The position numbers and the translations under genes were made by a program. From Casimicrobium huifangae (lineage in GTDB: Bacteria > Pseudomonadota > Gammaproteobacteria > Burkholderiales > Casimicrobiaceae): DNA of 64,000 bases. Numbering within the stretch: position 1 is the first letter of the stretch; each line of letters opens with the position of its first letter. Shown piece after piece: positions 1 to 64,000 of the stretch. The notes below the pieces were generated by a model. It worked only from the letters and a program-made list of their open reading frames with translations, had not been told where the DNA came from and did not search any database. The DNA lies in the NCBI RefSeq assembly GCF_009746125.1, contig NZ_CP041352.1, positions 4,386,436 to 4,450,435 of the forward strand. The letters are read 5' to 3'.

Positions 1-248
1 TGATGGCGCTTGCAACCAAAACTTTCCGCTGGGAGGGTTTCGCGTCGACCGAAGATTTGGCCAATCACCTGGCCGGCGCCGCACTGATGGGCTTTGGCGG
101 CGTGCTGGCGCTGGGCTGCACCGTCGGACAGGGGCTCTCCGGCATGAGCACGCTCGCCGTCGGCTCGCTGCTGACGCTGATCGCCATCGTGATCGGCTGT
201 CGGCTCGCGCTCCGGTATCAACTGTGGCGGCTTGATCAAATCGGGTGA
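1..248 (+). CDS. YeeE/YedE (TsuA-like) sulfur-compound transporter, C-terminal fragment
   Basis: The gene is cut by the left edge; only the last ~81 residues are visible and the ATG at 3 is probably internal. The fragment has two hydrophobic segments and the family's conserved cysteine block (residues reading LGCTVGQGLSG), followed by a helix and the short polar end LRYQLWRL. These are typical of the C-terminal membrane repeat of YeeE/YedE inner-membrane proteins, which import thiosulfate or related sulfur compounds. Whether this is a full-length or split YeeE cannot be seen. No terminator is obvious in the ~100 bp before the next gene. Confidence 0.8.
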   Translation, partial: MALATKTFRWEGFASTEDLANHLAGAALMGFGGVLALGCTVGQGLSGMSTLAVGSLLTLIAIVIGCRLALRYQLWRLDQIG

Positions 249-349
249 TCGGGCCGCCGCCTGATCGGCCTGACAATTGGCAATCTTGTTGATCCAGCAC
301 CAGCTCGCCACGGCCAGATGGGCTAAAGTGACGACATCAGGAGGTTGCC

Positions 350-952
350 ATGACGCGTTTTGTTCGTGCTCCCGGTTCTCCGTCGCAGTGGTCGATTCTG
401 CGTGCCGCCGCTGCGGTGATCGCCCTGTTGCTGGCGTCTGCATCGCTGGCGCAGGAGGCTTTCACCACCAAGCCGGTCAACGTGCGGGCCGGACCCGACC
501 GCGGCTACCCGCTGGTTGTCTGGTTGCCCGCCGGCACTGCGGTGTACGTCAACGGCTGCCTGAGCGATTACCGCTGGTGCGATGTCACCGCCGGACCTGA
601 CCGTGGCTGGGTATTTGCGCGCAACCTGCAGTACAGCTATCAGGGACAACCTGTCACCATCTACGGCAACGGCGCGCAGCTTGCCCTGCCGATTGTCAGC
701 TTCATTCTCGGCAGCTACTGGAACGATTACTACCGCGACCGGCCCTGGTATCGCAGCCAGAATCAGTGGAACACGTGGCGCCCCGGCAACCGACCGCCAC
801 CGGGCTGGCGTCCACCGCCGCAACCGCCGCGCCCGCCGGTCGTACGTCCGCAGCCACCAAGGCCGCCTGTGGTGCGTCCGCCCCGGCCACCAGTGGTTCA
901 GCCACAACCGCCAAGACCGCCGCGACCGATCCCGATGCCAAAGCCGCAGTAG
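350..952 (+). CDS. Exported SH3-domain protein with proline-rich tail (paralogue 1)
   Basis: This 200-residue protein has a signal peptide (hydrophobic run ending near residue 35, ASLAQ). A bacterial SH3 (SH3b) domain follows, recognised by NVRAGPDRGYP and WCDV...GWVFARNLQY (about residues 40-105). A short segment ending SYWNDYYRDRPWY comes next, then a tail of PP, PR and QPP repeats. SH3b domains bind cell-wall or protein ligands in the periplasm; the ligand here is unknown. The start is fixed by an AGGAGG box at 339-344. A paralogue follows directly, so the pair arose by duplication. Confidence 0.8.
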   Translation: MTRFVRAPGSPSQWSILRAAAAVIALLLASASLAQEAFTTKPVNVRAGPDRGYPLVVWLPAGTAVYVNGCLSDYRWCDVTAGPDRGWVFARNLQYSYQGQPVTIYGNGAQLALPIVSFILGSYWNDYYRDRPWYRSQNQWNTWRPGNRPPPGWRPPPQPPRPPVVRPQPPRPPVVRPPRPPVVQPQPPRPPRPIPMPKPQ

Positions 953-1138
953 CCCGGCTGAGGCAGCGGTCTGCTGCAAGACATACGCATCATCGACACG
1001 CGGGTCAACGGCAGGTCGCTGGCAGGCGTTGGCCATAGGCTGATCGCGCGTGATGCCGCGATTCGGCCCTGGCGTGGCACATTGCGGTCCGCCATCACGT
1101 CCATCAGTAGAGTGCTTCGAAACACCCAAGGAGAAGTC

Positions 1139-1843
1139 ATGCAAACGCCCACCTTTGCCTTTGTCGCCCAACTGGCGCGCCGCGCCGGTTTTGCGCTGCT
1201 GCCGGTGATCGTCGCCAGCGCATCGCTGACACTGGCGGCAACTGCGGAAGCGCAGCAGGCCTATGTCTCGGCTCGAACCAATCTGCGCGCCGGTCCCGAC
1301 CGTGGCTACCCCGCAGTAGCATGGCTTGGCACCGGCACCTCGGTATATGTGCACGGCTGCGTCAGCGGCTACTACTGGTGTGATGTATCGAGCGGCTCCG
1401 TGCGCGGCTGGGCCAATGCCCGCCACCTGCAGTACTACTACCAGAGCCGGCGTGTGCCCATCTACGGTGTGGGCGCCCGCTATGGTTTCCCGGTTGTGGG
1501 CTACGCGGCCAGCTCCTACTGGGACAGCTACTACCGCGACCGCCCCTGGTATGGTGATCGCCATCGCTGGGACGGCTGGCGCCCAGGTTACGCGCCACCG
1601 GCCTATGCGGCACCGGCACCACGTCCGCATTACGTCGCGCCGCAGCCACGTGTGTACAACAACCCGCCGCCCGTGCACGTTGCGCCGCAGCCCAGGCCGC
1701 ACTACAACTCACCGTCCTATGTGGCGCCGCCGCAGCATCGCGAGCGTCAGCGGGTAACCGAGCAGGCGCCGCGCCAGCCGCAGCAGCACCAGCAGCGCGC
1801 CATGCCGCCGGCACATCAGCCGGGGAACAGTTTCCGCCCGTAG
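1139..1843 (+). CDS. Exported SH3-domain protein with Pro/His-rich tail (paralogue 2)
   Basis: This 234-residue paralogue of the preceding gene has a signal peptide to about residue 38 (ATAEAQQ). The SH3b domain carries NLRAGPDRGYPAV and WCDVSSGSVRGWANARHLQYYY, then the shared SYWDSYYRDRPWYG box and a Pro, His and Gln-rich tail. The ATG at 1139 is chosen over one at 1082 because GGAGA lies just before it and the signal peptide starts there. It is probably a periplasmic or surface protein. The tail differs in composition from paralogue 1, which suggests a fast-evolving linker. Confidence 0.8.
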   Translation: MQTPTFAFVAQLARRAGFALLPVIVASASLTLAATAEAQQAYVSARTNLRAGPDRGYPAVAWLGTGTSVYVHGCVSGYYWCDVSSGSVRGWANARHLQYYYQSRRVPIYGVGARYGFPVVGYAASSYWDSYYRDRPWYGDRHRWDGWRPGYAPPAYAAPAPRPHYVAPQPRVYNNPPPVHVAPQPRPHYNSPSYVAPPQHRERQRVTEQAPRQPQQHQQRAMPPAHQPGNSFRP

Positions 1844-1912
1844 AGGTCATTGGTGGCGTCCATTCGATGAAATTAGCCATTTAGTTGCGCATTCCCTGTG
1901 CAAAATGGCCGG

Positions 1913-2749
1913 ATGCAAAACGCCACCACGCCTGCCTTCGACATTTCTGCCAAGACGCATAACCCAAACGCTGGGCTGCGTGGCAACTACGCCCGGATGG
2001 CGGCCGATTACACCGTGCCGCAACAGATGGACGACTACAGCGCGGCCGAGCAGTCCCGCTGGTTACGACTGGTCGAACGCCAGCTCGCGTTGATCCCCGG
2101 CCGCGCATGCAGCGAGTTCCTCGGCGCGGTGCTCGGCAATCCGGCGCTCGACATGCGGCGCGGCATCCCCGATTTCGCGCAGGTCAATGTGGCACTCAAG
2201 GCCGCCACCCGCTGGCAACTGGTCGGGGTGCCCGGTTTGCTGCCCGACGATGTGTTCTTTACCCATCTCGCCAACCGCCGTTTTCCGGTCACCGTATGGC
2301 TGCGTGAGGAAAGCGAGTTCGATTACATCGTCGAGCCGGATCTATTCCACGATTTCTTCGGCCACGTGCCGATGCTGTTCACGCCGATCTATGCCGATCA
2401 TCTGGAGGCGTACGGCCACGGCGCCTTGAAGGCCAAGCAACTCGGTGGACTCGACTGGCTGGCGCGGCTGTACTGGTACACCATCGAATTCGGGCTGATC
2501 CGGCAGCAGGGCAAGCTGCTGGCCTATGGTGCCGGTGTGCTGTCGTCGCCGAAAGAGTTGCTCTACGCGCTGGAGAGTGACGTGCCAGCGCGATTGCCGT
2601 TCGACACCATGCGCTCAATGCGCACGCGGTTCCTGATCGACGACGTGCAGAACACCTACTTCGTGCTCGACTCATTCGAGCAGCTCCGCACCGAGACGGC
2701 ACCCGACTTCGCGCCGTACTACGAATCGCTGCGCGCGGAAGGCGCCTGA
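1913..2749 (+). CDS. phhA: Phenylalanine 4-monooxygenase
   Basis: Cytosolic, pterin-dependent non-heme iron enzyme that hydroxylates phenylalanine to tyrosine. The 278-residue protein matches the short bacterial form, which has no regulatory ACT domain. The iron ligands are visible: two histidines in DLFHDFFGHVP (about residues 146 and 151) and a glutamate in YWYTIEFGL (about 192). The ATG at 1913 is chosen; GTG at 1898 in the same frame would add five residues, and neither has a strong ribosome site. The pterin recycling gene phhB is not in the window. The gene converges on the hemolysin-III gene with a 13-bp gap. Confidence 0.93.
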   Translation: MQNATTPAFDISAKTHNPNAGLRGNYARMAADYTVPQQMDDYSAAEQSRWLRLVERQLALIPGRACSEFLGAVLGNPALDMRRGIPDFAQVNVALKAATRWQLVGVPGLLPDDVFFTHLANRRFPVTVWLREESEFDYIVEPDLFHDFFGHVPMLFTPIYADHLEAYGHGALKAKQLGGLDWLARLYWYTIEFGLIRQQGKLLAYGAGVLSSPKELLYALESDVPARLPFDTMRSMRTRFLIDDVQNTYFVLDSFEQLRTETAPDFAPYYESLRAEGA

Positions 2750-2762
2750 TCGGAGGCGAAGA

Positions 2763-3449
2763 TCAGCCGGAGTACGCCGCGACTGCCACCACGTGGCAAG
2801 CGGTACCTGCAATCACGAACAGATGCCAGGCAAAGTGGAAGTAGCGGATCCGCTCCAGCGCAAAGAACACCGCGCCAAGCGTGTAGGCCAGCCCCCCGGC
2901 AATCAGCCAGAACAGGCCCCAGGCCGGCATCAGCGTCCACACCCGCTCGGCTGCAATCACCACCACCCATCCCATCGCCAGATAGGCCCAGGTTGAGATG
3001 GTCGTGTAGCGCACGCCACCCAACGCCTTCAGCACTATGCCGACCACGGCGATGCTCCAGACGATACCGAACAGCGTCCAGCCCCACGCGCCGCGCAATA
3101 CGCCCAGCGTGAACGGCGTATAGGTGCCGGCGATCAGCAGAAAGATCGCGGAATGGTCGAGCACCTGAAACACCCGCTTGGCGCGACCAGGTGGCAACGC
3201 ATGAAACAGCGTCGAGGCGAGATAGAGCAGCACCATCGTCGTGGCAAACACACTGACCGAAACGATGCCGGTGATGTCACCACGCTGCGAAGCCGCGATG
3301 ACCAATAGCGGAAATGCGACCAGCGCGCCAGCCAGGCCGACACCGTGACTGATACTGTTGGCAATTTCTTCGCCGAGCGTCTGCGGACGCTCATCGATGG
3401 TCGTTTTGTTGACGGACGGTGAGGGGATCGGGGGAGTAGTGAGGGTCAT
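2763..3449 (-). CDS. Hemolysin III family (PAQR-like) membrane protein
   Basis: This 228-residue integral membrane protein has seven predicted hydrophobic helices. It carries the family marks: EEIANSISHGVG near the N-terminus, STLFHALP and LDHSAIFLLIAGTYTPF in the centre, and a terminal HLFVIAGTACHVVAV. Conserved Ser, His and Asp residues of these motifs form a putative zinc site in the wider PAQR/YqfA family. The physiological role in bacteria is uncertain; hydrolase-like or channel activity has been proposed. It is monocistronic, and the ~117 bp before its start shows no clear operator. Confidence 0.88.
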   Translation of the reverse strand: MTLTTPPIPSPSVNKTTIDERPQTLGEEIANSISHGVGLAGALVAFPLLVIAASQRGDITGIVSVSVFATTMVLLYLASTLFHALPPGRAKRVFQVLDHSAIFLLIAGTYTPFTLGVLRGAWGWTLFGIVWSIAVVGIVLKALGGVRYTTISTWAYLAMGWVVVIAAERVWTLMPAWGLFWLIAGGLAYTLGAVFFALERIRYFHFAWHLFVIAGTACHVVAVAAYSG

Positions 3450-3566
3450 CGCGAACAGTCCTGCGCAAGGAATGGGGCTTGCCTGCTCCGCGTCATTCCC
3501 CCGATAGCGCGAACGGCATCTGCAAATTGTCTCGCATTCGGCATTGGTGGCACCGATTGAAACGCA

Positions 3567-4394
3567 TCACCGCTGCTCGCGGCCGGCAGGCTTGCCATAG
3601 ATCAAGTGGTAAACAAGGCCGACCAGCACGCTGCCGCCGGCGATGTTGCCCAGGATGACTGGCAGCAGATTGCCGGCGAATCCGGCGACCGTCACCGGTG
3701 GCACGCTGGCGCCGACGCCGTCGGCCTGCAGCAACATCGCCAGCGGAAAAAAATACATGTTGGCAATGCTGTGCTCAAAACCAGCGGCAACGAAAGCAGA
3801 GATCGGAAACACGATTGCGACCGCCTTGTCGATCACGCTGCGACCGGCAAGTGCCATCCACACCGCCATGCAGACCAGCACGTTGCACATCGCACCGCGG
3901 AAAAACGCGGTCCAGAATGGCATCTGCTGCTTGGTTGCCGCAATGGTCACCACCTGCTCGCCGATCGCACCGCTGTTCATTTCCGGATGCCGCGACAGAT
4001 AGACCAGCAGCGCGAGTCCGGCTGCCCCAACGAGGTTGCCGACGCTGACGATGGCCCAGTTGCGCAACACTTCGCGGGTCGAAATCAGGCCGTCAGCCCA
4101 GGCCATCACCAGCAAATTGTTGCCGGTAAACAGTTCGGCGCCGGCCACGATCACCAGCAGCAAGCCCAGCGAAAACACCACGCCGCCAAGCACCTGGCGA
4201 ACCGCGAAGCCCAGTGAAGCATCGGAGCGCACAACGGTGAAGTAGAGCGCGCCGAGCGCGATGAATGCGCCCGCCAGCACGGCCAGCATGAACATGCGCA
4301 GGACGGGCAAGCGCGCCTTGGCCACGCCAATCGAGTTCACTTTGGCAGCAATCTCGGTCGGCGAGAATGCGTCGAAGCCGTACAGTTCTGACAT
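3567..4394 (-). CDS. Formate/nitrite transporter (FNT) family channel
   Basis: This 275-residue inner-membrane protein has six hydrophobic segments. Its family signature lies around residues 85-125: AGAELFTGNNLL and the pore segment that follows, then WAIVSVGNLVGAAG. FNT proteins are pentameric channels for formate, nitrite or hydrosulfide. The sequence alone does not say which anion is carried, and no formate dehydrogenase or nitrite reductase gene is nearby. The neighbouring TauE/SafE exporter is divergent, separated by ~170 bp, so the two could share a control region. Confidence 0.9.
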   Translation of the reverse strand: MSELYGFDAFSPTEIAAKVNSIGVAKARLPVLRMFMLAVLAGAFIALGALYFTVVRSDASLGFAVRQVLGGVVFSLGLLLVIVAGAELFTGNNLLVMAWADGLISTREVLRNWAIVSVGNLVGAAGLALLVYLSRHPEMNSGAIGEQVVTIAATKQQMPFWTAFFRGAMCNVLVCMAVWMALAGRSVIDKAVAIVFPISAFVAAGFEHSIANMYFFPLAMLLQADGVGASVPPVTVAGFAGNLLPVILGNIAGGSVLVGLVYHLIYGKPAGREQR

Positions 4395-4566
4395 GCCGAA
4401 AATCTCTCAATGGTAGGCGGGCGCGCCAGAGCTCTCATGCGGCGCTCATCTGCCTATTCTCGCCCGTCAGCCAGTTGATGGCCATCGCCGCTACGATGTG
4501 GGTGACGGATGAGCTGGGCGTCAGCGCACAAAAACACAACGCAAGCGGAAAGCAACGGGGGGATCA

Positions 4567-5310
4567 ATGGCGATGATGATGGTACTGGGTCTGTCGGCAG
4601 CAGTGGTTGCCACGTCCTTCATCTCCGGCATTCTCGGCATGGCCGGTGGCATGATCCTGATGGGCATCCTGCTCGCCACCATGAACGTCGGCAGTGCGAT
4701 GATCGTGCACGGCGTTACCCAGCTGGCCTCGAATGGCTGGCGGGCGATTCTCTGGCGACAATTCATTGACCGTCGCATTGTCGTGGGTTACATGATCGGC
4801 CTGGGGCTCGCCGTTGCCCTGTTTGCGCTGGTATCGCTGGTGCTGAGCCGGCCGTGGGTACTGATCGCACTGGGCGCCACACCGTTCCTGACCTATCTGC
4901 TGCCACGGCAACTGGAACTCAACGTTGACCGGCCAGGTCAGCCGGCGCTCTGCGGCTTTGTCTGCGTGGCCGTGCAACTGCTGTCCGGTGTGTCCGGGCC
5001 GCTGCTCGATACCTTCTTCGTACCATCAAAGCTTGATCGCAAGGCGGTTGTCGCCACCAAAGCAGCAACACAATCGTTCAGCCATATCGCCAAGATTGCT
5101 TACTTCGGCTGGGTGGCCACCTCCGCTACCGAGGCGGTGACGCCGATGCTGCTCGCAGCACTGGTAGTCGCCGCCGTAGTGGGCACCAGTGCCTCACGCA
5201 AGGTGCTGGAGGCGATGACTGATGCCAACTTCCGCAACTGGACGCGGCGCGTGGTGCTGGTGGTCGGCGCGGTGTATCTTGCCAGTGGTTTGTGGGAGCT
5301 GGCGAAGTAA
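4567..5310 (+). CDS. TauE/SafE family sulfite/anion exporter
   Basis: This 247-residue membrane protein has about eight hydrophobic helices. The N-terminal repeat begins with SFISGILGMAGGMILMG, and the second half has the matching SGVSGPLLDTFFV and ATKAATQSFSHIAKI segments. This two-repeat layout is typical of TauE/SafE permeases, which export sulfite, sulfoacetate or other small anions. The start follows a GGGGGG run; several ATG codons cluster at 4567-4585, so the true start may be a few codons later. With the YeeE fragment at the window start, a loose sulfur-handling context is possible, but this is inference. Confidence 0.88.
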   Translation: MAMMMVLGLSAAVVATSFISGILGMAGGMILMGILLATMNVGSAMIVHGVTQLASNGWRAILWRQFIDRRIVVGYMIGLGLAVALFALVSLVLSRPWVLIALGATPFLTYLLPRQLELNVDRPGQPALCGFVCVAVQLLSGVSGPLLDTFFVPSKLDRKAVVATKAATQSFSHIAKIAYFGWVATSATEAVTPMLLAALVVAAVVGTSASRKVLEAMTDANFRNWTRRVVLVVGAVYLASGLWELAK

Positions 5311-5322
5311 CCGGCACGTTTG

Positions 5323-6447
5323 ATGAGCGAAGCCTTCCGCTTCTGCGTGCGCAGGGACGATCCGGCCGTCACCTCGCTGCAGCCCGACCCCGATGCGCCA
5401 GCGCAGCGCACGCTGGCGGTGGGCGAGGTGCGCTTGCGCGTGTGCCTGTTTGCGGTCACTGCCAACAATGTCACCTGCGCGCTGTATGGCGACAAGCTCA
5501 GCTTCTGGCACATGTTTCCGGTCAGCGGACCGACCTGGGGCTGCATCCCGGGCTGGGGCTTCGGCGAGGTGGTCGAATCGCGCTGCGATCGCATCACCGT
5601 CGGCGAGCGGCTATTCGGCTTCTTGCCGATGGGCAGCTATCTGGTGTTGCGGCCCGGCACGATTTCGGCGCAGGGCTTTTTCGACGCCACGCCGGAGCGA
5701 GCGGATGCGGCGCCGATCCTGCACTATTTTCTGCGCCGCGGTCAGTCGCAACAGGCGGAGCCGATGGACGACCGTCTGTTTGCGCTGCTCTATCCGCTGT
5801 TCGGCGTCGGCTATCTGCTGGCCGACTACGTGGCGACTGGCGGCGCCACCGGCAGCGGCCCGCTGCTCATCACGGCGGCATCGAGCAAGACCGCTGCCTG
5901 TGCAGCGTTCTGCCTGCGCCGCGCCTTGCCTGCGGCGGATTTGTGGGGCTTGACCTCGCCGTCTCACCTCGACTTCGTCAAATCCCTCGGTTGCTATGAC
6001 CGGGTGATGGCGTACGGGCAGGCAAGCGTGGGCTTGCGCCGCGAGGAGGTCACGCTGATTGATGTCGCTGGCGACGCTCGCTTGCGCGACGCGCTGCACC
6101 AGCACTATGGCGATCGGCTGCGTCGCAGCATTTCGGTCGGGCGCGCCCACTGGGCCGAGTTCAAGCCCCCGCACGCAAGCCTGCCGGGGCCTCGACCCAA
6201 GCAGTTCTGGGCGCCACATTACGGCAGCGTGCGTGTGTCCTCGGCGCCGGGTGGTTTGAGCAGTGAGCAATACAACGCCGGGCTATACCGCGCATGGCGG
6301 GATTTCGTCAGCGCGGTGCTCTGCCGCCCACACCATCCGCCGTTCGAAGCGGTCACGCTGTCGGGGCCGGGCGGTATCGCCGTGGCGTGGGCTGCCTTGC
6401 TGGACGGCAGCGCCGAGCCGCACGAGGGCTTTGTCGTACAACTCTGA
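5323..6447 (+). CDS. DUF2855 family protein (MDR-like fold)
   Basis: This ~374-residue protein is recognised from the family opening (VTANNVTCALYGDKLSFW, then GWGFGEVVES) and the later LLITAASSKTAA segment, a dinucleotide-binding-like loop. DUF2855 proteins resemble medium-chain dehydrogenases without clear zinc ligands, so an NAD(P)-linked reductase role is plausible but unproven. The ATG at 5323 is preferred over an in-frame TTG at 5320. It starts 12 bp after the TauE/SafE gene and is followed 58 bp later by an SDR reductase in the same direction, so the three may be co-transcribed. Confidence 0.8.
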   Translation: MSEAFRFCVRRDDPAVTSLQPDPDAPAQRTLAVGEVRLRVCLFAVTANNVTCALYGDKLSFWHMFPVSGPTWGCIPGWGFGEVVESRCDRITVGERLFGFLPMGSYLVLRPGTISAQGFFDATPERADAAPILHYFLRRGQSQQAEPMDDRLFALLYPLFGVGYLLADYVATGGATGSGPLLITAASSKTAACAAFCLRRALPAADLWGLTSPSHLDFVKSLGCYDRVMAYGQASVGLRREEVTLIDVAGDARLRDALHQHYGDRLRRSISVGRAHWAEFKPPHASLPGPRPKQFWAPHYGSVRVSSAPGGLSSEQYNAGLYRAWRDFVSAVLCRPHHPPFEAVTLSGPGGIAVAWAALLDGSAEPHEGFVVQL

Positions 6448-6505
6448 GCGGTTTGCGTCCACGCCTGATACAACCAGCACTGTTGGTTTGATGGGAGGCA
6501 AGCAG

Positions 6506-7300
6506 ATGAGCAACCGCAAAGTAGCAATCATCACCGGCTCGGCGACGGGTGTTGGCGCCGCAACGGCGCTGGCGCTGGCGGAGCGGGGCTACAACGTGCT
6601 GATCAACTACTCGAAGAGCGAAGCCGAGGCGCGCGCTTCCGACGCCGCCTGTCGCGCGGCCGGCGCCGAGACCCTGCTGCAGCGCGGCGATGTCGCCAGC
6701 GACGACGACTGCCGGGCCATGGTGGCAGCGGTGATCGATCGCTGGGGCCGCCTCGATGCACTGGTCAACAACGCCGGCATCAGCACCTTCACCGGCGCTG
6801 CCAACTGGGATGTGCTCGACACCGAAGTGTTCAACCGCATCTACGCCGTCAACACCATCGGTACCTTCCAGATGGTGCGCGCCAGCGCGCCGCATCTGAA
6901 GCAATCGGCCAACGCCGCCATCGTCAATGTGTCATCAATTGCCGGGGCGCTCGGCATCGGATCGGCCGTGCCCTACATTGCGTCCAAAGGCGCGGTGAAC
7001 GCGCTGACGCTCTACCTCGCCCGCGAGCTGGCGCCGGAGATCCGAGTCAACGCCGTCTGCCCGGGCCTGATCACCTCACGCTGGTTCGTCGACGGCATCG
7101 GCCAGGACGGTTATGAAAAGCTGAAGGCCGGTTATGAGCAGACCACACCGCTGGGCCGGGCCTGTACGCCCGAAGACGTTGCCGAAGCCATCACTTGGCT
7201 GATTGAGGGGGCGCGCACCGTCACCGGCGAACTGATGCTGCTCGATTCCGGCGTCCACCTCGGTCGGGCGGCGCGCGTACCGGCTGCGTCGAAAACATGA
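6506..7300 (+). CDS. SDR family oxidoreductase (FabG-like)
   Basis: This 264-residue classical short-chain dehydrogenase has the cofactor motif TGSATGVGAA near residue 12 and NNAGIS near residue 90. The catalytic Ser lies in VNVSSIAG and the Tyr-Lys pair in YIASKGAVN. The C-terminal LDSGVHLG resembles the GG[VH]L end of FabG-like enzymes. Substrate unknown. The start at 6506 is chosen because GGGAGG stands 8 bases upstream; an in-frame ATG at 6491 would put that box inside the gene. It is probably the third gene of a TauE/SafE-DUF2855-SDR transcription unit. Confidence 0.9.
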   Translation: MSNRKVAIITGSATGVGAATALALAERGYNVLINYSKSEAEARASDAACRAAGAETLLQRGDVASDDDCRAMVAAVIDRWGRLDALVNNAGISTFTGAANWDVLDTEVFNRIYAVNTIGTFQMVRASAPHLKQSANAAIVNVSSIAGALGIGSAVPYIASKGAVNALTLYLARELAPEIRVNAVCPGLITSRWFVDGIGQDGYEKLKAGYEQTTPLGRACTPEDVAEAITWLIEGARTVTGELMLLDSGVHLGRAARVPAASKT

Positions 7301-7363
7301 AGCGGTGTACTACATACTTTTGCTATCGGTTGCGAGTCCGGCGATCACGGGAGGCGGGGCATC

Positions 7364-8797
7364 ATGCAGGGAATTGATTCGGTCAGTGCGATCGCAGAAG
7401 TTGCAGCTGCGCCCACCGGCAACAAGCTCGACGCCTCGCTCGGGCTCTGGACGCTGACGCTGCTCGGTGTTGGTGCCACCGTCGGCACCGGCATTTTCTT
7501 CGTGATGGCGGAGGCGGTGCCAAAGGCGGGGCCAGCAGTCATCGTTGCTTTCATTCTGGCCGCGATCACGGCGGGGCTGACAGCGCTTTGTTACGCCGAG
7601 CTGGCCTCCTCGGTACCTGCGAGCGGATCGTCGTACTCCTACGCACGGGTGGCGTTCGGCGATTTCGTGGCCTTTGTCGTCGCCGCCTGCCTGCTGCTTG
7701 AGTACGCGCTCGCGGCAAGCGCCACTGCCATCGGCTGGTCGGGCTATCTGAATAACTTCCTCGACAACGCCTTCGGCTGGAGCATCCCCGAGGCACTGCG
7801 CAGTCCGATGCTGGTTGCAGGGAAGGCAGGGCTGGAGGTTCATTTCAACCACTTCAACCTGCCGCCGGTCATTCTCGTCGTGCTTTGCGCCATCCTGCTG
7901 CTGCGCGGCACCCGCGAATCTGCGCTGGTCAACGCAGGAATGGTTCTGCTCAAACTGCTGGTGCTGGTGTTCTTCGCGGTCATCGCATGGGGCGGATTCC
8001 GCAGCGAGAACTTCACGCCGTTCTTCAACAGCAGCGGCATGACCGGTGTGACCGCCGCTGCCGGCACCGTGTTCTTCTCGTTCATCGGGCTTGACACCGT
8101 AGCCACCGCCGCCGCTGAAACGCGGAACCCGAAGCGCACGGTGCCACTCGGCATCCTGCTTGGGCTGCTGATTGTGACCATCGTGTACATGCTGGTGGCC
8201 GTCACCGCGCTGGGCGCGCAACCGGCGGCAAAGTTTGACGGGCAGGAAGCGGGGCTCGCCGAGATTCTGAAAACAGTCACCGGTCAGGCGTGGCCAGCGG
8301 TGGTGCTGTCGGCCGGTGCAGTGATCTCGGTGTTCAGCGTGACACTGGTCACCATCTATGGCCAGACCCGCATTCTTTACGCGCTGAGCATTGATCGCCT
8401 GCTGCCACCGCTATTCCAGCGACTTGGTCGCCGCGCCGCGGTGCCCGGCGCCAACACGGTGATCGTGAGCGTGGTGGTCGCCATCGTTGCCGGACTGGTC
8501 GACTCCGGCTATCTGTGGGACATGGTGAGTCTGGGCACGCTGGTCGCGTTCATCGTCGTCTCAATGGCTGTGCCAGTTATGCGCCAGCGCGCGATGCGCA
8601 GCGGCGACATTGCTGCGGCAAGCTTTCGGGTGCCGTTTGGCCCCTATCTGGTCCCCGCACTGAGCGTGCTTGCCTGCCTCTACATCATCAAGGATCTGTC
8701 CCCCGTGACGTTCAAGGTGTTTGCGGTGTGGATGGTGGTCGCCGTCGGTGCATTCCTGGCCTACCGGCGCCTTGCCAACCGGGGAGAGACAGGCTGA
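7364..8797 (+). CDS. APC-superfamily cationic amino-acid permease
   Basis: This 477-residue inner-membrane transporter has about 12 helices. Helix 1 contains GVGATVGTGIFF, the unwound substrate-binding stretch of APC permeases, followed by CYAELASSVPASGSSYSYA. The later FFSFIGLDTVATAAAETRNPKRTVP is diagnostic of the CAT/YfnA-type group that carries cationic or other amino acids. The start has GGGAGG just upstream. It is the last gene before a palindromic repeat element, which may separate it from the sugar dehydrogenase downstream. Confidence 0.92.
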   Translation: MQGIDSVSAIAEVAAAPTGNKLDASLGLWTLTLLGVGATVGTGIFFVMAEAVPKAGPAVIVAFILAAITAGLTALCYAELASSVPASGSSYSYARVAFGDFVAFVVAACLLLEYALAASATAIGWSGYLNNFLDNAFGWSIPEALRSPMLVAGKAGLEVHFNHFNLPPVILVVLCAILLLRGTRESALVNAGMVLLKLLVLVFFAVIAWGGFRSENFTPFFNSSGMTGVTAAAGTVFFSFIGLDTVATAAAETRNPKRTVPLGILLGLLIVTIVYMLVAVTALGAQPAAKFDGQEAGLAEILKTVTGQAWPAVVLSAGAVISVFSVTLVTIYGQTRILYALSIDRLLPPLFQRLGRRAAVPGANTVIVSVVVAIVAGLVDSGYLWDMVSLGTLVAFIVVSMAVPVMRQRAMRSGDIAAASFRVPFGPYLVPALSVLACLYIIKDLSPVTFKVFAVWMVVAVGAFLAYRRLANRGETG

Positions 8798-8843
8798 CGC
8801 TGCAAGAAGGGCGTGGAAGGGCGTGGCCGAGTGTTTCGGCAAC

Positions 8844-8959
8844 AGCCTTACGCCGAAATCCTTACAGCACAGGGCTTGACGAGGCATTTCCCTTAAAGTC
8901 GACTTGTTGGCGAATGATTACTTCAGCCCTTGTTGAATGGGCATTCTGCGATGAAGCTG
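8844..8959. repeat. ERIC-like palindromic repeat, copy A
   Basis: Most diverged of six related intergenic elements. The left end reads AGCCTTACGCCGAAATC, followed by a degenerate CCTTA...AGGGCT hairpin. The central AAGTCGACTT is at 8896-8905. A right hairpin AGCCC...TGGGC and the end GATGAAGCTGC close the element. The two halves are about equally long around the centre, so the element is an imperfect palindrome. It lies between the amino-acid permease and the sugar dehydrogenase, both on the plus strand. Confidence 0.75.
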
Positions 8960-9015
8960 CACCGGGTTTTCACTGGTGAACGCTTTGTCTCCCGCCAGCC
9001 CAATAGGCCAGCCCA

Positions 9016-9035
9016 AATGCCATGACATTGGCATT
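9016..9035. promoter_or_regulatory. Inverted repeat AATGCCA-N6-TGGCATT, possible operator
   Basis: Perfect 7-bp inverted repeat with a 6-bp spacer (TGACAT), about 106 bp before the sugar dehydrogenase start. The spacing fits a dimeric helix-turn-helix regulator, but I do not recognise the site. The rest of 8798-9141 holds repeat copy A and no credible ORF. Confidence 0.35.
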
Positions 9036-9141
9036 GTGTGCAGTAGACTTCCAGGCGAGCGGCCCACGCCCTGCACTCGCACTGTAGCGTGAGCGACCGC
9101 TGACATCACACCGGGGAATTCAACCCGCTTCGGGAGCAAAC

Positions 9142-10692
9142 ATGACCCGCGCCCATCTGCTGCACATCACCTTCGCGATCGTCACCGCCCTTGCCGCCAG
9201 CACGGCGCACGGCGCCTGCAACTTCGACATTGATCAGGACGGTGCGCTCAACCCCGCCACCGATGGCGTGCTGATCGTTCGCCGGCTGCTCGGCCTTGGC
9301 GGTGCGGCGCTGGTCGCCAATGCCGTCAACCCGGCCGGGCTGCGCACCAGCGCCACGCAGATCGAAAGTCACATCGACAGCATGATTGCCGATCGCAGCC
9401 TGCGTCTGGATGGCAGCGGCAACGCGCCCACGGCGCTGTCTGACGGGCTCATGCTGGTGCGCGCGATGGTCGGTGTGACCGGCACCGGCGTGACCACCCT
9501 GGCGATTGCCGGCACCCCGCCGCGCAACACATGGACGCTGATCCGGCAGCACCTGAACGGCACCTGTGGCGGCGCGTTCGCCAACAACGCCACCGGTCCC
9601 GCCGTGGTCACGCAGTTGCCGGCGACGCTCAGCAGCCCGTGGGGCATGGCATTCCTGCCCGACGGCCGCATGCTGTTCACCCAGCGCGGCGGCAGCATGG
9701 TCATCGTCAGTGCTGACGGCGCCAGCAAGTCCGCCGACATCAATCCGACACTGCCCAATCTCACCTCGGCCGGACAAGGCGGGCTGCTCGATGTCGCGCT
9801 CGACCCCGACTACAACGGCAGCAGCAACACACGCATTTACTGGACGTTCTCCGAGACCGGCAGCGGTGGCTCCGGTACCGCCGTGGCGCGTGGCGATCTG
9901 AACGCTGTCACAGCGACCATCAGCAACGCCCAGGTCATTTACCGGCAAACGCCCAAGGTAGGTGGCGATGGTCACTTCGGCTCGCGCCTCGCGTTTCGCA
10001 GCGACAAGACGCTAATGGTGACGCTCGGCGAACGGCAAACCGATGACCCCGCTGCACCGACCAGCAACAACGCACAACACCTCGGCAAGACCCTCGGCAA
10101 GGTCATCCGCATCAATCGTGACGGCACCATCCCGGCGGGCAACCCGACCTTCGGCACCCCCGGCGCGCTGCCGGAAATCTGGAGCTACGGTCACCGCAAC
10201 CCGCAGGGCGCTTCGATGCGGCCGGGCAGCGACGACCTCTGGCTCACCGAGCACGGGCCGCTCGGTGGCGACGAGCTCAACTTTGTGCAACCGGGGCGCA
10301 ACTACGGGTGGCCGCTGGTGAGCTATGGCTGCCCCTACAGCGCCGGTACCAACACACCCGCCTGTCGCCCGGGCGGCACCGGGGGCGTGCACGCACCGAC
10401 CTACGAAGAGCCGGCCACCACCTGGCTGCCATCATCCACGGCGCCCTCCGGCCTCATCTTCTACAACGGCGGAAAATTCACCGACCTCGGCTGGCAGGGC
10501 AGCGCCTTCACCGGCGGACTCGCAGGCTCGACGCTCTGGCGCATCACACTCAACGGCAACGCATTCGTCGCGAAAGAAGAAGTCACGGTCGTGAAGAACC
10601 TCGGCCAGCGCATCCGCGTGGTCAAGCAGGGGCCGGATGGCTGGATTTATCTCGCCACCGACAGCGGCCAGCTGCTGCGCCTGTGGCGATGA
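9142..10692 (+). CDS. Exported PQQ-type glucose/sorbosone dehydrogenase with N-terminal dockerin-like domain
   Basis: This 516-residue protein has a signal peptide to about residue 26 (STAHG). Residues ~28-130 form a dockerin-like region with two calcium-loop-type repeats, DIDQDGALNPATDGVLIVRR and LRLDGSGN...SDGLMLVRAM, ending in RNTWTLIRQHLNGTCG. The rest is a six-bladed propeller of the soluble glucose/sorbosone dehydrogenase family: WGMAFLPDGRMLFTQR, GGLLDVALDPDY, YGHRNPQG, LWLTEHGP, GRNYGWP. Such enzymes oxidise aldoses with PQQ in the periplasm. The same dockerin-like cassette closes the delta-60 protein at 13403-14866, showing domain shuffling. The start follows a GGGAGC box. Confidence 0.87.
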   Translation: MTRAHLLHITFAIVTALAASTAHGACNFDIDQDGALNPATDGVLIVRRLLGLGGAALVANAVNPAGLRTSATQIESHIDSMIADRSLRLDGSGNAPTALSDGLMLVRAMVGVTGTGVTTLAIAGTPPRNTWTLIRQHLNGTCGGAFANNATGPAVVTQLPATLSSPWGMAFLPDGRMLFTQRGGSMVIVSADGASKSADINPTLPNLTSAGQGGLLDVALDPDYNGSSNTRIYWTFSETGSGGSGTAVARGDLNAVTATISNAQVIYRQTPKVGGDGHFGSRLAFRSDKTLMVTLGERQTDDPAAPTSNNAQHLGKTLGKVIRINRDGTIPAGNPTFGTPGALPEIWSYGHRNPQGASMRPGSDDLWLTEHGPLGGDELNFVQPGRNYGWPLVSYGCPYSAGTNTPACRPGGTGGVHAPTYEEPATTWLPSSTAPSGLIFYNGGKFTDLGWQGSAFTGGLAGSTLWRITLNGNAFVAKEEVTVVKNLGQRIRVVKQGPDGWIYLATDSGQLLRLWR

Positions 10693-10747
10693 CTCCCGCC
10701 ACCGGGCACATGCAAACCTGACATCCCGCTCCAGCGGGCAACGCGCC

Positions 10748-13003
10748 TCAGCCCTTGACGCTCAAGATGATGCCGTACCAGGTACGTGGCCTGCTCACGG
10801 TGTAGGTTGCGCTTTGCAGGCCATACGCGGTGGTGTTCTCGCTCGCCAGCGGTGCCACGTTGTTGGCAACCAGTCGCACTGACATCGTCCGGCCCAGCGG
10901 CACGTTGGCATACAGATCGACGCTGCGCGAGCGGGCGAACTCAATGCTCTGTTCTGCCGTTTGCTGCGTTCGATAGCCGGGTGTGAACGACAGGCTGCCG
11001 CCCATGCGAATCGGGGCTGGCAGCACGCCGGTCAGCATGTAGTCGAGCCCGAACGTGGCCGACCACGGCTGTTGCCGGTCCAGGCGGTTGTCCGGACCAG
11101 GCACGCCACGCACCCGCGACTCATAAAAATTGAGCGATGCACGCAGGTCCAATGGCGTTTTGGTATCGAAGGCAAACGGCAACAGCGTTCCGGCACGACC
11201 GCGGGCTTCCAGCTCAAGGCCGAAGGTGTTCGCCGAGTCGAAGTTCACCGGTCGCGTCACGTAACGTGGCACCGATGCCCACGACACCGTCTCCAGTGTG
11301 GTGCGATTGCGGATCAGATCCTGCACGCGCCGGTAGAACACCGTGGCACTCGCCACGCCGCCGCCCGGGAAATAGCGCTCGTAGGCCAGATCAAACCCCG
11401 TCGCCAGCTCGGGCTTGAGCGTCGGGTTGCCGATGCGGTCGGCGGACAGCGCGTCGTTGGGCCGGGTCAGATCGGTGTAAAGCGAAGACACCTGCGGGCG
11501 AGCGAGCAGCTGCATGGGCTCCGGCGCCTTGAAGGTACTGGTCAGGCTGCTGCGGAACAGATGCTCTCCCTTTTCATCCAGCTTGTACTTCAGGTGAAAC
11601 ATCGGCGTCACAACGCTGGCGGCAACGCTATCCTGTTGGTCACCGACCCCCTTGCTCCGCGTCTCGATGCGCTCGGCGCGCACGCCCGCATACGCAGCAA
11701 GACGCTTGCTCACCTCCCAGTCATCCTGAACGAACAACGCATAGCGCGACACCCGTGCCTCAACGTCCTGGTCTTCGTAGATGGGCAACAAGGGCACGCC
11801 CAGCTCGGTGGTGCGTGAGCGGCCAATCCAGTCGCGCCACTCGAAATTCCAGCCGCCAGTCACCGTATGCGCATCGGCGACCAGCCGCGAGTACTGACCA
11901 CTCAGATTCACCGAGGGGTTTCTGCTTTCGCCGTAGGTCAGGCGACGCTCGCCGCCGTCGCGGAACGCGCGGGCGGTGAAATCGTTGGCGTTGTACTGCA
12001 CGCTGGCTTTCACTTCGAGGCGCTGATCGCCATCGAAGCTGTTGGTGTAAGTCGTACCCAATCTCGCATTGAGCCAGTTGCCAAAGTTGCGCGAATCGTC
12101 GGCGAATACCGGCTGCCCCGAGATCACGCGGCGCTCGGTCGCGATGTCACTCCAGTGCCAGCGGCCCTGATTGATGAATGCCTGGGTGTTGAGCGAGCTC
12201 GCCTCGTCAATCTTCCAGTTGAGCGATGGCGAAAAGTTGTAGCCGCGACCGTGGGGGTGCTGCTCGCTGGACCGGGTGCCAATGGCCGCCGGCGTACTGG
12301 CGCCAGCGGCCGGCGTCGCTGCGGCAACCGTAGTGGTGGTCCGCACGGCGTTGAAGTTGTTCCACTCAAAGTAGGAGAGCGGCAGGTTGAACGCAGTGCT
12401 GCCCTGGATGCGCTCACCCCAGGTGACGTTGAATCCGGCGGCCGGGTTGTCGTACTGGTAGCTCACCCGCGCCTGTGCCTCGACCGTGCGCGAGCGCGGC
12501 GGCTCCTTCAGGATGATGTTGATGGTGCCGCCAATCGCCTCTGCCGTCTGATCTGCAGTGGCCGCACGGGCCACCTCAATCCGCTTCACCTGCGACGGGT
12601 TGAGATTGTTCAGATCGAAGTTGGGCGGCGCCGGTTCGCCGTTGAGCAGGACGCGGGTGTAGCTGCCAAGGCCGCGAAGGGCTGGTCCGCTGCCGCCGAG
12701 ACTGACACCTGGCAAGCGCTTAAGCACATCGTTGACACTCACGTCGCCGAATTTCTGAATCTCCTCTTCGTCGTAAATCTGCTTCGCTGCGGTGGACTGT
12801 CGGCGAAGTTCGACCGTGGTCTGCGGGCGCGCGCTCAGTTCCACGCGCTCGATGCGCTGCGCGTTCGGCGTTTCCGTCGGTGACTCGTTGTTGGTCTGCG
12901 CGGCAATCTGCGTGCAGGCAATGGCGGACAACACAGCCGCTACGCCGGTTGTGTTGCTCGCGCGGACAAGGCGGCGAGTATGAGAAGAAGAATTCACTGG
13001 CAT
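10748..13003 (-). CDS. TonB-dependent outer-membrane receptor
   Basis: This 751-residue receptor has a signal peptide ending near residue 40 (IAAQT). The plug domain is shown by VSVNDVLKRLPGVSLGG, ALRGLGSYTRVLLNGEPAPP and VKRIEVARAATADQTAEAIGGTINIILK. A ~550-residue beta-barrel follows, ending in a beta strand (YGIILSVKG). The ATG at 13003 is chosen because it begins the signal peptide; an in-frame ATG at 13183 would add 60 residues of unlikely composition. The ligand is unknown: no siderophore or vitamin genes adjoin. It converges on the sugar dehydrogenase with a 55-bp gap. Confidence 0.9.
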   Translation of the reverse strand: MPVNSSSHTRRLVRASNTTGVAAVLSAIACTQIAAQTNNESPTETPNAQRIERVELSARPQTTVELRRQSTAAKQIYDEEEIQKFGDVSVNDVLKRLPGVSLGGSGPALRGLGSYTRVLLNGEPAPPNFDLNNLNPSQVKRIEVARAATADQTAEAIGGTINIILKEPPRSRTVEAQARVSYQYDNPAAGFNVTWGERIQGSTAFNLPLSYFEWNNFNAVRTTTTVAAATPAAGASTPAAIGTRSSEQHPHGRGYNFSPSLNWKIDEASSLNTQAFINQGRWHWSDIATERRVISGQPVFADDSRNFGNWLNARLGTTYTNSFDGDQRLEVKASVQYNANDFTARAFRDGGERRLTYGESRNPSVNLSGQYSRLVADAHTVTGGWNFEWRDWIGRSRTTELGVPLLPIYEDQDVEARVSRYALFVQDDWEVSKRLAAYAGVRAERIETRSKGVGDQQDSVAASVVTPMFHLKYKLDEKGEHLFRSSLTSTFKAPEPMQLLARPQVSSLYTDLTRPNDALSADRIGNPTLKPELATGFDLAYERYFPGGGVASATVFYRRVQDLIRNRTTLETVSWASVPRYVTRPVNFDSANTFGLELEARGRAGTLLPFAFDTKTPLDLRASLNFYESRVRGVPGPDNRLDRQQPWSATFGLDYMLTGVLPAPIRMGGSLSFTPGYRTQQTAEQSIEFARSRSVDLYANVPLGRTMSVRLVANNVAPLASENTTAYGLQSATYTVSRPRTWYGIILSVKG

Positions 13004-13402
13004 GGATAGAAAAAAGTTCACACGCAACGCGCGCAAGAGGCTGATGTTTCGTTCGCGATCAGGCGGGCACCAAGCGACGCCCGACGAGTCAACGCCACTA
13101 ACAGCAGTCGACTCAGCGAGGCAACAGACGCCGCACACACATTGGGCCGCAGCAGGCGCTGCTGCGGAATGCGTACCGCGCACGAATAGTAGCCGCTCAG
13201 CGCGGCATTCAGAACCGTGGCGCTAGTAGCGAACAAAGACGGAAGGGGCTAGGGTTAGCTCAGCCTGACCCCTGTAGTTGCCGTTCGAGCGCGCAGGCGG
13301 AAGGGCTTGGGCATCGTGTGGCGATCAGGAGCCCGTTTCAATTTGAGTCGACATGGCTACGACCATTGGCGGATGGCGCTTCGCATATCAACGCTCGCTA
13401 GC
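13004..13402. other. Intergenic stretch without a recognised gene
   Basis: These ~400 bp hold the upstream region of the TonB receptor and the end of the delta-60 gene, both on the minus strand. I see no credible ORF. One imperfect inverted repeat, GGGGCTAGG...CCTGACCCC near 13237-13264, could help end transcription of the delta-60 gene but has no T-run. No riboswitch or known operator was recognised. Confidence 0.5.
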
Positions 13403-14866
13403 TCAGTCGCGCAATCGCATGCCACAGTTGGCGTTTAGATATGCCCGCACGAGTGGCCAAGTCTTTCTCTTGGCGTTTGTGGGGAAGTCGATGCCCGCGA
13501 CGACCGCCTGGCCTGTGAGGCCTAGCGCTACTCGTGCAAATATTAATGCGTCTGTCGTTGCAAGAACCAGTCCGTCGCCGTCGAGATCCGCCTTGCAGTC
13601 TTCGTAGCTTTGTGGCCCGCCAACGTGTCTTGTCACACACATGCCACCAACGCAAGTTCCAGCGATCAGATATTTTCCGTCGGGCTGCAAGACGACTGCG
13701 TTTCCTTGTTCTTCGGTCTGCACTCCTGGTGATGCCACCCAACCACCAGAACCAAAGCTTTGGTCGAACGATCCATCGCCGTTGAGACGGGCGGCGCAGA
13801 TGTCGTTGTTCGCCCCGTTGTAGCAGTAGCCAGCGAGCAATATCTTGCCGTCAGGTAAACGCGCGACTGCGTTAGCAACAGCGTGGCCGCTAACCATTGC
13901 GAGCTTCGCCACACCGCTTGATGCAAAGCTTATGTCTAGGGAGCCGTCTGCGTTGTATTTCGCTGCACAAAATTTGAAGAAAAAGGCGCTGGTACAGTAC
14001 CCGACAACCAAAATTTTGCCGTCAGGGAAAACGGTCGCCGCCGTAGCACGGCCATTGTTGAGAACAACAGGGGTCACCACTTTGCCTTGTATTCCAAAGG
14101 AACTGTCGGGACTACCGCCAGCGTCGAGCCGCGCCAAACAAAACCCCTCGTAACAGTAGCCAGCGAGCACGATTGTCCCGTCCGACAATGCGACCACAGA
14201 TGAGAGCCAAGACACTCCGGCTCCCAATGACATTGTGACCTGTCCAGACGAACCAAACGAGTTGTCCAATTGACCGTCCGACGTGTATCTGACGACACAA
14301 AAAGCAATAGACGGACCACACCACCCGCCGACGAGAATTTTTCCGTCGTATTGGAGCGAAACGGATGTAGCGCCACTTCCGTTTGGTGTGTTCAAAATCA
14401 CCTTACCCGTACCGCTGAACGAGAGATCAAGGGCGCCGTTGGCCATGTACCGCACTGCACACATGTCTGACGTGTTCGCTCGGATACAGGACCCAACCGC
14501 AACAATCTTGCTATCCGGCTGCACTACTACTGCCGACGCACGGTCATCGAGAGAGCCTATCGGCGTGACAACGCTACCCACGAAGTTGAAGGTCGTATCT
14601 ATTGTTCCATCGGTGTTGAGTCGGACAACGCAGAAATCCTGATTGAGGGGACCATTGCATTGTCCGGCAACGACAGTCTTTCCATCGGATTGGAGCGCCA
14701 AGGCATTTGCTAGATCGCCCGCCGGCGGGGTGCCCACCGCAAAGGTGGCTTTGCCGTTGGTCGCCCACGTTCCGTCAAGATCGCCCGGGATCGCATTCAC
14801 GTCTACGCTCGCGATAGAAGCGAAAAGTAGCAGCGCAGAAAACCATGACTTGGAGTCGGAAAACAT
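13403..14866 (-). CDS. Exported delta-60 repeat beta-propeller protein with C-terminal dockerin-like domain
   Basis: This 487-residue protein has a signal peptide (hydrophobic run to about residue 25). It then has tandem ~60-residue repeats of the delta-60 type, each with a form of LQPDGKIVVAG...CAVRYNADGSLDTSFG...GKV. At least seven repeats are seen, with regularly spaced cysteines. The C-terminus (about residue 420 on) switches to DCKADLDGDGLVLATTDALIF and RKTWPLVRAYLNANCG, the same dockerin-like cassette found at the N-terminus of the sugar dehydrogenase. The function is unknown; a surface or secreted adhesive propeller is likely. The start at 14866 is chosen over 14899 because the signal peptide fits better. 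Confidence 0.82.
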   Translation of the reverse strand: MFSDSKSWFSALLLFASIASVDVNAIPGDLDGTWATNGKATFAVGTPPAGDLANALALQSDGKTVVAGQCNGPLNQDFCVVRLNTDGTIDTTFNFVGSVVTPIGSLDDRASAVVVQPDSKIVAVGSCIRANTSDMCAVRYMANGALDLSFSGTGKVILNTPNGSGATSVSLQYDGKILVGGWCGPSIAFCVVRYTSDGQLDNSFGSSGQVTMSLGAGVSWLSSVVALSDGTIVLAGYCYEGFCLARLDAGGSPDSSFGIQGKVVTPVVLNNGRATAATVFPDGKILVVGYCTSAFFFKFCAAKYNADGSLDISFASSGVAKLAMVSGHAVANAVARLPDGKILLAGYCYNGANNDICAARLNGDGSFDQSFGSGGWVASPGVQTEEQGNAVVLQPDGKYLIAGTCVGGMCVTRHVGGPQSYEDCKADLDGDGLVLATTDALIFARVALGLTGQAVVAGIDFPTNAKRKTWPLVRAYLNANCGMRLRD

Positions 14867-14931
14867 ATCGCGACGATCCTTTGCAACGCTAAGGCTCAAA
14901 TTTACTCGAGTGCATGATCCCCTCTACCAGT

Positions 14932-15951
14932 TCAATCACTCCCCACCCGCGCCAACACGCCTTCATCATTCGCCGCCTGCGCCGCTGCTTCGATGGAGCG
15001 TAGCCACGGATCGCGGGCGACGCCGCCGTAGGTTTCAACCAGGAAGTCGAGGAACACGCGGGTGCGGGCGGGGATGTGCATGCGGGTGGGCATGGCGGCG
15101 TAGATGCTGGTGGTCATCACGCGCCATTCGGGCAGCACGCGCTCGATGCGGCCGCCGCGTAGCGCGTCCTCGACGACGAAGGAGGGCAGGGCGGTGATGC
15201 CCATGTCTGCAAGGGCTGCGTGATAGAGCGTGTCCCAGTGCGCCGTGGATAACGCCATCGGCGGCTGCTCCAGCGTCACCGGCTTGCGGCCTTTCTCACC
15301 GGCGGCACGATGGATGGCGGAGCGCAACGGGCAGGGCTCGAACGTGGTCTGCTTGTTGCCGTCGGGTGAGAAGGGCAGCAGCCATTCATGGCCGAACAAC
15401 TCCTTTGGGTCACTGGGGCGACCGCAACGATCGAGATAGGCCGGCGTGGCGCAGGTGATCATCTCCGAATGCGCCAGCAGTCGCGCGACGAAGTTGCCCG
15501 TCTGCAGCGGCTGCTTGAGAGTGAGGATGGAGATGTCGTGGCTGTCGTCCACCGCCTCCACGCTGTTTTGCACGGTGAGCTCGATGGTGAGCTTGGGGTA
15601 TTGCGCGCGCAGCCGCGGCAGATGCTTGGCGAGCTGGTGCACGGTGAACGCCGGTGAGGCGAGCACGCGCACCACGCCGCGCGGCTCGGCGGTCTCGAGG
15701 TTGGCCGCAGTCTCGGCGTCTTCGATGTCGGCAAGGATGCGTTGCACGCGCTCCAGGTAGCGCTCGCCTGCCTGCGTGAGCGCGAGGCTGCGCGTGGTGC
15801 GGTTGAGCAGGCGCACGCCGAGGTGTTCCTCCAGCTCGGCCACCAGCCGGGTGACGACGGCCGGTGCGAGGTCGAGCTTGTCGGCAGCCTTGGTGAAGCT
15901 GCCTTCATCAACGACTTTGGCGTAGACGCGCATGGCGCGGAGTTGGTCCAT
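14932..15951 (-). CDS. LysR family transcriptional regulator
   Basis: This 339-residue cytosolic regulator has the LysR winged-helix at residues 1-60 ([20 protein letters not shown], then [22 protein letters not shown]). An effector-binding domain follows to about residue 300 ([28 protein letters not shown]). The tail of about 30 residues after the last domain strand is longer than usual. The target is not obvious. The divergent gene is the small exported peptide at 16246, about 294 bp away, and the AT-rich stretch 16010-16080 between them is the likeliest binding region. Confidence 0.93.
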
Positions 15952-16111
15952 GGGATGGCTGCCTTTGCAACGGGTTTGGCTGAACGAGCCGCGTTGGTCG
16001 CGGAAAGTTCCCGATAATTATTGCCGAAAATTAAATAAACAATTCAATTGAACGCTATTTATTTGTGATTTGGCAATACCTAACATTCATTCCATCGACG
16101 CGACAACAAGA

Positions 16112-16164
16112 GCCTGTTCAAGCGGCTCCCTCCGACAGGAAGACAGCGAACCGCTTGAACAGGC
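16112..16164 (+). promoter_or_regulatory. Long hairpin in the leader of the DUF4148-like gene
   Basis: Perfect 14-bp inverted repeat: GCCTGTTCAAGCGG at 16112-16125 and its exact complement at 16151-16164, with a 25-nt loop. It starts 134 bp before the small exported peptide gene. There is no T-run after it, so it is not a normal terminator; it may be an RNA leader structure or a palindromic operator. AT-rich DNA lies just upstream (16010-16080). Confidence 0.5.
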
Positions 16165-16245
16165 CCCCGGTGCCGCGCCGAGGACCGGTGGCAAAAGCCC
16201 CCGGCCAATTCGAAAGCAAACCAACTCCTCGAAGGAAACCTCATC

Positions 16246-16554
16246 ATGAATACGAAATCTGTTTTGATCGCTACCCTCTTCGCTGCTGCCGCTGGCTCGG
16301 TGTTCGCGTCGGACTACACCGCCACTGCCGGTAACCCGGAAGTGCAGATCGCGCAAAGCTCGGCCCGCAGCACCGTCCGCGCCGGCGTTGTCGCCAGTGC
16401 ACGCAGCACGCCGCGCAGCGATGAAGTGACGCCGGCCGCTGTTGGCAAGGCCGACGGCCGTACCCGTGCCGAAGTTCGCGCCGAGACCGCCGCTTACAAC
16501 GCCAGCAACGAAGCTCGTGCGGCACGCCTGACCTACGTTGGCGGCGCGCAGTAA
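16246..16554 (+). CDS. Small exported DUF4148-like protein
   Basis: This 102-residue protein has a clean signal peptide (hydrophobic stretch ending VFASDY near residue 22). The mature part is low-complexity, rich in Ala, Arg, Ser and Thr, with GKADGRTRAEVRAETAAYNASNEA near the end. That layout resembles short DUF4148 periplasmic proteins common in Burkholderiales, whose function is unknown. GAAGGAAACC precedes the start. It has its own strong terminator and a long leader hairpin, so it is probably an abundant monocistronic message. Confidence 0.7.
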   Translation: MNTKSVLIATLFAAAAGSVFASDYTATAGNPEVQIAQSSARSTVRAGVVASARSTPRSDEVTPAAVGKADGRTRAEVRAETAAYNASNEARAARLTYVGGAQ

Positions 16555-16572
16555 TCTGCCTTCTGCCCAATG

Positions 16573-16598
16573 AAAACGCGCCTTCGGGCGCGTTTTTT
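16573..16598 (+). terminator. Intrinsic terminator with UUCG tetraloop
   Basis: The stem AAAACGCGCC / GGCGCGTTTT with loop TTCG is followed by further T residues, 20 bp after the stop of the DUF4148-like gene. It is a textbook Rho-independent terminator. Confidence 0.92.
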
Positions 16599-16672
16599 GT
16601 TGGCGGACATCACCGCAGCAACTGCAACAACACGGCGGTAACGTCGCCCCGGCTGCAGGCAGCCTGAGGCCA

Positions 16673-16791
16673 ACGACTTTTTATTGAAAGCCCCATTGGC
16701 AATGGGCTAAATCATCATTTTCGGCACAAGTTGACTAGAGGTGTTTTCCGGCTGCCAGCCCTTATCAAATAAGGATTCAGCCAAAAAGCTG
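16673..16791. repeat. ERIC-like palindromic repeat, copy B
   Basis: The left end is GACTTTTTATTGAAAG. The first hairpin CCCCATT-GGC-AATGGG is perfect. The centre AAGTTGACTA (16728-16737) has one change from AAGTCGACTT. The second hairpin CCCTTAT-CAA-ATAAGG and the end CCAAAAAGCTGC follow. It lies between the DUF4148 terminator and nadD, with ~33 bp left before the nadD start. Confidence 0.85.
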
Positions 16792-16824
16792 CTGGCCATC
16801 CGGGGGTGCACGTAGACTGCCCAC

Positions 16825-17547
16825 ATGACCACCGCGCCTGACGTTTCGCCCCCCATGCAAGCCGGGAACCGTCCGCTCGCTCTGTTCGGGGGCACTTTCG
16901 ATCCGGTGCACTGGGGTCACCTGCGCGTCGCGCTCGACACTGCCAACGCGCTCAAGCTGACGGAGGTGCGGCTGATCCCGTCAAAAACGCCGGTGCACCG
17001 CAAGGCGCCGGGGGCAAGCGAGGCTGACCGGCTGGCGATGCTGCGCCTGGCGGTGGCCGAGGACCGTAGCGGCACGCTTGCCGTGGATGACCGCGAGTTG
17101 CGCCGTGACACGCCAAGCTACACGGTGCTGACGCTGCAGTCGCTGCGTGCCGAGTTCCCCGCCCGGCCGCTACTGTGGCTGATCGGCGTGGATGCTTTTC
17201 AGCACCTGATGAGCTGGTATCAATGGCCGCAGCTCTTTGAGCTGGCGCATTTCGTGGTGCTGAACCGGCCGGGCTACCCGGTGGCGAATGTGCTGTCGCC
17301 CGCGCTGGCGCCGGTGTGGCAGGCGCGCCTCGCGCGTGAACCGGTGGCGCTAACGGACACGACACACGGCAGCCTCTACCTGCACACCGTGGCGCCGCAA
17401 GCTGTCTCGGCGACGGAAATCCGCAACAAAATCGCCGCTGGAGCAGGTGATGAAGCGCTCACTTCGTTGCTCCCCCCGTCGGTGCTGACCTATATTCGTG
17501 CCCATCAGCTATACCAGCCGGAGCACCCACCGCTTGCGCCTCAATAA
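16825..17547 (+). CDS. nadD: Nicotinate-nucleotide adenylyltransferase
   Basis: Cytosolic enzyme that transfers AMP from ATP to nicotinate mononucleotide, making deamido-NAD. The 240-residue protein has the nucleotidyltransferase motif GGTFDPVHWGHLRVA at about residue 22 and the closing VSATEIRNKI motif (the SxTxxR type). Length fits the family with ~15 extra N-terminal residues, so an internal start is possible. It opens a run of housekeeping genes (nadD, rsfS, rlmH, maf, rng) conserved in beta-proteobacteria. Its 3' end overlaps the next gene. Confidence 0.95.
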   Translation: MTTAPDVSPPMQAGNRPLALFGGTFDPVHWGHLRVALDTANALKLTEVRLIPSKTPVHRKAPGASEADRLAMLRLAVAEDRSGTLAVDDRELRRDTPSYTVLTLQSLRAEFPARPLLWLIGVDAFQHLMSWYQWPQLFELAHFVVLNRPGYPVANVLSPALAPVWQARLAREPVALTDTTHGSLYLHTVAPQAVSATEIRNKIAAGAGDEALTSLLPPSVLTYIRAHQLYQPEHPPLAPQ

Positions 17548-18151
17548 AGTTCAGAAAGCCGCCGTCGCCGCCCTCGAAGACATCAAGGCCCGCGACATCA
17601 CCGTCCTCGACACCCGCACGCTGACAGCGATCTACGACACGCTGATCATCGCTACTGCAGAGAGCGCGCGCCAGACCAAGGCCCTCGCGCGCAACGTGTC
17701 CGACAAGGTCAAGGCCGCTGGCGGCCACGTGATTTCGACCGAAGGCGAGGAAAGCGGTGAATGGGTGCTGGTGGACTGCGCCGACATGGTGGTGCACATC
17801 ATGCTGCCAACCACCCGGGCGCTGTACAACCTGGAAGAGCTGTGGACGCCGCCGACGCCGGTGAAACCGCCGAAGGCCGAGAAGCCCGCCAAGCCAGCTG
17901 CAAGCCAAAAGCCAGCGAAGGCCGCCGCACCGAAGGCTGCGCCCGCAGGCCGCAAACCGGCAGCCAAAACACCCGCCGCCAAGAAGCCAGCGACCAAAAA
18001 GCCCGCCAGCAAAAAGCCGGCCGTCAAGGTCGCCGCGAAGAAGCCGGTCGCCCGCAAGCCTGCTGCAAAGAAACCCGCAGCAAAGCCTGCAGCCAAACCC
18101 GCCAGCAAACCCGCCGCCAAAAGGTCGGCAGCAAAGAAGAGAGCCGCCTGA
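17534..18151 (+). CDS. rsfS: Ribosomal silencing factor RsfS with long Lys/Ala/Pro tail
   Basis: RsfS binds ribosomal protein uL14 and blocks joining of the subunits in stationary phase. The core (about residues 1-108) is clear: KVQKAAVAALEDIKARDI, LIIATAESARQTKALA, GEWVLVDCADMVVHIM, ALYNLEELW. A ~95-residue tail of KP, AAK and KPA repeats follows, like histone H1 or AlgP tails; normal RsfS has ~105-130 residues. The TTG at 17534 is preferred because it gives MRLNKVQKA, as in relatives, and GGAG lies upstream. An in-frame ATG at 17498 would add 12 residues. Either start overlaps nadD. Confidence 0.88.
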   Translation: MRLNKVQKAAVAALEDIKARDITVLDTRTLTAIYDTLIIATAESARQTKALARNVSDKVKAAGGHVISTEGEESGEWVLVDCADMVVHIMLPTTRALYNLEELWTPPTPVKPPKAEKPAKPAASQKPAKAAAPKAAPAGRKPAAKTPAAKKPATKKPASKKPAVKVAAKKPVARKPAAKKPAAKPAAKPASKPAAKRSAAKKRAA

Positions 18152-18179
18152 GCCAGTTGTCGCGCAGATCGGCTGACCA

Positions 18180-18650
18180 GTGAAGCTCAAGCTGATCGCG
18201 CTCGGCCATAACCAGCCGGGCTGGGTGGACGATGCTGTCGCCGACTACAGCAAACGCTTTCCGCCGGAGTGGCCGTTCGAACTGGCCGAGCTGAAACCGG
18301 AAAAGCGCGCCGCCAACCGCAGCACCGAAGTGGTGCTGGCTGCCGAAGCCGAGCGCATTCGTGCGCAGATCCCGCGGCAGGCGCTGACCATCGCCCTGGA
18401 TGAGCGCGGCGAGCAGCTCACCACCCGGGCGCTCGCCGAGCGCCTGCAGGGCTGGGCGCGCGAGGCACCATCGGCCGCCTTTGTTATCGGTAGCGCTGAC
18501 GGGCTGGATGCCGACTTCAAAACCAGTGCCCATTTCCGGCTTGGCTTGTCAAAGCTGACACTGCCGCATGGTCTGGCCCGTATCTTTGTGGTCGAACAGC
18601 TCTATCGTGCGATAAGCTTGCTGTCTGGTCACCCCTATCACCGCGATTAG
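18180..18650 (+). CDS. rlmH: 23S rRNA pseudouridine-1915 N3-methyltransferase
   Basis: SPOUT-family methyltransferase that methylates pseudouridine 1915 in helix 69 of 23S rRNA on the 70S ribosome. The 156-residue length matches the family. Motifs seen: [19 protein letters not shown] at the start, [18 protein letters not shown] in the middle, [10 protein letters not shown] in place of the common IGGPDG loop, and the knot end [17 protein letters not shown]...HPYHRD. The start is GTG at 18180. It directly follows rsfS, its usual partner. Confidence 0.95.
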
Positions 18651-18678
18651 GGCAAACCGATCCGGTTTGCTGCGCTGC

Positions 18679-19287
18679 ATGAACGAAATCTATCTGGCTT
18701 CAAAGAGTCCGCGTCGTCTTGAGTTGCTGCAGCAGATGGGCATCGCCTGCAAGACCGTCTTGCTGCGTGAGGACAACAACCGTACCCGCGATGTTGACGA
18801 AACGCCGCTGGCCAGCGAGAACCCGTTCATTTACGTCGAGCGCATGGCCAAGATGAAGGCCGAGATCGGCGTGCTGCGCGCCCGCCAGCGCGCGCTGCCG
18901 TCAATGCCATTGCTCGGCGCCGACACCATCGTGGTGTTCAACGGCACCATCTTCGGCAAGCCTGCCGATGCAGCTGACGCCAAACGCATGCTGAAGCTGC
19001 TCTCCGGCACCCGCCACGAGGTGCTGACCTGCGTGGCGGTGACCGACGGCAAACAGATGCTGCACGACACCTGCGTGTCGCGGGTACGCTTTCGCGACCT
19101 GGTCGAATCCGAAATCGATGCCTACATTGCCAGCGGCGAGCCGATGGGCAAGGCTGGCGCCTATGCCATCCAGGGCCTCGGTGGCATCTTCGTCGAGCGG
19201 CTGGAAGGCAGCTACTCAGGCGTGATGGGGCTTCCGCTGTTCGAAACTTCGATGCTACTCTCGCGCTTCGGCATCAAGGTTTTGTAG
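18679..19287 (+). CDS. maf: Maf family nucleotide pyrophosphatase
   Basis: Cytosolic house-cleaning enzyme that hydrolyses modified or canonical nucleoside triphosphates. The 202-residue protein opens with [12 protein letters not shown], the Maf phosphate-binding loop. It has [11 protein letters not shown] and [29 protein letters not shown] in the centre and [29 protein letters not shown] at the end. The last two are typical of the YhdE branch that prefers dTTP/UTP. ATG at 18679 is chosen over TTG at 18667. It is followed by rng, as in many proteobacteria. Confidence 0.94.
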
Positions 19288-19403
19288 ATCGCCGCATTCG
19301 TCGCCCCGCACCCCCGGGTGCTGGCGGCGGAGTTCCTGGTGGTTTCGTCATCGCCGCATGATCAGCGGTGGCGAACGCAACAGAAATTCTTTGGGGTCAG
19401 CCG

Positions 19404-20873
19404 ATGGCTGAGGAAATCCTCATCAACGTCACGCCGCAGGAGACGCGGGTGGCGGTGCTTGATCACGGCGTGATCGACGAGCTGCACATTGAACGTGCCA
19501 GCCATCGCGGTCTGGTCGGCAATATCTACCTCGGTCGCGTCGCCCGCGTGCTGCCCGGCATGCAGAGCGCATTCATCGAGATCGGGCTGGAGCGCGCTGC
19601 CTTCCTGCATGTCGCCGACATCTGGGAATACCGCCAGGCGCAGCACTCGCCGGAATCAACACCAAAGCCGATCGAAAAGCTGCTGCACGAAGGCCAGCCG
19701 CTGATCGTGCAGGTGATCAAGGACCCGATCGGCACTAAGGGCGCGCGGCTGTCCACGCAAATTTCGCTGGCCGGTCGGCTGCTGGTGCACCTGCCGCAGG
19801 ATTCGCACATCGGCATCTCGCAGCGCATCGAGGACGAGGCCGAACGCACGCTGCTGAAGGAGACACTGACCAAGCTGTTGCCGGACGACGAATCGCGCGG
19901 CGGCTTCATCATCCGCACCATGGCCGAGCGCGCCACCGAGCGCGACCTCGCCCGCGACGTCGAGTACCTCACCAAGCTGTGGGCCGACGTGCAGAGCCGC
20001 GCCCGGTCCACCCGCGCCGGCACGCTGGTGCATCAGGATCTGACGCTCGCCGAGCGTGTGCTGCGAGACTTTTCGAGCGAAAACACCCGCCGCGTGCTGG
20101 TCGATTCCGTCGAAGCACACAAGGCGATGCTCGACTTCGCGCTGCGCTACGCCCCGACGGTGACCGATCACATCCAGCTGCATGAAGGCATGCGCCCGCT
20201 GTTCGACATGTATGGCGTGGAGCAGGAGATCGAACGGGCGCTGCATCGCCGCGTCGACCTCAAGAGCGGTGGCTACCTGATCATCGACCAGACCGAAGCG
20301 CTGACCACCATCGACGTGAACACCGGTGGCTTCGTCGGCGTGCGCTCGTTCGACGACACCATCTTCAAGACCAATCTGGAGGCGGCGCAGACCATTGCGC
20401 GGCAACTGCGCCTGCGCAATCTTGGCGGCATCATCATCATCGACTTCATCGATATGGATTTGCCGGAGCACCGCGCCGCCGTGCTTGATGCGCTCAACAC
20501 GGCGATCGCTACCGACCGCACGCGGCTCACGGTGAATGGCTTCACCCATCTCGGTCTGGTGGAGATGACACGCAAGCGCACCCGCGAATCGCTGGCCCAC
20601 ATCCTCTGTGAGCCTTGCCCCACCTGCAACGGCCGCGGCGAGATCAAGACCGCACAGACAGTCTGCTACGAGATCCTGCGCGAAGTGATGCGCGAAGCCA
20701 AGCAGTTCAACCCGCGCGAGTTCCGCATCCTGGCATCACAAAGCGTGATCGACCTGCTGCTCGACGACGAATCCGCCACCCTCGCGCACCTCTCCGACGA
20801 CATCGGCAAGCCGATATCACTGCAGGTGGATGCCGGTTATTCACAGGAGCAGTACGACATCGTGCTGCTTTGA
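19404..20873 (+). CDS. rng: Ribonuclease G
   Basis: Endoribonuclease that matures the 5' end of 16S rRNA and degrades some mRNAs. The 489-residue length equals that of E. coli RNase G. The start MAEEILINVTPQETRVAV is the family start; an in-frame codon at 19368 would add 12 residues. The S1-like domain is at about residues 35-120, the catalytic aspartate region at TIDVNTGGF and IIDFIDMD, and the zinc-link-type cysteines at CEPCPTCNGRG. It closes the nadD-to-rng housekeeping run. Confidence 0.96.
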   Translation: MAEEILINVTPQETRVAVLDHGVIDELHIERASHRGLVGNIYLGRVARVLPGMQSAFIEIGLERAAFLHVADIWEYRQAQHSPESTPKPIEKLLHEGQPLIVQVIKDPIGTKGARLSTQISLAGRLLVHLPQDSHIGISQRIEDEAERTLLKETLTKLLPDDESRGGFIIRTMAERATERDLARDVEYLTKLWADVQSRARSTRAGTLVHQDLTLAERVLRDFSSENTRRVLVDSVEAHKAMLDFALRYAPTVTDHIQLHEGMRPLFDMYGVEQEIERALHRRVDLKSGGYLIIDQTEALTTIDVNTGGFVGVRSFDDTIFKTNLEAAQTIARQLRLRNLGGIIIIDFIDMDLPEHRAAVLDALNTAIATDRTRLTVNGFTHLGLVEMTRKRTRESLAHILCEPCPTCNGRGEIKTAQTVCYEILREVMREAKQFNPREFRILASQSVIDLLLDDESATLAHLSDDIGKPISLQVDAGYSQEQYDIVLL

Positions 20874-21027
20874 CTTCATTGAGGGCACGCTTCGATGGCG
20901 GCAAGCCCTGGCGTGCGTTTTTAGCGCGCATCGTCTGGCAAGAATCAAAAGAACGCTCCGCGCAAAGCTGGTGTGTGCCAACAGCACGCTCCCCGCACGC
21001 GCTCGCACGAGCGTCGATAATCTCGTC

Positions 21028-21729
21028 ATGCGTATCTGTTCATTGCTGACTGCCAGCGCGCTGGCAACTTTGTCACTGCACGCGCTCGCGGCCGATGCGC
21101 CTGCCCGTGCCACCGATCTCACCGACCGCCTCGCCGCCTGCACCGCCTGCCATGGCAAGGAAGGGCGCACCATCAATGCTGAGTACCTGCCACGCATCGC
21201 GGGCAAACCGGCTGGGTATCTCTATAACCAGTTGCAGAACTTCCGCGATGGTCGCCGCAACAACGCGGCGATGTCGCATTTGCTGCAACCACTGTCGGAT
21301 AGTTACCTGCGCGAGATCGCGGCGTACTTTTCAGCGCTGGATTTGCCCTATCCGCCACCGGTTGCGTCAAAGGCGACGGTAGATGAGCTGCGTCACGGTG
21401 AGGCATTGGTGCTGCGCGGCGACGCATCGCGCAAGCTGCCCGCCTGTTCGCAATGCCACGGCACACCGCTGACCGGTGTCACGCCGGCCATCCCCGGATT
21501 GCTTGGCCTGCCCGCCGCCTACATGAGCGCGCAGCTGGGCGCATGGCGTGCCGGGCAACGCAAGGCACAAACGCCCGACTGCATGGGCGAGATGGCAAAG
21601 TCACTGACGCAGGCCGACATCAACGCGGTGGCAGCATGGCTCGCCGCGCAGCCGATGCCACCGAGCAGCAAGCCGGTGGCGGCCGCACCCGGGCCGTTGC
21701 CGCTGAAGTGTGGCGGGGTGCCGCAATGA
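21028..21729 (+). CDS. Diheme cytochrome c (c4-like)
   Basis: This 233-residue periplasmic protein has a signal peptide to about residue 21 (LHALA). It holds two c-type heme motifs, CTACH at residues 38-42 and CSQCH at 140-144, each in its own c-type domain as in cytochrome c4. It probably passes electrons to a terminal oxidase or takes them from the membrane cytochrome next door. The ATG at 21028 begins the signal peptide. Its stop overlaps the start of the next gene by 4 bp (ATGA), so the two proteins are translationally coupled. Confidence 0.9.
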   Translation: MRICSLLTASALATLSLHALAADAPARATDLTDRLAACTACHGKEGRTINAEYLPRIAGKPAGYLYNQLQNFRDGRRNNAAMSHLLQPLSDSYLREIAAYFSALDLPYPPPVASKATVDELRHGEALVLRGDASRKLPACSQCHGTPLTGVTPAIPGLLGLPAAYMSAQLGAWRAGQRKAQTPDCMGEMAKSLTQADINAVAAWLAAQPMPPSSKPVAAAPGPLPLKCGGVPQ

Positions 21730-23036
21730 AGCTGCGCCGCGTCGTTTGGGGCGCGCTGATTGCTTTCGGCGTGCTGGTGGTGGCGTGGGTCACGCTGTTA
21801 GCGCGCGAGTTCGCGACCAGTGCACTGCCGGCAAGTGCGGGCAATTTGGCAGCGACCGCCGCTCAAATCGAACGTGGTGAATATCTGGCCCGCATCGGCA
21901 ACTGTGCCGGCTGCCACACTGCGCGCGGCGGCGAAGCGTACGCGGGGGGCCGCGCGGTCGATACGCCGTTCGGCGCCGTCTACGCCGGCAACCTGACACC
22001 TGATCGCGCCACTGGTATTGGCGACTGGTCAAGCGATGCGTTCTACCGTGCCCTGCACGAAGGCCGCTCGCGCGATGGTCGCATGCTCTACCCGGCATTC
22101 CCCTATCCGAACTTCACGCAGATCACGCGCGAGGACTCCGACGCGATTTACGCCTACCTGATGAACCGGGTGGCGCCAGTGCATCGCGTCAACACTGCGC
22201 ACGCGCTGACATTCCCCTACGATAGTTCACTGGCGCTGGCGATGTGGCGGCTGCTTTATTTCAAGCCAGCCAGCTTGCAGGTGGATACCTCGCAGTCCGC
22301 CGCCTGGCAGCGCGGCGCTTACCTCGTGCAGGGCCTTGCGCACTGCGGTGCCTGCCACAGCACCCGCAACGCGCTCGGCGCACCGCTCGCCGGCCACGCT
22401 TACGACGGCGCGATGATGCCGCTGAACGACTGGTATGCGCCGTCACTGACTGCGCGCGACGAAGCCAGCGTGGCCGACTGGCCGCTTGCCGACATCGCCC
22501 GCTGGCTGCAAAGCGGCACCTCGCCGCAAGGCGCCGCCTTCGGCCCGATGGCGGAGATCGTGTTCCAGAGCACGCAATACCTGAGCAATGACGACGCACT
22601 GGCGATGGCAACCTACCTCAAGGCCTTGCCGGTGACTCGCGGCGTGGCGTTCAAGCCGTCGCCGCAAACAGTGAGCTCGGGCCGCACAGCAGCAGCGGAT
22701 CGCGGCAGCGCGCTCTACAAGGAGCACTGTGCTGGTTGCCACGGCAAGGACGGCGAAGGCAAGGCGGGCGCATACCCGGCACTGGCCGGCAACCGCACCG
22801 TGCTGATGGCGAACACGACGAATCTGTATCGCGTAGTGCTCTCCGGCGGCTTCGCCCCCGCCACGGCGGGCAACCCGCAGCCGCACGGCATGCCGCCGTT
22901 CTACCACCTGCTAGGCGACGATGACCTTACAGCGCTGCTCAACTACGTACGAAGCGCATGGGGCAACAACGCGCCGGCAATCACCACGCTGGACTTGATC
23001 CACTATCGCGATGCCTTGCGCAGCACGCAACATTGA
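21726..23036 (+). CDS. Triheme cytochrome c, alcohol-dehydrogenase subunit type
   Basis: This 436-residue protein is anchored by an N-terminal hydrophobic helix (residues 5-25). It holds three c-type heme motifs: CAGCH (60-64), CGACH (207-211) and CAGCH (335-339). Layout and phrases such as GEYLARIGNCAGCHTA and GAYLVQGLAHCGACHS match the cytochrome subunit of membrane alcohol or aldehyde dehydrogenases. No dehydrogenase subunit is adjacent; only the coupled diheme cytochrome is. It may serve a periplasmic dehydrogenase encoded elsewhere; the sugar dehydrogenase ~11 kb away is one untested option. Confidence 0.88.
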   Translation: MKLRRVVWGALIAFGVLVVAWVTLLAREFATSALPASAGNLAATAAQIERGEYLARIGNCAGCHTARGGEAYAGGRAVDTPFGAVYAGNLTPDRATGIGDWSSDAFYRALHEGRSRDGRMLYPAFPYPNFTQITREDSDAIYAYLMNRVAPVHRVNTAHALTFPYDSSLALAMWRLLYFKPASLQVDTSQSAAWQRGAYLVQGLAHCGACHSTRNALGAPLAGHAYDGAMMPLNDWYAPSLTARDEASVADWPLADIARWLQSGTSPQGAAFGPMAEIVFQSTQYLSNDDALAMATYLKALPVTRGVAFKPSPQTVSSGRTAAADRGSALYKEHCAGCHGKDGEGKAGAYPALAGNRTVLMANTTNLYRVVLSGGFAPATAGNPQPHGMPPFYHLLGDDDLTALLNYVRSAWGNNAPAITTLDLIHYRDALRSTQH

Positions 23037-23055
23037 CGGGCGCCATCGCTGCCGG

Positions 23056-23526
23056 TCATCGCCGGGGCGACCAGCGTAACGCCGCCCAGCGCAGGTGGTG
23101 CATGCATTCGCGCAGCAAGATCACGCCAGCGGCAAATTCACGGTCCTCAGGCACGCCCTCACGCGCAGCCGGAGCGCCGTTCACCATGCGCACCCAGCGC
23201 GAAAACAGCGCCTCGATCGCTTCGACACCGAGGTCAGCGTCTGAGGCTGCTGCCGGGCTGCCAAGCGCCGCCGTTGCGATCTGCTGCACCGCTGCGCTGG
23301 CACTGCGCACATGGAGTGCCGGCGGAATCTGCGTGGCGAACGGCATGATGGCATCCTCGATCAGCGCAATCGCCCGTTCGACTTGCAGCGCGGTTGGCGG
23401 CGTGTGTGTCAGCACATCGCGGATGAGTTGGGCGATGCTGACCGGAAACTCGATGCTGCGCGGCGCGTTGTCGCCAAAAGTCAGCCTGCAGACGGTATCG
23501 TCAAGCTGTAATTCCGCATCCATCAT
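23056..23526 (-). CDS. Hypothetical protein, second gene of a coupled pair
   Basis: This 156-residue, probably cytosolic protein has no signal peptide or membrane helix. It opens with a short beta-rich part (AELQLDDTVCRLTFGDNAPRS) and is then mostly helical, ending in a basic WSPRR. I do not recognise a family. Its ATG overlaps the stop of the upstream gene by 4 bp, so the two products are probably made in fixed ratio and may interact. It converges on the triheme cytochrome gene with a 19-bp gap. Confidence 0.65.
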   Translation of the reverse strand: MMDAELQLDDTVCRLTFGDNAPRSIEFPVSIAQLIRDVLTHTPPTALQVERAIALIEDAIMPFATQIPPALHVRSASAAVQQIATAALGSPAAASDADLGVEAIEALFSRWVRMVNGAPAAREGVPEDREFAAGVILLRECMHHLRWAALRWSPRR

Positions 23527-23984
23527 GCGACAACGGCGTTTTTCGCGAGCAACGTCTTCAGCGTGCTGACTTGCCAGCCATGCTCCGGCGCAAAGGCGTC
23601 GGGCTCGTTGACCGCGTAGCCGCCGTACCCGTAGACCGTGGAATAGGCGGCGTAATCGGCCGCGTCGAGGGCCTTGCCGGCCAGCGCCTTCGCCACCGCG
23701 TAGGTGCCGGACACGGCGGAATGCTGCGAACCGTCGATCGAGGGTGAACCACGGTGGCGATTGGCAACGACGGCGGCTTCTTCAGCGGCTGCCGTCAGCA
23801 CGGCTTCGTCGACACGGCCTTCGACGTAAGCCTTCAGCACATCCAGCAGTTCGATGGCGCGCGCGTCCTCCAGCCGGTGTCGTACACGCTCGGCACACGC
23901 ATACGCGAAGGCATAGCGCAACGCGCGGCGCGCCGGGTCGGCGACATGGTGTTCGTCAAATAGTGATTGCAGTTCGCTGTTCAT
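23523..23984 (-). CDS. Hypothetical helical protein, resembles putative immunity proteins
   Basis: This 153-residue protein has no signal peptide and is mostly Ala-rich helices. The stretch ACAERVRHRLEDARAIELLD, VLKAYVEGRVDEA, AAEEAAVVANR recalls the putative-immunity-protein family that starts with CAERVLPLFE-like text. The resemblance is by eye and weak, and no toxin gene is nearby. The ATG at 23984 is chosen over an in-frame start at 24047 that would run toward a repeat element. It is translationally coupled to the 156-residue gene downstream. Confidence 0.6.
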   Translation of the reverse strand: MNSELQSLFDEHHVADPARRALRYAFAYACAERVRHRLEDARAIELLDVLKAYVEGRVDEAVLTAAAEEAAVVANRHRGSPSIDGSQHSAVSGTYAVAKALAGKALDAADYAAYSTVYGYGGYAVNEPDAFAPEHGWQVSTLKTLLAKNAVVA

Positions 23985-24044
23985 GCGGAAAGCTTCGCAC
24001 ACGCGACCCCGCGCAAGCAAGGTTCGATGCAGCGACCGCGCAAA

Positions 24045-24162
24045 CAACTTTCCAACGAAAGCCTTATTGGCAATGGGCTGGACAGTCCAAATAGCGGCAG
24101 ATCGACTTTTGCATAAAACTGCACTCTAGCCCAATGCAAATGAGGCTTCTGACAAAAAGCCA
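24045..24162. repeat. ERIC-like palindromic repeat, copy C
   Basis: The left end is AACTTTCCAACGAAAG. The first hairpin is GCCTTATTGGCAATGGGC. The centre AGATCGACTTTT is at 24099-24110. The second hairpin is GCCCAATGCAAATGAGGC, and the end is TCTGACAAAAAGCC. It sits just upstream of the 153-residue gene and downstream of the beta-barrel gene, both on the minus strand. Confidence 0.85.
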
Positions 24163-24207
24163 ATTGCCTTCGATTACCCGCGTCAGCCCGTCAATGTGCC
24201 GTGCAAC

Positions 24208-25134
24208 TTACCAGCGGGCGACCAGCGCGATGTCCACCGCGTGGCGACGGTTGTTGTAGATCGCCGGCTGCGAGCGGTTGTCGGAGGTGGCCAGTGAAGT
24301 GCGCAACGCGAGGCGCTGGCTCAGCGGCCATTCGGCGGTGACGTCCAGGGCGAGGAAACGATCGCGACGCACGCCCAGCTCATCCGGTCCCGGCGCACGA
24401 AAGCGTGAGACCTGCCAGAGCGCGTTGGCGGTCCAGTCAGCACCGGCGAGCTTCCAGCCCAGTTCGACACTGGCGTGGGCGCCGCGATTGGAGAGATCCG
24501 GCAGACCGCGGCGATTGCGCTCTTTGCGCACGCCGGCGGCGATTTCGATGCTTTCGATAGCGGCGGCGGGAAACTTCCAGCGTCGATTGCCGGAGATGGA
24601 TCGTACATCGGCATCGAGATCAAGGTATTCGGCGGCGTGGCGATAGCGGCCGGATTCGACGCGCAGCGCGCGCATGCCACCGTCGGCATCGACTTCGCTC
24701 CAGTCGAAGCGCATGCTGTCGGCTGCGCGAAACGGCCGGTTGGCGACCGAGAGCAGCAGCAGGGACGGACTGACGCCGATCGAGCCAGTGCCCAACTGCC
24801 AGCGCAATCCGGCCTCGGCCAGAGCTGCGCCGAGATTCAGGCTGCGGCTTGACGGCGACCAGCGCGTCTCACCGTGCGCCGTGAGCGACAGACGCAAGGC
24901 GCCGGTCAGCGCCCAGTCGTTGCTGGCGTCGACCGCCAGACGACCGACCGGTCCGGCCAGTCGCGACAAGCCGACGATTTGAACCAGCGCGCCATCTTCT
25001 GAAAGGCGCAACAGGGGAGAGGAAGAATCTTCCCAGCCGGCGCCGGCTTCAACATCAAAGCGGGCGCTGTTGTCGGCCGCGACACCTGCTGTCACGCAGG
25101 CAAGCGCTGCGCACGCAGCCAGCAGGCGAAGCAC
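24208..25134 (-). CDS. Exported beta-barrel-like protein of unknown function
   Basis: This ~308-residue protein has a signal peptide (LRLLAACAALACVTAGVAA) and a mature part of alternating strands (SARFDVEAGAGWEDSS, WALTGALRLSLTAHGETRW, FLALDVTAEWPLSQRLALRT). It ends in an aromatic residue (VDIALVARW), as outer-membrane barrels do. Family not recognised. The start is inferred as GTG at 25134, since the frame upstream is composed of unlikely residues and the signal peptide begins there. It begins 5 bp after the stop of the 61-residue exported peptide gene, so the two form an operon. Confidence 0.65.
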   Translation of the reverse strand: MLRLLAACAALACVTAGVAADNSARFDVEAGAGWEDSSSPLLRLSEDGALVQIVGLSRLAGPVGRLAVDASNDWALTGALRLSLTAHGETRWSPSSRSLNLGAALAEAGLRWQLGTGSIGVSPSLLLLSVANRPFRAADSMRFDWSEVDADGGMRALRVESGRYRHAAEYLDLDADVRSISGNRRWKFPAAAIESIEIAAGVRKERNRRGLPDLSNRGAHASVELGWKLAGADWTANALWQVSRFRAPGPDELGVRRDRFLALDVTAEWPLSQRLALRTSLATSDNRSQPAIYNNRRHAVDIALVARW

Positions 25135-25139
25135 GCCGC

Positions 25140-25325
25140 TCAGGCACGCTTGAAGCAGACGCGCGTCCAGGTGATGCTGCCATCCGGATTGGTCGTCGGA
25201 ACGTTGTAGCAGGTGGTGCCGTGGCCGATGTCGGTGCTGGAGCGCGCCTGGACTGGCGACTGCACGGCAGCGGCGACGAGCAGCACGATGGCGGCGGCGG
25301 AAGCGATACGGGAGATGAGTTTCAT
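25140..25325 (-). CDS. Small exported peptide of 61 residues
   Basis: The protein starts MKLISRIASAAAIVLLVAAA, a signal peptide, and matures to a ~35-residue peptide with two cysteines (GTTCYNV and TRVCFKRA) that could form a disulfide. Family not recognised. The ATG at 25325 has AAGGA upstream on the minus strand. It is the first gene of a two-gene unit with the beta-barrel protein. Confidence 0.6.
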   Translation of the reverse strand: MKLISRIASAAAIVLLVAAAVQSPVQARSSTDIGHGTTCYNVPTTNPDGSITWTRVCFKRA

Positions 25326-25469
25326 GGCGAGTCCTTGTCGAGAATTGGAACGGGTGAACGGCGCCGAGTGCACCGTTGCTTCCCACTTCCGACAGAGCCG
25401 GCTCGCATGTCGCAAATACATCGCGACTGCAAAAAATCTCGAGCTACATCTGCGGCCGATGACAGTCGC

Positions 25470-26186
25470 TCAGGCGAGCAGTGACCCGCTGGCCACCTCC
25501 GCCGGCTCCTGCCCGGCGCGAAACCACTTACCTGGAAACGGCCCGTGCAGCGTGATCTCGTCGCCCAACGGCGTACCCTTGACGCGCAGCCAGTCGCCCT
25601 CGGGCAGACCAAACACCGGCATCGTCGGGTTGATGTGCAGGAACTCCGCGAGACGCTGATCGCGCGTCTCACCCATCCAGCCCTCGGGCACGGCGTTGGT
25701 GTAGTGCGCATTCAGCTGGAAGTTGATGACACCCAATGAATCGAGCCCGGCCGGATCGATGATGGGCATGTCGTTGCTGGTGCGGATGGTCGGCGCGCAG
25801 ATGCCGCTGCCCGCGCTCCAGCCGACGTAGGGCTTGCCCTTCAGAATCTCGTTGCGCAGCGGTACGATCAGCTCCTTGCGACGCAAATGATGCAGCAGGT
25901 TGAAGGTGTTGCCGCCGTTGACCATGATGGCGTCGCACTCGGCGAGCGCCGCGATTGGGTCCTTGAAGTGATGGATCGCCGTGATTTCCACGCCTTCATC
26001 CCGCAGCACCTGCAGGCCGAGACGTACGTTCTTCGCGGTCGAATCCCAGACGATGGTGACGCTGGCGAACGGAATCAGCACCACCTTTTTGGCGTCACCC
26101 AGCGTCTCGCGGATCGCATCAACGGCGTGCTCAAGATAGCCACGATCAGGCATGCGCGAGTTGGAAAGCAGCAGTAGATTCTTCAA
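25470..26186 (-). CDS. pepE: Peptidase E (aspartyl dipeptidase)
   Basis: Cytosolic serine peptidase of family S51 that cleaves dipeptides with N-terminal aspartate. The 238-residue length fits the family. The nucleophile lies in VGWSAGS (Ser at about 124), and Asp 139 (SNDMP) and His 161 (NAHYTN) match the other catalytic positions by spacing. MVNGGNTFNLL is also characteristic. The start is TTG at 26186 (giving KNLLLLSNSR), which is the family start. The gene is divergent from uvrA, so the SOS box between them might also affect it. Confidence 0.93.
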   Translation of the reverse strand: MKNLLLLSNSRMPDRGYLEHAVDAIRETLGDAKKVVLIPFASVTIVWDSTAKNVRLGLQVLRDEGVEITAIHHFKDPIAALAECDAIMVNGGNTFNLLHHLRRKELIVPLRNEILKGKPYVGWSAGSGICAPTIRTSNDMPIIDPAGLDSLGVINFQLNAHYTNAVPEGWMGETRDQRLAEFLHINPTMPVFGLPEGDWLRVKGTPLGDEITLHGPFPGKWFRAGQEPAEVASGSLLA

Positions 26187-26239
26187 GGTTTGGCCTTATT
26201 TATGCGGTTTGGTAGCGATCTTTGCGCCACCGACAACTA

Positions 26240-26255
26240 CTGTGCATTTGCACAG
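26240..26255. promoter_or_regulatory. LexA (SOS) box upstream of uvrA
   Basis: CTGTGCATTTGCACAG is a perfect palindrome of the CTG-N10-CAG form used by LexA in gamma- and beta-proteobacteria. It is centred ~75 bp before the uvrA ATG and ~60 bp before pepE. A weak -10-like TACACT follows at 26265-26270. The location before uvrA, a classic SOS gene, supports the call. Confidence 0.8.
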
Positions 26256-26321
26256 CTTTACCGATACACTGCACATTCTCGCGCAAAGCCCGTTGCGCGG
26301 CCTGCCTTACCCCCGCTTTCC

Positions 26322-29300
26322 ATGCCTGCATCTGCCCCGTCCCGCAAGCGCAAATCGGTTGCGCCCGCGCTGCCCGCGAACGTCACCGCACTCGCCACGA
26401 CTGACATCCGCATCCGCGGCGCGCGCCAGAACAACCTCAAGAACCTCGACCTCGACATCCACACTGGTGAACTGACCGTGGTGACCGGCGTGTCGGGCTC
26501 GGGCAAGTCGTCGCTGGTGTTCGACACGCTCTACGCCGAAGGGCAGCGGCGCTACGTTGAGACATTCTCGCCTTATGCGCGGCAGTTCCTCGACCGCATG
26601 GACAAGCCGCAGGTGGACCGCATCGAGGGCATCCCGCCTGCCATCGCGATTGACCAGACCAATCCGGTGCGCACCTCGCGCTCCACGGTAGGCACCATGA
26701 CCGAGGTGAATGATCACCTCAAGCTAATGTTCGCCCGCTTCGCAGCGCTGCATTGTCAGGGCTGCGGGCAACCGGTGCGGCAGGATACGCCGGATTCGAT
26801 TTACATAGACCTCAAGCTGCGGGCGGCAAAGGCTGATGATCCGCGTCTCGCGATCACCTTCCCGGTGACCGTGCCGGAGAACTTCAAGGAAGCCGAGGTC
26901 GAGCAGTTCCTCTCGGCACAGGGCTACACGCGCGTACATAGCCAGGAGAAGCGCGACGGCGTCACCGTGATGCATGTGGTGCAGGATCGCATGCGCATCG
27001 GTACTGCGGAGAAGGCACGCGTGATGGAGGCGCTGGAAGCCGCGCTGCTGCACGGCAAGGGACGGACAAACGTCTTTGTGCTGGACGGCGACGCGGCGAC
27101 ATGGCGCTATTCGGCCGATCTGCACTGCGCTGCCTGCGACATCACCTACAGCGATCCACATCCGTCTTCGTTCTCGTTCAACAATCCTCTAGGTGCCTGC
27201 GAGACCTGCCGTGGCTTCGGGCGGGTGATTGGTGTTGATCTGGGGCTGGTGATTCCGGATGAAGGCAAAACGCTGGCCGAAGGCGCGATCAAGCCGTGGC
27301 AGACCGCGAGCTTCAAGGAATGCCAGGACGATCTGAAGAAGTACATGACGGCCCGCAACATCCCCATGGATGTGCCGTTCCGCGATCTCGGGCCGAACGA
27401 CCGCCGCTACATCGTCGAAGGTGACGACACCTGGCGCTCATGGGAGAAGGACGCCAACAAGAGGTGGTACGGCGTGATGCGTTTCTTCGACTGGCTGGAG
27501 TCGAAGGCGTACAAGATGCACATCCGCGTGCTGCTGTCGAAGTACCGCGCCTACACACCTTGTAACGCCTGTGAAGGCGCCCGGCTGAAGCCGACGTCGA
27601 TCAACTTCCGGCTTGGATCGAAGGCCAATGCCGACGCCGTGTTGCCACCTGGCAAACGCTTTTCACCCCGCCACTTCAAGTTTGAGCGCAGCACGCTGGA
27701 AGCGCTGCCCGGCCTCACCATTCACGATCTGATGCTGTTGCCGATCGAACGGTTGCGACAATTCTTCGCCACGCTGGACTTTGCTGCGGTGGGCGCCGTG
27801 ATGGATGAAGCGGGCGAGCTGGTGCTTGGCGAAGTGCGGTCGCGGCTCGGCTATCTGTGCGACGTGGGGCTTGGCTATCTCACGCTCGACCGCCAGAGCC
27901 GCACGCTCTCGGGCGGCGAAGTGCAGCGCATCAACCTCACCACTGCGCTCGGCACTTCGCTCACCAACACGTTGTTCGTGCTGGACGAGCCTTCCATCGG
28001 CCTGCATCCGCGCGACATGACGCGCATCATTGGCGTCATGCAGCGGCTCAAGACGGCCGGCAATACGCTGGTGGTCGTGGAACACGATCCGCAGATCATG
28101 TTCGCGGCGGATCGCCTGCTGGATGTCGGCCCCGGCCCCGGCGAGCGCGGCGGCAACATCATCTTCGATGGCGCACCGCGCGAGCTGGCGAGCACGCGGG
28201 ATTCGCGCACTGCGGCCTATTTGCTGGGACGGGAGCGGCTGACGCGAAAGCGGCGTATTCTCCCCTCCCCCCCGGTGGGGGAGGGGCAGGGGGAGAGGGG
28301 GACGGCGACCACCTCATCCAACTTGGCGAGAACGAGCCAAGGTCACCCTCTCCCCAACCCCTCTCCCCTCAAGGGAGAGGGGCTCGACTGCATCACCCTC
28401 ACCGGCGCCCGCGAGAACAATCTCAAAGGCATCGACGTGCAGTTTCCGCTGCGCGGGCTGGTCACGGTCACCGGCGTCTCCGGCTCCGGCAAGTCAAGCC
28501 TGGTGCAGGACATTCTGGTGCCGGCGCTGTACAAGGTCAAGGGCAAGACGACCGATGCGCCGGGTACCTACGATCTGCTACTCGGACACCAGAACATTGA
28601 TGATGTGGTGTTTGTCGACCAGTCGCCGATCGGCAAGTCGTCGCGATCCAACCCGGCGAGCTTTGTCGGCGCCTTTGACGCGATCCGCGCCATCTTCGCC
28701 AAAGCTGCGGTCGCCGTTGAGCGTGGCTACACGCAGGGCACCTTCAGTTTCAACGCCGGCAACGGCCGCTGCCCGACCTGCTCCGGTTCCGGCTTTGAGC
28801 ACGTCGAGATGCAGTTCTTGTCCGACGTTTACCTGCGGTGCCCCGATTGCGATGGTACCCGCTTCCGCGCCGAAGTGCGCGAGGTCAAAGTCAACGACAA
28901 AAGCATCAGCGACATGCTGGAGCTGACCGTCAGCGAGGCGATTGCGTTCTTTGCTGACATCAAGGGCGGCGCCGAGGTGTTGCGCACCCTGCAGCCGCTC
29001 GCGGATGTTGGTCTCGACTACGTGCGCCTCGGGCAGCCGGTGCCAACGCTTTCCGGCGGTGAGGCGCAGCGCCTCAAACTGGCCGGGCATCTGGCCGAGA
29101 GCGCCGGTCCGGACGGCGGGCGCCCGATTGCGATGCTGCCCCGTCGCATCAAACCGGAAGACCCGACCAAACCGCGCGGCAAGCTGTTCGTGTTCGACGA
29201 GCCGACCACCGGTTTGCACTTTGACGACATCGCCAAGCTGCTCGCTGCCTTCGACAAGCTGCTCGATGCCGGGCACTCCATTGTGGTTATTGAACACAAT

Positions 29301-32249
29301 CTCGATGTGATCAACGCCAGCGACTGGCTGATCGACCTTGGCCCCGAAGGCGGCGACGCGGGCGGCGAGGTGATCTTCACCGGCACGCCAGATGCAATCC
29401 GTCGCGACAGGCGTTCGCACACTGGCAAGGCACTCAACGACTATGACCGTGATCTGGCTTCGCTGGCTGAATCAACGCGCACGCTGAAGGCCGCCGAGCC
29501 GCGCGGCACCTATCTGCATCGCGCCGTCGCGCGCAACATCAGCGTACTGCATGCCCGTGAGCACAATCTGAAAAACGTGAGCGTGGAGATTCCGGCCAAG
29601 GGCTTCACGGTCATCACCGGACCGTCCGGCTCTGGCAAATCGACGCTGGCGTTCGACATCATCTTCAACGAGGGTCAGCGCCGCTACCTTGAGTCACTCA
29701 ACGCCTATGCACGCCAGTTCGTTCAGCCCTCGGCGCGCCCGGACGTGGACGCCATTCACGGCATTCCACCAACAGTCGCAATCGAGCAGCGCGTATCACG
29801 CGGCGGGCGCAAGTCGACCGTCGCCACGCTGACCGAGATCTATCACTTCCTGCGTCTGCTCTGGATGAAGCTCGGCACCCAGTATTGCCCGACCTGCGAC
29901 GTGCCCATCGAGCCGCAGTCGCTCGATGCCATCGCCGCACGGGTCATGAAGGAATGCAAGGGCAAGCACGCGACGATCCTTGCACCGCTGGTGGTCAATC
30001 GCAAGGGGCTCTACACCGATCTCGCCAAGTGGGCCAAAGGTAAGGGCTTTGTACATCTGCGGGTGGATGGCGAGCTGATCCCGGTCGCGCCGTGGCCCCG
30101 CCTTGATCGCTTTGCCGAGCACAACATTGAACTGCCGGTTGCTACCGTTGAGGTAGCGGCAAAGGGCGAGAAGGACCTCCGCGCCGCGCTGGTGTCGGGC
30201 CTCGACTACGGCAAGGGTGTGGTGCAGGTGTTGTCGTGGAAGAAGGGCAGTGAGGAGGCCGAACTGACGGTGTTTTCCACCAAACGAGCCTGCCCAAGCT
30301 GCGGCACCAGCTTCGCCGAGCTTGATCCCCGGCTGTTCTCCTTCAACAGCAAGCATGGCTGGTGTACCAGTTGCCAGGGCACTGGCGAAAGCGTCAAGGG
30401 CTTCAAGCGTGATGATCGTGTCAGCGAAGAATTCGCCGACCGCGAGCTGGACGCCTTCCTCGACGCGAAAGAAGCGTTCGAGCTTTGCACGTCATGTGAG
30501 GGCGCACGACTGAACCCGGTGGCGCGCAACGTGCGCTTCCGCGAGCAGGGCATTCATGCGGTCGTTGCGCATTCGGTGATCGATGTTGAGCGCTTCGTGA
30601 ATGTGTTGAAGCTCTCTGTACGCGAGGAAGAAATTGCGCGCGACATCCTGGTGGAAGTGAAATCGCGGCTCGCATTCCTGCAGGAGGTAGGGCTCGGCTA
30701 TCTCACGCTGGACCGCTCGGCGCCGACGCTCTCTGGCGGCGAGGCGCAGCGCATTCGCCTGGCCGCGCAGCTTGGCTCCAACCTGCAGGGTGTTGCCTAT
30801 GTGCTTGACGAACCGACCATTGGCCTGCATGCGCGCGACAACCGCATCCTGCTCGACACGCTGGAGAAACTGCAGGCCAAGGGCAATACGCTGGTGGTCG
30901 TCGAGCACGACGAGGACACCATCAAGCGCGCGCACCACATCATTGACCTTGGGCCAGGCGCAGGCGTGCGCGGCGGCGAGATTGTTGCCGAGGGAACCGC
31001 TGCGGAGCTGAAGGCGAACCCGAAGTCGATCACCGGCCGCTTCTTGAAGAAGCCGCTCGCGCATCCGCTACATCAGCGTGCGCCGGTTAGCAAGAATGAC
31101 GCCGCCATTGCGGTGAGTGGCGCCAATCTGCACAACCTGAAGAATGTCTCGACCTCGCTGCCGCTCGCGCGTCTATCCGTGATCACCGGCGTCTCCGGTT
31201 CCGGCAAATCGACACTTGCGCGCGAGGTGCTACATGAAAATCTGCAGGCGCTGGTAGCGGCGCGCAACACGAGGAAAAAAGCACCCGCACTCACCGGCTG
31301 CAAATCGCTGACCGGCTGGGAGGATGTGGATCGGGTGCTTGAGGTTGACCAGACGCCCATTGGCAAGACACCGCGCTCCTGCCCGGCCACTTATATCGGC
31401 TTCTGGGACAACATCCGCAAGCTCTACGCCGAGACCTCCGAGGCGAAGATGCGCGGCTACGGCCCAGGTCGCTTCTCGTTCAACACTGCCGGCGGCCGCT
31501 GCGATGTCTGCGCCGGGGCCGGCATGGTAACGGTGGAAATGAACTTTCTGCCCGACGTGAAGCTGCCGTGCGACGTCTGCAACGGCGCCCGCTTCAACAG
31601 CGAGACGCTGTCGGTGCTGTGGCGTGACAAATCCATTGGTGACGTGCTGGCGATGGACGTCGACGACGCGGTCGATTTTTTCGCAACGATGCCGTCCATC
31701 CATCATCCGCTGAAGCTCATGCAGGATGTGGGGCTGGGCTATCTCACGCTGGGGCAACCGAGCCCGACGCTCTCCGGCGGCGAGGCGCAGCGCATCAAGC
31801 TGGTCACCGAGCTCGCCAAAGTGAAAGAGACTTTTGCGCTCACTGCAGGCGATTTGCCCGCGCCGACCAAGGCAGCCGTCGCCCGAGCGAAAAAACTGGC
31901 CGCCAGTGGGCAGGCAACTGCCTCCGCGCCTGCTGGTCGCAGCGCCGGCCAGCGCCGCCTCAACCCGCACACGCTGTACGTGCTCGACGAACCGACGGTT
32001 GGCTTGCATATGGCGGACGTGGAGAAGCTGATCCATGTGCTGCACCGGCTGGTCAACGCCGGCAACACGGTGATCCTGATCGAACACAACCTCGACCTCA
32101 TCGCCGAAGCCGACTGGATCATCGACATGGGTCCGGAGGGCGGCACCGGCGGCGGCACGGTGGTCGTCGCTGGCGACGTGCCGACGGTGCTCAAGGCAAA
32201 GGCGAAGTCACATACTGGCGCGGTGTTGTCGGAGTTTTTGCCGGCTTAA
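26322..32249 (+). CDS. uvrA: Double-length UvrA-like excinuclease ABC subunit A
   Basis: This 1975-residue protein is about twice the size of normal UvrA (~940). UvrA recognises damaged DNA with UvrB in nucleotide excision repair. Four ABC nucleotide-binding domains are visible: Walker A loops near residues 56, 718, 1100 and 1623, and LSGGE signatures near 529, 910, 1470 and 1817. Each half has its own zinc-type cysteines (CQGCGQ and CPTCSGSG in the first; CPTCDV and CDVCAGAG in the second) and the UvrA start GARQNNLKNLDL. The two halves are diverged, so the fusion is old. A repeat has entered the first half at 28259-28384. ATG 26322 is chosen; 26190 is in frame but would include the SOS box. 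Confidence 0.9.
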   Translation: MPASAPSRKRKSVAPALPANVTALATTDIRIRGARQNNLKNLDLDIHTGELTVVTGVSGSGKSSLVFDTLYAEGQRRYVETFSPYARQFLDRMDKPQVDRIEGIPPAIAIDQTNPVRTSRSTVGTMTEVNDHLKLMFARFAALHCQGCGQPVRQDTPDSIYIDLKLRAAKADDPRLAITFPVTVPENFKEAEVEQFLSAQGYTRVHSQEKRDGVTVMHVVQDRMRIGTAEKARVMEALEAALLHGKGRTNVFVLDGDAATWRYSADLHCAACDITYSDPHPSSFSFNNPLGACETCRGFGRVIGVDLGLVIPDEGKTLAEGAIKPWQTASFKECQDDLKKYMTARNIPMDVPFRDLGPNDRRYIVEGDDTWRSWEKDANKRWYGVMRFFDWLESKAYKMHIRVLLSKYRAYTPCNACEGARLKPTSINFRLGSKANADAVLPPGKRFSPRHFKFERSTLEALPGLTIHDLMLLPIERLRQFFATLDFAAVGAVMDEAGELVLGEVRSRLGYLCDVGLGYLTLDRQSRTLSGGEVQRINLTTALGTSLTNTLFVLDEPSIGLHPRDMTRIIGVMQRLKTAGNTLVVVEHDPQIMFAADRLLDVGPGPGERGGNIIFDGAPRELASTRDSRTAAYLLGRERLTRKRRILPSPPVGEGQGERGTATTSSNLARTSQGHPLPNPSPLKGEGLDCITLTGARENNLKGIDVQFPLRGLVTVTGVSGSGKSSLVQDILVPALYKVKGKTTDAPGTYDLLLGHQNIDDVVFVDQSPIGKSSRSNPASFVGAFDAIRAIFAKAAVAVERGYTQGTFSFNAGNGRCPTCSGSGFEHVEMQFLSDVYLRCPDCDGTRFRAEVREVKVNDKSISDMLELTVSEAIAFFADIKGGAEVLRTLQPLADVGLDYVRLGQPVPTLSGGEAQRLKLAGHLAESAGPDGGRPIAMLPRRIKPEDPTKPRGKLFVFDEPTTGLHFDDIAKLLAAFDKLLDAGHSIVVIEHNLDVINASDWLIDLGPEGGDAGGEVIFTGTPDAIRRDRRSHTGKALNDYDRDLASLAESTRTLKAAEPRGTYLHRAVARNISVLHAREHNLKNVSVEIPAKGFTVITGPSGSGKSTLAFDIIFNEGQRRYLESLNAYARQFVQPSARPDVDAIHGIPPTVAIEQRVSRGGRKSTVATLTEIYHFLRLLWMKLGTQYCPTCDVPIEPQSLDAIAARVMKECKGKHATILAPLVVNRKGLYTDLAKWAKGKGFVHLRVDGELIPVAPWPRLDRFAEHNIELPVATVEVAAKGEKDLRAALVSGLDYGKGVVQVLSWKKGSEEAELTVFSTKRACPSCGTSFAELDPRLFSFNSKHGWCTSCQGTGESVKGFKRDDRVSEEFADRELDAFLDAKEAFELCTSCEGARLNPVARNVRFREQGIHAVVAHSVIDVERFVNVLKLSVREEEIARDILVEVKSRLAFLQEVGLGYLTLDRSAPTLSGGEAQRIRLAAQLGSNLQGVAYVLDEPTIGLHARDNRILLDTLEKLQAKGNTLVVVEHDEDTIKRAHHIIDLGPGAGVRGGEIVAEGTAAELKANPKSITGRFLKKPLAHPLHQRAPVSKNDAAIAVSGANLHNLKNVSTSLPLARLSVITGVSGSGKSTLAREVLHENLQALVAARNTRKKAPALTGCKSLTGWEDVDRVLEVDQTPIGKTPRSCPATYIGFWDNIRKLYAETSEAKMRGYGPGRFSFNTAGGRCDVCAGAGMVTVEMNFLPDVKLPCDVCNGARFNSETLSVLWRDKSIGDVLAMDVDDAVDFFATMPSIHHPLKLMQDVGLGYLTLGQPSPTLSGGEAQRIKLVTELAKVKETFALTAGDLPAPTKAAVARAKKLAASGQATASAPAGRSAGQRRLNPHTLYVLDEPTVGLHMADVEKLIHVLHRLVNAGNTVILIEHNLDLIAEADWIIDMGPEGGTGGGTVVVAGDVPTVLKAKAKSHTGAVLSEFLPA
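28259..28384. repeat. G/C-run palindromic repeat inserted in frame within uvrA
   Basis: About 126 bp of C-rich and G-rich runs interrupt uvrA between its first and second ATPase domains. The left arm (CCCCTCCC...GGGGGAGGGGC, 28261-28300) and right arm (CCCTCTCCCC...AAGGGAGAGGGG, 28346-28382) are inverted copies. Translated, it reads PSPPVGEGQGERG, a short linker, then PLPNPSPLKGEGL, the product of a repeat type known from many proteobacterial intergenic regions. The reading frame stays open, so it adds ~42 residues (about 646-688). Confidence 0.8.
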
Positions 32250-32289
32250 ACCTTGCCTCGGACGCTCGGCATGACGTTCAGGGAAACCT

Positions 32290-32323
32290 GAATGTGTAAA
32301 ATGTGTATTGCTTTTACACATTC
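32290..32323. promoter_or_regulatory. Perfect 12-bp inverted repeat, likely VapB/VapBC operator
   Basis: GAATGTGTAAAA at 32290-32301 and TTTTACACATTC at 32312-32323 are exact inverted copies with a 10-bp spacer, which itself repeats TGTGTA. It ends 11 bp before the vapB start. VapBC complexes bind such palindromes to repress their own operon. Confidence 0.75.
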
Positions 32324-32334
32324 AATCAATTGCT

Positions 32335-32634
32335 GTGCGTACCAACATTGATATCGACGACACCTTGATGGAAGCCGCCATGCGTGCCGGGCCGTTTTCC
32401 ACCAAGCGCGAAGCGGTTGAAGCCGGCTTGCAGCTTCTCGCGCGCAAGGCCGCGTATCGCGACATCCTTGCCCTTCGCGGCAAATTGCAATGGGACGACA
32501 GCCCTTTGTCAGCCGGCGCCACCGATATTTCATCAAGCACCGCGCTCACCGCCCACAGCCCGGCGCCGCCGCCGTACGCCCACTCAGCATCCGCTGCCCC
32601 GAAAGCCACCGCAAAGAAAGCGCGCAGCAAGTGA
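32335..32634 (+). CDS. vapB: VapB-type antitoxin with extended tail
   Basis: This 99-residue antitoxin has a ribbon-helix-helix-like start RTNIDIDDTLMEAAMRA and KREAVEAGLQLLARKAAYRDILALRGKL, the classic VapB layout. The toxin-blocking part is around LRGKLQWDD. A ~45-residue Ala, Ser, Pro and Lys-rich tail follows; usual VapBs end near residue 60-75. The start is GTG at 32335, because RTNIDID is the normal beginning. Its stop overlaps the toxin start (GTGA), giving tight translational coupling. Confidence 0.88.
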   Translation: MRTNIDIDDTLMEAAMRAGPFSTKREAVEAGLQLLARKAAYRDILALRGKLQWDDSPLSAGATDISSSTALTAHSPAPPPYAHSASAAPKATAKKARSK

Positions 32635-33032
32635 TTCTGGTTGATTCAAGCGTGTGGATTGATTTCTTCCGTGGTCAAGAAACCGCCGCCGTTGAGCAGC
32701 TCGCTGAATTGCTCGACGAAGCTGCCGCGCCTGTCGCCATCGCAGACCTTGCCCTGTTTGAGGTGCTTCGCGGCTTTCGCCACGAGCATGACTATGTGGC
32801 CGCCGACAGCGTAATGCGCGCGCTTGACGTCATCGCCATCGGCGGCGACGCGATCTGTCGTGCCGCCGCGCAGCACTACCGCGAGCTGCGCGCCCGCGGG
32901 GTCACCATAGCCAGCCCGATCGACGTGCTGCAGGCCACCTACTGCATAGAACACAATCACGCGCTGCTACACAATGATCGCGACTTTGACGCGATGGAAT
33001 CCCTGCGCGGGCTCAAAGTCTGGCGGCATTAG
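32631..33032 (+). CDS. vapC: VapC-type PIN-domain ribonuclease toxin
   Basis: This 133-residue PIN nuclease probably cleaves tRNA or rRNA when free of antitoxin. The acidic metal-binding set is seen: Asp 5 in ILVDSSVWIDFF, Glu 44 in ALFEVLRGF, Asp 98 in ASPIDVLQA and Asp 117/119 in HNDRDFD. The start is GTG at 32631, overlapping the antitoxin stop by 4 bp. No in-frame stop or missing catalytic residue is seen, so the module looks active. Confidence 0.92.
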   Translation: MILVDSSVWIDFFRGQETAAVEQLAELLDEAAAPVAIADLALFEVLRGFRHEHDYVAADSVMRALDVIAIGGDAICRAAAQHYRELRARGVTIASPIDVLQATYCIEHNHALLHNDRDFDAMESLRGLKVWRH

Positions 33033-33038
33033 CCGCCA
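33021..33038. terminator. Hairpin between convergent vapC and dctM
   Basis: TGGCGGC-ATTA-GCCGCCA is a perfect 7-bp stem that includes the vapC stop codon. It lacks a long T-run but sits between converging genes, so it may work as a two-way terminator or protect 3' ends. Confidence 0.5.
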
Positions 33039-33050
33039 ATATCTTCACCG

Positions 33051-34328
33051 TTACCGCATCACCCCCGGCAACCATGTCGTCAGCGCCGGCACAAAGGTGA
33101 TGGCCACCAGCACCGCAAGCAGCGGCCACAGGAACGGCAGGGTGGCGCGCACCACGGCGGCGAAGGGCAAGTTGGCAACGCGGGCGGTGACGAACAGCAC
33201 AATGCCCACCGGTGGTGTGATGGTGCCGATCATCAGGTTCAGCACGACGACGACGCCAAACTGGATCGGGTCGATCCCGAGCGCGAGTGCGGGCGGCACC
33301 AGAATCGGGATCAGGATCAGCATCGCGGCGATGGCTTCCATGAAGCAGCCGACGATCAACAGAATCACGTTGACCAGAATCAGGTACATGATCGGCGAGC
33401 TCACCGTCTGCGTCAGCCAGCCGCCAAAGTTCTGCGGCAGGCGTGACAGTGAGAGCGCATAGGCGAGCAGTGCCGCGCTCATCACCAGCGCCATCATCAC
33501 ACCCGTTGTCTCTACGGTGTCCAGCACGATGCGCGGCAAGTCGCGGACGCGGAACTCGCCGTAGCCCAAACCGACGACCAGCGCATAGAACGCTGCTACC
33601 GCCGCCGATTCAGTGGCGGTGAAGTACCCGCTCATCATGCCGCCGAACAGCACCACCGGGCACAGCAGTGCCCAGAACGCGCCCTTGAATGCCAGCCACA
33701 CGTCACGCGCGCCGGGGAATGGCACCCGCGGCAGATTACGGCGAAGCGCAATGGCCCGCACCATGATCATCAGCGCCACCGCCATCAGCAAGCCAGGCAC
33801 CACACCGCCCAGGAACAGGTCGCCAATCGACGCCTCTGCCGACACGCCGTAGATGATCATCGGCAGCGACGGCGGGATGATCGGCCCGATGGTGGCAGAC
33901 GCGGCGGTGACAGCCGCTGCCGTCTCGGTGTCGTAGCCCGCATCCTGCATCGCTTTGATTTCGATGGTGCCGATGCCGCCCGCATCCGCCACTGCCGAGC
34001 CGCTCATGCCAGCAAAGATCACGCTGCCGAGAATGTTGGCGTGGCACAAGCCGCCTTTCCACCAGCCCACACATACCGTCGCGAAGCGGAAGATGCGTTC
34101 GGTAACACCCGAGGTGTTCATCAGCGAACCCATCAGGATGTACATCGGCGCAGCCAGCAATGGAAAGCTGTCGGCCGCCTTCAACAATTTCTGCGGCACT
34201 GCAATCGGGTTGATGCCGGCCGCCGCGATGAAAGCCGCGCCTGCCAGTGCCATGAGCGCATAGATCGGCGCGCCGGTGAACAGCAGCACAAACCAGAGCG
34301 CCAGAATGACGAGCATCAGCGTGGTCAT
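33051..34328 (-). CDS. dctM: TRAP transporter large permease DctM
   Basis: This 425-residue, ~12-helix inner-membrane protein is the transport channel of a tripartite ATP-independent periplasmic system, driven by the sodium gradient. Family marks: LLFTGAPIYALMALAGAAF, PLLAAPMYILMGSLMNTSGVTERIF, GMSGSAVADAGGIGTIEIKAM, and IGPIIPPSLPMIIYG. It is the last gene of the dctP-dctQ-dctM operon and overlaps dctQ by 4 bp. Confidence 0.95.
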   Translation of the reverse strand: MTTLMLVILALWFVLLFTGAPIYALMALAGAAFIAAAGINPIAVPQKLLKAADSFPLLAAPMYILMGSLMNTSGVTERIFRFATVCVGWWKGGLCHANILGSVIFAGMSGSAVADAGGIGTIEIKAMQDAGYDTETAAAVTAASATIGPIIPPSLPMIIYGVSAEASIGDLFLGGVVPGLLMAVALMIMVRAIALRRNLPRVPFPGARDVWLAFKGAFWALLCPVVLFGGMMSGYFTATESAAVAAFYALVVGLGYGEFRVRDLPRIVLDTVETTGVMMALVMSAALLAYALSLSRLPQNFGGWLTQTVSSPIMYLILVNVILLIVGCFMEAIAAMLILIPILVPPALALGIDPIQFGVVVVLNLMIGTITPPVGIVLFVTARVANLPFAAVVRATLPFLWPLLAVLVAITFVPALTTWLPGVMR

Positions 34329-34780
34329 TGGCCGAGCCGCTCCCGCATTCTCGCGATCGTGAGCCCGCCAATGGCAATGGCCGCCACCGGCAGCACGGCA
34401 TAGACCACTGCATAGTTGAAGAACAGCGTCACGGTCTCGACGTCACGATTGTTGTCGACCAGCTTCATGCCGAACCAGAGCAACCAGACCATCAGCACCA
34501 CGATACCGATGTCACCCGACCAGCCCAGCACCCGCTGCAGGCGCGGGCTCGCCCGCTCGCTGAACTGGGTGATGGCAATGTGCGAGCGGCGCTCCGTGGC
34601 AACGACCCACCCGAGGAACGCCACCCAGATGAACAGGTAGCGCGCCAGCTCCTCGCTCCACACCAGCGGCTCGAAAAACTTGCGCGCAACGACCTGCGCC
34701 AACACCAGCCCCACCATCAGCACGAAGAGTGTGATGGCGGTGGCGTGCAGCGCGCCGCGTGCCCAGCGCAGGGCGGTCAT
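34325..34780 (-). CDS. dctQ: TRAP transporter small permease DctQ
   Basis: This 151-residue membrane protein has four hydrophobic segments. The DctQ signature EPLVWSEELARYLFIWVAFLG lies near residue 40 and RRSHIAI near residue 65. It forms the membrane complex with DctM. The ATG at 34780 overlaps the dctP stop by 4 bp (ATGA), and the gene end overlaps the dctM start. An in-frame start at 34819 would lie inside dctP and is rejected. Confidence 0.93.
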   Translation of the reverse strand: MTALRWARGALHATAITLFVLMVGLVLAQVVARKFFEPLVWSEELARYLFIWVAFLGWVVATERRSHIAITQFSERASPRLQRVLGWSGDIGIVVLMVWLLWFGMKLVDNNRDVETVTLFFNYAVVYAVLPVAAIAIGGLTIARMRERLGQ

Positions 34781-35754
34781 TTCATGTTGGCGATGGACTC
34801 GTAGGTGCCCTTGCCCCACTTCGCTTCAAACTTCGGCGGCACGGCGGCCAGCGTTGCCTTGCGCCACTCGGCCACATCCGGCTGCAACACGGTGACACCC
34901 GCCGCCTTGAACTCGTCGACCAGGGTTTTCTCCTGCGCGATGATCTGGCTGTCGGCCCACGCCATTTGCGCCTTCAGCACATCTTCCACGGCTTTGCGAT
35001 CCGCCGCCGCGATCTTCTGCCACGCCGCATCGTTCACCACCACCAGGCGCGGCGTCATGATGTGGCCGGAGAGCACCAGGTATTTCTGCACTTCGTAAAA
35101 CTTGCCGCTCTTGATGGTGGGTAGCGGATTTTCCTGACCATCGACGACGCCCTGCTTGAGCGCCAGATAAAGTTCATTGAAATTCATCGGCGTCGGGCGC
35201 GCGCCCCAGCTCTCGGCCATCGCCTTGAACACGTCATTCTCCGGCACTCGAAGCTTGAGCCCCTTCATGTCAGCCAGCGTGTTCACCGCCTTGGTGGACG
35301 TGGTGACGTGACGGGTGCCGTAGTACACCGCGCCGAGAATGCGCATGCCCCGCGCCTTGACCAGTTGCTCGTTGTACTGCGCCAGCAGCGGACCATTGAG
35401 CGCCTTGATCAGATGCTGTGGATCGCGCCAGATGTACGGTGCCTCCACGACCGAGATCGACGGAATCCAGGCGCCGAAATTGGCCGCGCCCTCGGTGACC
35501 AGTTGCTGCGACCCATTGGCCACCGCCTCGATCATGTCGCGCGAGCCGCCGATCTGGCCGCCGGCAAATGCCTGGATCTCGACGCGACCGCCGGTCTTCG
35601 CCTTCACCTCGGCGGCCACGCGGTCAATCATCTGTACCTGCGGGTGGCTGCCGCCCACCACGTCGCCCCAGCGCAGAATGGTTTGCGCCTGTGCCGCGCC
35701 GTACAGCGCGCAGACGACAGCGGCTGCAACGGCAGCGCGAGTGAATCGATTCAT
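34777..35754 (-). CDS. dctP: TRAP transporter substrate-binding protein DctP
   Basis: This 325-residue periplasmic protein has a signal peptide ending AAQAQ near residue 23. Family marks: GGSHPQVQMIDRVAAEVKAKTGGRVEIQAF, MKGLKLRVPENDVFKAMAESWGARPTPMNFNELYLALKQGVVDGQENPL, where the Arg in RVPEND binds a carboxylate in DctP relatives. The substrate is thus probably an organic acid. AGGAGG stands just before the ATG at 35754. It heads the operon. Confidence 0.95.
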   Translation of the reverse strand: MNRFTRAAVAAAVVCALYGAAQAQTILRWGDVVGGSHPQVQMIDRVAAEVKAKTGGRVEIQAFAGGQIGGSRDMIEAVANGSQQLVTEGAANFGAWIPSISVVEAPYIWRDPQHLIKALNGPLLAQYNEQLVKARGMRILGAVYYGTRHVTTSTKAVNTLADMKGLKLRVPENDVFKAMAESWGARPTPMNFNELYLALKQGVVDGQENPLPTIKSGKFYEVQKYLVLSGHIMTPRLVVVNDAAWQKIAAADRKAVEDVLKAQMAWADSQIIAQEKTLVDEFKAAGVTVLQPDVAEWRKATLAAVPPKFEAKWGKGTYESIANMK

Positions 35755-35908
35755 GGCTCCTCCTTGTGATTGGTCACGCCGGCAATTGCCGCGATTGCGG
35801 ATGAATCGGGCCAGCGCGTTCTGCCGCATTTTGGATGAAAGCCGGTGCGAGCGGCGCGACGAGGTCCGCTGTCATGTCTTTGACGAGGCAGACGAGGGCG
35901 GTGTGAGG

Positions 35909-36109
35909 TCAGCCCGTCTCTTTCACTTCCGGCGCGACAGCGGTGGCTGGTGCCTGCCACTCGAGCCAGTCGTCGCCGAAGAATTCCACCGGATGCTGGG
36001 TACGCGAGGTGCCGTTGCCGCAGGCCATCTGATCGGCTGCGCAATATTTGTCGCAGCCCCAGCAGTTGCGCTCGGGGTGAGCCGGGTGGATAGGGAATTT
36101 CTTGGCCAT
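35909..36109 (-). CDS. DUF3079 family small cysteine-rich protein
   Basis: This 66-residue protein reads MAKKFPIHPAHPERNCWGCDKYCAADQMACGNG, a close fit to DUF3079. Four cysteines (CxxxxC spacing plus a third and first pair) suggest a small metal or redox site. Function unknown. The ATG at 36109 is the family start. The upstream side faces repeat copy D and a divergent binding-protein gene. Confidence 0.88.
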   Translation of the reverse strand: MAKKFPIHPAHPERNCWGCDKYCAADQMACGNGTSRTQHPVEFFGDDWLEWQAPATAVAPEVKETG

Positions 36110-36245
36110 GGTTGTAACCACCACAACGCCCGCCATCCAGTCGGCAGGCGTCACGGTGACGCGGATTGTGGCGCGCCGAGCGCTGCGGTCATTGATCGCA
36201 GTCAAGTGCCGTTGCGACGGCGCGCAGGCAGATAGCAAACGCAGA

Positions 36246-36363
36246 CAGCTTTTTAGGTAATCCCTTATTTATTGAGGGCTAGAAGTGCATTTAGTGTCAA
36301 AGTCGACTTTTGGCCGATTTATGCCCGAGCCCATACCCACTGGGGATTTCGTGCAAAAGATGA
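36246..36363. repeat. ERIC-like palindromic repeat, copy D
   Basis: The left end is CAGCTTTTTAGGTAA. The first hairpin is CCCTTATTTATTGAGGG. The centre AAGTCGACTTTT (36300-36311) is perfect. The second hairpin is CCCATACCCACTGGGG and the end GTGCAAAAGATGA is degenerate. It lies between divergent DUF3079 and periplasmic-binding-protein genes. The remaining ~97 bp up to 36461 show no other feature. Confidence 0.85.
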
Positions 36364-36460
36364 TAAGCGTCGCCACCGCGTAACAAACTTTCAGGACCAT
36401 TCCCATCCTCGCGCGGCGTCGCTGCTTGACGCTGGCGCGGCATCAACTTTGAGGCAAGGA

Positions 36461-37621
36461 ATGACCCCACCTTCGACGCCAGTCCGACTGACGCAACATC
36501 TCATCGCCGCGCTGCTGGCAACCTTCGTCGCGTTCACGGCAACGGCCGCTCACGCCCGCGACATCGTCGTCGCACAAACGCTCGACCTGTCTGGCCTATC
36601 GAATCTGGGCAAAGACTTTTCCAACGGCGTTCGCACCTACTTTGATGCCATCAATGCCCGCGGCGGCGTGCGTGGCCGCCGCATTCAGCTTGTGCAGCTC
36701 GACGATTCGGGTCGCGCCGCCGATGCCGTAACCAACGTGGAGAAGCTGCTCACCGAAAATGATGTCGATGTGCTGATCGCGCCAACCAGCGAAGAAACGC
36801 TGATCGCGGCGGCCACCGCGCCGCGCGTGCGCGCCTCGGCGATCACCATCGTAGGCGCCCCGACCGGTGCCGACCTTGATCGCGCCCGCATCGCCAATCG
36901 CGTGCTGCCGGTGCGCGCCACTTACCGCGACGAGGCTCGGGTACTGCTCGACATGCTAAAGACCTTCAGCGAAGGCGCCGTCGCGCTGGTGCGTGGCGAT
37001 GGGCCGGACGCCAACGCCTGTGCGCTTGCCTTGCGCGAGGAAGCGCGCGCCCGCAACCTCACGTTCGCTTTTGATGGCACCGCCCAGCAGTGGCAACAAT
37101 TGAAGCCGGCGCAATTCGCGGCACTCGGCAAGGCGGCTTCGGGTGCCGGCAAAACAGCGGTACCGTCGTTCGGCGCCGTCATCGTGGCGGGTGACGCGCT
37201 GGGCGTCGCGCCGGTCGTGCAGCATGCCCGCCGAATCCTGCCGCTGGCGCCACTGCTTGGCTTCTCCACGGTCGATCACCGCACGCTGGCCGAGCTGGCC
37301 GGCAGCGCCGCCAAAGGGATGATGATTACGCAGACGGTGCCGCCGCCGGGCAAGACCATTCACCCGTTCCAGCGCGAGCATCGCAATCTGATGAAGCAGT
37401 ATCGCGACGAACCGCCGTCGCAACACACTCTCGAAGGCTACGTGGTGGCGAAGCTGCTGGTAGCAGCGCTGGAGCGGGTCGATGGCGAGCCCACAGCGCC
37501 GAAGGTGAGCGCGGCACTACGCGCCTCACCGGTGCTCGACTTTGGCCCGATGCGGGTGGGCGGCAGCAGCCGCTATGTGGACATCACGGCCATTTCGGCG
37601 CGCGGCGGACTGGTGGAATAA
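36461..37621 (+). CDS. Type I periplasmic binding protein, branched-chain amino-acid ABC type
   Basis: This 386-residue protein has a signal peptide ending AHARD near residue 33. A two-lobed type I binding fold follows: VVAQTLDLSGLSNLGKDFSNGVRTYFDAINARGGVRGR and DALIAPTSEE-like text are typical of the LivJ/Peripla_BP_6 group. The ligand is unknown, and no permease or ATPase genes are adjacent, so it is an orphan receptor. In several beta-proteobacteria such orphans feed signalling rather than transport; that is inference here. The start is set by the signal peptide. Confidence 0.85.
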   Translation: MTPPSTPVRLTQHLIAALLATFVAFTATAAHARDIVVAQTLDLSGLSNLGKDFSNGVRTYFDAINARGGVRGRRIQLVQLDDSGRAADAVTNVEKLLTENDVDVLIAPTSEETLIAAATAPRVRASAITIVGAPTGADLDRARIANRVLPVRATYRDEARVLLDMLKTFSEGAVALVRGDGPDANACALALREEARARNLTFAFDGTAQQWQQLKPAQFAALGKAASGAGKTAVPSFGAVIVAGDALGVAPVVQHARRILPLAPLLGFSTVDHRTLAELAGSAAKGMMITQTVPPPGKTIHPFQREHRNLMKQYRDEPPSQHTLEGYVVAKLLVAALERVDGEPTAPKVSAALRASPVLDFGPMRVGGSSRYVDITAISARGGLVE

Positions 37622-37648
37622 GGCAGCGGCCCGATCGCTGCTGCATGT

Positions 37649-38440
37649 TCAGGATTCGGCGTAGAGCCGCTTCACCTCGCTCGCGCCATAGGCCCGCTCC
37701 AGGCGACGCACAATGAAGTGGCCGCGCGCCATGTCCTGAAAGTGATCAATGAACAGCGTGTTGATCACCGCGCCACCAATCGCCCCCACCACCGGCACCG
37801 CCTGGGCAGCAGCTTTCTCGGAGACGACAATGGAAAACCTCGACGCGACCTGCGTAATCAGTCGCACGATGGCCGGCGCCCCATGCTGTGTCAGGCCCTG
37901 GGTAGCCAGATGCTTCGCCGCCTCCGACACGGCACTTGCCATCGCCGCGCGTGCTGCAAAGTAGCCGACTTCCGCCGCGTCGTCGCTGCTCGCCTTGCCA
38001 CCGAGCGCGAGCACCTGCACGCATTCCAGCCGGGCGTCGGCAAGCTTGAGATTCTCGCCCTCGCTGCGAGCAATGTCGGCGATTGAGCGCAGCATGATGG
38101 TGGTCGATACCGGCAGCTCGACCGCGAGCGCAGCGAGGCCAAAAGCACCGCCAGCGGCGCCCGAGGCGCCCGCAGCCAGTTTGTGCCACCAGTTGGCAGG
38201 CGTCGATTTCGTCAGGCTCGCTTCACCCTGGTCCATCGTCCACAACGCTACATTCAGCGCGGATTCGATGGCCTTTTGCGTGGCATCGTTCACCACCGAG
38301 TGCCACTGCTTCGGCAACAGCGCAAAGCCCTTCTCGACGGGCGTGCCAACAAAGCTGCTGATCTTGGCGGCGAGGCCGGGATGCTCAAGCAATTGTTTTG
38401 CCGTTTTCAGATCGGCAAGATCGGCGTCACTGAGTGTCAC
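37649..38440 (-). CDS. EcsC family protein
   Basis: This 263-residue protein is recognised from the EcsC core: ANWWHKLAAGASGAAGGAFGLAALAVELPVSTTIMLRSIADIARSEGE and VPVVGAIGGAVINTLFIDHFQDMARGHFIVRRLER. The two glycine/alanine-rich stretches are hydrophobic enough to associate with membranes. EcsC was named from a Bacillus secretion-linked operon, but its function is unknown. The gene converges on the binding-protein gene with a 27-bp gap. Confidence 0.88.
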   Translation of the reverse strand: MTLSDADLADLKTAKQLLEHPGLAAKISSFVGTPVEKGFALLPKQWHSVVNDATQKAIESALNVALWTMDQGEASLTKSTPANWWHKLAAGASGAAGGAFGLAALAVELPVSTTIMLRSIADIARSEGENLKLADARLECVQVLALGGKASSDDAAEVGYFAARAAMASAVSEAAKHLATQGLTQHGAPAIVRLITQVASRFSIVVSEKAAAQAVPVVGAIGGAVINTLFIDHFQDMARGHFIVRRLERAYGASEVKRLYAES

Positions 38441-38544
38441 TGCGGGGTCTCCGTGGCCAATGGAATGCCGCGAAGTTAACGCAGATGCGCCCGCCGTGCA
38501 CGCGACGAAGCAACCTGGAGCGTGGGCGGGACCTTTCTGCCGGC

Positions 38545-38673
38545 TCAGTCCAGTCGCGAGGCTTCGGCCAGTGCCGTCAGGGCAGCATCGCTGCGACGAT
38601 ATCCCCGCACGGCCGCGCCTGCCGCTGCGGCCACCAGCGCACCGAGCGCCATCCAGGTCAGCGTCACCCCCAT
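38545..38673 (-). CDS. Possible 42-residue single-helix membrane protein
   Basis: A short frame reads MGVTLTWMALGALVAAAAG, one hydrophobic helix, then AVRGYRRSDAALTALAEASRLD. GGAG lies ~7 bases before the ATG. The helix-plus-basic-stop layout looks protein-like, and it fills a space between EcsC and ppx. Against it, the start codon lies inside the PhoB-type box of the divergent ppx gene. I am not sure it is translated. Confidence 0.35.
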   Translation of the reverse strand: MGVTLTWMALGALVAAAAGAAVRGYRRSDAALTALAEASRLD

Positions 38674-38694
38674 GTCACACTCCTGCAATATGCT
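38661..38694 (+). promoter_or_regulatory. Candidate PhoB box and -10 of ppx
   Basis: GCGTCAC (38661-38667), four bases CCCC, then ATGTCAC (38672-38678) match the PhoB half-site pair CTGTCAT-N4-CTGTCAC at 5/7 and 6/7. Ten bases further is TATGCT (38689-38694), a 4/6 match to a -10 box. This spacing is the PhoB class II promoter layout. ppx starts at 38722. The heptamers are the same as the last two before the OlsB-like gene. Confidence 0.6.
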
Positions 38695-38721
38695 TTGCCA
38701 ACTGGACAATAGGATCGCGCT

Positions 38722-40200
38722 GTGACATTACGAAGACAGTCGGGGGCGCCGCTGGCCGCGGTGGACCTCGGCTCCAACAGTTTCCGCCTGCTGATTGCAA
38801 AGGAAGAGGGCGGACAGATCGTGCCGATCAGCACCCACCGCGAAGGCGTGCGGCTCGCGGGTGGTCTTGACCAGGACAGTCATCTCTCGAACGACAAGAT
38901 CCGCGAGGCCTGTGAGGCGTTGGCGCGCTTCCGTGAGCGACTGGGCGCGATTCCGGCCGATCGTGTGCGCGCGGTAGCGACCAGCACCTATCGGGTGGCC
39001 CGCAACGGCGAAGACTTGCTGCGTCAGTCCGAGCACGCGCTCGGCCTGCCGATCGACATCATTTCCGGCCCGGAAGAAGCGCGCCTGATTTACCTCGGTT
39101 GTGCCCACACGCTGCCGTGGAGTGAACAGGAGCGGCTGATTGTTGACATCGGCGGCGGCTCGACCGAGTTCATCGTTGGTCGCCGCTATGACCCGGAGCT
39201 GACCGAATCCTTTCCGCTTGGTGCCGTCACGCTGTCGCAACATTTCTTCCCCGGCGCTACCGTCACCCCGGCGGCATTCCGCAAGGCCGACGTCTACGTC
39301 CGCTCGCGGCTCGAGGTGCTGCAGAAGCGCTACAAGCAGGGCTGGGACATCGCCTATGGGTCGTCCGGCACCATCCGTGCGATTTACGAAATCATCACTG
39401 AAAACGGCTTCGGAGACGCCATCACCGTCGAAGCGATGACGCGGCTGAAAGGTGCACTGATTGATGTCGGGCAGATGAACCGGATCGAACTGGCAGCCCT
39501 CAAACCGAGCCGCGCCCCGGTGTTGCCAGGCGGACTCGCCATCCTGATTGGCCTGATGCAGGAGCTGAATGTCGTGCGGATGGAACCCGCAGAAGGCGCG
39601 CTGCGTCTGGGTGTGGTGTACGACATGCTGCACCGAAGTGACGCACCGGCTGACGACGACCCGCGCATGGTCACCGTATCACGCATGCAGCATCGCTACG
39701 GCGTCGACACGGAGCAGGCGCGACGCGTGGCAGCGCTGGCGCAGTCGTTCTGGCAACGCATTGATCCGGCTGGACCTGACGCGCTGTTGTCGTGGGCTGC
39801 AGCAGTGCACGAAATCGGCATGGCCATCGCGCATGAGGACTATCACCAGCATTCAGCCTACATCATTGAGCACTCCGACATTTACGGCTTTGCCGAGCAG
39901 GAGCGGGCCGCGCTCGCACTGCTGGTGCTCGGTCACACCGGTTCGATCAAGAAAATTGACCGCGCGTCGCTGCCGCCCAAACTGCTGACCCGCCTGGTCT
40001 GCCTGCGTCTGGCAGCCTTGTTCTGCCACGGCCGCATTGACGAAGTCCCTGCCGTTGCACTGGCCGTAAACGGCGAGGCGTTCGTGCTGGCCGTAGACGC
40101 CCGCTGGCTCGCCGAACGCCCCTTGACTGCCTATCTGCTGGATGTTGAAGCGACTCGGTGGACGAAATACGGCGTGTCGTTTGCGGTGCGTACGAAGTAG
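38722..40200 (+). CDS. ppx: Exopolyphosphatase (Ppx/GppA family)
   Basis: Releases phosphate from the end of polyphosphate chains, or hydrolyses pppGpp in GppA-like members. The 492-residue protein has the N-terminal AAVDLGSNSFRLLIA phosphate-binding loop and the second motif LIVDIGGGSTEFIVG of the actin-like ATPase fold, then a C-terminal HD-type helical region (WAAAVHEIGMAIAHEDYHQHSAYII). The start is GTG at 38722. A PhoB-type promoter lies upstream, which fits release of phosphate on starvation. ppk is ~9 kb away in the window. Confidence 0.93.
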   Translation: MTLRRQSGAPLAAVDLGSNSFRLLIAKEEGGQIVPISTHREGVRLAGGLDQDSHLSNDKIREACEALARFRERLGAIPADRVRAVATSTYRVARNGEDLLRQSEHALGLPIDIISGPEEARLIYLGCAHTLPWSEQERLIVDIGGGSTEFIVGRRYDPELTESFPLGAVTLSQHFFPGATVTPAAFRKADVYVRSRLEVLQKRYKQGWDIAYGSSGTIRAIYEIITENGFGDAITVEAMTRLKGALIDVGQMNRIELAALKPSRAPVLPGGLAILIGLMQELNVVRMEPAEGALRLGVVYDMLHRSDAPADDDPRMVTVSRMQHRYGVDTEQARRVAALAQSFWQRIDPAGPDALLSWAAAVHEIGMAIAHEDYHQHSAYIIEHSDIYGFAEQERAALALLVLGHTGSIKKIDRASLPPKLLTRLVCLRLAALFCHGRIDEVPAVALAVNGEAFVLAVDARWLAERPLTAYLLDVEATRWTKYGVSFAVRTK

Positions 40201-40249
40201 CGCCGCGCCTCCGGCAACACGCATTGCTCGAACACCGTTGCGATGTGTG

Positions 40250-40278
40250 ACAAGAAAAATGGGCTCCGTGAGGAGCCC
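40250..40278 (-). terminator. Intrinsic terminator on the minus strand, no known gene upstream
   Basis: Read on the minus strand, GGGCTCC-TCAC-GGAGCCC (40278 down to 40261) is followed by ATTTTTC. That is a good Rho-independent terminator, yet the genes on both sides (ppx and the OlsB-like gene) run on the plus strand. It may end a small antisense or intergenic RNA that begins between about 40400 and 40560. Confidence 0.55.
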
Positions 40279-40371
40279 GAAGGGAGGTATCGAGAAGTGG
40301 TGACCGGCACGCTGCATGTGCGCAACGCCGATCACATCGGGGAACGATGCCGGTGCGCCAATATTGAGCGA

Positions 40372-40404
40372 GAACGGGTTGCGACGATATTGCGCAACCC
40401 GTTC
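40372..40404. repeat. Perfect 12-bp inverted repeat between ppx and the OlsB-like gene
   Basis: GAACGGGTTGCG (40372-40383) and its exact complement (40393-40404) flank a 9-nt loop. It makes a stable hairpin on either strand. On the minus strand it would be the body of a small RNA ending at the terminator at 40250-40278. The only frame across this region (from 40243) is not convincing as a protein. Confidence 0.6.
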
Positions 40405-40486
40405 ACTCATTGGCAACCGGGCCACAACGAAATTTTGTGCTGGGCATGTGACATGGCGATGACATGACAGACCGCTTCACGTAGCG

Positions 40487-40542
40487 GCGTCATGCGTTTG
40501 TCGTGAGTGCGTCACGCGAATGTCACGCAGCGTTCCTACATT
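40487..40542 (+). promoter_or_regulatory. Tandem PhoB boxes and -10 of the OlsB-like gene
   Basis: Four heptamers stand at exact 11-bp steps: GCGTCAT (40487), TTGTCGT (40498), GCGTCAC (40509) and ATGTCAC (40520). All keep the central GTC of the Pho half-site CTGTCAT. Ten bases after the last lies TACATT (40537-40542), a 4/6 -10 match. The gene starts at 40572. Two adjoining Pho boxes are a common strong PhoB arrangement. Confidence 0.7.
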
Positions 40543-40571
40543 GCGGGCGTCGAATCAACGGAGTCATCCGC

Positions 40572-41351
40572 ATGTCGCTTCAGCAGCCGAGTATCTCTGT
40601 CCCGTCCAGCGTCGAAGCCCCCAGCGAGTCACCGCTGAGCGTGCGGCTTGCCACCAGTGCCCCGGAAATCATCGCGGCCCAGCGGCTGCGCTACAAGGTG
40701 TTTTGTGAAGAGATGGGCGCTGATCTGCACCGGCACGACGGCCGCGACGTCGATGACTTCGACGCCGTTTGCGATCACCTGATCGTCATCGACGAGAGCC
40801 TCGGCAAGGTCGTAGGTACGTATCGCATCATGGCGCCGTGGGCCGCGCGCGCGGTCAAGCGCATGTATTCGGAAGGCGAGTTCCGCATCGACAGCCTGCG
40901 ACCGATCGCGCATGAAATTTTCGAGGTCGGGCGCGCCTGCATCCACCCCGCCTACCGTAGCAGCGGCGCGCTGGCGCGACTGTGGTCCGGTCTTGGCATG
41001 TATGTACGCAACCACGGTGTGAAGTACCTCGCCGGCTGCGCCAGCGTGCCGCTGGACAGCGGTGCCCTCAACGTCGGCGCACTGCGCAGCGAATTGCTGG
41101 CCAGGCATCTCGCACCGGAAGACTTCCGCGTCGAGCCGATTCGCGGCTTGCAGTCGCTCGGCGATCCGATGGGCGCGCGCCCCGCCGTGCCACCACTGCT
41201 CAAGGGCTATCTGCGGCTGGGTGCCTGGGTCTGCGGCGAACCGGCCTGGGACCCGGATTTTGACAGTGCTGACTTCTTCGTTCTGCTGCCCATCGAGCGC
41301 ATGGCGCCCCGCTATGCACAGCACTTCCTTGGTGCACGCACTGCACAGTAA
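40572..41351 (+). CDS. OlsB-like GNAT N-acyltransferase (ornithine lipid synthesis)
   Basis: This 259-residue cytosolic protein belongs to the acyl-ACP-dependent GNAT branch: EIIAAQRLRYKVFCEEMGADL, DDFDAVCDHLIVIDESLGKVVGTYRIM, EVGRACIHPAYRSSGALARLWSGL. OlsB transfers a 3-hydroxyacyl chain to the alpha-amino group of ornithine, giving lyso-ornithine lipid. In other proteobacteria this pathway replaces phospholipids under phosphate limitation. The tandem PhoB-type boxes upstream agree with that. OlsA is not in the window. Other GNATs named hemolysin-like acyltransferases share these motifs, so the substrate is inferred. Confidence 0.8.
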   Translation: MSLQQPSISVPSSVEAPSESPLSVRLATSAPEIIAAQRLRYKVFCEEMGADLHRHDGRDVDDFDAVCDHLIVIDESLGKVVGTYRIMAPWAARAVKRMYSEGEFRIDSLRPIAHEIFEVGRACIHPAYRSSGALARLWSGLGMYVRNHGVKYLAGCASVPLDSGALNVGALRSELLARHLAPEDFRVEPIRGLQSLGDPMGARPAVPPLLKGYLRLGAWVCGEPAWDPDFDSADFFVLLPIERMAPRYAQHFLGARTAQ

Positions 41352-41380
41352 GCGCCACGTCAAACAAGTTTGACGTCAGC

Positions 41381-41410
41381 AAAAGGGGCCGCGAGGCCCC
41401 TTTGTTGTTT
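41381..41410. terminator. Bidirectional intrinsic terminator
   Basis: AAAA-GGGGCC-GCGA-GGCCCC-TTTGTTGTTT serves both the plus-strand OlsB-like gene and the minus-strand PhoX gene, which converge here. A second palindrome, ACGTCAAAC...GTTTGACGT (41357-41376), lies just before it. Confidence 0.9.
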
Positions 41411-41431
41411 GCATCGATTGTGCGCAGAAGG

Positions 41432-43342
41432 TCAGGCCCCGATCACACCCCCATCAGCGCGCGTGATGACGATGGTCGCCGAGCGTGGACGCGCCTTGTC
41501 GGGCCAGGTTGACACCTTCATCACTTCGTCAGGGTTGCTACGTTCGCTGGCTGGTTCGCCCGGGTGCTGGATGTTGACAAACAGGCTCTTCATGTCCGGG
41601 GTCATGATGACGCCAGTGAGTTCGCAGCCACGCGGACCCACCAGAAATCGACGGATTTCACCCGTCGTCGTGTCTGCCGCGTACATGCCGTTGTTTGGCG
41701 TGGCAGCGTAATCGCCCTTGCCAAGCGTGCTGGTCGAGATGTCAGTCTCAATCCACAGCACGCCACGGCCGTCCACCCACAAACCATCCGGGCTGCCGAG
41801 CTGATCGCCCTTAGCGTTGCCCTTGGCGTCGGCACGATCAAGTACCGGGTTGCCGGCCATCACGAAGTGGTTCCAGACAAACGTCGTGGCCGCGAAATCG
41901 CCGTCTTCCTTCCAGCGGATGATGTTGCCCATGGTGTTTTCAACGCGCGGGTTGGCGGCATCGACGCCGGGGAAGCCGGGCTTGCCGCGGCTGACGTTGT
42001 TGGTCAATGTGCAGTACACCCAGCCGGTCTTCGCGTCGCTGGCAATCCACTCCGGCCGATCCATCTTGGTAGCACCGACCAAGTCGGACGCCTGCCGCGT
42101 GCTGATCACCACGTCGCCCTGTGACGCGAAGCCGCGCTCGGCGGTCAAACCGTTCTTGCCTTGCGTCAGTTCAATCCACTCCCCACGGCCACCCGCGTTG
42201 AAGCGCGCGACGTACAGCGTGCCGTGGTCAAGCAGATCGGCGTTGGCTTTGGCACCGCCCGGGCGCACGGCATCGCGGCTGACGAACTTGTAGATGTATT
42301 CGAAGCGTGAATCCTCGCCCATGTAGACCACCACACGACCGTCGCGAGTCTGCGTCACGTGCGCACCTTCGTGCGCGGCGCGGCCCAGCGCAGTGCGCTT
42401 GACGGGCGTCGAGGTCGGGTCCATCGGGTCGATTTCAACCACCCAGCCAAAACGGTTGTATTCGTTCGGGTGTCTGGCCACGTCAAAGCGCTCATCGAAC
42501 TCGTGCCAACGGTAGCCAGCGCCGCCCTTCTTCAGCCCCCAGCGCGCCTGATCGGCGTCGGGCTTGTCGGGGCCGTTGAAATAGCCATTGAAATTTTCTT
42601 CGCAGGTCAGGTAAGTGCCCCACGGGGTGAAGCCATGTGCGCAGTTGTTGACGGTGCCGAGCACCACCGCGCCCGAGGCGTCATCGCGGGTGCGCAGCCT
42701 GGCGTGACCGCGAGCCGGACCGGTGATCAGCATTGGCGTGGTCGCGGTAACTCGACGGGCAAAGCGGGACGGGCGTACCACCTCCCAGCTATTGCCTCGG
42801 TTGACGATTTCGATCACCGAAACGCCCATCGCGGCCTGCGCCTTGGCAACCTTTTCGGCACTCCAGTCCCGCATTCCGCCGACGTGCAGCAGGCCGTCAT
42901 CGGTGTACTCATGATTCATCACCAGCAGGCCGCGCTGGCTGCCATCGAGCGGAAAGTAGTGAATGCCGTCGTGATGCATGCCCGCCTGTGCCTCTTGCTC
43001 AGTCGCAGTGTTGCTGGCGTCGGACTTGTATGCCGGCATGTTGCCGGCAATGCCCACCGCGTCACCCCAGCGGTACAGCACCTGCACGCGATAGCCATCG
43101 GGCACGGTGACGGTGTCGAGATCGTTCATGGTGACTGATTTGAAGCCAAGCATCGGGCCGATGCCCGTGGGCGTGGTGCTGCAACCGCTGAGTGACACCG
43201 CGCCTAATGGTGCCAGCAGACTACTGATGGTTGTCGCAAGACCACCCCGCAGGATGGTTCGCCGCAGGGGGTTGGAGAGGTCGTGGATGCTCTGATTGTG
43301 CGATGGGTTGCAGTCATCCATCGTCGAAAAGTCTTTGGCCAT
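41432..43342 (-). CDS. phoX: PhoX family alkaline phosphatase (DUF839)
   Basis: This 636-residue protein has a twin-arginine-like signal (NPLRRTILRGGLATTISSLLAPLGAV, then SGC, perhaps lipidated). The PhoX family features are FPLDGSQRGLLVMNHEYT, NNCAHGFTPWGTYLTCEENFNGYF, GRVVVYMGEDSRFEYIYKF and SPDGLWVDGRGVLWIETD. PhoX enzymes are calcium-iron phosphatases exported by the Tat system that free phosphate from esters. Only a poor Pho-box-like sequence is seen before it. ATG 43342 is chosen because it starts the signal region; the 58 residues of the longer frame are implausible. Confidence 0.9.
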   Translation of the reverse strand: MAKDFSTMDDCNPSHNQSIHDLSNPLRRTILRGGLATTISSLLAPLGAVSLSGCSTTPTGIGPMLGFKSVTMNDLDTVTVPDGYRVQVLYRWGDAVGIAGNMPAYKSDASNTATEQEAQAGMHHDGIHYFPLDGSQRGLLVMNHEYTDDGLLHVGGMRDWSAEKVAKAQAAMGVSVIEIVNRGNSWEVVRPSRFARRVTATTPMLITGPARGHARLRTRDDASGAVVLGTVNNCAHGFTPWGTYLTCEENFNGYFNGPDKPDADQARWGLKKGGAGYRWHEFDERFDVARHPNEYNRFGWVVEIDPMDPTSTPVKRTALGRAAHEGAHVTQTRDGRVVVYMGEDSRFEYIYKFVSRDAVRPGGAKANADLLDHGTLYVARFNAGGRGEWIELTQGKNGLTAERGFASQGDVVISTRQASDLVGATKMDRPEWIASDAKTGWVYCTLTNNVSRGKPGFPGVDAANPRVENTMGNIIRWKEDGDFAATTFVWNHFVMAGNPVLDRADAKGNAKGDQLGSPDGLWVDGRGVLWIETDISTSTLGKGDYAATPNNGMYAADTTTGEIRRFLVGPRGCELTGVIMTPDMKSLFVNIQHPGEPASERSNPDEVMKVSTWPDKARPRSATIVITRADGGVIGA

Positions 43343-43448
43343 GCTTGTTGTTCCTTGTCGCTGTAAACGCCCGCATCGGGAGGCGATACGGTTGCGGCGA
43401 TATTCACAGCGATTGGCTACAAGCTGATGACGCGGCTCGAGTACGCGT

Positions 43449-45332
43449 TTAGAGCAATACTTGCGTACCCAGTTCGACAACGCGGTTAGGCGGCAGCCGG
43501 AAGTACGCTGCTGCACCCTCGGCCTGACGCGTCATCCAGGCATATAGCGCGCAGCGCCACGCCGACAGTTCACCGGGGCCGTCCTGTACTACGGAACGGG
43601 CAATGAAGTAGGTGGTGGTCATCGGGTCGATCCCGACACCCTGACTGGCCGCCGATGCGAGTGCAGCCAGCAGGTCCGGTTCCTCGCGAAAGCCAAAGCG
43701 CACATCAATCCGCAACAGGCCCGGCTCGCTTCGGTCAAGCTGCAACCGGCCGCCAGCTTCCACGTAGGGCACTTCCTCAGTGCGCACGTGGACCAGGATC
43801 AAGTGCTCGTGCAACACGTGATAGTGCTTGAGGTTGTGGAACAGGGCGCTGGGCACGAGATTGCGATCAGACGCCAGGTAAATCGCTGTGCCGGGGACCC
43901 GTGGAATGCCCTGCAGTACGCTCGCGGCAATACCCTGAACCGGCAGGTCTATCGCACTGCGTTGTCGCGCCACCAGTGATGAGCCTTTCTTCCAGGTCAT
44001 CAGCAGCAGGAAAACCGCACTGCCGAACAGCAGCGGAAACCAGCCGCCATCGGCCACTTTGGACAGGTTGGAAGCGAGGAAGCCGCTTTCCAGCACGACG
44101 AACAATGCAAGCAGCGCCAGCAGGGGCAGGCGGGAACGACCAGCCGTTAGAAGCAACACGATCGCCACCAGTATCGAGGTGATGATCATGGTGCCGGAGA
44201 CGGCAATGCCGTAGGCGGCAGCGAGAGCGCTCGACGAACGGAATTCAAGCACCAGCAGCAACACGCCGAGCAGCATGATCCAGTTGACGCTGCCGACGTA
44301 GATCTGCCCGCGCTCCCGGTCTGATGTATGCCGCACACCAATACGCGGCAGATAGCCGAGACGCGAGGCCTGCTGGGTGATGGAAAACGCCCCCGAGATG
44401 GTTGCCTGCGATGCGATGACAGTCGCCGCAGTTGCCAGCACCACCAGAGCAAGCAATAGTGAATCCGGAGCGAGCAGGTAAAACGGGTTCTTGATGGCGG
44501 CCGGATCGCGCAACACCAGAGCACCTTGCCCAAAGTAGTTGAGCATCAGCGCCGGACACACCAGCCCGAACCAGGCGATGCGTACAGCTCGGGCGCCGAA
44601 GTGGCCCATGTCGGCGTACAAAGCCTCACCGCCGGTCAACGCCAGGAACACCGCTGCCAGCAACACGAACATCTTGCCCGGCTGCCCAATCGCGAAGTCA
44701 ATTGCATACAGCGGGTTCAGCGCTTGCAACACCACAGGTGTTTCGATGATGCTCTGCAAACCCAGCACGCCGATGACAAGGAACCAGAGGCAGGTGATCG
44801 GACCGAACAGGGCGCCAACGCGACCGGTACCAAAGCGCTGGATACTGAACAGCGCAATCAGCACGCCGATAGTGATAGGCACGACAAACTTCTCGACGTG
44901 CGGGGTGGCGACGCCCAGCCCTTCGACTGCCGACAGCACCGATATTGCGGGCGTGATCAGCGCGTCACCGTAAAAAAGCGCAGCAGCGAACACACCCAGC
45001 GTAGCGATGATTGCCAGCATGCGCGTACTGGCGCGCTGCCGTTCTGCCAGTCGGTGGGTGAGTGCCGTCAACGCCAGCACACCGCCCTCGCCATCATTGT
45101 CAAAACGCAGCACCAGCCAGACGTACTTGACCGAAATGATGCAGGTGACTGCCCAGAACACGGCGGAGAGCGCCGCCAGGACGTTTTGCTGATTGAGCGC
45201 CATCGCATGCGGCCCGCTGAACGCTTCCTTGAAGGCATACAGCGGGCTGGTACCGATGTCGCCGTAGACGACCCCGAGTGCCGCGAGCGTGAGCGCGGCC
45301 GTGCCTGAACGAACAGGCGATTGCTGATTCAT
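43449..45332 (-). CDS. kup: Kup potassium uptake protein
   Basis: This 627-residue inner-membrane transporter takes up potassium with protons. The family start is TLAALGVVYGDIGTSPLYAFKEAF, followed by ~12 helices (SVKYVWLVLRFDNDGEGGVLAL, GDALITPAISVLSAVEGL) and a ~170-residue cytosolic tail. AGGAG precedes the ATG at 45332. It lies 65 bp downstream of kdpE on the same strand, so the local KdpDE-like pair may control it. Confidence 0.95.
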   Translation of the reverse strand: MNQQSPVRSGTAALTLAALGVVYGDIGTSPLYAFKEAFSGPHAMALNQQNVLAALSAVFWAVTCIISVKYVWLVLRFDNDGEGGVLALTALTHRLAERQRASTRMLAIIATLGVFAAALFYGDALITPAISVLSAVEGLGVATPHVEKFVVPITIGVLIALFSIQRFGTGRVGALFGPITCLWFLVIGVLGLQSIIETPVVLQALNPLYAIDFAIGQPGKMFVLLAAVFLALTGGEALYADMGHFGARAVRIAWFGLVCPALMLNYFGQGALVLRDPAAIKNPFYLLAPDSLLLALVVLATAATVIASQATISGAFSITQQASRLGYLPRIGVRHTSDRERGQIYVGSVNWIMLLGVLLLVLEFRSSSALAAAYGIAVSGTMIITSILVAIVLLLTAGRSRLPLLALLALFVVLESGFLASNLSKVADGGWFPLLFGSAVFLLLMTWKKGSSLVARQRSAIDLPVQGIAASVLQGIPRVPGTAIYLASDRNLVPSALFHNLKHYHVLHEHLILVHVRTEEVPYVEAGGRLQLDRSEPGLLRIDVRFGFREEPDLLAALASAASQGVGIDPMTTTYFIARSVVQDGPGELSAWRCALYAWMTRQAEGAAAYFRLPPNRVVELGTQVLL

Positions 45333-45397
45333 GAATGATCTCCTGGGATTGAAGCCGCGACGCATACTGGATGCGACGGCAGTGGCTGCGCTGACGC

Positions 45398-46120
45398 TCA
45401 GTCAGGTGCGTTGGCGGGTGGCATGAAGCGGTAACCGACACCGGTTTCGGTGAGGATGAAACGGGGGCGCGCCGAATCCTGCTCAAGCTTCTGGCGCAAA
45501 TGCGAGATGTGGATGCGCAGATAGTGGCCGCGCTCGAGGTAGGCCTGCCCCCACACCTCGGTCAACAGATGCCGTTGCGTGACAACACGATCCGCGTTGG
45601 CAAGCAGGCAGAGCAGGATGCGGTACTCGATATCGGTCAGGTGTACCGGTTGGCCCGCGCGCGTCACCAGGCGGCGGGAACGGTCGACCTCGACATCGCC
45701 AAAATGGACAGTCGCCGGTTCGCCATCGCGCATGGTCGCGGCGCGGCGCAGCAGGGCACGCACGCGGGCAAGCAGTTCGCCGGTAGAAAACGGCTTGGTC
45801 AAATAGTCATCGGCGCCGGCTTCCAGCGCCGCAATCTTTTCGGCCTCGGCGCTGCGGGCGGAGAGCACCAGCACCGGCACCTGCGACCATGAACGCAGCT
45901 CCTGCACAAACTGTTTGCCATCACCGTCCGGCAGCGAGAGATCAAGGACGACCAGATCCGGCCGCGCGGTCCCGGCATCGACCAGCCCGTCGGCCAGCGT
46001 CGCCACTTCGCGGACGTTGAAGCCCTCGCTTTCCATCGATTGCCGCAGAAAGCGGCGAATCTGGGTGTCATCCTCGACCAGCAGCAGCGTCTGGGTAAAA
46101 GTAAGGCTTGTGCTCTTCAT
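45398..46120 (-). CDS. kdpE: KdpE-like response regulator
   Basis: This 240-residue OmpR-type regulator has a receiver domain with the phosphoacceptor Asp 60 (LVVLDLSLPDGDG) and Lys 109 (YLTKPF), then a winged-helix DNA-binding domain (LTDIEYRILLCLLANADRVVTQRHLLTEVWG...LRIHISHLRQKLE). That text is closest to KdpE. It overlaps the kinase gene by 4 bp. The kdpFABC pump genes are not in the window; kup is next downstream instead. Confidence 0.92.
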   Translation of the reverse strand: MKSTSLTFTQTLLLVEDDTQIRRFLRQSMESEGFNVREVATLADGLVDAGTARPDLVVLDLSLPDGDGKQFVQELRSWSQVPVLVLSARSAEAEKIAALEAGADDYLTKPFSTGELLARVRALLRRAATMRDGEPATVHFGDVEVDRSRRLVTRAGQPVHLTDIEYRILLCLLANADRVVTQRHLLTEVWGQAYLERGHYLRIHISHLRQKLEQDSARPRFILTETGVGYRFMPPANAPD

Positions 46121-47727
46121 GGCTGCTCCCCGGGCTCTGCGTCCACCTGGGGTGGAGTGCCGCGCGGCAGACGGATCGTCAGCCTTGCACCATGCAACGC
46201 GACGTCGTCGCGCGCAGCCGGTGGTACTCGCTCAGCGCTGATGCTGCCGCCGTGTGCCTCGACGATCGTTTTGCAGATGGCGAGCCCAATGCCCATGCCT
46301 GACACGGAGCCTTCCGACACACCGCGCTCGAACAATTCAAACAGCTCGCTCTCGCGACCGTCAGCGAAGCCCGGACCGTCGTCATCCACCGTGATCTCAA
46401 TGACGTCGCCATCATCGCGCGCGACGAGCTGAATGCGGCTCCCGGTCGGTGAATACTTGGCAGCGTTCTCCAGCAAATTGCTTAGTACCCGTTCCATCAA
46501 TACCGCGTCGATGTGAAGCAGCGGCAAGTCGGCTGGCAATTGCAACTCCACCTGATGGCCACCAATGGCTGCCTCGCTGTGACGCAGGCTGGCCCCAACC
46601 ACCTCTTCCAGCGGCTGCCACTCGCGGCGCAAACGTACCGTACCGGATTGCAGACGTGCCATATCGAGCACGTTGCTGACCATGGTGTTGAGGCGCATCG
46701 CCTGATCCTGCAGCGCCTGCGCCGTCTGCCGCAAGCCGGGATCGGTGAGTTGCGGGCTACGGGCAATCGCCTCGGCAAGGCCGAAGATGCTGGTCAACGG
46801 GGTTCGTACGTCATGCGAGAGCGCAGCCAGAATACGACCGCGCAGACGCTCGTCGCGCACCGTCAAATCGCTCTGCGCTGCCACTTCAACATAGTGAATC
46901 CGTTCCAGCGCCGTGGCCAGCAAATCCGCGACGGCGCGCAGCAATTCGATGCGGCCGGCGAGCGGAGCCGCCGATTCCTCGGCCGCAACGACCAGCACGC
47001 CGCGGCGACGCGTTGCTCCACGCAACGCCAGCAGCACGCGCTCGCCATCATCATGGCCGAGTTCACGCGCATCGAATCCTGTGGCCTGATCATAGGTCGC
47101 CTGGGCGACGGCCTGCTCAGCCTGAGTCAACAGATATCCGGTCGTACCGCGCAGTGGGTGAAGGTGGCCATTGTCGTCCGGGGTGAGCACCGTGCAACGG
47201 CCCTGTAATTGATCGCGCAGGAAATTCCCGACGGCGTCAGCGCACATGTCGCGCGTCATGGATCCGGTGAGACGGGCAGCCAGTTCGAACAGCGCGGCCC
47301 GCTCGGCGACGCGCTGTTCAGCATCGTCGGCCCGCCGCCGCAAAGCGCTGGTGAGGTGTCCAATGGTGAGTGCCACCGTGAGCATCACGGCAAAGGTGAG
47401 CAGATACTGGATATCGTTGACCGCGAACGAAAACAGCGGCGGCACATAGAGAAAGTCGAACAGCGCGACACTAAGTACTGCTGCAATGACGCCTGCGCTA
47501 CGGTTGCAATAGTAGGCAATGACCAGTACGCCCAGCAGGAAAAGCATCACGATGTTGGCTGGCGCCAGCCACGCCGACAACGGCCAGATTGCAAGAGCGA
47601 TGGCCGACGGCAGCAGTAAAGCGCGCAGCACACCACGGCGCCAGTGACTGTGAGTCACTGGGCTGCTTGAATCGACACCGTGAGTCTGCACCGCCTCTCT
47701 CCGTGCAATGAACACGCATCGAAGCAT
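46117..47727 (-). CDS. KdpD-like sensor kinase lacking the N-terminal KdpD domain
   Basis: This 536-residue kinase has four helices of the DUF4118 type (about residues 35-125), a GAF-like region, a HisKA domain with His 305 in LSHDVRTPL, and an ATPase domain (NLLENAAKYSPTG, DDDGPGFADG, GMGIGLAICKTIVEAHGG). These match the C-terminal half of KdpD. The ~400-residue N-terminal KdpD and Usp domains of the E. coli protein are missing. The ATP-binding KdpD Walker loop is thus absent, and stimulus sensing must differ. It is paired with KdpE and kup. Confidence 0.9.
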   Translation of the reverse strand: MLRCVFIARREAVQTHGVDSSSPVTHSHWRRGVLRALLLPSAIALAIWPLSAWLAPANIVMLFLLGVLVIAYYCNRSAGVIAAVLSVALFDFLYVPPLFSFAVNDIQYLLTFAVMLTVALTIGHLTSALRRRADDAEQRVAERAALFELAARLTGSMTRDMCADAVGNFLRDQLQGRCTVLTPDDNGHLHPLRGTTGYLLTQAEQAVAQATYDQATGFDARELGHDDGERVLLALRGATRRRGVLVVAAEESAAPLAGRIELLRAVADLLATALERIHYVEVAAQSDLTVRDERLRGRILAALSHDVRTPLTSIFGLAEAIARSPQLTDPGLRQTAQALQDQAMRLNTMVSNVLDMARLQSGTVRLRREWQPLEEVVGASLRHSEAAIGGHQVELQLPADLPLLHIDAVLMERVLSNLLENAAKYSPTGSRIQLVARDDGDVIEITVDDDGPGFADGRESELFELFERGVSEGSVSGMGIGLAICKTIVEAHGGSISAERVPPAARDDVALHGARLTIRLPRGTPPQVDAEPGEQP

Positions 47728-47816
47728 AGGCAGTGACGCGCAAAAAGTCCGTCAATGTCGGCGGATGGTGCGTAAAGAAGCTGTAAAGAGCGTACCGCCA
47801 GCGCCGCTTAGTAGCG

Positions 47817-48871
47817 CTAGATCAGGCGTTTCAGGCGCATGCCCAGCAACGTGAGTATGGCGAGCAGTGCCATGCCACCGATCACCCACAGGAAGGCGTC
47901 ATCTGATTTGGTGCCGGGCAGGCCCGCGACGTTCATGCCGAAGACACCCGTCACCAGCGTGACCGGCAGCATGATGGCGGTGAAGATCGACAGGAAGTAG
48001 AGGTTGCGGCTGGTGGCGGACGCCTGGCGGCTGTTCACCTCTTCCTGCAGCAGGCGGGCACGACTCTGGATATCCCCCAGAGTAGCAAGTGTTTCATCAA
48101 ACTGCTGGATGCGGTCACCGAGATGCTCATGTTCGTCACGCGTACCAGCCGCTGGCATTGAACGATGCAATAGCGCGAGTATCTTTTGCTCCGGTGCAAA
48201 CCGTCGCTGCAATCGACCGCACAGCCAGCGTATGCGCGAAATGGCGCCTTCTTCCACTTCTTGCGCCCCCCCAAACACACGGTCCTCAATGCGCTCCAGC
48301 CGGTCTTCGGCGGCATCTGCAATTTTGCTTAGCGCATCGCCCTGATATTGGAGCAGTGCGTTGAGCAGAGCAAGCGTCCCGGCAAACCGGCGACCGTCGC
48401 GAATGGCCAGACGCAGACTGTCGGCGGCCGAAATCGGATCTTCGCGCACCGTCAGCAGAGGGTCTGGCTCAGATAGAAACGAAAGCTGCGCACTTCGCCC
48501 GGATCGCCATTGAAGTCATACGCGAGATCCGAAAGACATCCCAGCACACCACCGGGAAGCGCTTCAGTCCGACCCGGAACGGCATGCACATCAAGTAAAA
48601 AGTCGCGCCCTGCCTGGGGAAGGTGGGGACAGGCCGCGAGCCACGAACGCCCGTGATCTTTGCGGGAGTTGAGATGGACCCAGACAAAGCCTCCGCCGTG
48701 ACCAAGTGCCTGAAGCGATGCGTCGAGCGCTTCTGGTGCGATGGTTAGACCGGCGCCTTGCGTACCGTCATCGGCATCGAAAGCAAAGCACGCAATTACG
48801 CCCAGCCCGGCCGAGCGCCAGTCTTCGAGCGCAGAGGGAAGGTCCACCGCGTTGCCGCGCTGCAAGACCAC
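47817..48871 (-). pseudogene. zntB: ZntB/CorA-like divalent-metal transporter, frameshifted
   Basis: Two adjacent frames together make one ZntB-like protein of ~348 residues. The first (48871-48452) ends SFRFYLSQTLC then TGA. The second (48449-47817) begins REDPISAADSLRLAI and ends with two helices around VFGMNVAGLPG, the GMN motif of the CorA family. In relatives, the join reads QTLLTVRED. A 2-bp CT duplication (AGAG on the plus strand at 48457-48460) explains the shift. A GTG two bases after the stop could allow restart, so two chains might still be made. It could also be a sequencing error. Confidence 0.8.
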
Positions 48872-48873
48872 CC

Positions 48874-49338
48874 CTACAGCAGCTCCGGCGTTGTCACTGC
48901 ACGAAGCGCCATCTCCGGTTTGCCGTCACGGTCGCGCGATTGCAGCCACCAGACGGCCCCCTTCTTGATGTTCATGGTTGCCACCGCATCGAACATGAGC
49001 CAGTGCACGCAATTGCCGATCCATGGCTGGTGCCCGATGATGACGATGGGCTCGTTCTGTATGCCCCATCCCACGGCCGCCAGCACGGCCTCGGGAGTTG
49101 CGTCCGGGTTCAACTCTTTCAGTGTCTTGTGCTTGCGGGCAAGGCAGCGGGCCGTTTGCTGTGCACGCTTCGCCGGGCTGACGAAGACCTTGCACTGCTG
49201 CGGCAGATTGCGGTCAAGCCAGAACGCGACCCGTTCCGCCTGGCGCTGACCCTTGACCGTCAGTTTGCGATCAAGATCATCCTGCCCGGGCTCGGCGTCG
49301 TGGGCTTCAGCGTGACGCCAGAAGATGATTTCACTCAT
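48874..49338 (-). CDS. sixA: SixA-type phosphohistidine phosphatase
   Basis: This 154-residue histidine phosphatase has the nucleophile His 9 in IIFWRHAEA and the partner motif IIGHQPWIG near residue 105. SixA removes phosphate from phosphohistidine in phosphotransfer proteins; other members act on small phosphate esters. It overlaps the ppk stop by 4 bp (start 49338), so it is translated with polyphosphate kinase. The link to polyphosphate is inferred from this coupling. An upstream in-frame start (49482) would lie inside ppk. Confidence 0.9.
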   Translation of the reverse strand: MSEIIFWRHAEAHDAEPGQDDLDRKLTVKGQRQAERVAFWLDRNLPQQCKVFVSPAKRAQQTARCLARKHKTLKELNPDATPEAVLAAVGWGIQNEPIVIIGHQPWIGNCVHWLMFDAVATMNIKKGAVWWLQSRDRDGKPEMALRAVTTPELL

Positions 49339-51428
49339 TGCTGATCGGCCTTTTGTGGTTCGACCGGTAGTGTCGGGTGGCCGAGTCGGCTGGCGAGCGT
49401 TTGCTGCGCGCTGGCTGGCTTCTGGCGCGCAGGGCGCAGCAGACGGTAGGCGCCGGATTGCTCCAGTTGCCACGCCTGACAATTGTCGCTGAGTCCGATG
49501 GCCAGACCTTCGTCGATGACCCGCGCCTTCAGCGCCGGATCAAGCACCGGCGCTGCCACCTCGACACGACGATCAAGATTGCGGCTCATCCAGTCGGCGC
49601 TGGAAATGTAGACCTTTGGGTCACCACCGTTCTCGAAGTAGTAAACACGGCTGTGCTCCAGGAAGCGGCCGATGATCGAGCGTACGCGCAGGCGCGTTGT
49701 CTGCCCCTCAACATTCGGTCGCAGGCAACAGGCGCCGCGTACGACGAGGTCGATAGCCACGCCCGCTTCGGACGCTGCACACAATGCGGTCATGACTGCT
49801 TCATCGGTCAGCGCGTTGACGCGGGCCATGATGCGTGCAGGTTTGCCTGCTTTGGCCGCGCGCGCTTCGGCGGCGATTGCGGCGAGCAGGTTGTTCTTCA
49901 TCGTGTGCGGCGCCCACCACAGGTGCTTCAGGCGCGGCGGTTGCGACAGGCTGGTGAGGTGATGAAAAATCGCGGCCACGTCGCCTACCATCTCCCGATG
50001 CGCCGTGAGTAGCCCGAAATCGGTATAGAAGCGGGCCGTGTTCGGGTTGTAGTTGCCGGTGCCGATGTGCGCATAGTGGCGAATGGCGTTGCCTTCGCGG
50101 CGAAGCACCAGTGCCATTTTGGCGTGCGTCTTGAGGCCGACCAATCCATACACAACATGGGCGCCAGCCTGTTCCAGCTTGTCGGCCCAGTTGATGTTGG
50201 TTTCTTCGTCGAAGCGGGCTTTGAGTTCGAGGACCACCGTGACCTCCTTGCCTCGCCGCACAGCTTCGAGCAACAGGTCCATCAGCACCGACTTCGAGCC
50301 GGTGCGGTAAATCGTCTGCCGGATGGCGATGACGTTCGGGTCTTCGACGGCACAACGGATGAATTGCACCACCGGCGCGAACGATTGGTAGGGATGATGC
50401 AGCAGCACATCGCGCTGGCGCAGCTCGGCGAACACCCGCTCGTCGGCCAGCTCCGGCTGTGGGGGCCCCGGCGTGAAGGGCGGGAAGCGCAGCTCCGGAT
50501 TCTCCACCGCCTCGGCGAGCGCCTGCAGGCGCACCAGATTGACCGGACCATCAACCGGATACACCTCGTGCGCTTCAAGCCGGAAGTGCTGGGTGAGCAA
50601 GGCGGATATTGAGGGACTGCAGTCAGCGTTGATCTCCAGCCGTACCGCGCGGCCGTACGGGCGGCGCCGCAATTCGCCGGCAAGCGCGTGACGCAGATTG
50701 GTCATTTCCTGCTCATCGACCCAGAGGTCGCTGTCGCGGGTCACCCGGAACTGCGAATCACTGACCACGTCGCGACCGGGGAACAGGCTGGCCAGCTCGG
50801 TCTCAATCAGCGTGGACAGCAGGATGAAGCTGCGTCGACCGGGTTTGCCGCCACGGTCACTGGCGCCGCCGATCTCGAACAGCCGCGGCAGCGTGCGCGG
50901 CACCTTGACAATCGCCACGCTGGTCTTGCCAGCGCCGCGACGGGTGCGTAACTCGACAATGAAATGCAGCCCCTTGTTGGCCACCGCCGGGAAGGGATGC
51001 GCCGGGTCGAGACCAATCGGTGTCAACACCGGTGCAATCTCGCGGGCGAAGGTAGCCTTGACCCAGCGCCGCTGCGCGGGAGTCAGCTCACGTCCACCGA
51101 CCAGATCGATCCCGGCATCGCGCAGCGTGGGCAGGATCTGCTGGTCGAGCAGACGATATTGCCGCGCCACCAGCAGGCGAACCCGCTCGGCCACGTCGAG
51201 CAGCGTTTGCCGCAGGCTGCGCGCCTCGGCCGAGCGCTGTGCGGTGAGCGCCTTCAGGCGTTCCTTCTGCTCGGCGATTCGGACTTCAAAAAATTCGTCA
51301 AGGTTGCTGCTGACGATGGTCAGGTAACGCAGGCGCTCGAGGGCCGGAACCGACGGCAGCTCGCATTGTGCGAGCACGCGTTCGTTGAAGGCGAGCATCG
51401 ACAGCTCGCGATTGATCAGTGGAATCAT
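49335..51428 (-). CDS. ppk1: Polyphosphate kinase 1
   Basis: Membrane-associated enzyme that polymerises the gamma-phosphate of ATP into polyphosphate. The 697-residue length fits PPK1. The start INRELSMLAFNERVLAQC is the family start. Catalytic histidines are seen in GLKTHAKM and FLEHSRVYYF, with YISSADWMSRNLDRRVEV near the C-terminus. The Pho-box at 51518-51535 lies upstream. It heads a ppk-sixA unit on the minus strand. Confidence 0.95.
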   Translation of the reverse strand: MIPLINRELSMLAFNERVLAQCELPSVPALERLRYLTIVSSNLDEFFEVRIAEQKERLKALTAQRSAEARSLRQTLLDVAERVRLLVARQYRLLDQQILPTLRDAGIDLVGGRELTPAQRRWVKATFAREIAPVLTPIGLDPAHPFPAVANKGLHFIVELRTRRGAGKTSVAIVKVPRTLPRLFEIGGASDRGGKPGRRSFILLSTLIETELASLFPGRDVVSDSQFRVTRDSDLWVDEQEMTNLRHALAGELRRRPYGRAVRLEINADCSPSISALLTQHFRLEAHEVYPVDGPVNLVRLQALAEAVENPELRFPPFTPGPPQPELADERVFAELRQRDVLLHHPYQSFAPVVQFIRCAVEDPNVIAIRQTIYRTGSKSVLMDLLLEAVRRGKEVTVVLELKARFDEETNINWADKLEQAGAHVVYGLVGLKTHAKMALVLRREGNAIRHYAHIGTGNYNPNTARFYTDFGLLTAHREMVGDVAAIFHHLTSLSQPPRLKHLWWAPHTMKNNLLAAIAAEARAAKAGKPARIMARVNALTDEAVMTALCAASEAGVAIDLVVRGACCLRPNVEGQTTRLRVRSIIGRFLEHSRVYYFENGGDPKVYISSADWMSRNLDRRVEVAAPVLDPALKARVIDEGLAIGLSDNCQAWQLEQSGAYRLLRPARQKPASAQQTLASRLGHPTLPVEPQKADQQ

Positions 51429-51501
51429 GCAGGGCGCCCGTTCTCGTGACGTCCTGCATGCCGATCATGGAAGCTGATACCAGGCCGTCAACGAGTCTCC
51501 G

Positions 51502-51535
51502 AGTGTCGTTGCCATTCGTGACAGCCTGATGACAT
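51502..51535 (-). promoter_or_regulatory. Candidate PhoB box and -10 of ppk1
   Basis: On the minus strand, ATGTCAT (51535-51529), CAGG, CTGTCAC (51524-51518) matches the PhoB consensus CTGTCAT-N4-CTGTCAC at 6/7 and 7/7. It is the best Pho box in the window. GACACT (51507-51502), ten bases downstream, is a 3/6 -10 match. ppk1 begins at 51428. Confidence 0.7.
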
Positions 51536-51570
51536 GACGGGTGACGGCCAGAATCGCCGCCCCGACGGCA

Positions 51571-52683
51571 CTACTTCTTGCCTTCGCTGAGGTTGTAGCC
51601 GGCCGGCACCCGAAACAACGCCGCATCCGGTTCGCTGCGCTTGATGTCCACCATGCGGTAGATCGACTCGCCGTTGCGCGGGTCACTGCGCCGCGAGAAC
51701 ACGGTCATTTTCAGCTCCGGCGAGTAGTAGCGCTCGACCACGCTCTCGATCGGCCTGCTGTTGCCGATGGCACCGGCAGCGATGGTTTCCACTGTGCGGT
51801 CGGCGTCAACCTGCAAGCCTTCGTACGATTGGCCGGTTTTCTTTTCACGGCTGACCTGTGCATTGCCGCCGCTGTCGCTGCGCATGCCGGCCAGTGGCGG
51901 CAGCGGTGGCAACGGGGGTGTCGGCGGCACCGGCGCTTCCACGGTCTTGCCATCGCGATGGACGTAGGCCTTGCGGGTGAGATCGATGATCTGGGCCCGC
52001 GGGCTGACCTCGACGGCGATGTCATCGCGGGCACTCATCATGCCGAGTCCATTGCGGCTGTTGGCATTGAGCATGAAGCCGAGCGGCTTCCAGTCGCCCT
52101 TGATCTGCGAGTAGCAGTCGTTGATCGCGCGCTCGTTGAAGTCGGCGCGGCAGGCGGTCTTTTTCTGCGGATCAATGATGTAGGCGGCCTTGTCGACCGG
52201 ATCATTGATGAACACCCGGGCGCTGCCATCCGCCTGCCTGAGCTCCTGGCGCAGACGGCCTTCACGGTCGCGTGCCAGCAGGCGGGTGCTCTGGCGCTGG
52301 ATCAGCGTGCCGTCGGCGAGCGTCTGCTTGAATTCGCGCACTTCGCGCGCGGAGTAAGGATTGTTCTTTTCAACAGCGTCGGACGCCGAGCGCCGGTTGA
52401 TGACTACGCCGTGCGCATTGGCCTCGTCGATAGCCTTGCGGATCGACTCGCGGATTTCTTCGGCATTGACCGTGGCCAGCTCTTTCGATGCCAGCGCCGA
52501 ATCGAGCGCGGCCATCGCTTTGTCGATAGCGTGACTGGCGGCTTCCGGAATGCTCATGTCCTTGCCATCGACTTTGATGACGATGCGTCGCTCTTCCTTC
52601 CTTTCCTCGGCGTGCGCAGGCACAGCCATCGCAGCAGCCAGTGTGCACAGCGCACCCAGCGTGAACAGGGCAGTCGTTTTCAT
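51571..52683 (-). CDS. Exported protein in a sigma/anti-sigma operon, unknown function
   Basis: This 370-residue protein has a signal peptide ending VPAHAEE near residue 25. The mature part begins with a charged region (ERKEERRIVIKVDGKDM), then repeats of ARDREGRLRQELRQ-type strands. It has a proline-rich stretch (PVPPTPPLPPLPPLAG) near residue 250, then VERYYSPELKMTVFSRRSDPRNGESIYRMVDI at the end. The end part recalls envelope proteins found with ECF sigma operons. It is the third gene after sigma and anti-sigma, with a 33-bp gap, and is probably their output or sensor in the periplasm. Confidence 0.72.
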   Translation of the reverse strand: MKTTALFTLGALCTLAAAMAVPAHAEERKEERRIVIKVDGKDMSIPEAASHAIDKAMAALDSALASKELATVNAEEIRESIRKAIDEANAHGVVINRRSASDAVEKNNPYSAREVREFKQTLADGTLIQRQSTRLLARDREGRLRQELRQADGSARVFINDPVDKAAYIIDPQKKTACRADFNERAINDCYSQIKGDWKPLGFMLNANSRNGLGMMSARDDIAVEVSPRAQIIDLTRKAYVHRDGKTVEAPVPPTPPLPPLPPLAGMRSDSGGNAQVSREKKTGQSYEGLQVDADRTVETIAAGAIGNSRPIESVVERYYSPELKMTVFSRRSDPRNGESIYRMVDIKRSEPDAALFRVPAGYNLSEGKK

Positions 52684-52716
52684 GACGTTGTCTCCAGGTC
52701 TGGTCGGTATTCGGTA

Positions 52717-53310
52717 TCAATAGAAAAACAGGCGTTTACGCTCGGGCTTCTCGATGAAGCGCACGGCGAGCAGTTCGCCGCGCTGGCCGAGCAGCATTTC
52801 GGCGCCCACCGGCTCCTGCAGCTTTTGCGGCGGCACCGGAATGCCGAAATCAAGCATCGCTTCGCGCGACACACTGACCCGCACCATCTGCGCCACGTCG
52901 AGGCGGCCACCGGCAGGCTCGGCAACCAGCATGAAAGGCGTGGTCTGCTCGGTAGCAGCGCCGAACAGCGGTAGCCACCACGGTGCGGCAAACGCGAGCA
53001 CGACGCACAGCGAGAAGGCGCCAGCCGTCACCGGATGCGGACGCAGCACCCGGGTGCCCAGCCAGCCACCCACGTGACCGGCCAGATGGCGCCAGCCACG
53101 CCGCGCCGGCAGCGGCGTCGGTGTCACCGACAGGACCGGCTTGCTGGCCAGCGCACCGCTCGCCCGCAATTCGCCGAAGCGTGCCAGCAGGGTGGCTTCC
53201 AGTCCTTCAGGCGGTTCGACATTGCGGTAACGCTGCGCAGCTTCGGCCCACACTACATCCGGGGTGGCAGCGGCTGCGCGGTCAGCAACAGGGTCAATCG
53301 GGCGGTTCAT
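52717..53310 (-). CDS. Putative anti-sigma factor, single membrane helix
   Basis: This 197-residue protein has a cytosolic N-terminal part of ~95 residues, one membrane helix (VTAGAFSLCVVLAFAAPWWLPLF, about residues 93-115), and a ~80-residue periplasmic part. The gene overlaps the sigma-factor stop by 4 bp. That coupling and topology fit an anti-sigma factor that holds the sigma at the membrane. No zinc-binding HxxxCxxC motif is seen, so it is not a typical ZAS protein. Confidence 0.72.
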   Translation of the reverse strand: MNRPIDPVADRAAAATPDVVWAEAAQRYRNVEPPEGLEATLLARFGELRASGALASKPVLSVTPTPLPARRGWRHLAGHVGGWLGTRVLRPHPVTAGAFSLCVVLAFAAPWWLPLFGAATEQTTPFMLVAEPAGGRLDVAQMVRVSVSREAMLDFGIPVPPQKLQEPVGAEMLLGQRGELLAVRFIEKPERKRLFFY

Positions 53311-53918
53311 GCAGATATTCGGGTGTCGGCGGGGAAAAGTTCCACGATGCGCTGCCGCAGCGCCTCCTTGGCGCGATTCAGCCGGGAACGGACGGTGCCG
53401 ACCGGGCAGCCGATGATGGCGGCCGCGTCGGCGTAGGAGAACTCTTCAAATTCGATCAGCGCCACCACTTCGCGGTGCTCTGCAGCCAATGTGGCCAGCG
53501 CGGCCAGCAGCGCCTCGCTGCGCTCGCGCGCGAGCAGATGGGCGAGAGCGTCACTCACCGCGTCAACATCGGTGTCCTGCGCCGCTCCGGTCGCAGCGGA
53601 ATCGTCGGGGAGTTCGTCGAAGCGGGCGGCTGCGGCACGGATGCGCAGGGCGTGATTGCGCGCCACACCGCACAGGAATGCCGCCAGCGTGCTTCGTGTC
53701 GTATCAAAACCAGTGGCGCCCTGCGTTGCCAGCCACAGAAACGTCTCCTGGGTCGCGTCCGCTGCCGCTTCCCGCGATGGCGCATGCAGGCAGGCAAAGC
53801 GATGTACTGCCGCGCCGTGCCGCCGATAAACCGTTGCCAGCGCCACGGCGTCGCCCGCGCGGATGCGCGCGAGCAATGCTTCGTCGGTCGTGGTGTCGAC
53901 TAGTTCAGGGGATCTCAC
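53307..53918 (-). CDS. ECF-type RNA polymerase sigma factor
   Basis: This 203-residue protein has sigma region 2 (ALATVYRRHGAAVHRFA, then DATQETFLWLATQG) and region 4 (ALATLAAEHREVVALIEFEEFSYADAAAIIGCPVGTVRSRLNRAKEALR). The region 3 gap and length fit an ECF sigma. It is first in an operon with its anti-sigma and the exported 370-residue protein, and is divergent from the TonB receptor at 54294. The intergenic space contains repeat copy E, so a shared promoter is uncertain. Confidence 0.92.
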   Translation of the reverse strand: MRSPELVDTTTDEALLARIRAGDAVALATVYRRHGAAVHRFACLHAPSREAAADATQETFLWLATQGATGFDTTRSTLAAFLCGVARNHALRIRAAAARFDELPDDSAATGAAQDTDVDAVSDALAHLLARERSEALLAALATLAAEHREVVALIEFEEFSYADAAAIIGCPVGTVRSRLNRAKEALRQRIVELFPADTRISA

Positions 53919-53981
53919 GCTGCATATTCCGTTGTGGTCACGGAAAAGTTCCCAACGAGTGATGATGGATGGTCAGGATCG

Positions 53982-54100
53982 ATGGCTTTTTACGGAAACG
54001 CCCATTCAATATGGGCTCATGTGAGAAATCGGTGCAAGTCGACTATTGATCAAAATGCCATTTGAGCCATTGATAAATGGGCGTTTTGGAAGAAAGCTGC
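53982..54100. repeat. ERIC-like palindromic repeat, copy E
   Basis: The left end is GGCTTTTTACGGAAAC. The first hairpin is GCCCATTCAATATGGGC. The centre AAGTCGACTA (54036-54045) is close to perfect. The second hairpin is GCCATTGATAAATGGGC and the end is GAAGAAAGCTGC. A small extra hairpin (CGCCCT-CAGTC-AGGGCG, 54104-54120) follows at once. It lies between the divergent sigma factor and TonB receptor genes. Confidence 0.88.
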
Positions 54101-54213
54101 TAACGCCCTCAGTCAGGGCGATATGCACCAACAACCGTCCTCATGCGCCGCCAGCAGGCGCTTCAAACGCCCTGATGCGGCAAGTTTGCGACACCCGGAG
54201 TCTGCTTTTCCGG

Positions 54214-54231
54214 TTTGTAACCCGGCTGTCA
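54214..54231 (+). promoter_or_regulatory. Tentative PhoB box upstream of TonB receptor 2
   Basis: TTGTAAC (54214-54220), CCGG, CTGTCAT (54225-54231) matches PhoB half-sites at 5/7 and 7/7. Another partial heptamer, CTGTGGA, lies 22 bp on, in the same phase. No clear -10 stands ten bases after. If real, it would place the receptor and nucleotidase in the Pho regulon. It is the weakest of the four boxes. Confidence 0.4.
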
Positions 54232-54293
54232 TTGCATTGCACAAAAGCTGTGGAATATTTGAACGCTGTCAGTCCAAAAAACCGGGTGCATCC

Positions 54294-56726
54294 ATGTCTC
54301 TCACCAACACGTCCCAGCCCAAACTGTCCGCCATCGCGCGCGCAGTTGCCCTCACGCTCGCCACCGCCGCCATCGGCACCGCGGTCGCGCAAACCGCCAC
54401 CGACAAAAAAGATGACCAGGCGCCGCGCGCCAAAGAGGACACCGTCCGTCTCGGCACCATCACCATCGTCGGTCAGGGCGACAAACTCGGCGCCGGCCAG
54501 ATCCTGAACGAAGACGCGGTCAAGGGCCGCAGCACGGTGACCAAGGAAGCCTCCGAGAAGGACCGCACCACCGGCAACACCTATCAGGCGCTGTCAATCC
54601 TGCCCGGCATCAACACCTACAACCATGACGCCACCGGCTTGTTCGGCGGCGGCCTGACCATTCGTGGCTTTGGTGCAGACCAGATCGGCTTCACCATCAA
54701 CGGTGTGCCGGTCAACGACTCCGGCAGCTACTCGGTGTTTCCGCAAGAGTACTCCGACATGGAGAACACCTGCCTGCAATCGGTCGCCCAGGGCACCCCG
54801 GATGTGGAATCGCCGCATATCGGCGCCACTGGCGGCAGCATCAGCGTCAACACCTGCGACCCGATTGACACCCGCCGCGTTCGCGTTACGCAGACCGTCG
54901 GCCAGCTCAATCTCTCCCGCACCTTCGTGCGTTTCGACACTGGCCGCTTCGCCAACAACATGGCGAAGACCTTCATCAGCTATTCGCACTCTCAGGCCGA
55001 CAAGTGGAAGGGCCCGGGCGGCGCCAAGCGTGATCACGTTGACGCCGCGTTTGCGCTCGACATCAACGCGGACAACAAGATTGTTGGCGTGGTCAACTAC
55101 AACAAGGCCGTCAATAACAACTATCAGACGCTCAGTCTCACGCAGCTGAACAATCTGGGCTACTACGCCGACTACTCGCCAACCTTCACGCCAGGCCATC
55201 TGACACCGGTGGGTGGTGTGCGCCAGGCCGAAACCGGGCCGCTGTCGCCGCAACAGTTCTACAAGCTGGCACTGAACCCGTTCGAGAACGCGGTGGCGTC
55301 GCTGTCCGGGTCGTTCCGTCTCGCCGAGAACACCTACCTCAAGGTGCAACCCTACCTTTGGTACGGCTACGGCACTGGCGGCGTGCAGCAGCGCGCCCTG
55401 TCGGAGACCGCGTTCCTCAACACCGCCACCGGCCGCACCGGCGCAGGTCGCGACCTCAACGGCGACGGCGATACGCTGGACAGCATCATCGTTGCCAACA
55501 GCAGCGTCACCAAAACCAACCGCCCCGGCGTAACCGCCGAAGTCAGCCACCTGATCGGCAGTCATTCGATCAAGCTCGGTGTCTGGTACGAACGTGCCCA
55601 GCACAAGCAAACCGGACCGGCCGTTGCGGTGGACGCCAACGGTAATCCGGCCGACCTCTGGCTGCGCGATGGTCACATTACCCGTCCGGATGGCAGCGAC
55701 TTCAACTCGCGCAACTGGCTGACCATCAGCCCGGCATGGCAGGTCTATGCGTCTGATTCATGGAGCTTCATGAACGACCGTGGCATCCTGACCTTTGGCC
55801 TGCGCGCACCAGAAATCACCCGCAAGTTCACCAACTTCGCAAACGAGGGCGGTACCACCGTCAACTTCAACTCGACCTACACCATCGAGAAGAAGTTCCA
55901 CGACGTGCTGCCACAGATCGGCGCCCGCTTCAACATCGACCGCGAGCAGCAGGTGTTTGCCAACGTTGGCAAAAACTTCCGCGCACCGCCGAACTTCGCC
56001 TTTGCACCGACCAACGGCAACGTGACCATCACCAACGGCGTTGCCGTGCTGACCGGTGACATCAAGGCGGAAACGTCAATCAACACCGATATCGGCTATC
56101 GCCTGCAGACCAAGGCCATCACGTTCTCGGCGACGGCCTTCCAGGTCGACTTCAAGGACCGTCAGGCCACGGCGTTTGACCCGAATACGTTGAAATCGAT
56201 CTACACCAACGCGGGCAAGGCGCGGACCCGCGGCATCGAGCTTGAGGCAGGCACCACGCCGATTAACGGCTGGTCGCTCTATGGCTCGCTGACAGTGCAG
56301 CAAAGCAAGGTGCTGAACGACATCCGCACCAGCGCGACGGCAGTGCTGCCGACTACCGGCAAGCACTTCGCCCTGACGCCGCGCACCATGGCCGGCCTGG
56401 CGCTGCAGTACTCGGATGGCCCGCTTTACGCTCGCCTGAAGGCGAAGCACACGGGCAACCAGTACGCCACGCTGATGAACGACGAGGAAGTGCCGAGCTA
56501 CATGACAGCTGACTTCGACGCTGGCTACAAGTTCAGCGACATGGCGTTCATGAAGAACCCGATGATCCGTCTCAACGTCAGCAACCTGGGCAACACCAAG
56601 TACCGCAACCCGAGCTCGGGCACGGTGCTCAATGCCACGGCAGTTGGCACTCAGGCCGCGGGCACCGTGTTCTACTATCTGGGCGCACCGCGGTTCTTCT
56701 CGGTCAGCCTGAGCGCCGACTTCTAG
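54294..56726 (+). CDS. TonB-dependent outer-membrane receptor
   Basis: This 810-residue receptor has a signal peptide ending AVAQT near residue 33. The plug has LGTITIVGQGDKLGAGQ, TYQALSILPGINTYNHD and GGGLTIRGFGADQIGFTINGVPVND. A large barrel ends in FFSVSLSADF with the terminal phenylalanine used in outer-membrane insertion. It has a pair of plug cysteines (ENTCLQ and VNTCDP). The substrate is unknown. A nucleotidase follows after a terminator, which suggests that nucleotides or other phosphate compounds might be taken up. The ATG at 54294 begins the signal peptide. Confidence 0.92.
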   Translation: MSLTNTSQPKLSAIARAVALTLATAAIGTAVAQTATDKKDDQAPRAKEDTVRLGTITIVGQGDKLGAGQILNEDAVKGRSTVTKEASEKDRTTGNTYQALSILPGINTYNHDATGLFGGGLTIRGFGADQIGFTINGVPVNDSGSYSVFPQEYSDMENTCLQSVAQGTPDVESPHIGATGGSISVNTCDPIDTRRVRVTQTVGQLNLSRTFVRFDTGRFANNMAKTFISYSHSQADKWKGPGGAKRDHVDAAFALDINADNKIVGVVNYNKAVNNNYQTLSLTQLNNLGYYADYSPTFTPGHLTPVGGVRQAETGPLSPQQFYKLALNPFENAVASLSGSFRLAENTYLKVQPYLWYGYGTGGVQQRALSETAFLNTATGRTGAGRDLNGDGDTLDSIIVANSSVTKTNRPGVTAEVSHLIGSHSIKLGVWYERAQHKQTGPAVAVDANGNPADLWLRDGHITRPDGSDFNSRNWLTISPAWQVYASDSWSFMNDRGILTFGLRAPEITRKFTNFANEGGTTVNFNSTYTIEKKFHDVLPQIGARFNIDREQQVFANVGKNFRAPPNFAFAPTNGNVTITNGVAVLTGDIKAETSINTDIGYRLQTKAITFSATAFQVDFKDRQATAFDPNTLKSIYTNAGKARTRGIELEAGTTPINGWSLYGSLTVQQSKVLNDIRTSATAVLPTTGKHFALTPRTMAGLALQYSDGPLYARLKAKHTGNQYATLMNDEEVPSYMTADFDAGYKFSDMAFMKNPMIRLNVSNLGNTKYRNPSSGTVLNATAVGTQAAGTVFYYLGAPRFFSVSLSADF

Positions 56727-56780
56727 TCACGCCCGGTTGACGGGTGCCGCACCACCTTGCGGCACCACTGAAACTCCCTC

Positions 56781-56811
56781 AAGCCGCGCCACAAGCGCGG
56801 CTTTGTTTTTT
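56781..56811 (+). terminator. Intrinsic terminator after TonB receptor 2
   Basis: AAGCCGCGC-CACAA-GCGCGGCTT followed by TGTTTTTT, 55 bp after the receptor stop and 27 bp before the nucleotidase start. It makes separate messages, or partial read-through, likely. Confidence 0.9.
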
Positions 56812-56837
56812 GCAGGTCTGTACACAGGTCGATCATC

Positions 56838-58928
56838 ATGCAACTGCTCTTTCGCTCCCGCCCGTCACTGTCACGCACCGCCCGCGCCGCCGCGCTGACG
56901 GCACTCGCCGCTGCAACCACTCTTGCGCTGCTCGCAGGTTGTGCGACACCCGCAGGAACCGGCACGACGACGCCGGTCGCCCGCATCGCCGATGGCACGA
57001 AGGCGCAACTGGCGCTGCTGGAAACCACCGACCTGCACACCAATGTCCTGTCCTACGACTACTACAAGCTCGGCGAGGACCGCAGCATCGGCTTCGAGCG
57101 CACCGCGGCACTGATCGCGGCGGCGCGCAAGGAGTTCACCAACACGCTGCTGTTCGACAACGGCGACACCATTCAGGGCACCGCGCTTTCGGACTATCAG
57201 GCGCAGGTGAAGCGCCTGGGCTGCGATGAAGTGCTGGCGATGTACAAGGTGATGAACGCGCTTGGCTACGACGCCGGTGGCATCGGCAATCACGAGTTCA
57301 ACTACGGCCTGTCATTCCTGTCGCAAGTCACCGGCAACCGCTTCAACGTAGACCTGCGCCCCGGCGAGCAGGCAATCCCGGCGCAACCTTGCGCCGGGCC
57401 GAACTTTCCGCTGGTGCTGGCGAACGTGCTTTCGGTGAAAGATCGCAAGCCGCTGTTCAAACCCTACGTCGTGCTGGATCGTTCACTCAAAGTAACCACT
57501 GTTGATGGCAAGACGGCCGACGCACCGATCAAGGTGGGCGTTATCGCGTTCACGCCGCCGAAGATCCTCGACTGGGACAAGCGCTGGCTCAATGGCGTCG
57601 TCTACACCGATGGCATCAAGGAACTGGCTGAGCAATACATTCCCGAAATGAAGGCGCAGGGCGCCGACCTCATCGTTGCCATCTCGCACGGCGGGCTCGA
57701 CGCCAACCCCTACACGCCGTCGATGGAGAACGCCAACTGGCATCTGGCCCAGGTGAAGGACGTGGATGCCATGCTGATCGGGCACTCGCACCAGACCTTC
57801 CCGAATGCAGCGAGCACCATGAACCAGTTCAACCTGCCCAACGTCGACAAGGCGAAAGGCTTCGTGCATGGAGTGCCAACCGTGATGGCGAACTTCTGGG
57901 GCAAGACGCTGGGGGTGATCCAGTTGCAACTGGTGGCTAAGAATGGCCGCTGGTCGGTCGACAGGACGAAGACCGTAGTTGAGGCGCGCAACATCCAGAA
58001 CGCGGACCGCAGCTTCGTCACACCGCTGCCCGCGGTCGCCGAGACAGTGCGAGCCGAACATCAGGCCACCATCGACTACGTGAAAACGCCGATCGGCAGC
58101 AGTGACTTCGCGATGACCTCCTACTTCGCCGACGTTGGCGATGTATCCGCGATGCAGATCGTGAACATGGCGCAAACCGATTACGTGGCGAACTACGTGA
58201 AGCAGACCATGCCGCAATTCGCCAGCCTGCCGGTGCTCTCCACCGCCTCGCCGTTCAAGACCGGTTTTGCCGGGGGTGCCGACTTCACCGATGTCGCCGC
58301 CGGTCCGATCGCGATCAACAACGCCGCCGATCTGTACCTGTTCCCGAACACGCTGTATGCGGTGAAGGTTGATGGCGCCGGCCTCAAGGCCTGGCTCGAA
58401 GCTGCTGCCCGCCGCTTCAACCAGATTGATCCCGCGCGCACCACCGAGCAATCGCTGACCGGCACGGCCCCCGGCTACACCTTCGACATGCTGACCCATC
58501 CCGACATGAGCTACGAGATTGACGTCAGCAAACCCTTCGGTTCCCGCATCGTGAACCTGTCCTACAAAGGCACCGCGGTATCGCCGTCGGCCGAGTTCAT
58601 CGTTGCCACCAACAACTACCGCGCCAGCGGCGGCGGCAACTTCCCGGGACTCGACGGCAGCAAGACCATCTTCGCCTCGCCCGACACCAATCGCGAAGTG
58701 CTGATCAATTACGTGAAAGCCGTGAAGACTCTCAGCCGAGCCGCCCACGGCAGCGCGCGCAGCTGGCGTTTCGTCAAGTTCGCCACGGCAGGCCCGGTGG
58801 TGTTCAAGTCGGCACCAGGCAAAGTCGCGGTCGCACAGGCCGCCGGCATCAACAACATCCGCGAGCTTCGCGCCGATGATGGTTCCGGCAAGGGCCTCGC
58901 GGTGTATGCGATTGATTTGTCGAAGTGA
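56838..58928 (+). CDS. 5'-nucleotidase / 2',3'-cyclic phosphodiesterase lipoprotein (CpdB-like)
   Basis: This 696-residue protein starts with a lipoprotein signal (ALLAGCATP, lipid cysteine near residue 34). The metallophosphatase domain follows: LLETTDLHTNVLSYDYYK, LFDNGDTIQGTALSDY, GIGNHEFNYGL, VAISHGGLD and IGHSHQTFPN. A C-terminal nucleotide-binding domain follows (YLFPNTLYAVKVDGAGLKAWLE, ATNNYRASGGGNFPG). CpdB enzymes hydrolyse 2',3'-cyclic nucleotides and 3'-nucleotides to nucleosides and phosphate in the periplasm. Length and layout favour CpdB over UshA. Confidence 0.88.
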   Translation: MQLLFRSRPSLSRTARAAALTALAAATTLALLAGCATPAGTGTTTPVARIADGTKAQLALLETTDLHTNVLSYDYYKLGEDRSIGFERTAALIAAARKEFTNTLLFDNGDTIQGTALSDYQAQVKRLGCDEVLAMYKVMNALGYDAGGIGNHEFNYGLSFLSQVTGNRFNVDLRPGEQAIPAQPCAGPNFPLVLANVLSVKDRKPLFKPYVVLDRSLKVTTVDGKTADAPIKVGVIAFTPPKILDWDKRWLNGVVYTDGIKELAEQYIPEMKAQGADLIVAISHGGLDANPYTPSMENANWHLAQVKDVDAMLIGHSHQTFPNAASTMNQFNLPNVDKAKGFVHGVPTVMANFWGKTLGVIQLQLVAKNGRWSVDRTKTVVEARNIQNADRSFVTPLPAVAETVRAEHQATIDYVKTPIGSSDFAMTSYFADVGDVSAMQIVNMAQTDYVANYVKQTMPQFASLPVLSTASPFKTGFAGGADFTDVAAGPIAINNAADLYLFPNTLYAVKVDGAGLKAWLEAAARRFNQIDPARTTEQSLTGTAPGYTFDMLTHPDMSYEIDVSKPFGSRIVNLSYKGTAVSPSAEFIVATNNYRASGGGNFPGLDGSKTIFASPDTNREVLINYVKAVKTLSRAAHGSARSWRFVKFATAGPVVFKSAPGKVAVAQAAGINNIRELRADDGSGKGLAVYAIDLSK

Positions 58929-58956
58929 TTGCGGCAACGGTTTCATGCCCTCACCG

Positions 58957-59110
58957 CTCTCTCCGTTTGTGGTGACCCTTCGACTCCGCTCAGGAGTAAA
59001 CGCCGCGCTCGCCACTCTCTCCGTTCGTGGTGACCCTTCGACTCCGCTCAGGAGTAAACGCCGCGCTCACCACTCTCTCCGTTCGTGGTGAGCTTGTCGA
59101 ACCATGAACG
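58957..59110. repeat. 58-bp tandem palindromic repeat, 2.6 units, reaching a start codon
   Basis: Two near-identical 58-bp units (58957-59014, 59015-59072) each read CTCTCTCCGTT..GTGGTGACC, then CTTCGACTCCGCTCAGGAG, then TAAACGCCGCGCTC. A third unit stops after GTGGTGA and ends with a palindrome CGTTCGTGGT...ACCATGAACG (59080-59110). The ATG of the Sel1 gene is inside that last arm. The CTTCGACTCCGCTCAGG core is a dispersed repeat type seen in many proteobacteria. Confidence 0.8.
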
Positions 59111-59916
59111 CTAACCAATGCCGTCCGGTCGTGATCGCGCTGCTCGCGCTCTGCGCCTGCTCGCCCGTAGCCTCGATGGAACGCAGCGCCGTCGAGGACT
59201 CTGTGACTGCTCCACGGGTAAGGCCCCTCGATTCCGCTGCGCTCCATCGAGGCTACAAAGCGGATGATCCGGCGCACATTGATCGGCTGCGCATGGCCGC
59301 CGACGCAGGGCGCGACGATGCGGCATTGCAAACATTGACAGCGTTTGCGGGCGCTGGCAACGTGGCGGCGCAGCGGGCAGTTGGAACCACGCTGCTCGCC
59401 CGTGGCGACGCACGATCAGACGCTGAGGGCCGCCGCTGGCTGACGCTCGCGGCCGCGCAGGGCGACGCACCGGCAGCCTTGCATCTTGGCCGCGCCTGCC
59501 TGCGCGATTCGCCAGCGGCGCCGCGCAGCGAAGCGCGGGCGCGCGAGTGGCTGCTCAAGGCCTATGCACAGGACGTCACGCGGGCGCAAGCTGCGTACTA
59601 CCTGGGCTTGCTTGCCCGCACGAACGATCCACCGCAGGCGGCCGCGTACTTCCGCGAAGCGGCGGAGCAGGGCGTCGCCGAGGCAATGTATCTGCTCGGC
59701 AACGCCAGCGCGGCGGGCGAAGGTATCGATCAGGACCCTCGCGAAGCCATGCGCTGGTATCTGCGCGCTGCCGCACTGGATCACCCGGCTGCGATCCAGG
59801 AGCTAGCCTTCGCCTTCCAGCGTGGCGACACCCTGTTGCCGCAGAGTGATCTGCAGGCGGCCAACATGCGGCTGGCAATGGAGCACGCGCTGCGGCATCC
59901 AAAAGCCGCACCGTAG
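59104..59916 (+). CDS. Exported Sel1-repeat (TPR-like) protein
   Basis: This 270-residue protein has a hydrophobic start (VVIALLALCACSPVAS), perhaps a lipoprotein signal with a poor lipobox. From about residue 58 it has Sel1-like repeats of ~36 residues: AAQRAVGTTLLARGDARSDAEGRRWLTLAAAQGDAPAALHLG, YFREAAEQGVAEAMYLLGNASAAGEGIDQDPREAMRWYLRAAAL. Such repeats bind partner proteins. Residues ~22-51 are encoded by an inserted palindromic repeat (59168-59255). The start codon itself lies in another repeat, so the true start could differ. Confidence 0.78.
   Translation: MNANQCRPVVIALLALCACSPVASMERSAVEDSVTAPRVRPLDSAALHRGYKADDPAHIDRLRMAADAGRDDAALQTLTAFAGAGNVAAQRAVGTTLLARGDARSDAEGRRWLTLAAAQGDAPAALHLGRACLRDSPAAPRSEARAREWLLKAYAQDVTRAQAAYYLGLLARTNDPPQAAAYFREAAEQGVAEAMYLLGNASAAGEGIDQDPREAMRWYLRAAALDHPAAIQELAFAFQRGDTLLPQSDLQAANMRLAMEHALRHPKAAP
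59168..59255. repeat. Palindromic repeat inserted in frame in the Sel1 gene
   Basis: TAGCCTCGATGGAACGCAGCG (59168-59188) is matched by an inverted copy at 59235-59255 with one mismatch in 21. The intervening 46 bp keep the frame open, so the gene gains ~29 residues (about VASMERSAVEDS to ALHRGYK). The arm CCTCGATGGA / TCCATCGAGG is typical of dispersed intergenic repeats. Confidence 0.8.
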
Positions 59917-59933
59917 CACCGTCTCTGGTGCAT

Positions 59934-60052
59934 CAACTTTTACGTGTGAAGCCCACCGTATAAGGGCTTGGCCGGCAAAACATCGAAAAGTCGGCTTTTA
60001 CCGTTTTTGCCACCTGAGCCCTTATACAATGGGGCTTCCAGCAAATAGCTGT
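59934..60052. repeat. ERIC-like palindromic repeat, copy F
   Basis: The left end is AACTTTTACGTGTGAAG. The first hairpin is GCCCACCGTATAAGGGC. The centre AAAAGTCGGCTTTT (59987-60000) has one change. The second hairpin is GCCCTTATACAATGGGGC and the end is AGCAAATAGCTG. It lies between the convergent Sel1 and DUF5648 genes. Confidence 0.87.
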
Positions 60053-60064
60053 GCCACTGACTGA

Positions 60065-61741
60065 TCAATTCGCCGCATCGGCAACGGTCGTCGAGCAAAA
60101 CACCACGCCCTCATCCACCCAGCCCTGCGACAGCATCTTCGCCTTCGTCGCCGCACTCACCACGTAGCGGTGGTTGCTCTCGTTGCCGGCTACCTTGTTG
60201 TTGAATAGCCGGGTGACCGGCTTTGAGGCCTCTGCCGGACACGCTTGCTCCGCTGTGGGCTTGAGTATCGAGAAGTCGTAGCCTTCGTATTTCAGCCCGC
60301 TCAGCTTGTTCAGGGTGGCGCAGTCGCTGCCGATTCCGTAGAAGTGTGAGTTGCTCATCCCTTTCTCCGGCGAGGCGTACATCCGGCATACCGGCTGCTC
60401 GGCGATATCCCGGTATTTGCTCGACTTCGCCGTGAACTTCATCCCCGTTCTCTGGAAGCTCTGGGGCAATCCATCCAGTGCCGTCTGCTCCCCAGCCCTG
60501 CCAGTGATGAAGTAGCGCTTCAGCGCCGGGGCGTAGTACTCCACCACCTGCACTTCAGGCTCCACCTTGCCATCGTCTTTCACCATGAAGCCGCGGAGCA
60601 CCGTGCCCGCTCCGCTAGCGGGAAAGCGATCGGTGAGCAGCACACCAGCGGAATCCTCGCTTTGGCTTCCCGCGAACCACCAGTGCGGTTGCCCTCGCCA
60701 AAAATAGATCGTCAAATCGTCCGGCAAAGAGAACCTCCACCCGGGATCTTCGCCACCATTGACTACGCCATATCGGGACACAGTTGTCGGCAGACTGGTC
60801 CCCAAAGGCAGGGCCGCACTGTACACGTATTGACCAGTCACCCGGATCGCGTTCGGTCGCGACCACGTCAAGTCCTCCTGCTGGTCGTTGAGGCGAAAGC
60901 GACGCTGCTGGAAATAGAGATACTCACCGGAAATTGCAAATAGCTGCACTGAATTCGCAAGCTCGCTGACGCCAGTCGTTGCCTGGACAGCGGTGGTTGC
61001 CTGAACATCGCAACGCCACAAATACGCCCTGGCCGGCGCATCGGTCGGGCTCAGGCCACCGGGTGCCCATGACCACAGATGACTCTGCCCGTCCGCGAGC
61101 AGCAGGCGGGCATCCGGTTGCGTCGGGTCCTGGGCAACATAGGTACAGCCGCCTCGGTGCGGACTGTTCCAGCTGGTATCGACGCGCCCGGTGTTACCAG
61201 CGATTCGGTAGTAGCCATTCGGCCCATGACTGACGTAAACCCAATCTCCGGTGCGGTCATAGTTGCTGATCGCATAGGGTTGCGACAAGTTGGTGCTGAC
61301 CGGCCACGGCGAGGGCGCTCCAGTTGCCCAGTCAAGGATGGTTGCCTTCGCGATGGGCAGTCCGTTGACCGACTCGAAGTCACCAAGTACAAACGCGCCC
61401 AGGGGTGCCGCGGTCACGCCAGCAATAGCCGCATTGGCGTACAGGTTGACGTGAGCGAGACTCGGAGCCCACGCCAGATCCGGACTGCCATCTGCCTTCA
61501 GTTTAAGCAGGTCCGAGCGCTGCCTGCCCTCGTACCAATAGCTGAAGCGGCCGGCAATGATGTGGCCACCATCAGGGGTTTGCACCACCTGTGTCACCTG
61601 CAAGGTGTTGCCGCGTGGCTGTAGGGCCGACATGTCCGGTACCGTCAGGATACGCTGCCCGTAGGCGACACTCGCACACGAAAGTGCTGTCAGGACCACA
61701 CAACGGGCGCCGAAGCTACTCACGATACCGGGCCAGCTCAT
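60065..61741 (-). CDS. Exported delta-60-like propeller protein with C-terminal DUF5648
   Basis: This 558-residue protein has a signal peptide ending ASVAYGQ near residue 29. The middle has delta-60-like blades (VVQTPDGGHIIAGRFSYW, LLKLKADGSPDLAWAPS). About residues 400-555 form a DUF5648 domain: VVEYYAPALKRYFITGRAGEQ, CRMYASPEKGMSNSHFY, VTRLFNNKVAGNESNHRYV, GWVDEGVVFC. DUF5648 appears in secreted proteins, often with lectin-like or propeller parts; its role is unknown. The gene begins 8 bp after its paralogue's stop, so the two are an operon. GAGG precedes the ATG. Confidence 0.85.
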   Translation of the reverse strand: MSWPGIVSSFGARCVVLTALSCASVAYGQRILTVPDMSALQPRGNTLQVTQVVQTPDGGHIIAGRFSYWYEGRQRSDLLKLKADGSPDLAWAPSLAHVNLYANAAIAGVTAAPLGAFVLGDFESVNGLPIAKATILDWATGAPSPWPVSTNLSQPYAISNYDRTGDWVYVSHGPNGYYRIAGNTGRVDTSWNSPHRGGCTYVAQDPTQPDARLLLADGQSHLWSWAPGGLSPTDAPARAYLWRCDVQATTAVQATTGVSELANSVQLFAISGEYLYFQQRRFRLNDQQEDLTWSRPNAIRVTGQYVYSAALPLGTSLPTTVSRYGVVNGGEDPGWRFSLPDDLTIYFWRGQPHWWFAGSQSEDSAGVLLTDRFPASGAGTVLRGFMVKDDGKVEPEVQVVEYYAPALKRYFITGRAGEQTALDGLPQSFQRTGMKFTAKSSKYRDIAEQPVCRMYASPEKGMSNSHFYGIGSDCATLNKLSGLKYEGYDFSILKPTAEQACPAEASKPVTRLFNNKVAGNESNHRYVVSAATKAKMLSQGWVDEGVVFCSTTVADAAN

Positions 61742-61749
61742 TCCAATCC

Positions 61750-64000
61750 TCAGTTCACCACATCGGTAACGGCGGAGGAGCAGAACACCACCCCCTCATC
61801 CACCCAACCCTGCGACAGCATCTTCGCCTTCGTCGCCGCACTCACCACGTAGCGGTGGTTGCTCTCGTTGCTCGGTGCCTTGTTGTTGTAGAGGCGTGTC
61901 ACTGCTCGTGGCGCGCTGACGGGACAACCTGTCACCCCTGGAACCATTGCCGCAAAGTCGTAACCCTCAAACCGCAACTGGCTAACGGTGTTGAGCGCCA
62001 GGCAGTCATCGTTGTGGCCGTAAAAATGCGTATTGCTGCCGCTCCGTTCCGGTGAACTGTAGAAACGGCAGACCGGATTAGCTGGCTTCGCGTAAAGGGT
62101 TCCTTCGAGACTTCTGAAGCTCATGCCCGTCCGCATAAATGATGATGATCTGGCATCAAGAGCAGCTTGCTCATCGGCGCGACCTGTGACGAAATATCGC
62201 GACGCGTCGCGGCTGAAATACTCGACCACAGTCTTCTGGTTGACCGGGTTAGCTCGCGTCGTAGCGAGAGCCATGTCGCCCATTGTTGTCGGCGCCATCA
62301 GCGGCAGGCTCAGATCATCACGACAGCGGATCACAAACTCGGCATCGTCGGTAGTGGCATCGGGCGCGCTGACAAAAAGTGGAATCTCTGCCGGAGCACA
62401 CGCGAGCAGCGCGCTGGCAGAGAGTGTCCAGCCAGGGTCTGCCTGCCCGTTTCCAGCCAACGACGCCCGACGCATCACAACATCGCTGGACCCGACCGCA
62501 AATTGCGTGTAGTAGAGATAGCCACCCGCCAGAGTTCGCAGCGCGGCGACGGAACCGTCGATTTCGGAGGTCCAGTCGACGTCTCGTTCGCCACCAGCAG
62601 CGATTCGATAACGGCGGCCACCGATGTAGACGTGCGTCGAAGTGGCCATGAACTGATTGGGGAAAATCAGCTGCGTGCCGATGGTCGTTCGCATCGTTTC
62701 GCGACCGCTGGCAAGCGCAAAGCGTTGCAGAAGAGAGGTCGTCGAGGGTTCCATGAAATAGGTTTGAGCGTCACGCTGCAGCCAGATGCCGTCGGCTGCA
62801 TCCAGCCCGAGCATGCTGCTTTGCTGTTCGAGCCACGAACCAGCGGAAATGTGCCAGTCGGCATCAACCTGACCGTTCAGCATTGATAGGCGCCGGATAC
62901 GATACCCATTGGCGTCGTCGGCCGCAACGTACAGGGTGTCGCGACCGTCATACACGTACGAACGACCGGAAAGTTCAACGCCCGGCGTCCAGTCCAGCGG
63001 TATCGCACCACCGTTTAGCGACACCAGCGCCGCGCCCGATCGCCGGACACCGTTTACCTGCCGGAACCGCCCGACAAGCAACAGTCCCTGCCTTGTAACA
63101 GTAGCTGTGACGTCGTAGCCGTAGTCCAGCTCGACACGCCAGTCAGCGTTCGGTGTTCCGTCCGGTCGCAGGCGCAGCACATCGCGATATCGCAAACCAC
63201 CATACCAGACATCAAAACTGCCCAACAGCAGCCTACCGCCGTCGGGCAATTTGGTGATTGACCGAATCGACCCGAGAGAACCGAAACTCAGCGGCAACGT
63301 CCGCTCGCTTTGCAATCTTTCGGCGCTCAGGACATGCAGCGAGCCGTTGACGGAGACATACAGGCGACCGTTGCGACCGGCGACCAGCGAGGAAACACTG
63401 CCCGCGACGTTTGGTGACCAGCTTGCCACCTCCGTTCCCTGCTGGTCATACACGCGCAAGCCCGGTTGCCCAAGCTCGACTTCCGATACACCGGCACTGG
63501 CGGCGACCACAAGGCGGCCGTCAATCAGGGCGAAAGAGCGGTTCCAGCGACTTTGCGAAACTGCGGCTGAAGCACTGGCGCCGTTCCAGCCCGGGTCAAC
63601 GTTTCCTTGCGCATCGAGGCGCAACACCGTCGCTTCGCTGGAGGGATAAGACTTGTAAGTAATGACGTAAACCTGATTGAGCTGGTCAGCGGCCACAATT
63701 TGCGCACTTTCCGCTGCGGAGAACGCCTTGGTCCAGAGCACGCTGGCCGTTGAACCGGTGTCCAATCGGCGGACATACATGTCCCGCAACAACCCTGGAT
63801 ACTGTTGCTCCAGAACAAACAGCGCACCGTCAGCCCCCGCGCCCTGAGCTATGCCAAACAAGGCGTTCGACGTGAAGTACGACCAGTTCGCATCCAGCAG
63901 ACCTGTCACAGTGTCGATCCGGCGCAACGTAACTCCGGGCGAGATGTTGTCGGTGACATAGATGTGGCGACCGCGGCCCGCGAAAATCGTACCGATGCCA
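61750..64000 (-). CDS. Delta-60-like propeller protein with C-terminal DUF5648, 5' end outside the window
   Basis: The frame stays open to the right edge. Codons beyond 63927 read GRGRHIYVTDNISPGVT in frame, so the TTG at 63927 is not the start. The visible ~750 residues have repeated propeller blades (VTDNISPGV, SITKLPDGGRLLLGSFDVWYGG, GLLLVGRFRQVNG, GGRRYRIAAGGERDVDW). DUF5648 follows at the C-terminus (VVEYFSRDASRYFVTGRADEQ, CRFYSSPERSGSNTHFYG, GWVDEGVVFCS). Its last ~100 codons are nearly identical in DNA to the downstream paralogue, a sign of recent duplication or gene conversion. Confidence 0.85.
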   Translation of the reverse strand, partial: GIGTIFAGRGRHIYVTDNISPGVTLRRIDTVTGLLDANWSYFTSNALFGIAQGAGADGALFVLEQQYPGLLRDMYVRRLDTGSTASVLWTKAFSAAESAQIVAADQLNQVYVITYKSYPSSEATVLRLDAQGNVDPGWNGASASAAVSQSRWNRSFALIDGRLVVAASAGVSEVELGQPGLRVYDQQGTEVASWSPNVAGSVSSLVAGRNGRLYVSVNGSLHVLSAERLQSERTLPLSFGSLGSIRSITKLPDGGRLLLGSFDVWYGGLRYRDVLRLRPDGTPNADWRVELDYGYDVTATVTRQGLLLVGRFRQVNGVRRSGAALVSLNGGAIPLDWTPGVELSGRSYVYDGRDTLYVAADDANGYRIRRLSMLNGQVDADWHISAGSWLEQQSSMLGLDAADGIWLQRDAQTYFMEPSTTSLLQRFALASGRETMRTTIGTQLIFPNQFMATSTHVYIGGRRYRIAAGGERDVDWTSEIDGSVAALRTLAGGYLYYTQFAVGSSDVVMRRASLAGNGQADPGWTLSASALLACAPAEIPLFVSAPDATTDDAEFVIRCRDDLSLPLMAPTTMGDMALATTRANPVNQKTVVEYFSRDASRYFVTGRADEQAALDARSSSFMRTGMSFRSLEGTLYAKPANPVCRFYSSPERSGSNTHFYGHNDDCLALNTVSQLRFEGYDFAAMVPGVTGCPVSAPRAVTRLYNNKAPSNESNHRYVVSAATKAKMLSQGWVDEGVVFCSSAVTDVVN

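Follow-up and report, generated by a model that had tools for sequence, protein, structure and literature searches.

What are the six copies of an imperfect palindrome of about 117 bp that lie dispersed over a 64,000-nucleotide stretch of the Casimicrobium huifangae chromosome (hereafter the window)? Repeats of this kind may be mobile DNA, hairpins that act in RNA, or sites read by a protein on DNA, and each of these predicts a different pattern among many copies and among related species.

A large family with a fixed plan

The six copies lie within 1 bp of where the original prediction had placed them, and each matches a family model on both strands (Table 1). A model built from the six gave E values of 1e-15 to 2e-18 at the copies and 3.9 at the next-best match in the window, a match that is partly circular since the same copies made the model. 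No tRNA was found in the window. Across the genome, the core AAGTCGACTTTT, with at most one mismatch, occurs 111+95 times versus 9+4 for the reversed pattern, and a model search returned at least 150 matches at E<=0.001 among 885 first-look candidates, with nearly each place counted on both strands. With an nhmmer profile, the 864 kb of C. huifangae sequence that were sampled gave 67 places (best reversed-control E 4.7). The six copies are members of a real family, of about 350 per genome by extrapolation from the 73 places that a refined profile marked in 924 kb of contiguous sequence (reversed control, 0 at E<1e-4). All three long stretches sampled (near the window, 2.0-2.2 Mb and 3.0-3.4 Mb) contain the element. 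That the six align above chance and that many further dyad-symmetric, intergenic copies exist in the genome and its congeners is the opposite of the two outcomes named beforehand as counting against such a family. The density that had been noted, about one copy per 10 kb, is corrected to one per 12-13 kb.

Table 1. Copies of the element in the window, and the parts of copy 2
Feature	Position	Strand	Length	Context or sequence
Copy 1	8843..8959	.	117 bp	Co-directional gap: amino-acid permease gene / GSDH-family gene
Copy 2	16674..16791	.	118 bp	Upstream of nadD
Left outer box, copy 2	16674..16681	+		Reads CGACTTTT; family consensus CAGCTTTT; mirrored at opposite end
Left middle box, copy 2	16690..16708	.		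GCCCCATTGGCAATGGGCT, imperfect palindrome; limits approximate
Central palindrome, copy 2	16726..16739	.		Family consensus AAAAGTCGACTTTT
Copy 3	24045..24162	.	118 bp	Co-directional gap
Copy 4	36246..36362	.	117 bp	Divergent gap: DctP gene / periplasmic-binding-protein gene
Copy 5	53983..54099	.	117 bp	Divergent gap, upstream of TonB-dependent-receptor-like gene (label below NCBIfam cut-offs)
Copy 6	59934..60051	.	118 bp	Convergent gap: Sel1-repeat gene / 558-aa gene

The mirror-symmetric plan and the length of about 117/118 bp were likewise as first described. Among 62 full-length copies (5 partial copies having been dropped from 67), 27 are 118 bp long, 23 are 117 bp, 9 are 116 bp, 2 are 115 bp and one is 119 bp. 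The dyad-symmetric motif of about 118 bp amounts to about 88 bits, summed over the symmetrised alignment without small-sample correction, and its outer boxes CAGCTTTT enclose middle boxes that are imperfect palindromes, with a further palindrome at the centre, around TCGA. A/T-only steps stand about 13 bp from the centre; half positions 46-47 are about half A and half T, with C and G at <=0.01 (78 halves of 59 bp). Conservation per column spans 0.01 to 1.91 bits at nearly constant length. Across copies, distant columns vary almost independently, and mutual information is high between neighbouring columns (A/T runs); between columns 11-58 apart it is slightly above the null (z 2.9-3.2), which indicates some subtype structure among the C. 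huifangae copies.

Arms that pair no better within than between copies

The original prediction had held that hairpin bases vary while pairing is kept, and had read this as selection on structure. Over many copies the first statement fails, and the second is not supported, the arms showing no within-copy covariation in any of four species. When whole arms were swapped, the within-copy pairing score was 1227 versus a between-copy mean of 1241 (sd 19; 44 rows, one a duplicate), and repeats of the swap gave z 0.35 for 62 C. huifangae copies and -0.34 to -0.04 in three relatives (G012, G006 and G010). Within-copy pairing that is no better than between-copy pairing argues for a DNA-protein site and not for a hairpin. 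For the middle boxes, within-copy pairing in the four species gave z of -0.32, 0.79, 1.76 and 1.57, values inflated by the entry of each copy in both orientations. A covariance model of one long hairpin, for which the RNAalifold covariation term was unfavourable (+0.79), was kept only for finding copies.

Conserved positions and changing letters

In four relatives (G011, G012, G006 and G010, with G002 left out), 12/13 element-bearing gaps of C. huifangae keep an element, versus 1/43 of the element-free gaps (12/1/1/42; Fisher 3e-10), most of the weight coming from G011 (7/0/0/18). In G002 the counts were 0/2/0/8, that is, an element in 0/2 gaps where C. huifangae has one, and only 3 copies occur in 236 kb, which suggests that the function is dispensable or replaced there. 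Among 14 relatives with a located nadD, 9 carry the element at the site of copy 2 and a tenth shows it weakly. For copies 3 and 4 it lies between the corresponding alignment blocks in G011, and copy 5 is present in G011 and G012; for copy 6, no element was detected in the G012 orthologue of its gap, which is 119 bp long. A collinear chain had also made a 42-kb stretch appear absent from G011, a candidate that was rejected: its first block matches several C. huifangae places and lies at a contig end, and the G011 contig probably starts there.

Over 11 orthologous pairs, the low-information columns are 30.4% identical, versus 30.2% in non-orthologous pairs, and the high-information columns 71.6% versus 66.7%; the slight excess in the latter (p 0.006) implies that divergence is not complete there. 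With its low-information columns saturated and its motif kept, the element behaves like a long DNA site of dyad symmetry that selection maintains.

What changes from one species to the next is the middle palindrome, which is rewritten within an unchanged plan. In each of the four species the middle box reads as a palindrome about a common centre (best i+j = 64 in G012, G006 and G010; 63, then 64, in C. huifangae), and the pairing of left halves with the same species' right halves ranks first of 24 assignments, although the C. huifangae left halves fit the right halves of G006 and those of their own species equally well (0.40 vs 0.39). Probes biased to some dialects detected the element in no genus other than this betaproteobacterial one. 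In G016 and G009, with little of their sequence covered, the pattern gave no match.

Even spacing between genes

The copies are intergenic and occupy gaps of mixed gene orientation, as had been described. In C. huifangae and G011 together, elements per gene pair number 30/156 for convergent, 28/154 for divergent and 52/695 for co-directional pairs, as expected if the elements lie between transcription units. An apparent preference for convergent gaps (50/102 vs 117/635, gaps >=105 bp) was discarded, since the length filter itself conditions the comparison; with every adjacent pair counted, convergent equals divergent. Some elements fall inside called ORFs (5/27 in G006, 1/39 in G011), possibly through caller error.

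In five species the distances between elements vary less than chance would allow. The coefficient of variation is 0.57 versus a null of 0.93 in C. huifangae (0/3000 draws), 0.62 versus 0.88 in G011 (p 0.006), 0.53 versus 0.83 in G012 (p 0.02), 0.58 versus 0.85 in G010 (p 0.010) and 0.49 versus 0.85 in G006 (p 0.0003). Such evenness could reflect selective retention for some other reason.

A proposed role in chromosome architecture

That positions are kept in related species though the letters have largely changed suggests docking sites for a chromosome-organising protein, not jumping DNA. On balance we lean towards the view that the element is a DNA site, neither an RNA hairpin nor a currently mobile repeat, and that its hundreds of copies, 8-13 kb apart, are putative anchors or insulators. 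A symmetric protein assembly would bind the site, with one dimer per middle palindrome, and the bound assembly would probably bend or wrap it. Less certainly, hundreds of such complexes 8-13 kb apart may serve as chromosome anchors or topological insulators, which might keep transcription-driven supercoils within small domains. We propose that the middle boxes drift into species dialects, the sites being re-tuned in place, because the specificity of the protein that reads them drifts; a gradual route by which hundreds of sites are rewritten in place is hard to explain.

A more ambitious reading, which we put forward tentatively and rate as somewhat less than an even prospect, is that the elements form a previously undescribed class of chromosome architecture. 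It would comprise hundreds of large dyad-symmetric, evenly spaced, position-locked putative nucleoprotein sites between transcription units. A dimeric protein, restricted to the genus and of shifting specificity, would read their middle palindromes, the whole set would be rewritten in place, and separate lineages would have gained or regained the dialect AACGAC..GTCGTT. A search by title and start of abstract for regularly spaced or palindromic intergenic repeats, which covered few subscription papers, returned nothing resembling the element. The matS and parS sites, at which chromosome-organising proteins act, are palindromic as well, with a length of about 13-16 bp and a regional distribution; the element, whose chromosome-organising role is putative, differs in being about 118 bp long and in its presence in each of the three long stretches sampled. 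A review (PMC6907758) treats the identity of bacterial supercoil-diffusion barriers as an open question, and several hundred alignable, evenly spaced candidate anchors per genome, together with their natural dialects, make this question testable.

Other readings of the element

A sequence-specific protein with a non-architectural role, in global regulation, in the timing of replication or segregation, or in DNA uptake, is an unlikely alternative. The DNA-site evidence, from both the arm swap and the ortholog saturation, fits it equally, and species dialects are known among the uptake sequences of other bacteria. Convergent gaps are, however, as rich in elements as divergent ones, which speaks against promoter regulation, and neither the even spacing nor the length and symmetry favours this reading, known uptake sequences being shorter and less symmetric.

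It is distinctly unlikely that the genome encodes the elements as strong sites for DNA gyrase, of the type of Mu SGS or BIME-2, which would offer gyrase an entry every ~10 kb. The E. coli gyrase motif is described as 130 bp long, with a 10.75-bp GC periodicity and a suggested indirect readout, and BIME-2 as cut by gyrase in vivo (PMC6379681). The element resembles this motif and the Mu site in its symmetric extent (~120-130 bp) and in phased A/T, with its A/T-only steps and a period of composition close to 10 bp, and it lies between transcription units. Its composition spectrum, however, peaks at 8.0 as well as at 10.0 bp, with less power at 10.5-11 bp, versus the 10.75 bp of E. coli; its strong sequence-specific boxes exceed the degenerate motif of gyrase, and the rewriting of dialects would be unexpected for a conserved enzyme.

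We regard as improbable an old mobile family of ERIC/MITE or REPIN-like type that a transposase spread and that is now in decay or replicates slowly, even though the elements are palindromic, intergenic, present in hundreds of copies and seen in one genus, and a motif so long would seem to make some origin by copying unavoidable. The original prediction had likened them to ERIC/MITE elements in logic, a likeness that is not supported where mobility is concerned. No target duplication was detected at lengths of 1-29 bp (z <=1.2; 59 of 62 copies), an identity at offset 127 in a first scan (z 1.7-2.3) being gone with 59 copies. Pairwise identity reaches at most 67% (mean 54%; 43 distinct copies of ~350, in the better orientation). 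Two missing orthologues were inspected and showed no clean empty site: in the G011 gap a remnant of an outer box persists, and the 119-bp G012 gap holds other sequence. Positions are conserved, spacing is even and conservation is sharply unequal between columns. The single pair at a distance of 2.1 kb stands on either side of a 563-aa ORF that the gene caller had missed, and the stretch between matches the genome once, giving no sign of a composite transposon.

A search for a transposase with matching ends had been suggested as well. Y1_Tnp matches mark four RAYT-like genes in the genome, three of them over the cut-off, and all four loci are flanked by GTAG-headed inverted repeats of their own; no match to the element occurs in ~1.5 kb on each side of these genes, and a link to it was rejected. 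Its outer consensus, (A)(T)CAGCTTTT, is not the GTAG-type head tetranucleotide of REPs. REPs, BIMEs and REPINs resemble it in their inverted units, each with an imperfect palindrome; REPINs are described as persisting over the long term (PMC8049555), and BIMEs have been proposed as topological insulators (PMC6907758). The element differs in its even spacing, in lacking hairpin covariation and in spacer columns that carry conserved boxes, REPIN spacers being described as highly diverse. ERIC (IRU) sequences are similarly intergenic, dispersed, imperfectly palindromic and of similar length, and Correia/NEMIS and other bacterial MITEs are short, dispersed elements with inverted repeats, some with a protein-binding site (PMC2229807). 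ERIC is described, however, as 127 bp long with TA termini and target duplications, and most of the MITEs as ending in TA, duplicating their target and having known empty sites (PMC2229807). The element, at 117/118 bp, has the flank consensus AT, not TA (in 59-bp halves, A at 0.68 followed by T at 0.49).

Least probable is that the elements act in RNA, as transcribed hairpins that stabilise mRNA, mark processing sites or terminate transcription: they are often near gene ends, and 3/6 copies fold to much lower energies than shuffled sequence (z -4.9 to -6.1), but the other three fold at z -0.8 to -2.1, the arms lack within-copy covariation in four species, and divergent gaps are as rich in elements as convergent ones. 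No Rfam family reached its gathering threshold in the window, and the sole match at the six copy loci was a sub-threshold one to a miRNA family (E 0.41). Dispersed palindromes are not automatically mobile elements or hairpins, and the arm-swap and ortholog-saturation tests separate the cases. With the six copies and their reverse complements alone, RNAalifold gave 16 pairs, 4 of which changed on both sides.

Copies, anatomy and distribution

All six copies described in the window were confirmed, and the element extends across the 4,465,898-bp single-contig genome of Casimicrobium huifangae, where a covariance model trained on the six copies in both orientations gave at least 150 matches from 885 candidates. 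In 864 kb of sampled sequence, a profile from 43 distinct copies identified 67 places at E<2e-6, the reversed control reaching E 4.7 at best; this set excludes three more places with E 0.46-1.7. A refined profile, run over 924 contiguous kb, found 73 places and no reversed-control match at E<1e-4. The density, about one per 12.7 kb, extrapolates to some 350 elements per genome. None of the 67 element centres fell inside a called ORF, non-called DNA being 17.7% of the sample.

Among the 62 full-length copies (the 67 minus five partial matches), 27 are 118 bp long and 23 are 117 bp. From the outside to the centre, each half reads CAGCTTTT, GAAA, a middle box (GCCC-ATT..AT-GGGCT in C. huifangae), an A/T-only step some 13 bp off the element centre, and the central AAAGTCGACTTT. 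Typically the step repeats a single base, A or T (TTTT in 16 and AAAA in 14 of 78 halves), half lengths are 58 bp (43/124) or 59 bp (78/124), and column conservation spans 0.01 bits (random) to 1.91 bits (nearly invariant).

With strict filters and E<=0.001, the C. huifangae model matched its own genome and 12 of 16 congeners, and none of 43 genomes of other genera. A pattern of the shared plan, in which GCTTTT on the outside and TCGA at the centre are set distances apart, matched 13 of the 17 members of the genus (as many as 115 copies), as well as two of 47 other family members (one copy each) and nine of 393 genomes sampled from the order outside the genus (one each; reversed control 8/393). 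Because this pattern missed the element-rich G006, it leaves room for other dialects outside the genus.

Locations of the features discussed (the window is positions 4,386,436-4,450,435 of the C. huifangae contig, G000:C1)
Feature	Location
Six copies of the element	window:8843-8959, 16674-16791, 24045-24162, 36246-36362, 53983-54099, 59934-60051
2019-aa ORF	window:26190-32249
Outer-box remnant, congener G011	L212:8508-8810 (G011:C75:68508-68810)
Element pair 2.1 kb apart	L158:10412-12597
Four RAYT-like genes	L173-L176 (G000:C1 near 4154873, 2013791, 3570710, 3283946)
Inverted repeats, ~106-110 bp, congener G002	L144:2951-3056; L151:15062-15171

Conservation of position

The element is a genome-wide, position-conserved, selected DNA motif. 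Within sequence collinear with a 145.6-kb contig of G011, 11 of 12 C. huifangae elements have a partner, one pair being less sure as it spans an 11-kb difference and is based on a partial match; from the G011 side 11 of 14 are partnered, two of the others lying in 12.9 kb with no alignment to C. huifangae and one outside the chain. The missing G011 orthologue looks like a loss because an outer-box remnant, ATCAGCTTTTTTCTG, persists, beside repeated GC-rich sequence that is possibly an inserted repeat.

When both flanking genes were required to be orthologous and adjacent, the relative carried an element in 12 of 13 element gaps versus 1 of 43 element-free gaps (G011, G012, G006 and G010). The 119-bp gap of the missing G012 orthologue held no recognisable element on inspection. 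In G002, where elements are scarce, the counts were 0/2 and 0/8. A looser test (at least one orthologous flank, no control) matched 7/8 C. huifangae elements in G012 and 6/8 in G006 (both of these counts use one relative element twice), 1/3 in G010 and 0/8 in G002.

Upstream of nadD, located in 14 relatives, the C. huifangae profile matches at E<1e-8 in six (G001, G013, G005, G004, G011 and G015) and only at E 0.0005-0.005, a weak match, in G007, G006 and G012; it revealed no element there in G002, G008, G009 or G016. Species-specific profiles detect this element in G012 (E 6e-21), G006 (1e-13) and G010 (5e-20). The closest named NadD proteins, with identities from 82% to 60% (next 36%), come from seven metagenome assemblies of betaproteobacterial/Burkholderiales origin.

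High-information columns are 71.6% identical between orthologous copies (11 pairs) versus 66.7% between non-orthologous ones, and low-information columns 30.4% (11 pairs) versus 30.2%. Low-information letters are thus saturated while element positions are kept, and this is most naturally read as purifying selection acting on a motif whose places are fixed.

Spacing and gap conservation by species (null: random pick of called gaps >=105 bp, same orientation class; gap counts: relative with/without element in element gaps, then with/without in element-free gaps)
Species	Spacing CV	Null mean CV	p	Gap counts
C. huifangae	0.57	0.93	0 of 3000
G011	0.62	0.88	0.006	7/0/0/18
G012	0.53	0.83	0.02	3/1/1/13
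G010	0.58	0.85	0.010	1/0/0/4
G006	0.49	0.85	0.0003	1/0/0/7

Spacing is more even than the null in all five species, and short spacings are fewer than expected in four (in C. huifangae, 4/70 below 4 kb, 17 expected), the exception being G012 (1/15 vs 3.1, p 0.11). Among all adjacent gene pairs of C. huifangae and G011, elements occur in 30/156 convergent, 28/154 divergent and 52/695 co-directional gaps, counts blurred by a codon-usage ORF caller that overlooks atypical genes such as a 563-aa ORF; it is as if elements sit between transcription units, with neither promoter nor terminator side favoured. Across the five species, 6 of 181 elements lie inside called ORFs (G006 5, G011 1).

Species dialects

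Species-specific profiles revealed the same plan with different middle boxes in G012 (17 copies, CGACcgcc..gCGGtCGTT), G006 (30 copies, cGCCCaATTTaATTGGGCgA) and G010 (30 distinct copies, AAtGCC.tATgAAATAaGGg), with a best control of E 1.1 or weaker; G002 yielded three copies. By eye, a CGAC..GTCGTT type was also seen among the matches listed for G007 and G003 (of 75 and 70). In a five-protein tree, with incomplete data for G003 and G014, the carriers of this CGAC type, G012 and G003+G007, are not sister lineages, and the nodes between them have support of 68-98. Some 58-bp halves of C. huifangae (e.g., those in stretches L040, L046 and L050) have middle boxes that tend towards the CGAC..GG.C type of G012 and G007, and dialects may be mixed inside a single genome.

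Four species share the centre of the middle-box palindrome, the best fit in C. huifangae being one base off, and same-species left and right halves gave the best of 24 pairings, with the C. huifangae left half fitting G006 equally. Symmetric change between species together with independence within them is, we infer, the trace to be expected of a dimeric protein whose specificity drifts.

Possible function

We suggest that a putative protein binds the element, and conjecture a role in chromosome architecture. In this view the element would be an anchor or insulator of chromosome units of ~8-13 kb, a role that agrees with its length and dyad symmetry, with the A/T steps, and with its even spacing and position between transcription units. 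PMC6907758 proposes such a role for the BIMEs of Escherichia coli. The nearest alternative is a gyrase site, the gyrase motif being symmetric and 130 bp long according to PMC6379681; however, the composition spectrum of the element peaks at 8 bp as well as 10 bp, and species dialects would be unexpected for gyrase.

The original prediction likened the element to ERIC/MITE sequences, and recent mobility of that kind was not seen as far as sampled: pairwise identity among the 43 distinct copies averages 54% and reaches at most 67%, and no flank duplication was found at C. huifangae copies. As far as sampled, the family is not recently mobile. The genome has four RAYT-like genes, three of which score above the Pfam cut-off. 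A different GTAG-headed repeat family flanks each of them, making several REPtron-like loci in one genome; no element match lies within ~1.5 kb on either side of them.

Selection on hairpin pairing, also proposed originally, should make arms from the same copy pair better than arms from different copies, and they do not in C. huifangae, G012, G006 or G010, so we rejected it: same-copy arms form 1227 pairs versus 1241 +/- 19 for swapped arms (44 rows, one duplicate; 772 of 1000 swaps at least equal), and whole arms show no excess (z 0.35 in 62 C. huifangae copies, -0.04 in G012, -0.34 in G006 and -0.26 in G010, the last from 31 rows in which one place recurs). Pairing inside an arm is not in excess among C. 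huifangae copies either. Within-copy z values for the middle box (C. huifangae -0.32, G012 0.79, G006 1.76, G010 1.57) are overstated, each copy being entered twice, and the fold scores of individual copies (z -0.8 to -6.1) follow from dyad symmetry.

The 563-aa ORF, flanked by two elements 2.1 kb apart, has one genome match and is possibly acquired cargo. The inverted repeats of element-poor G002, with GTAGG..TGCAAT arms, look like REPINs of another family. The window also holds an ORF of 2019 aa.
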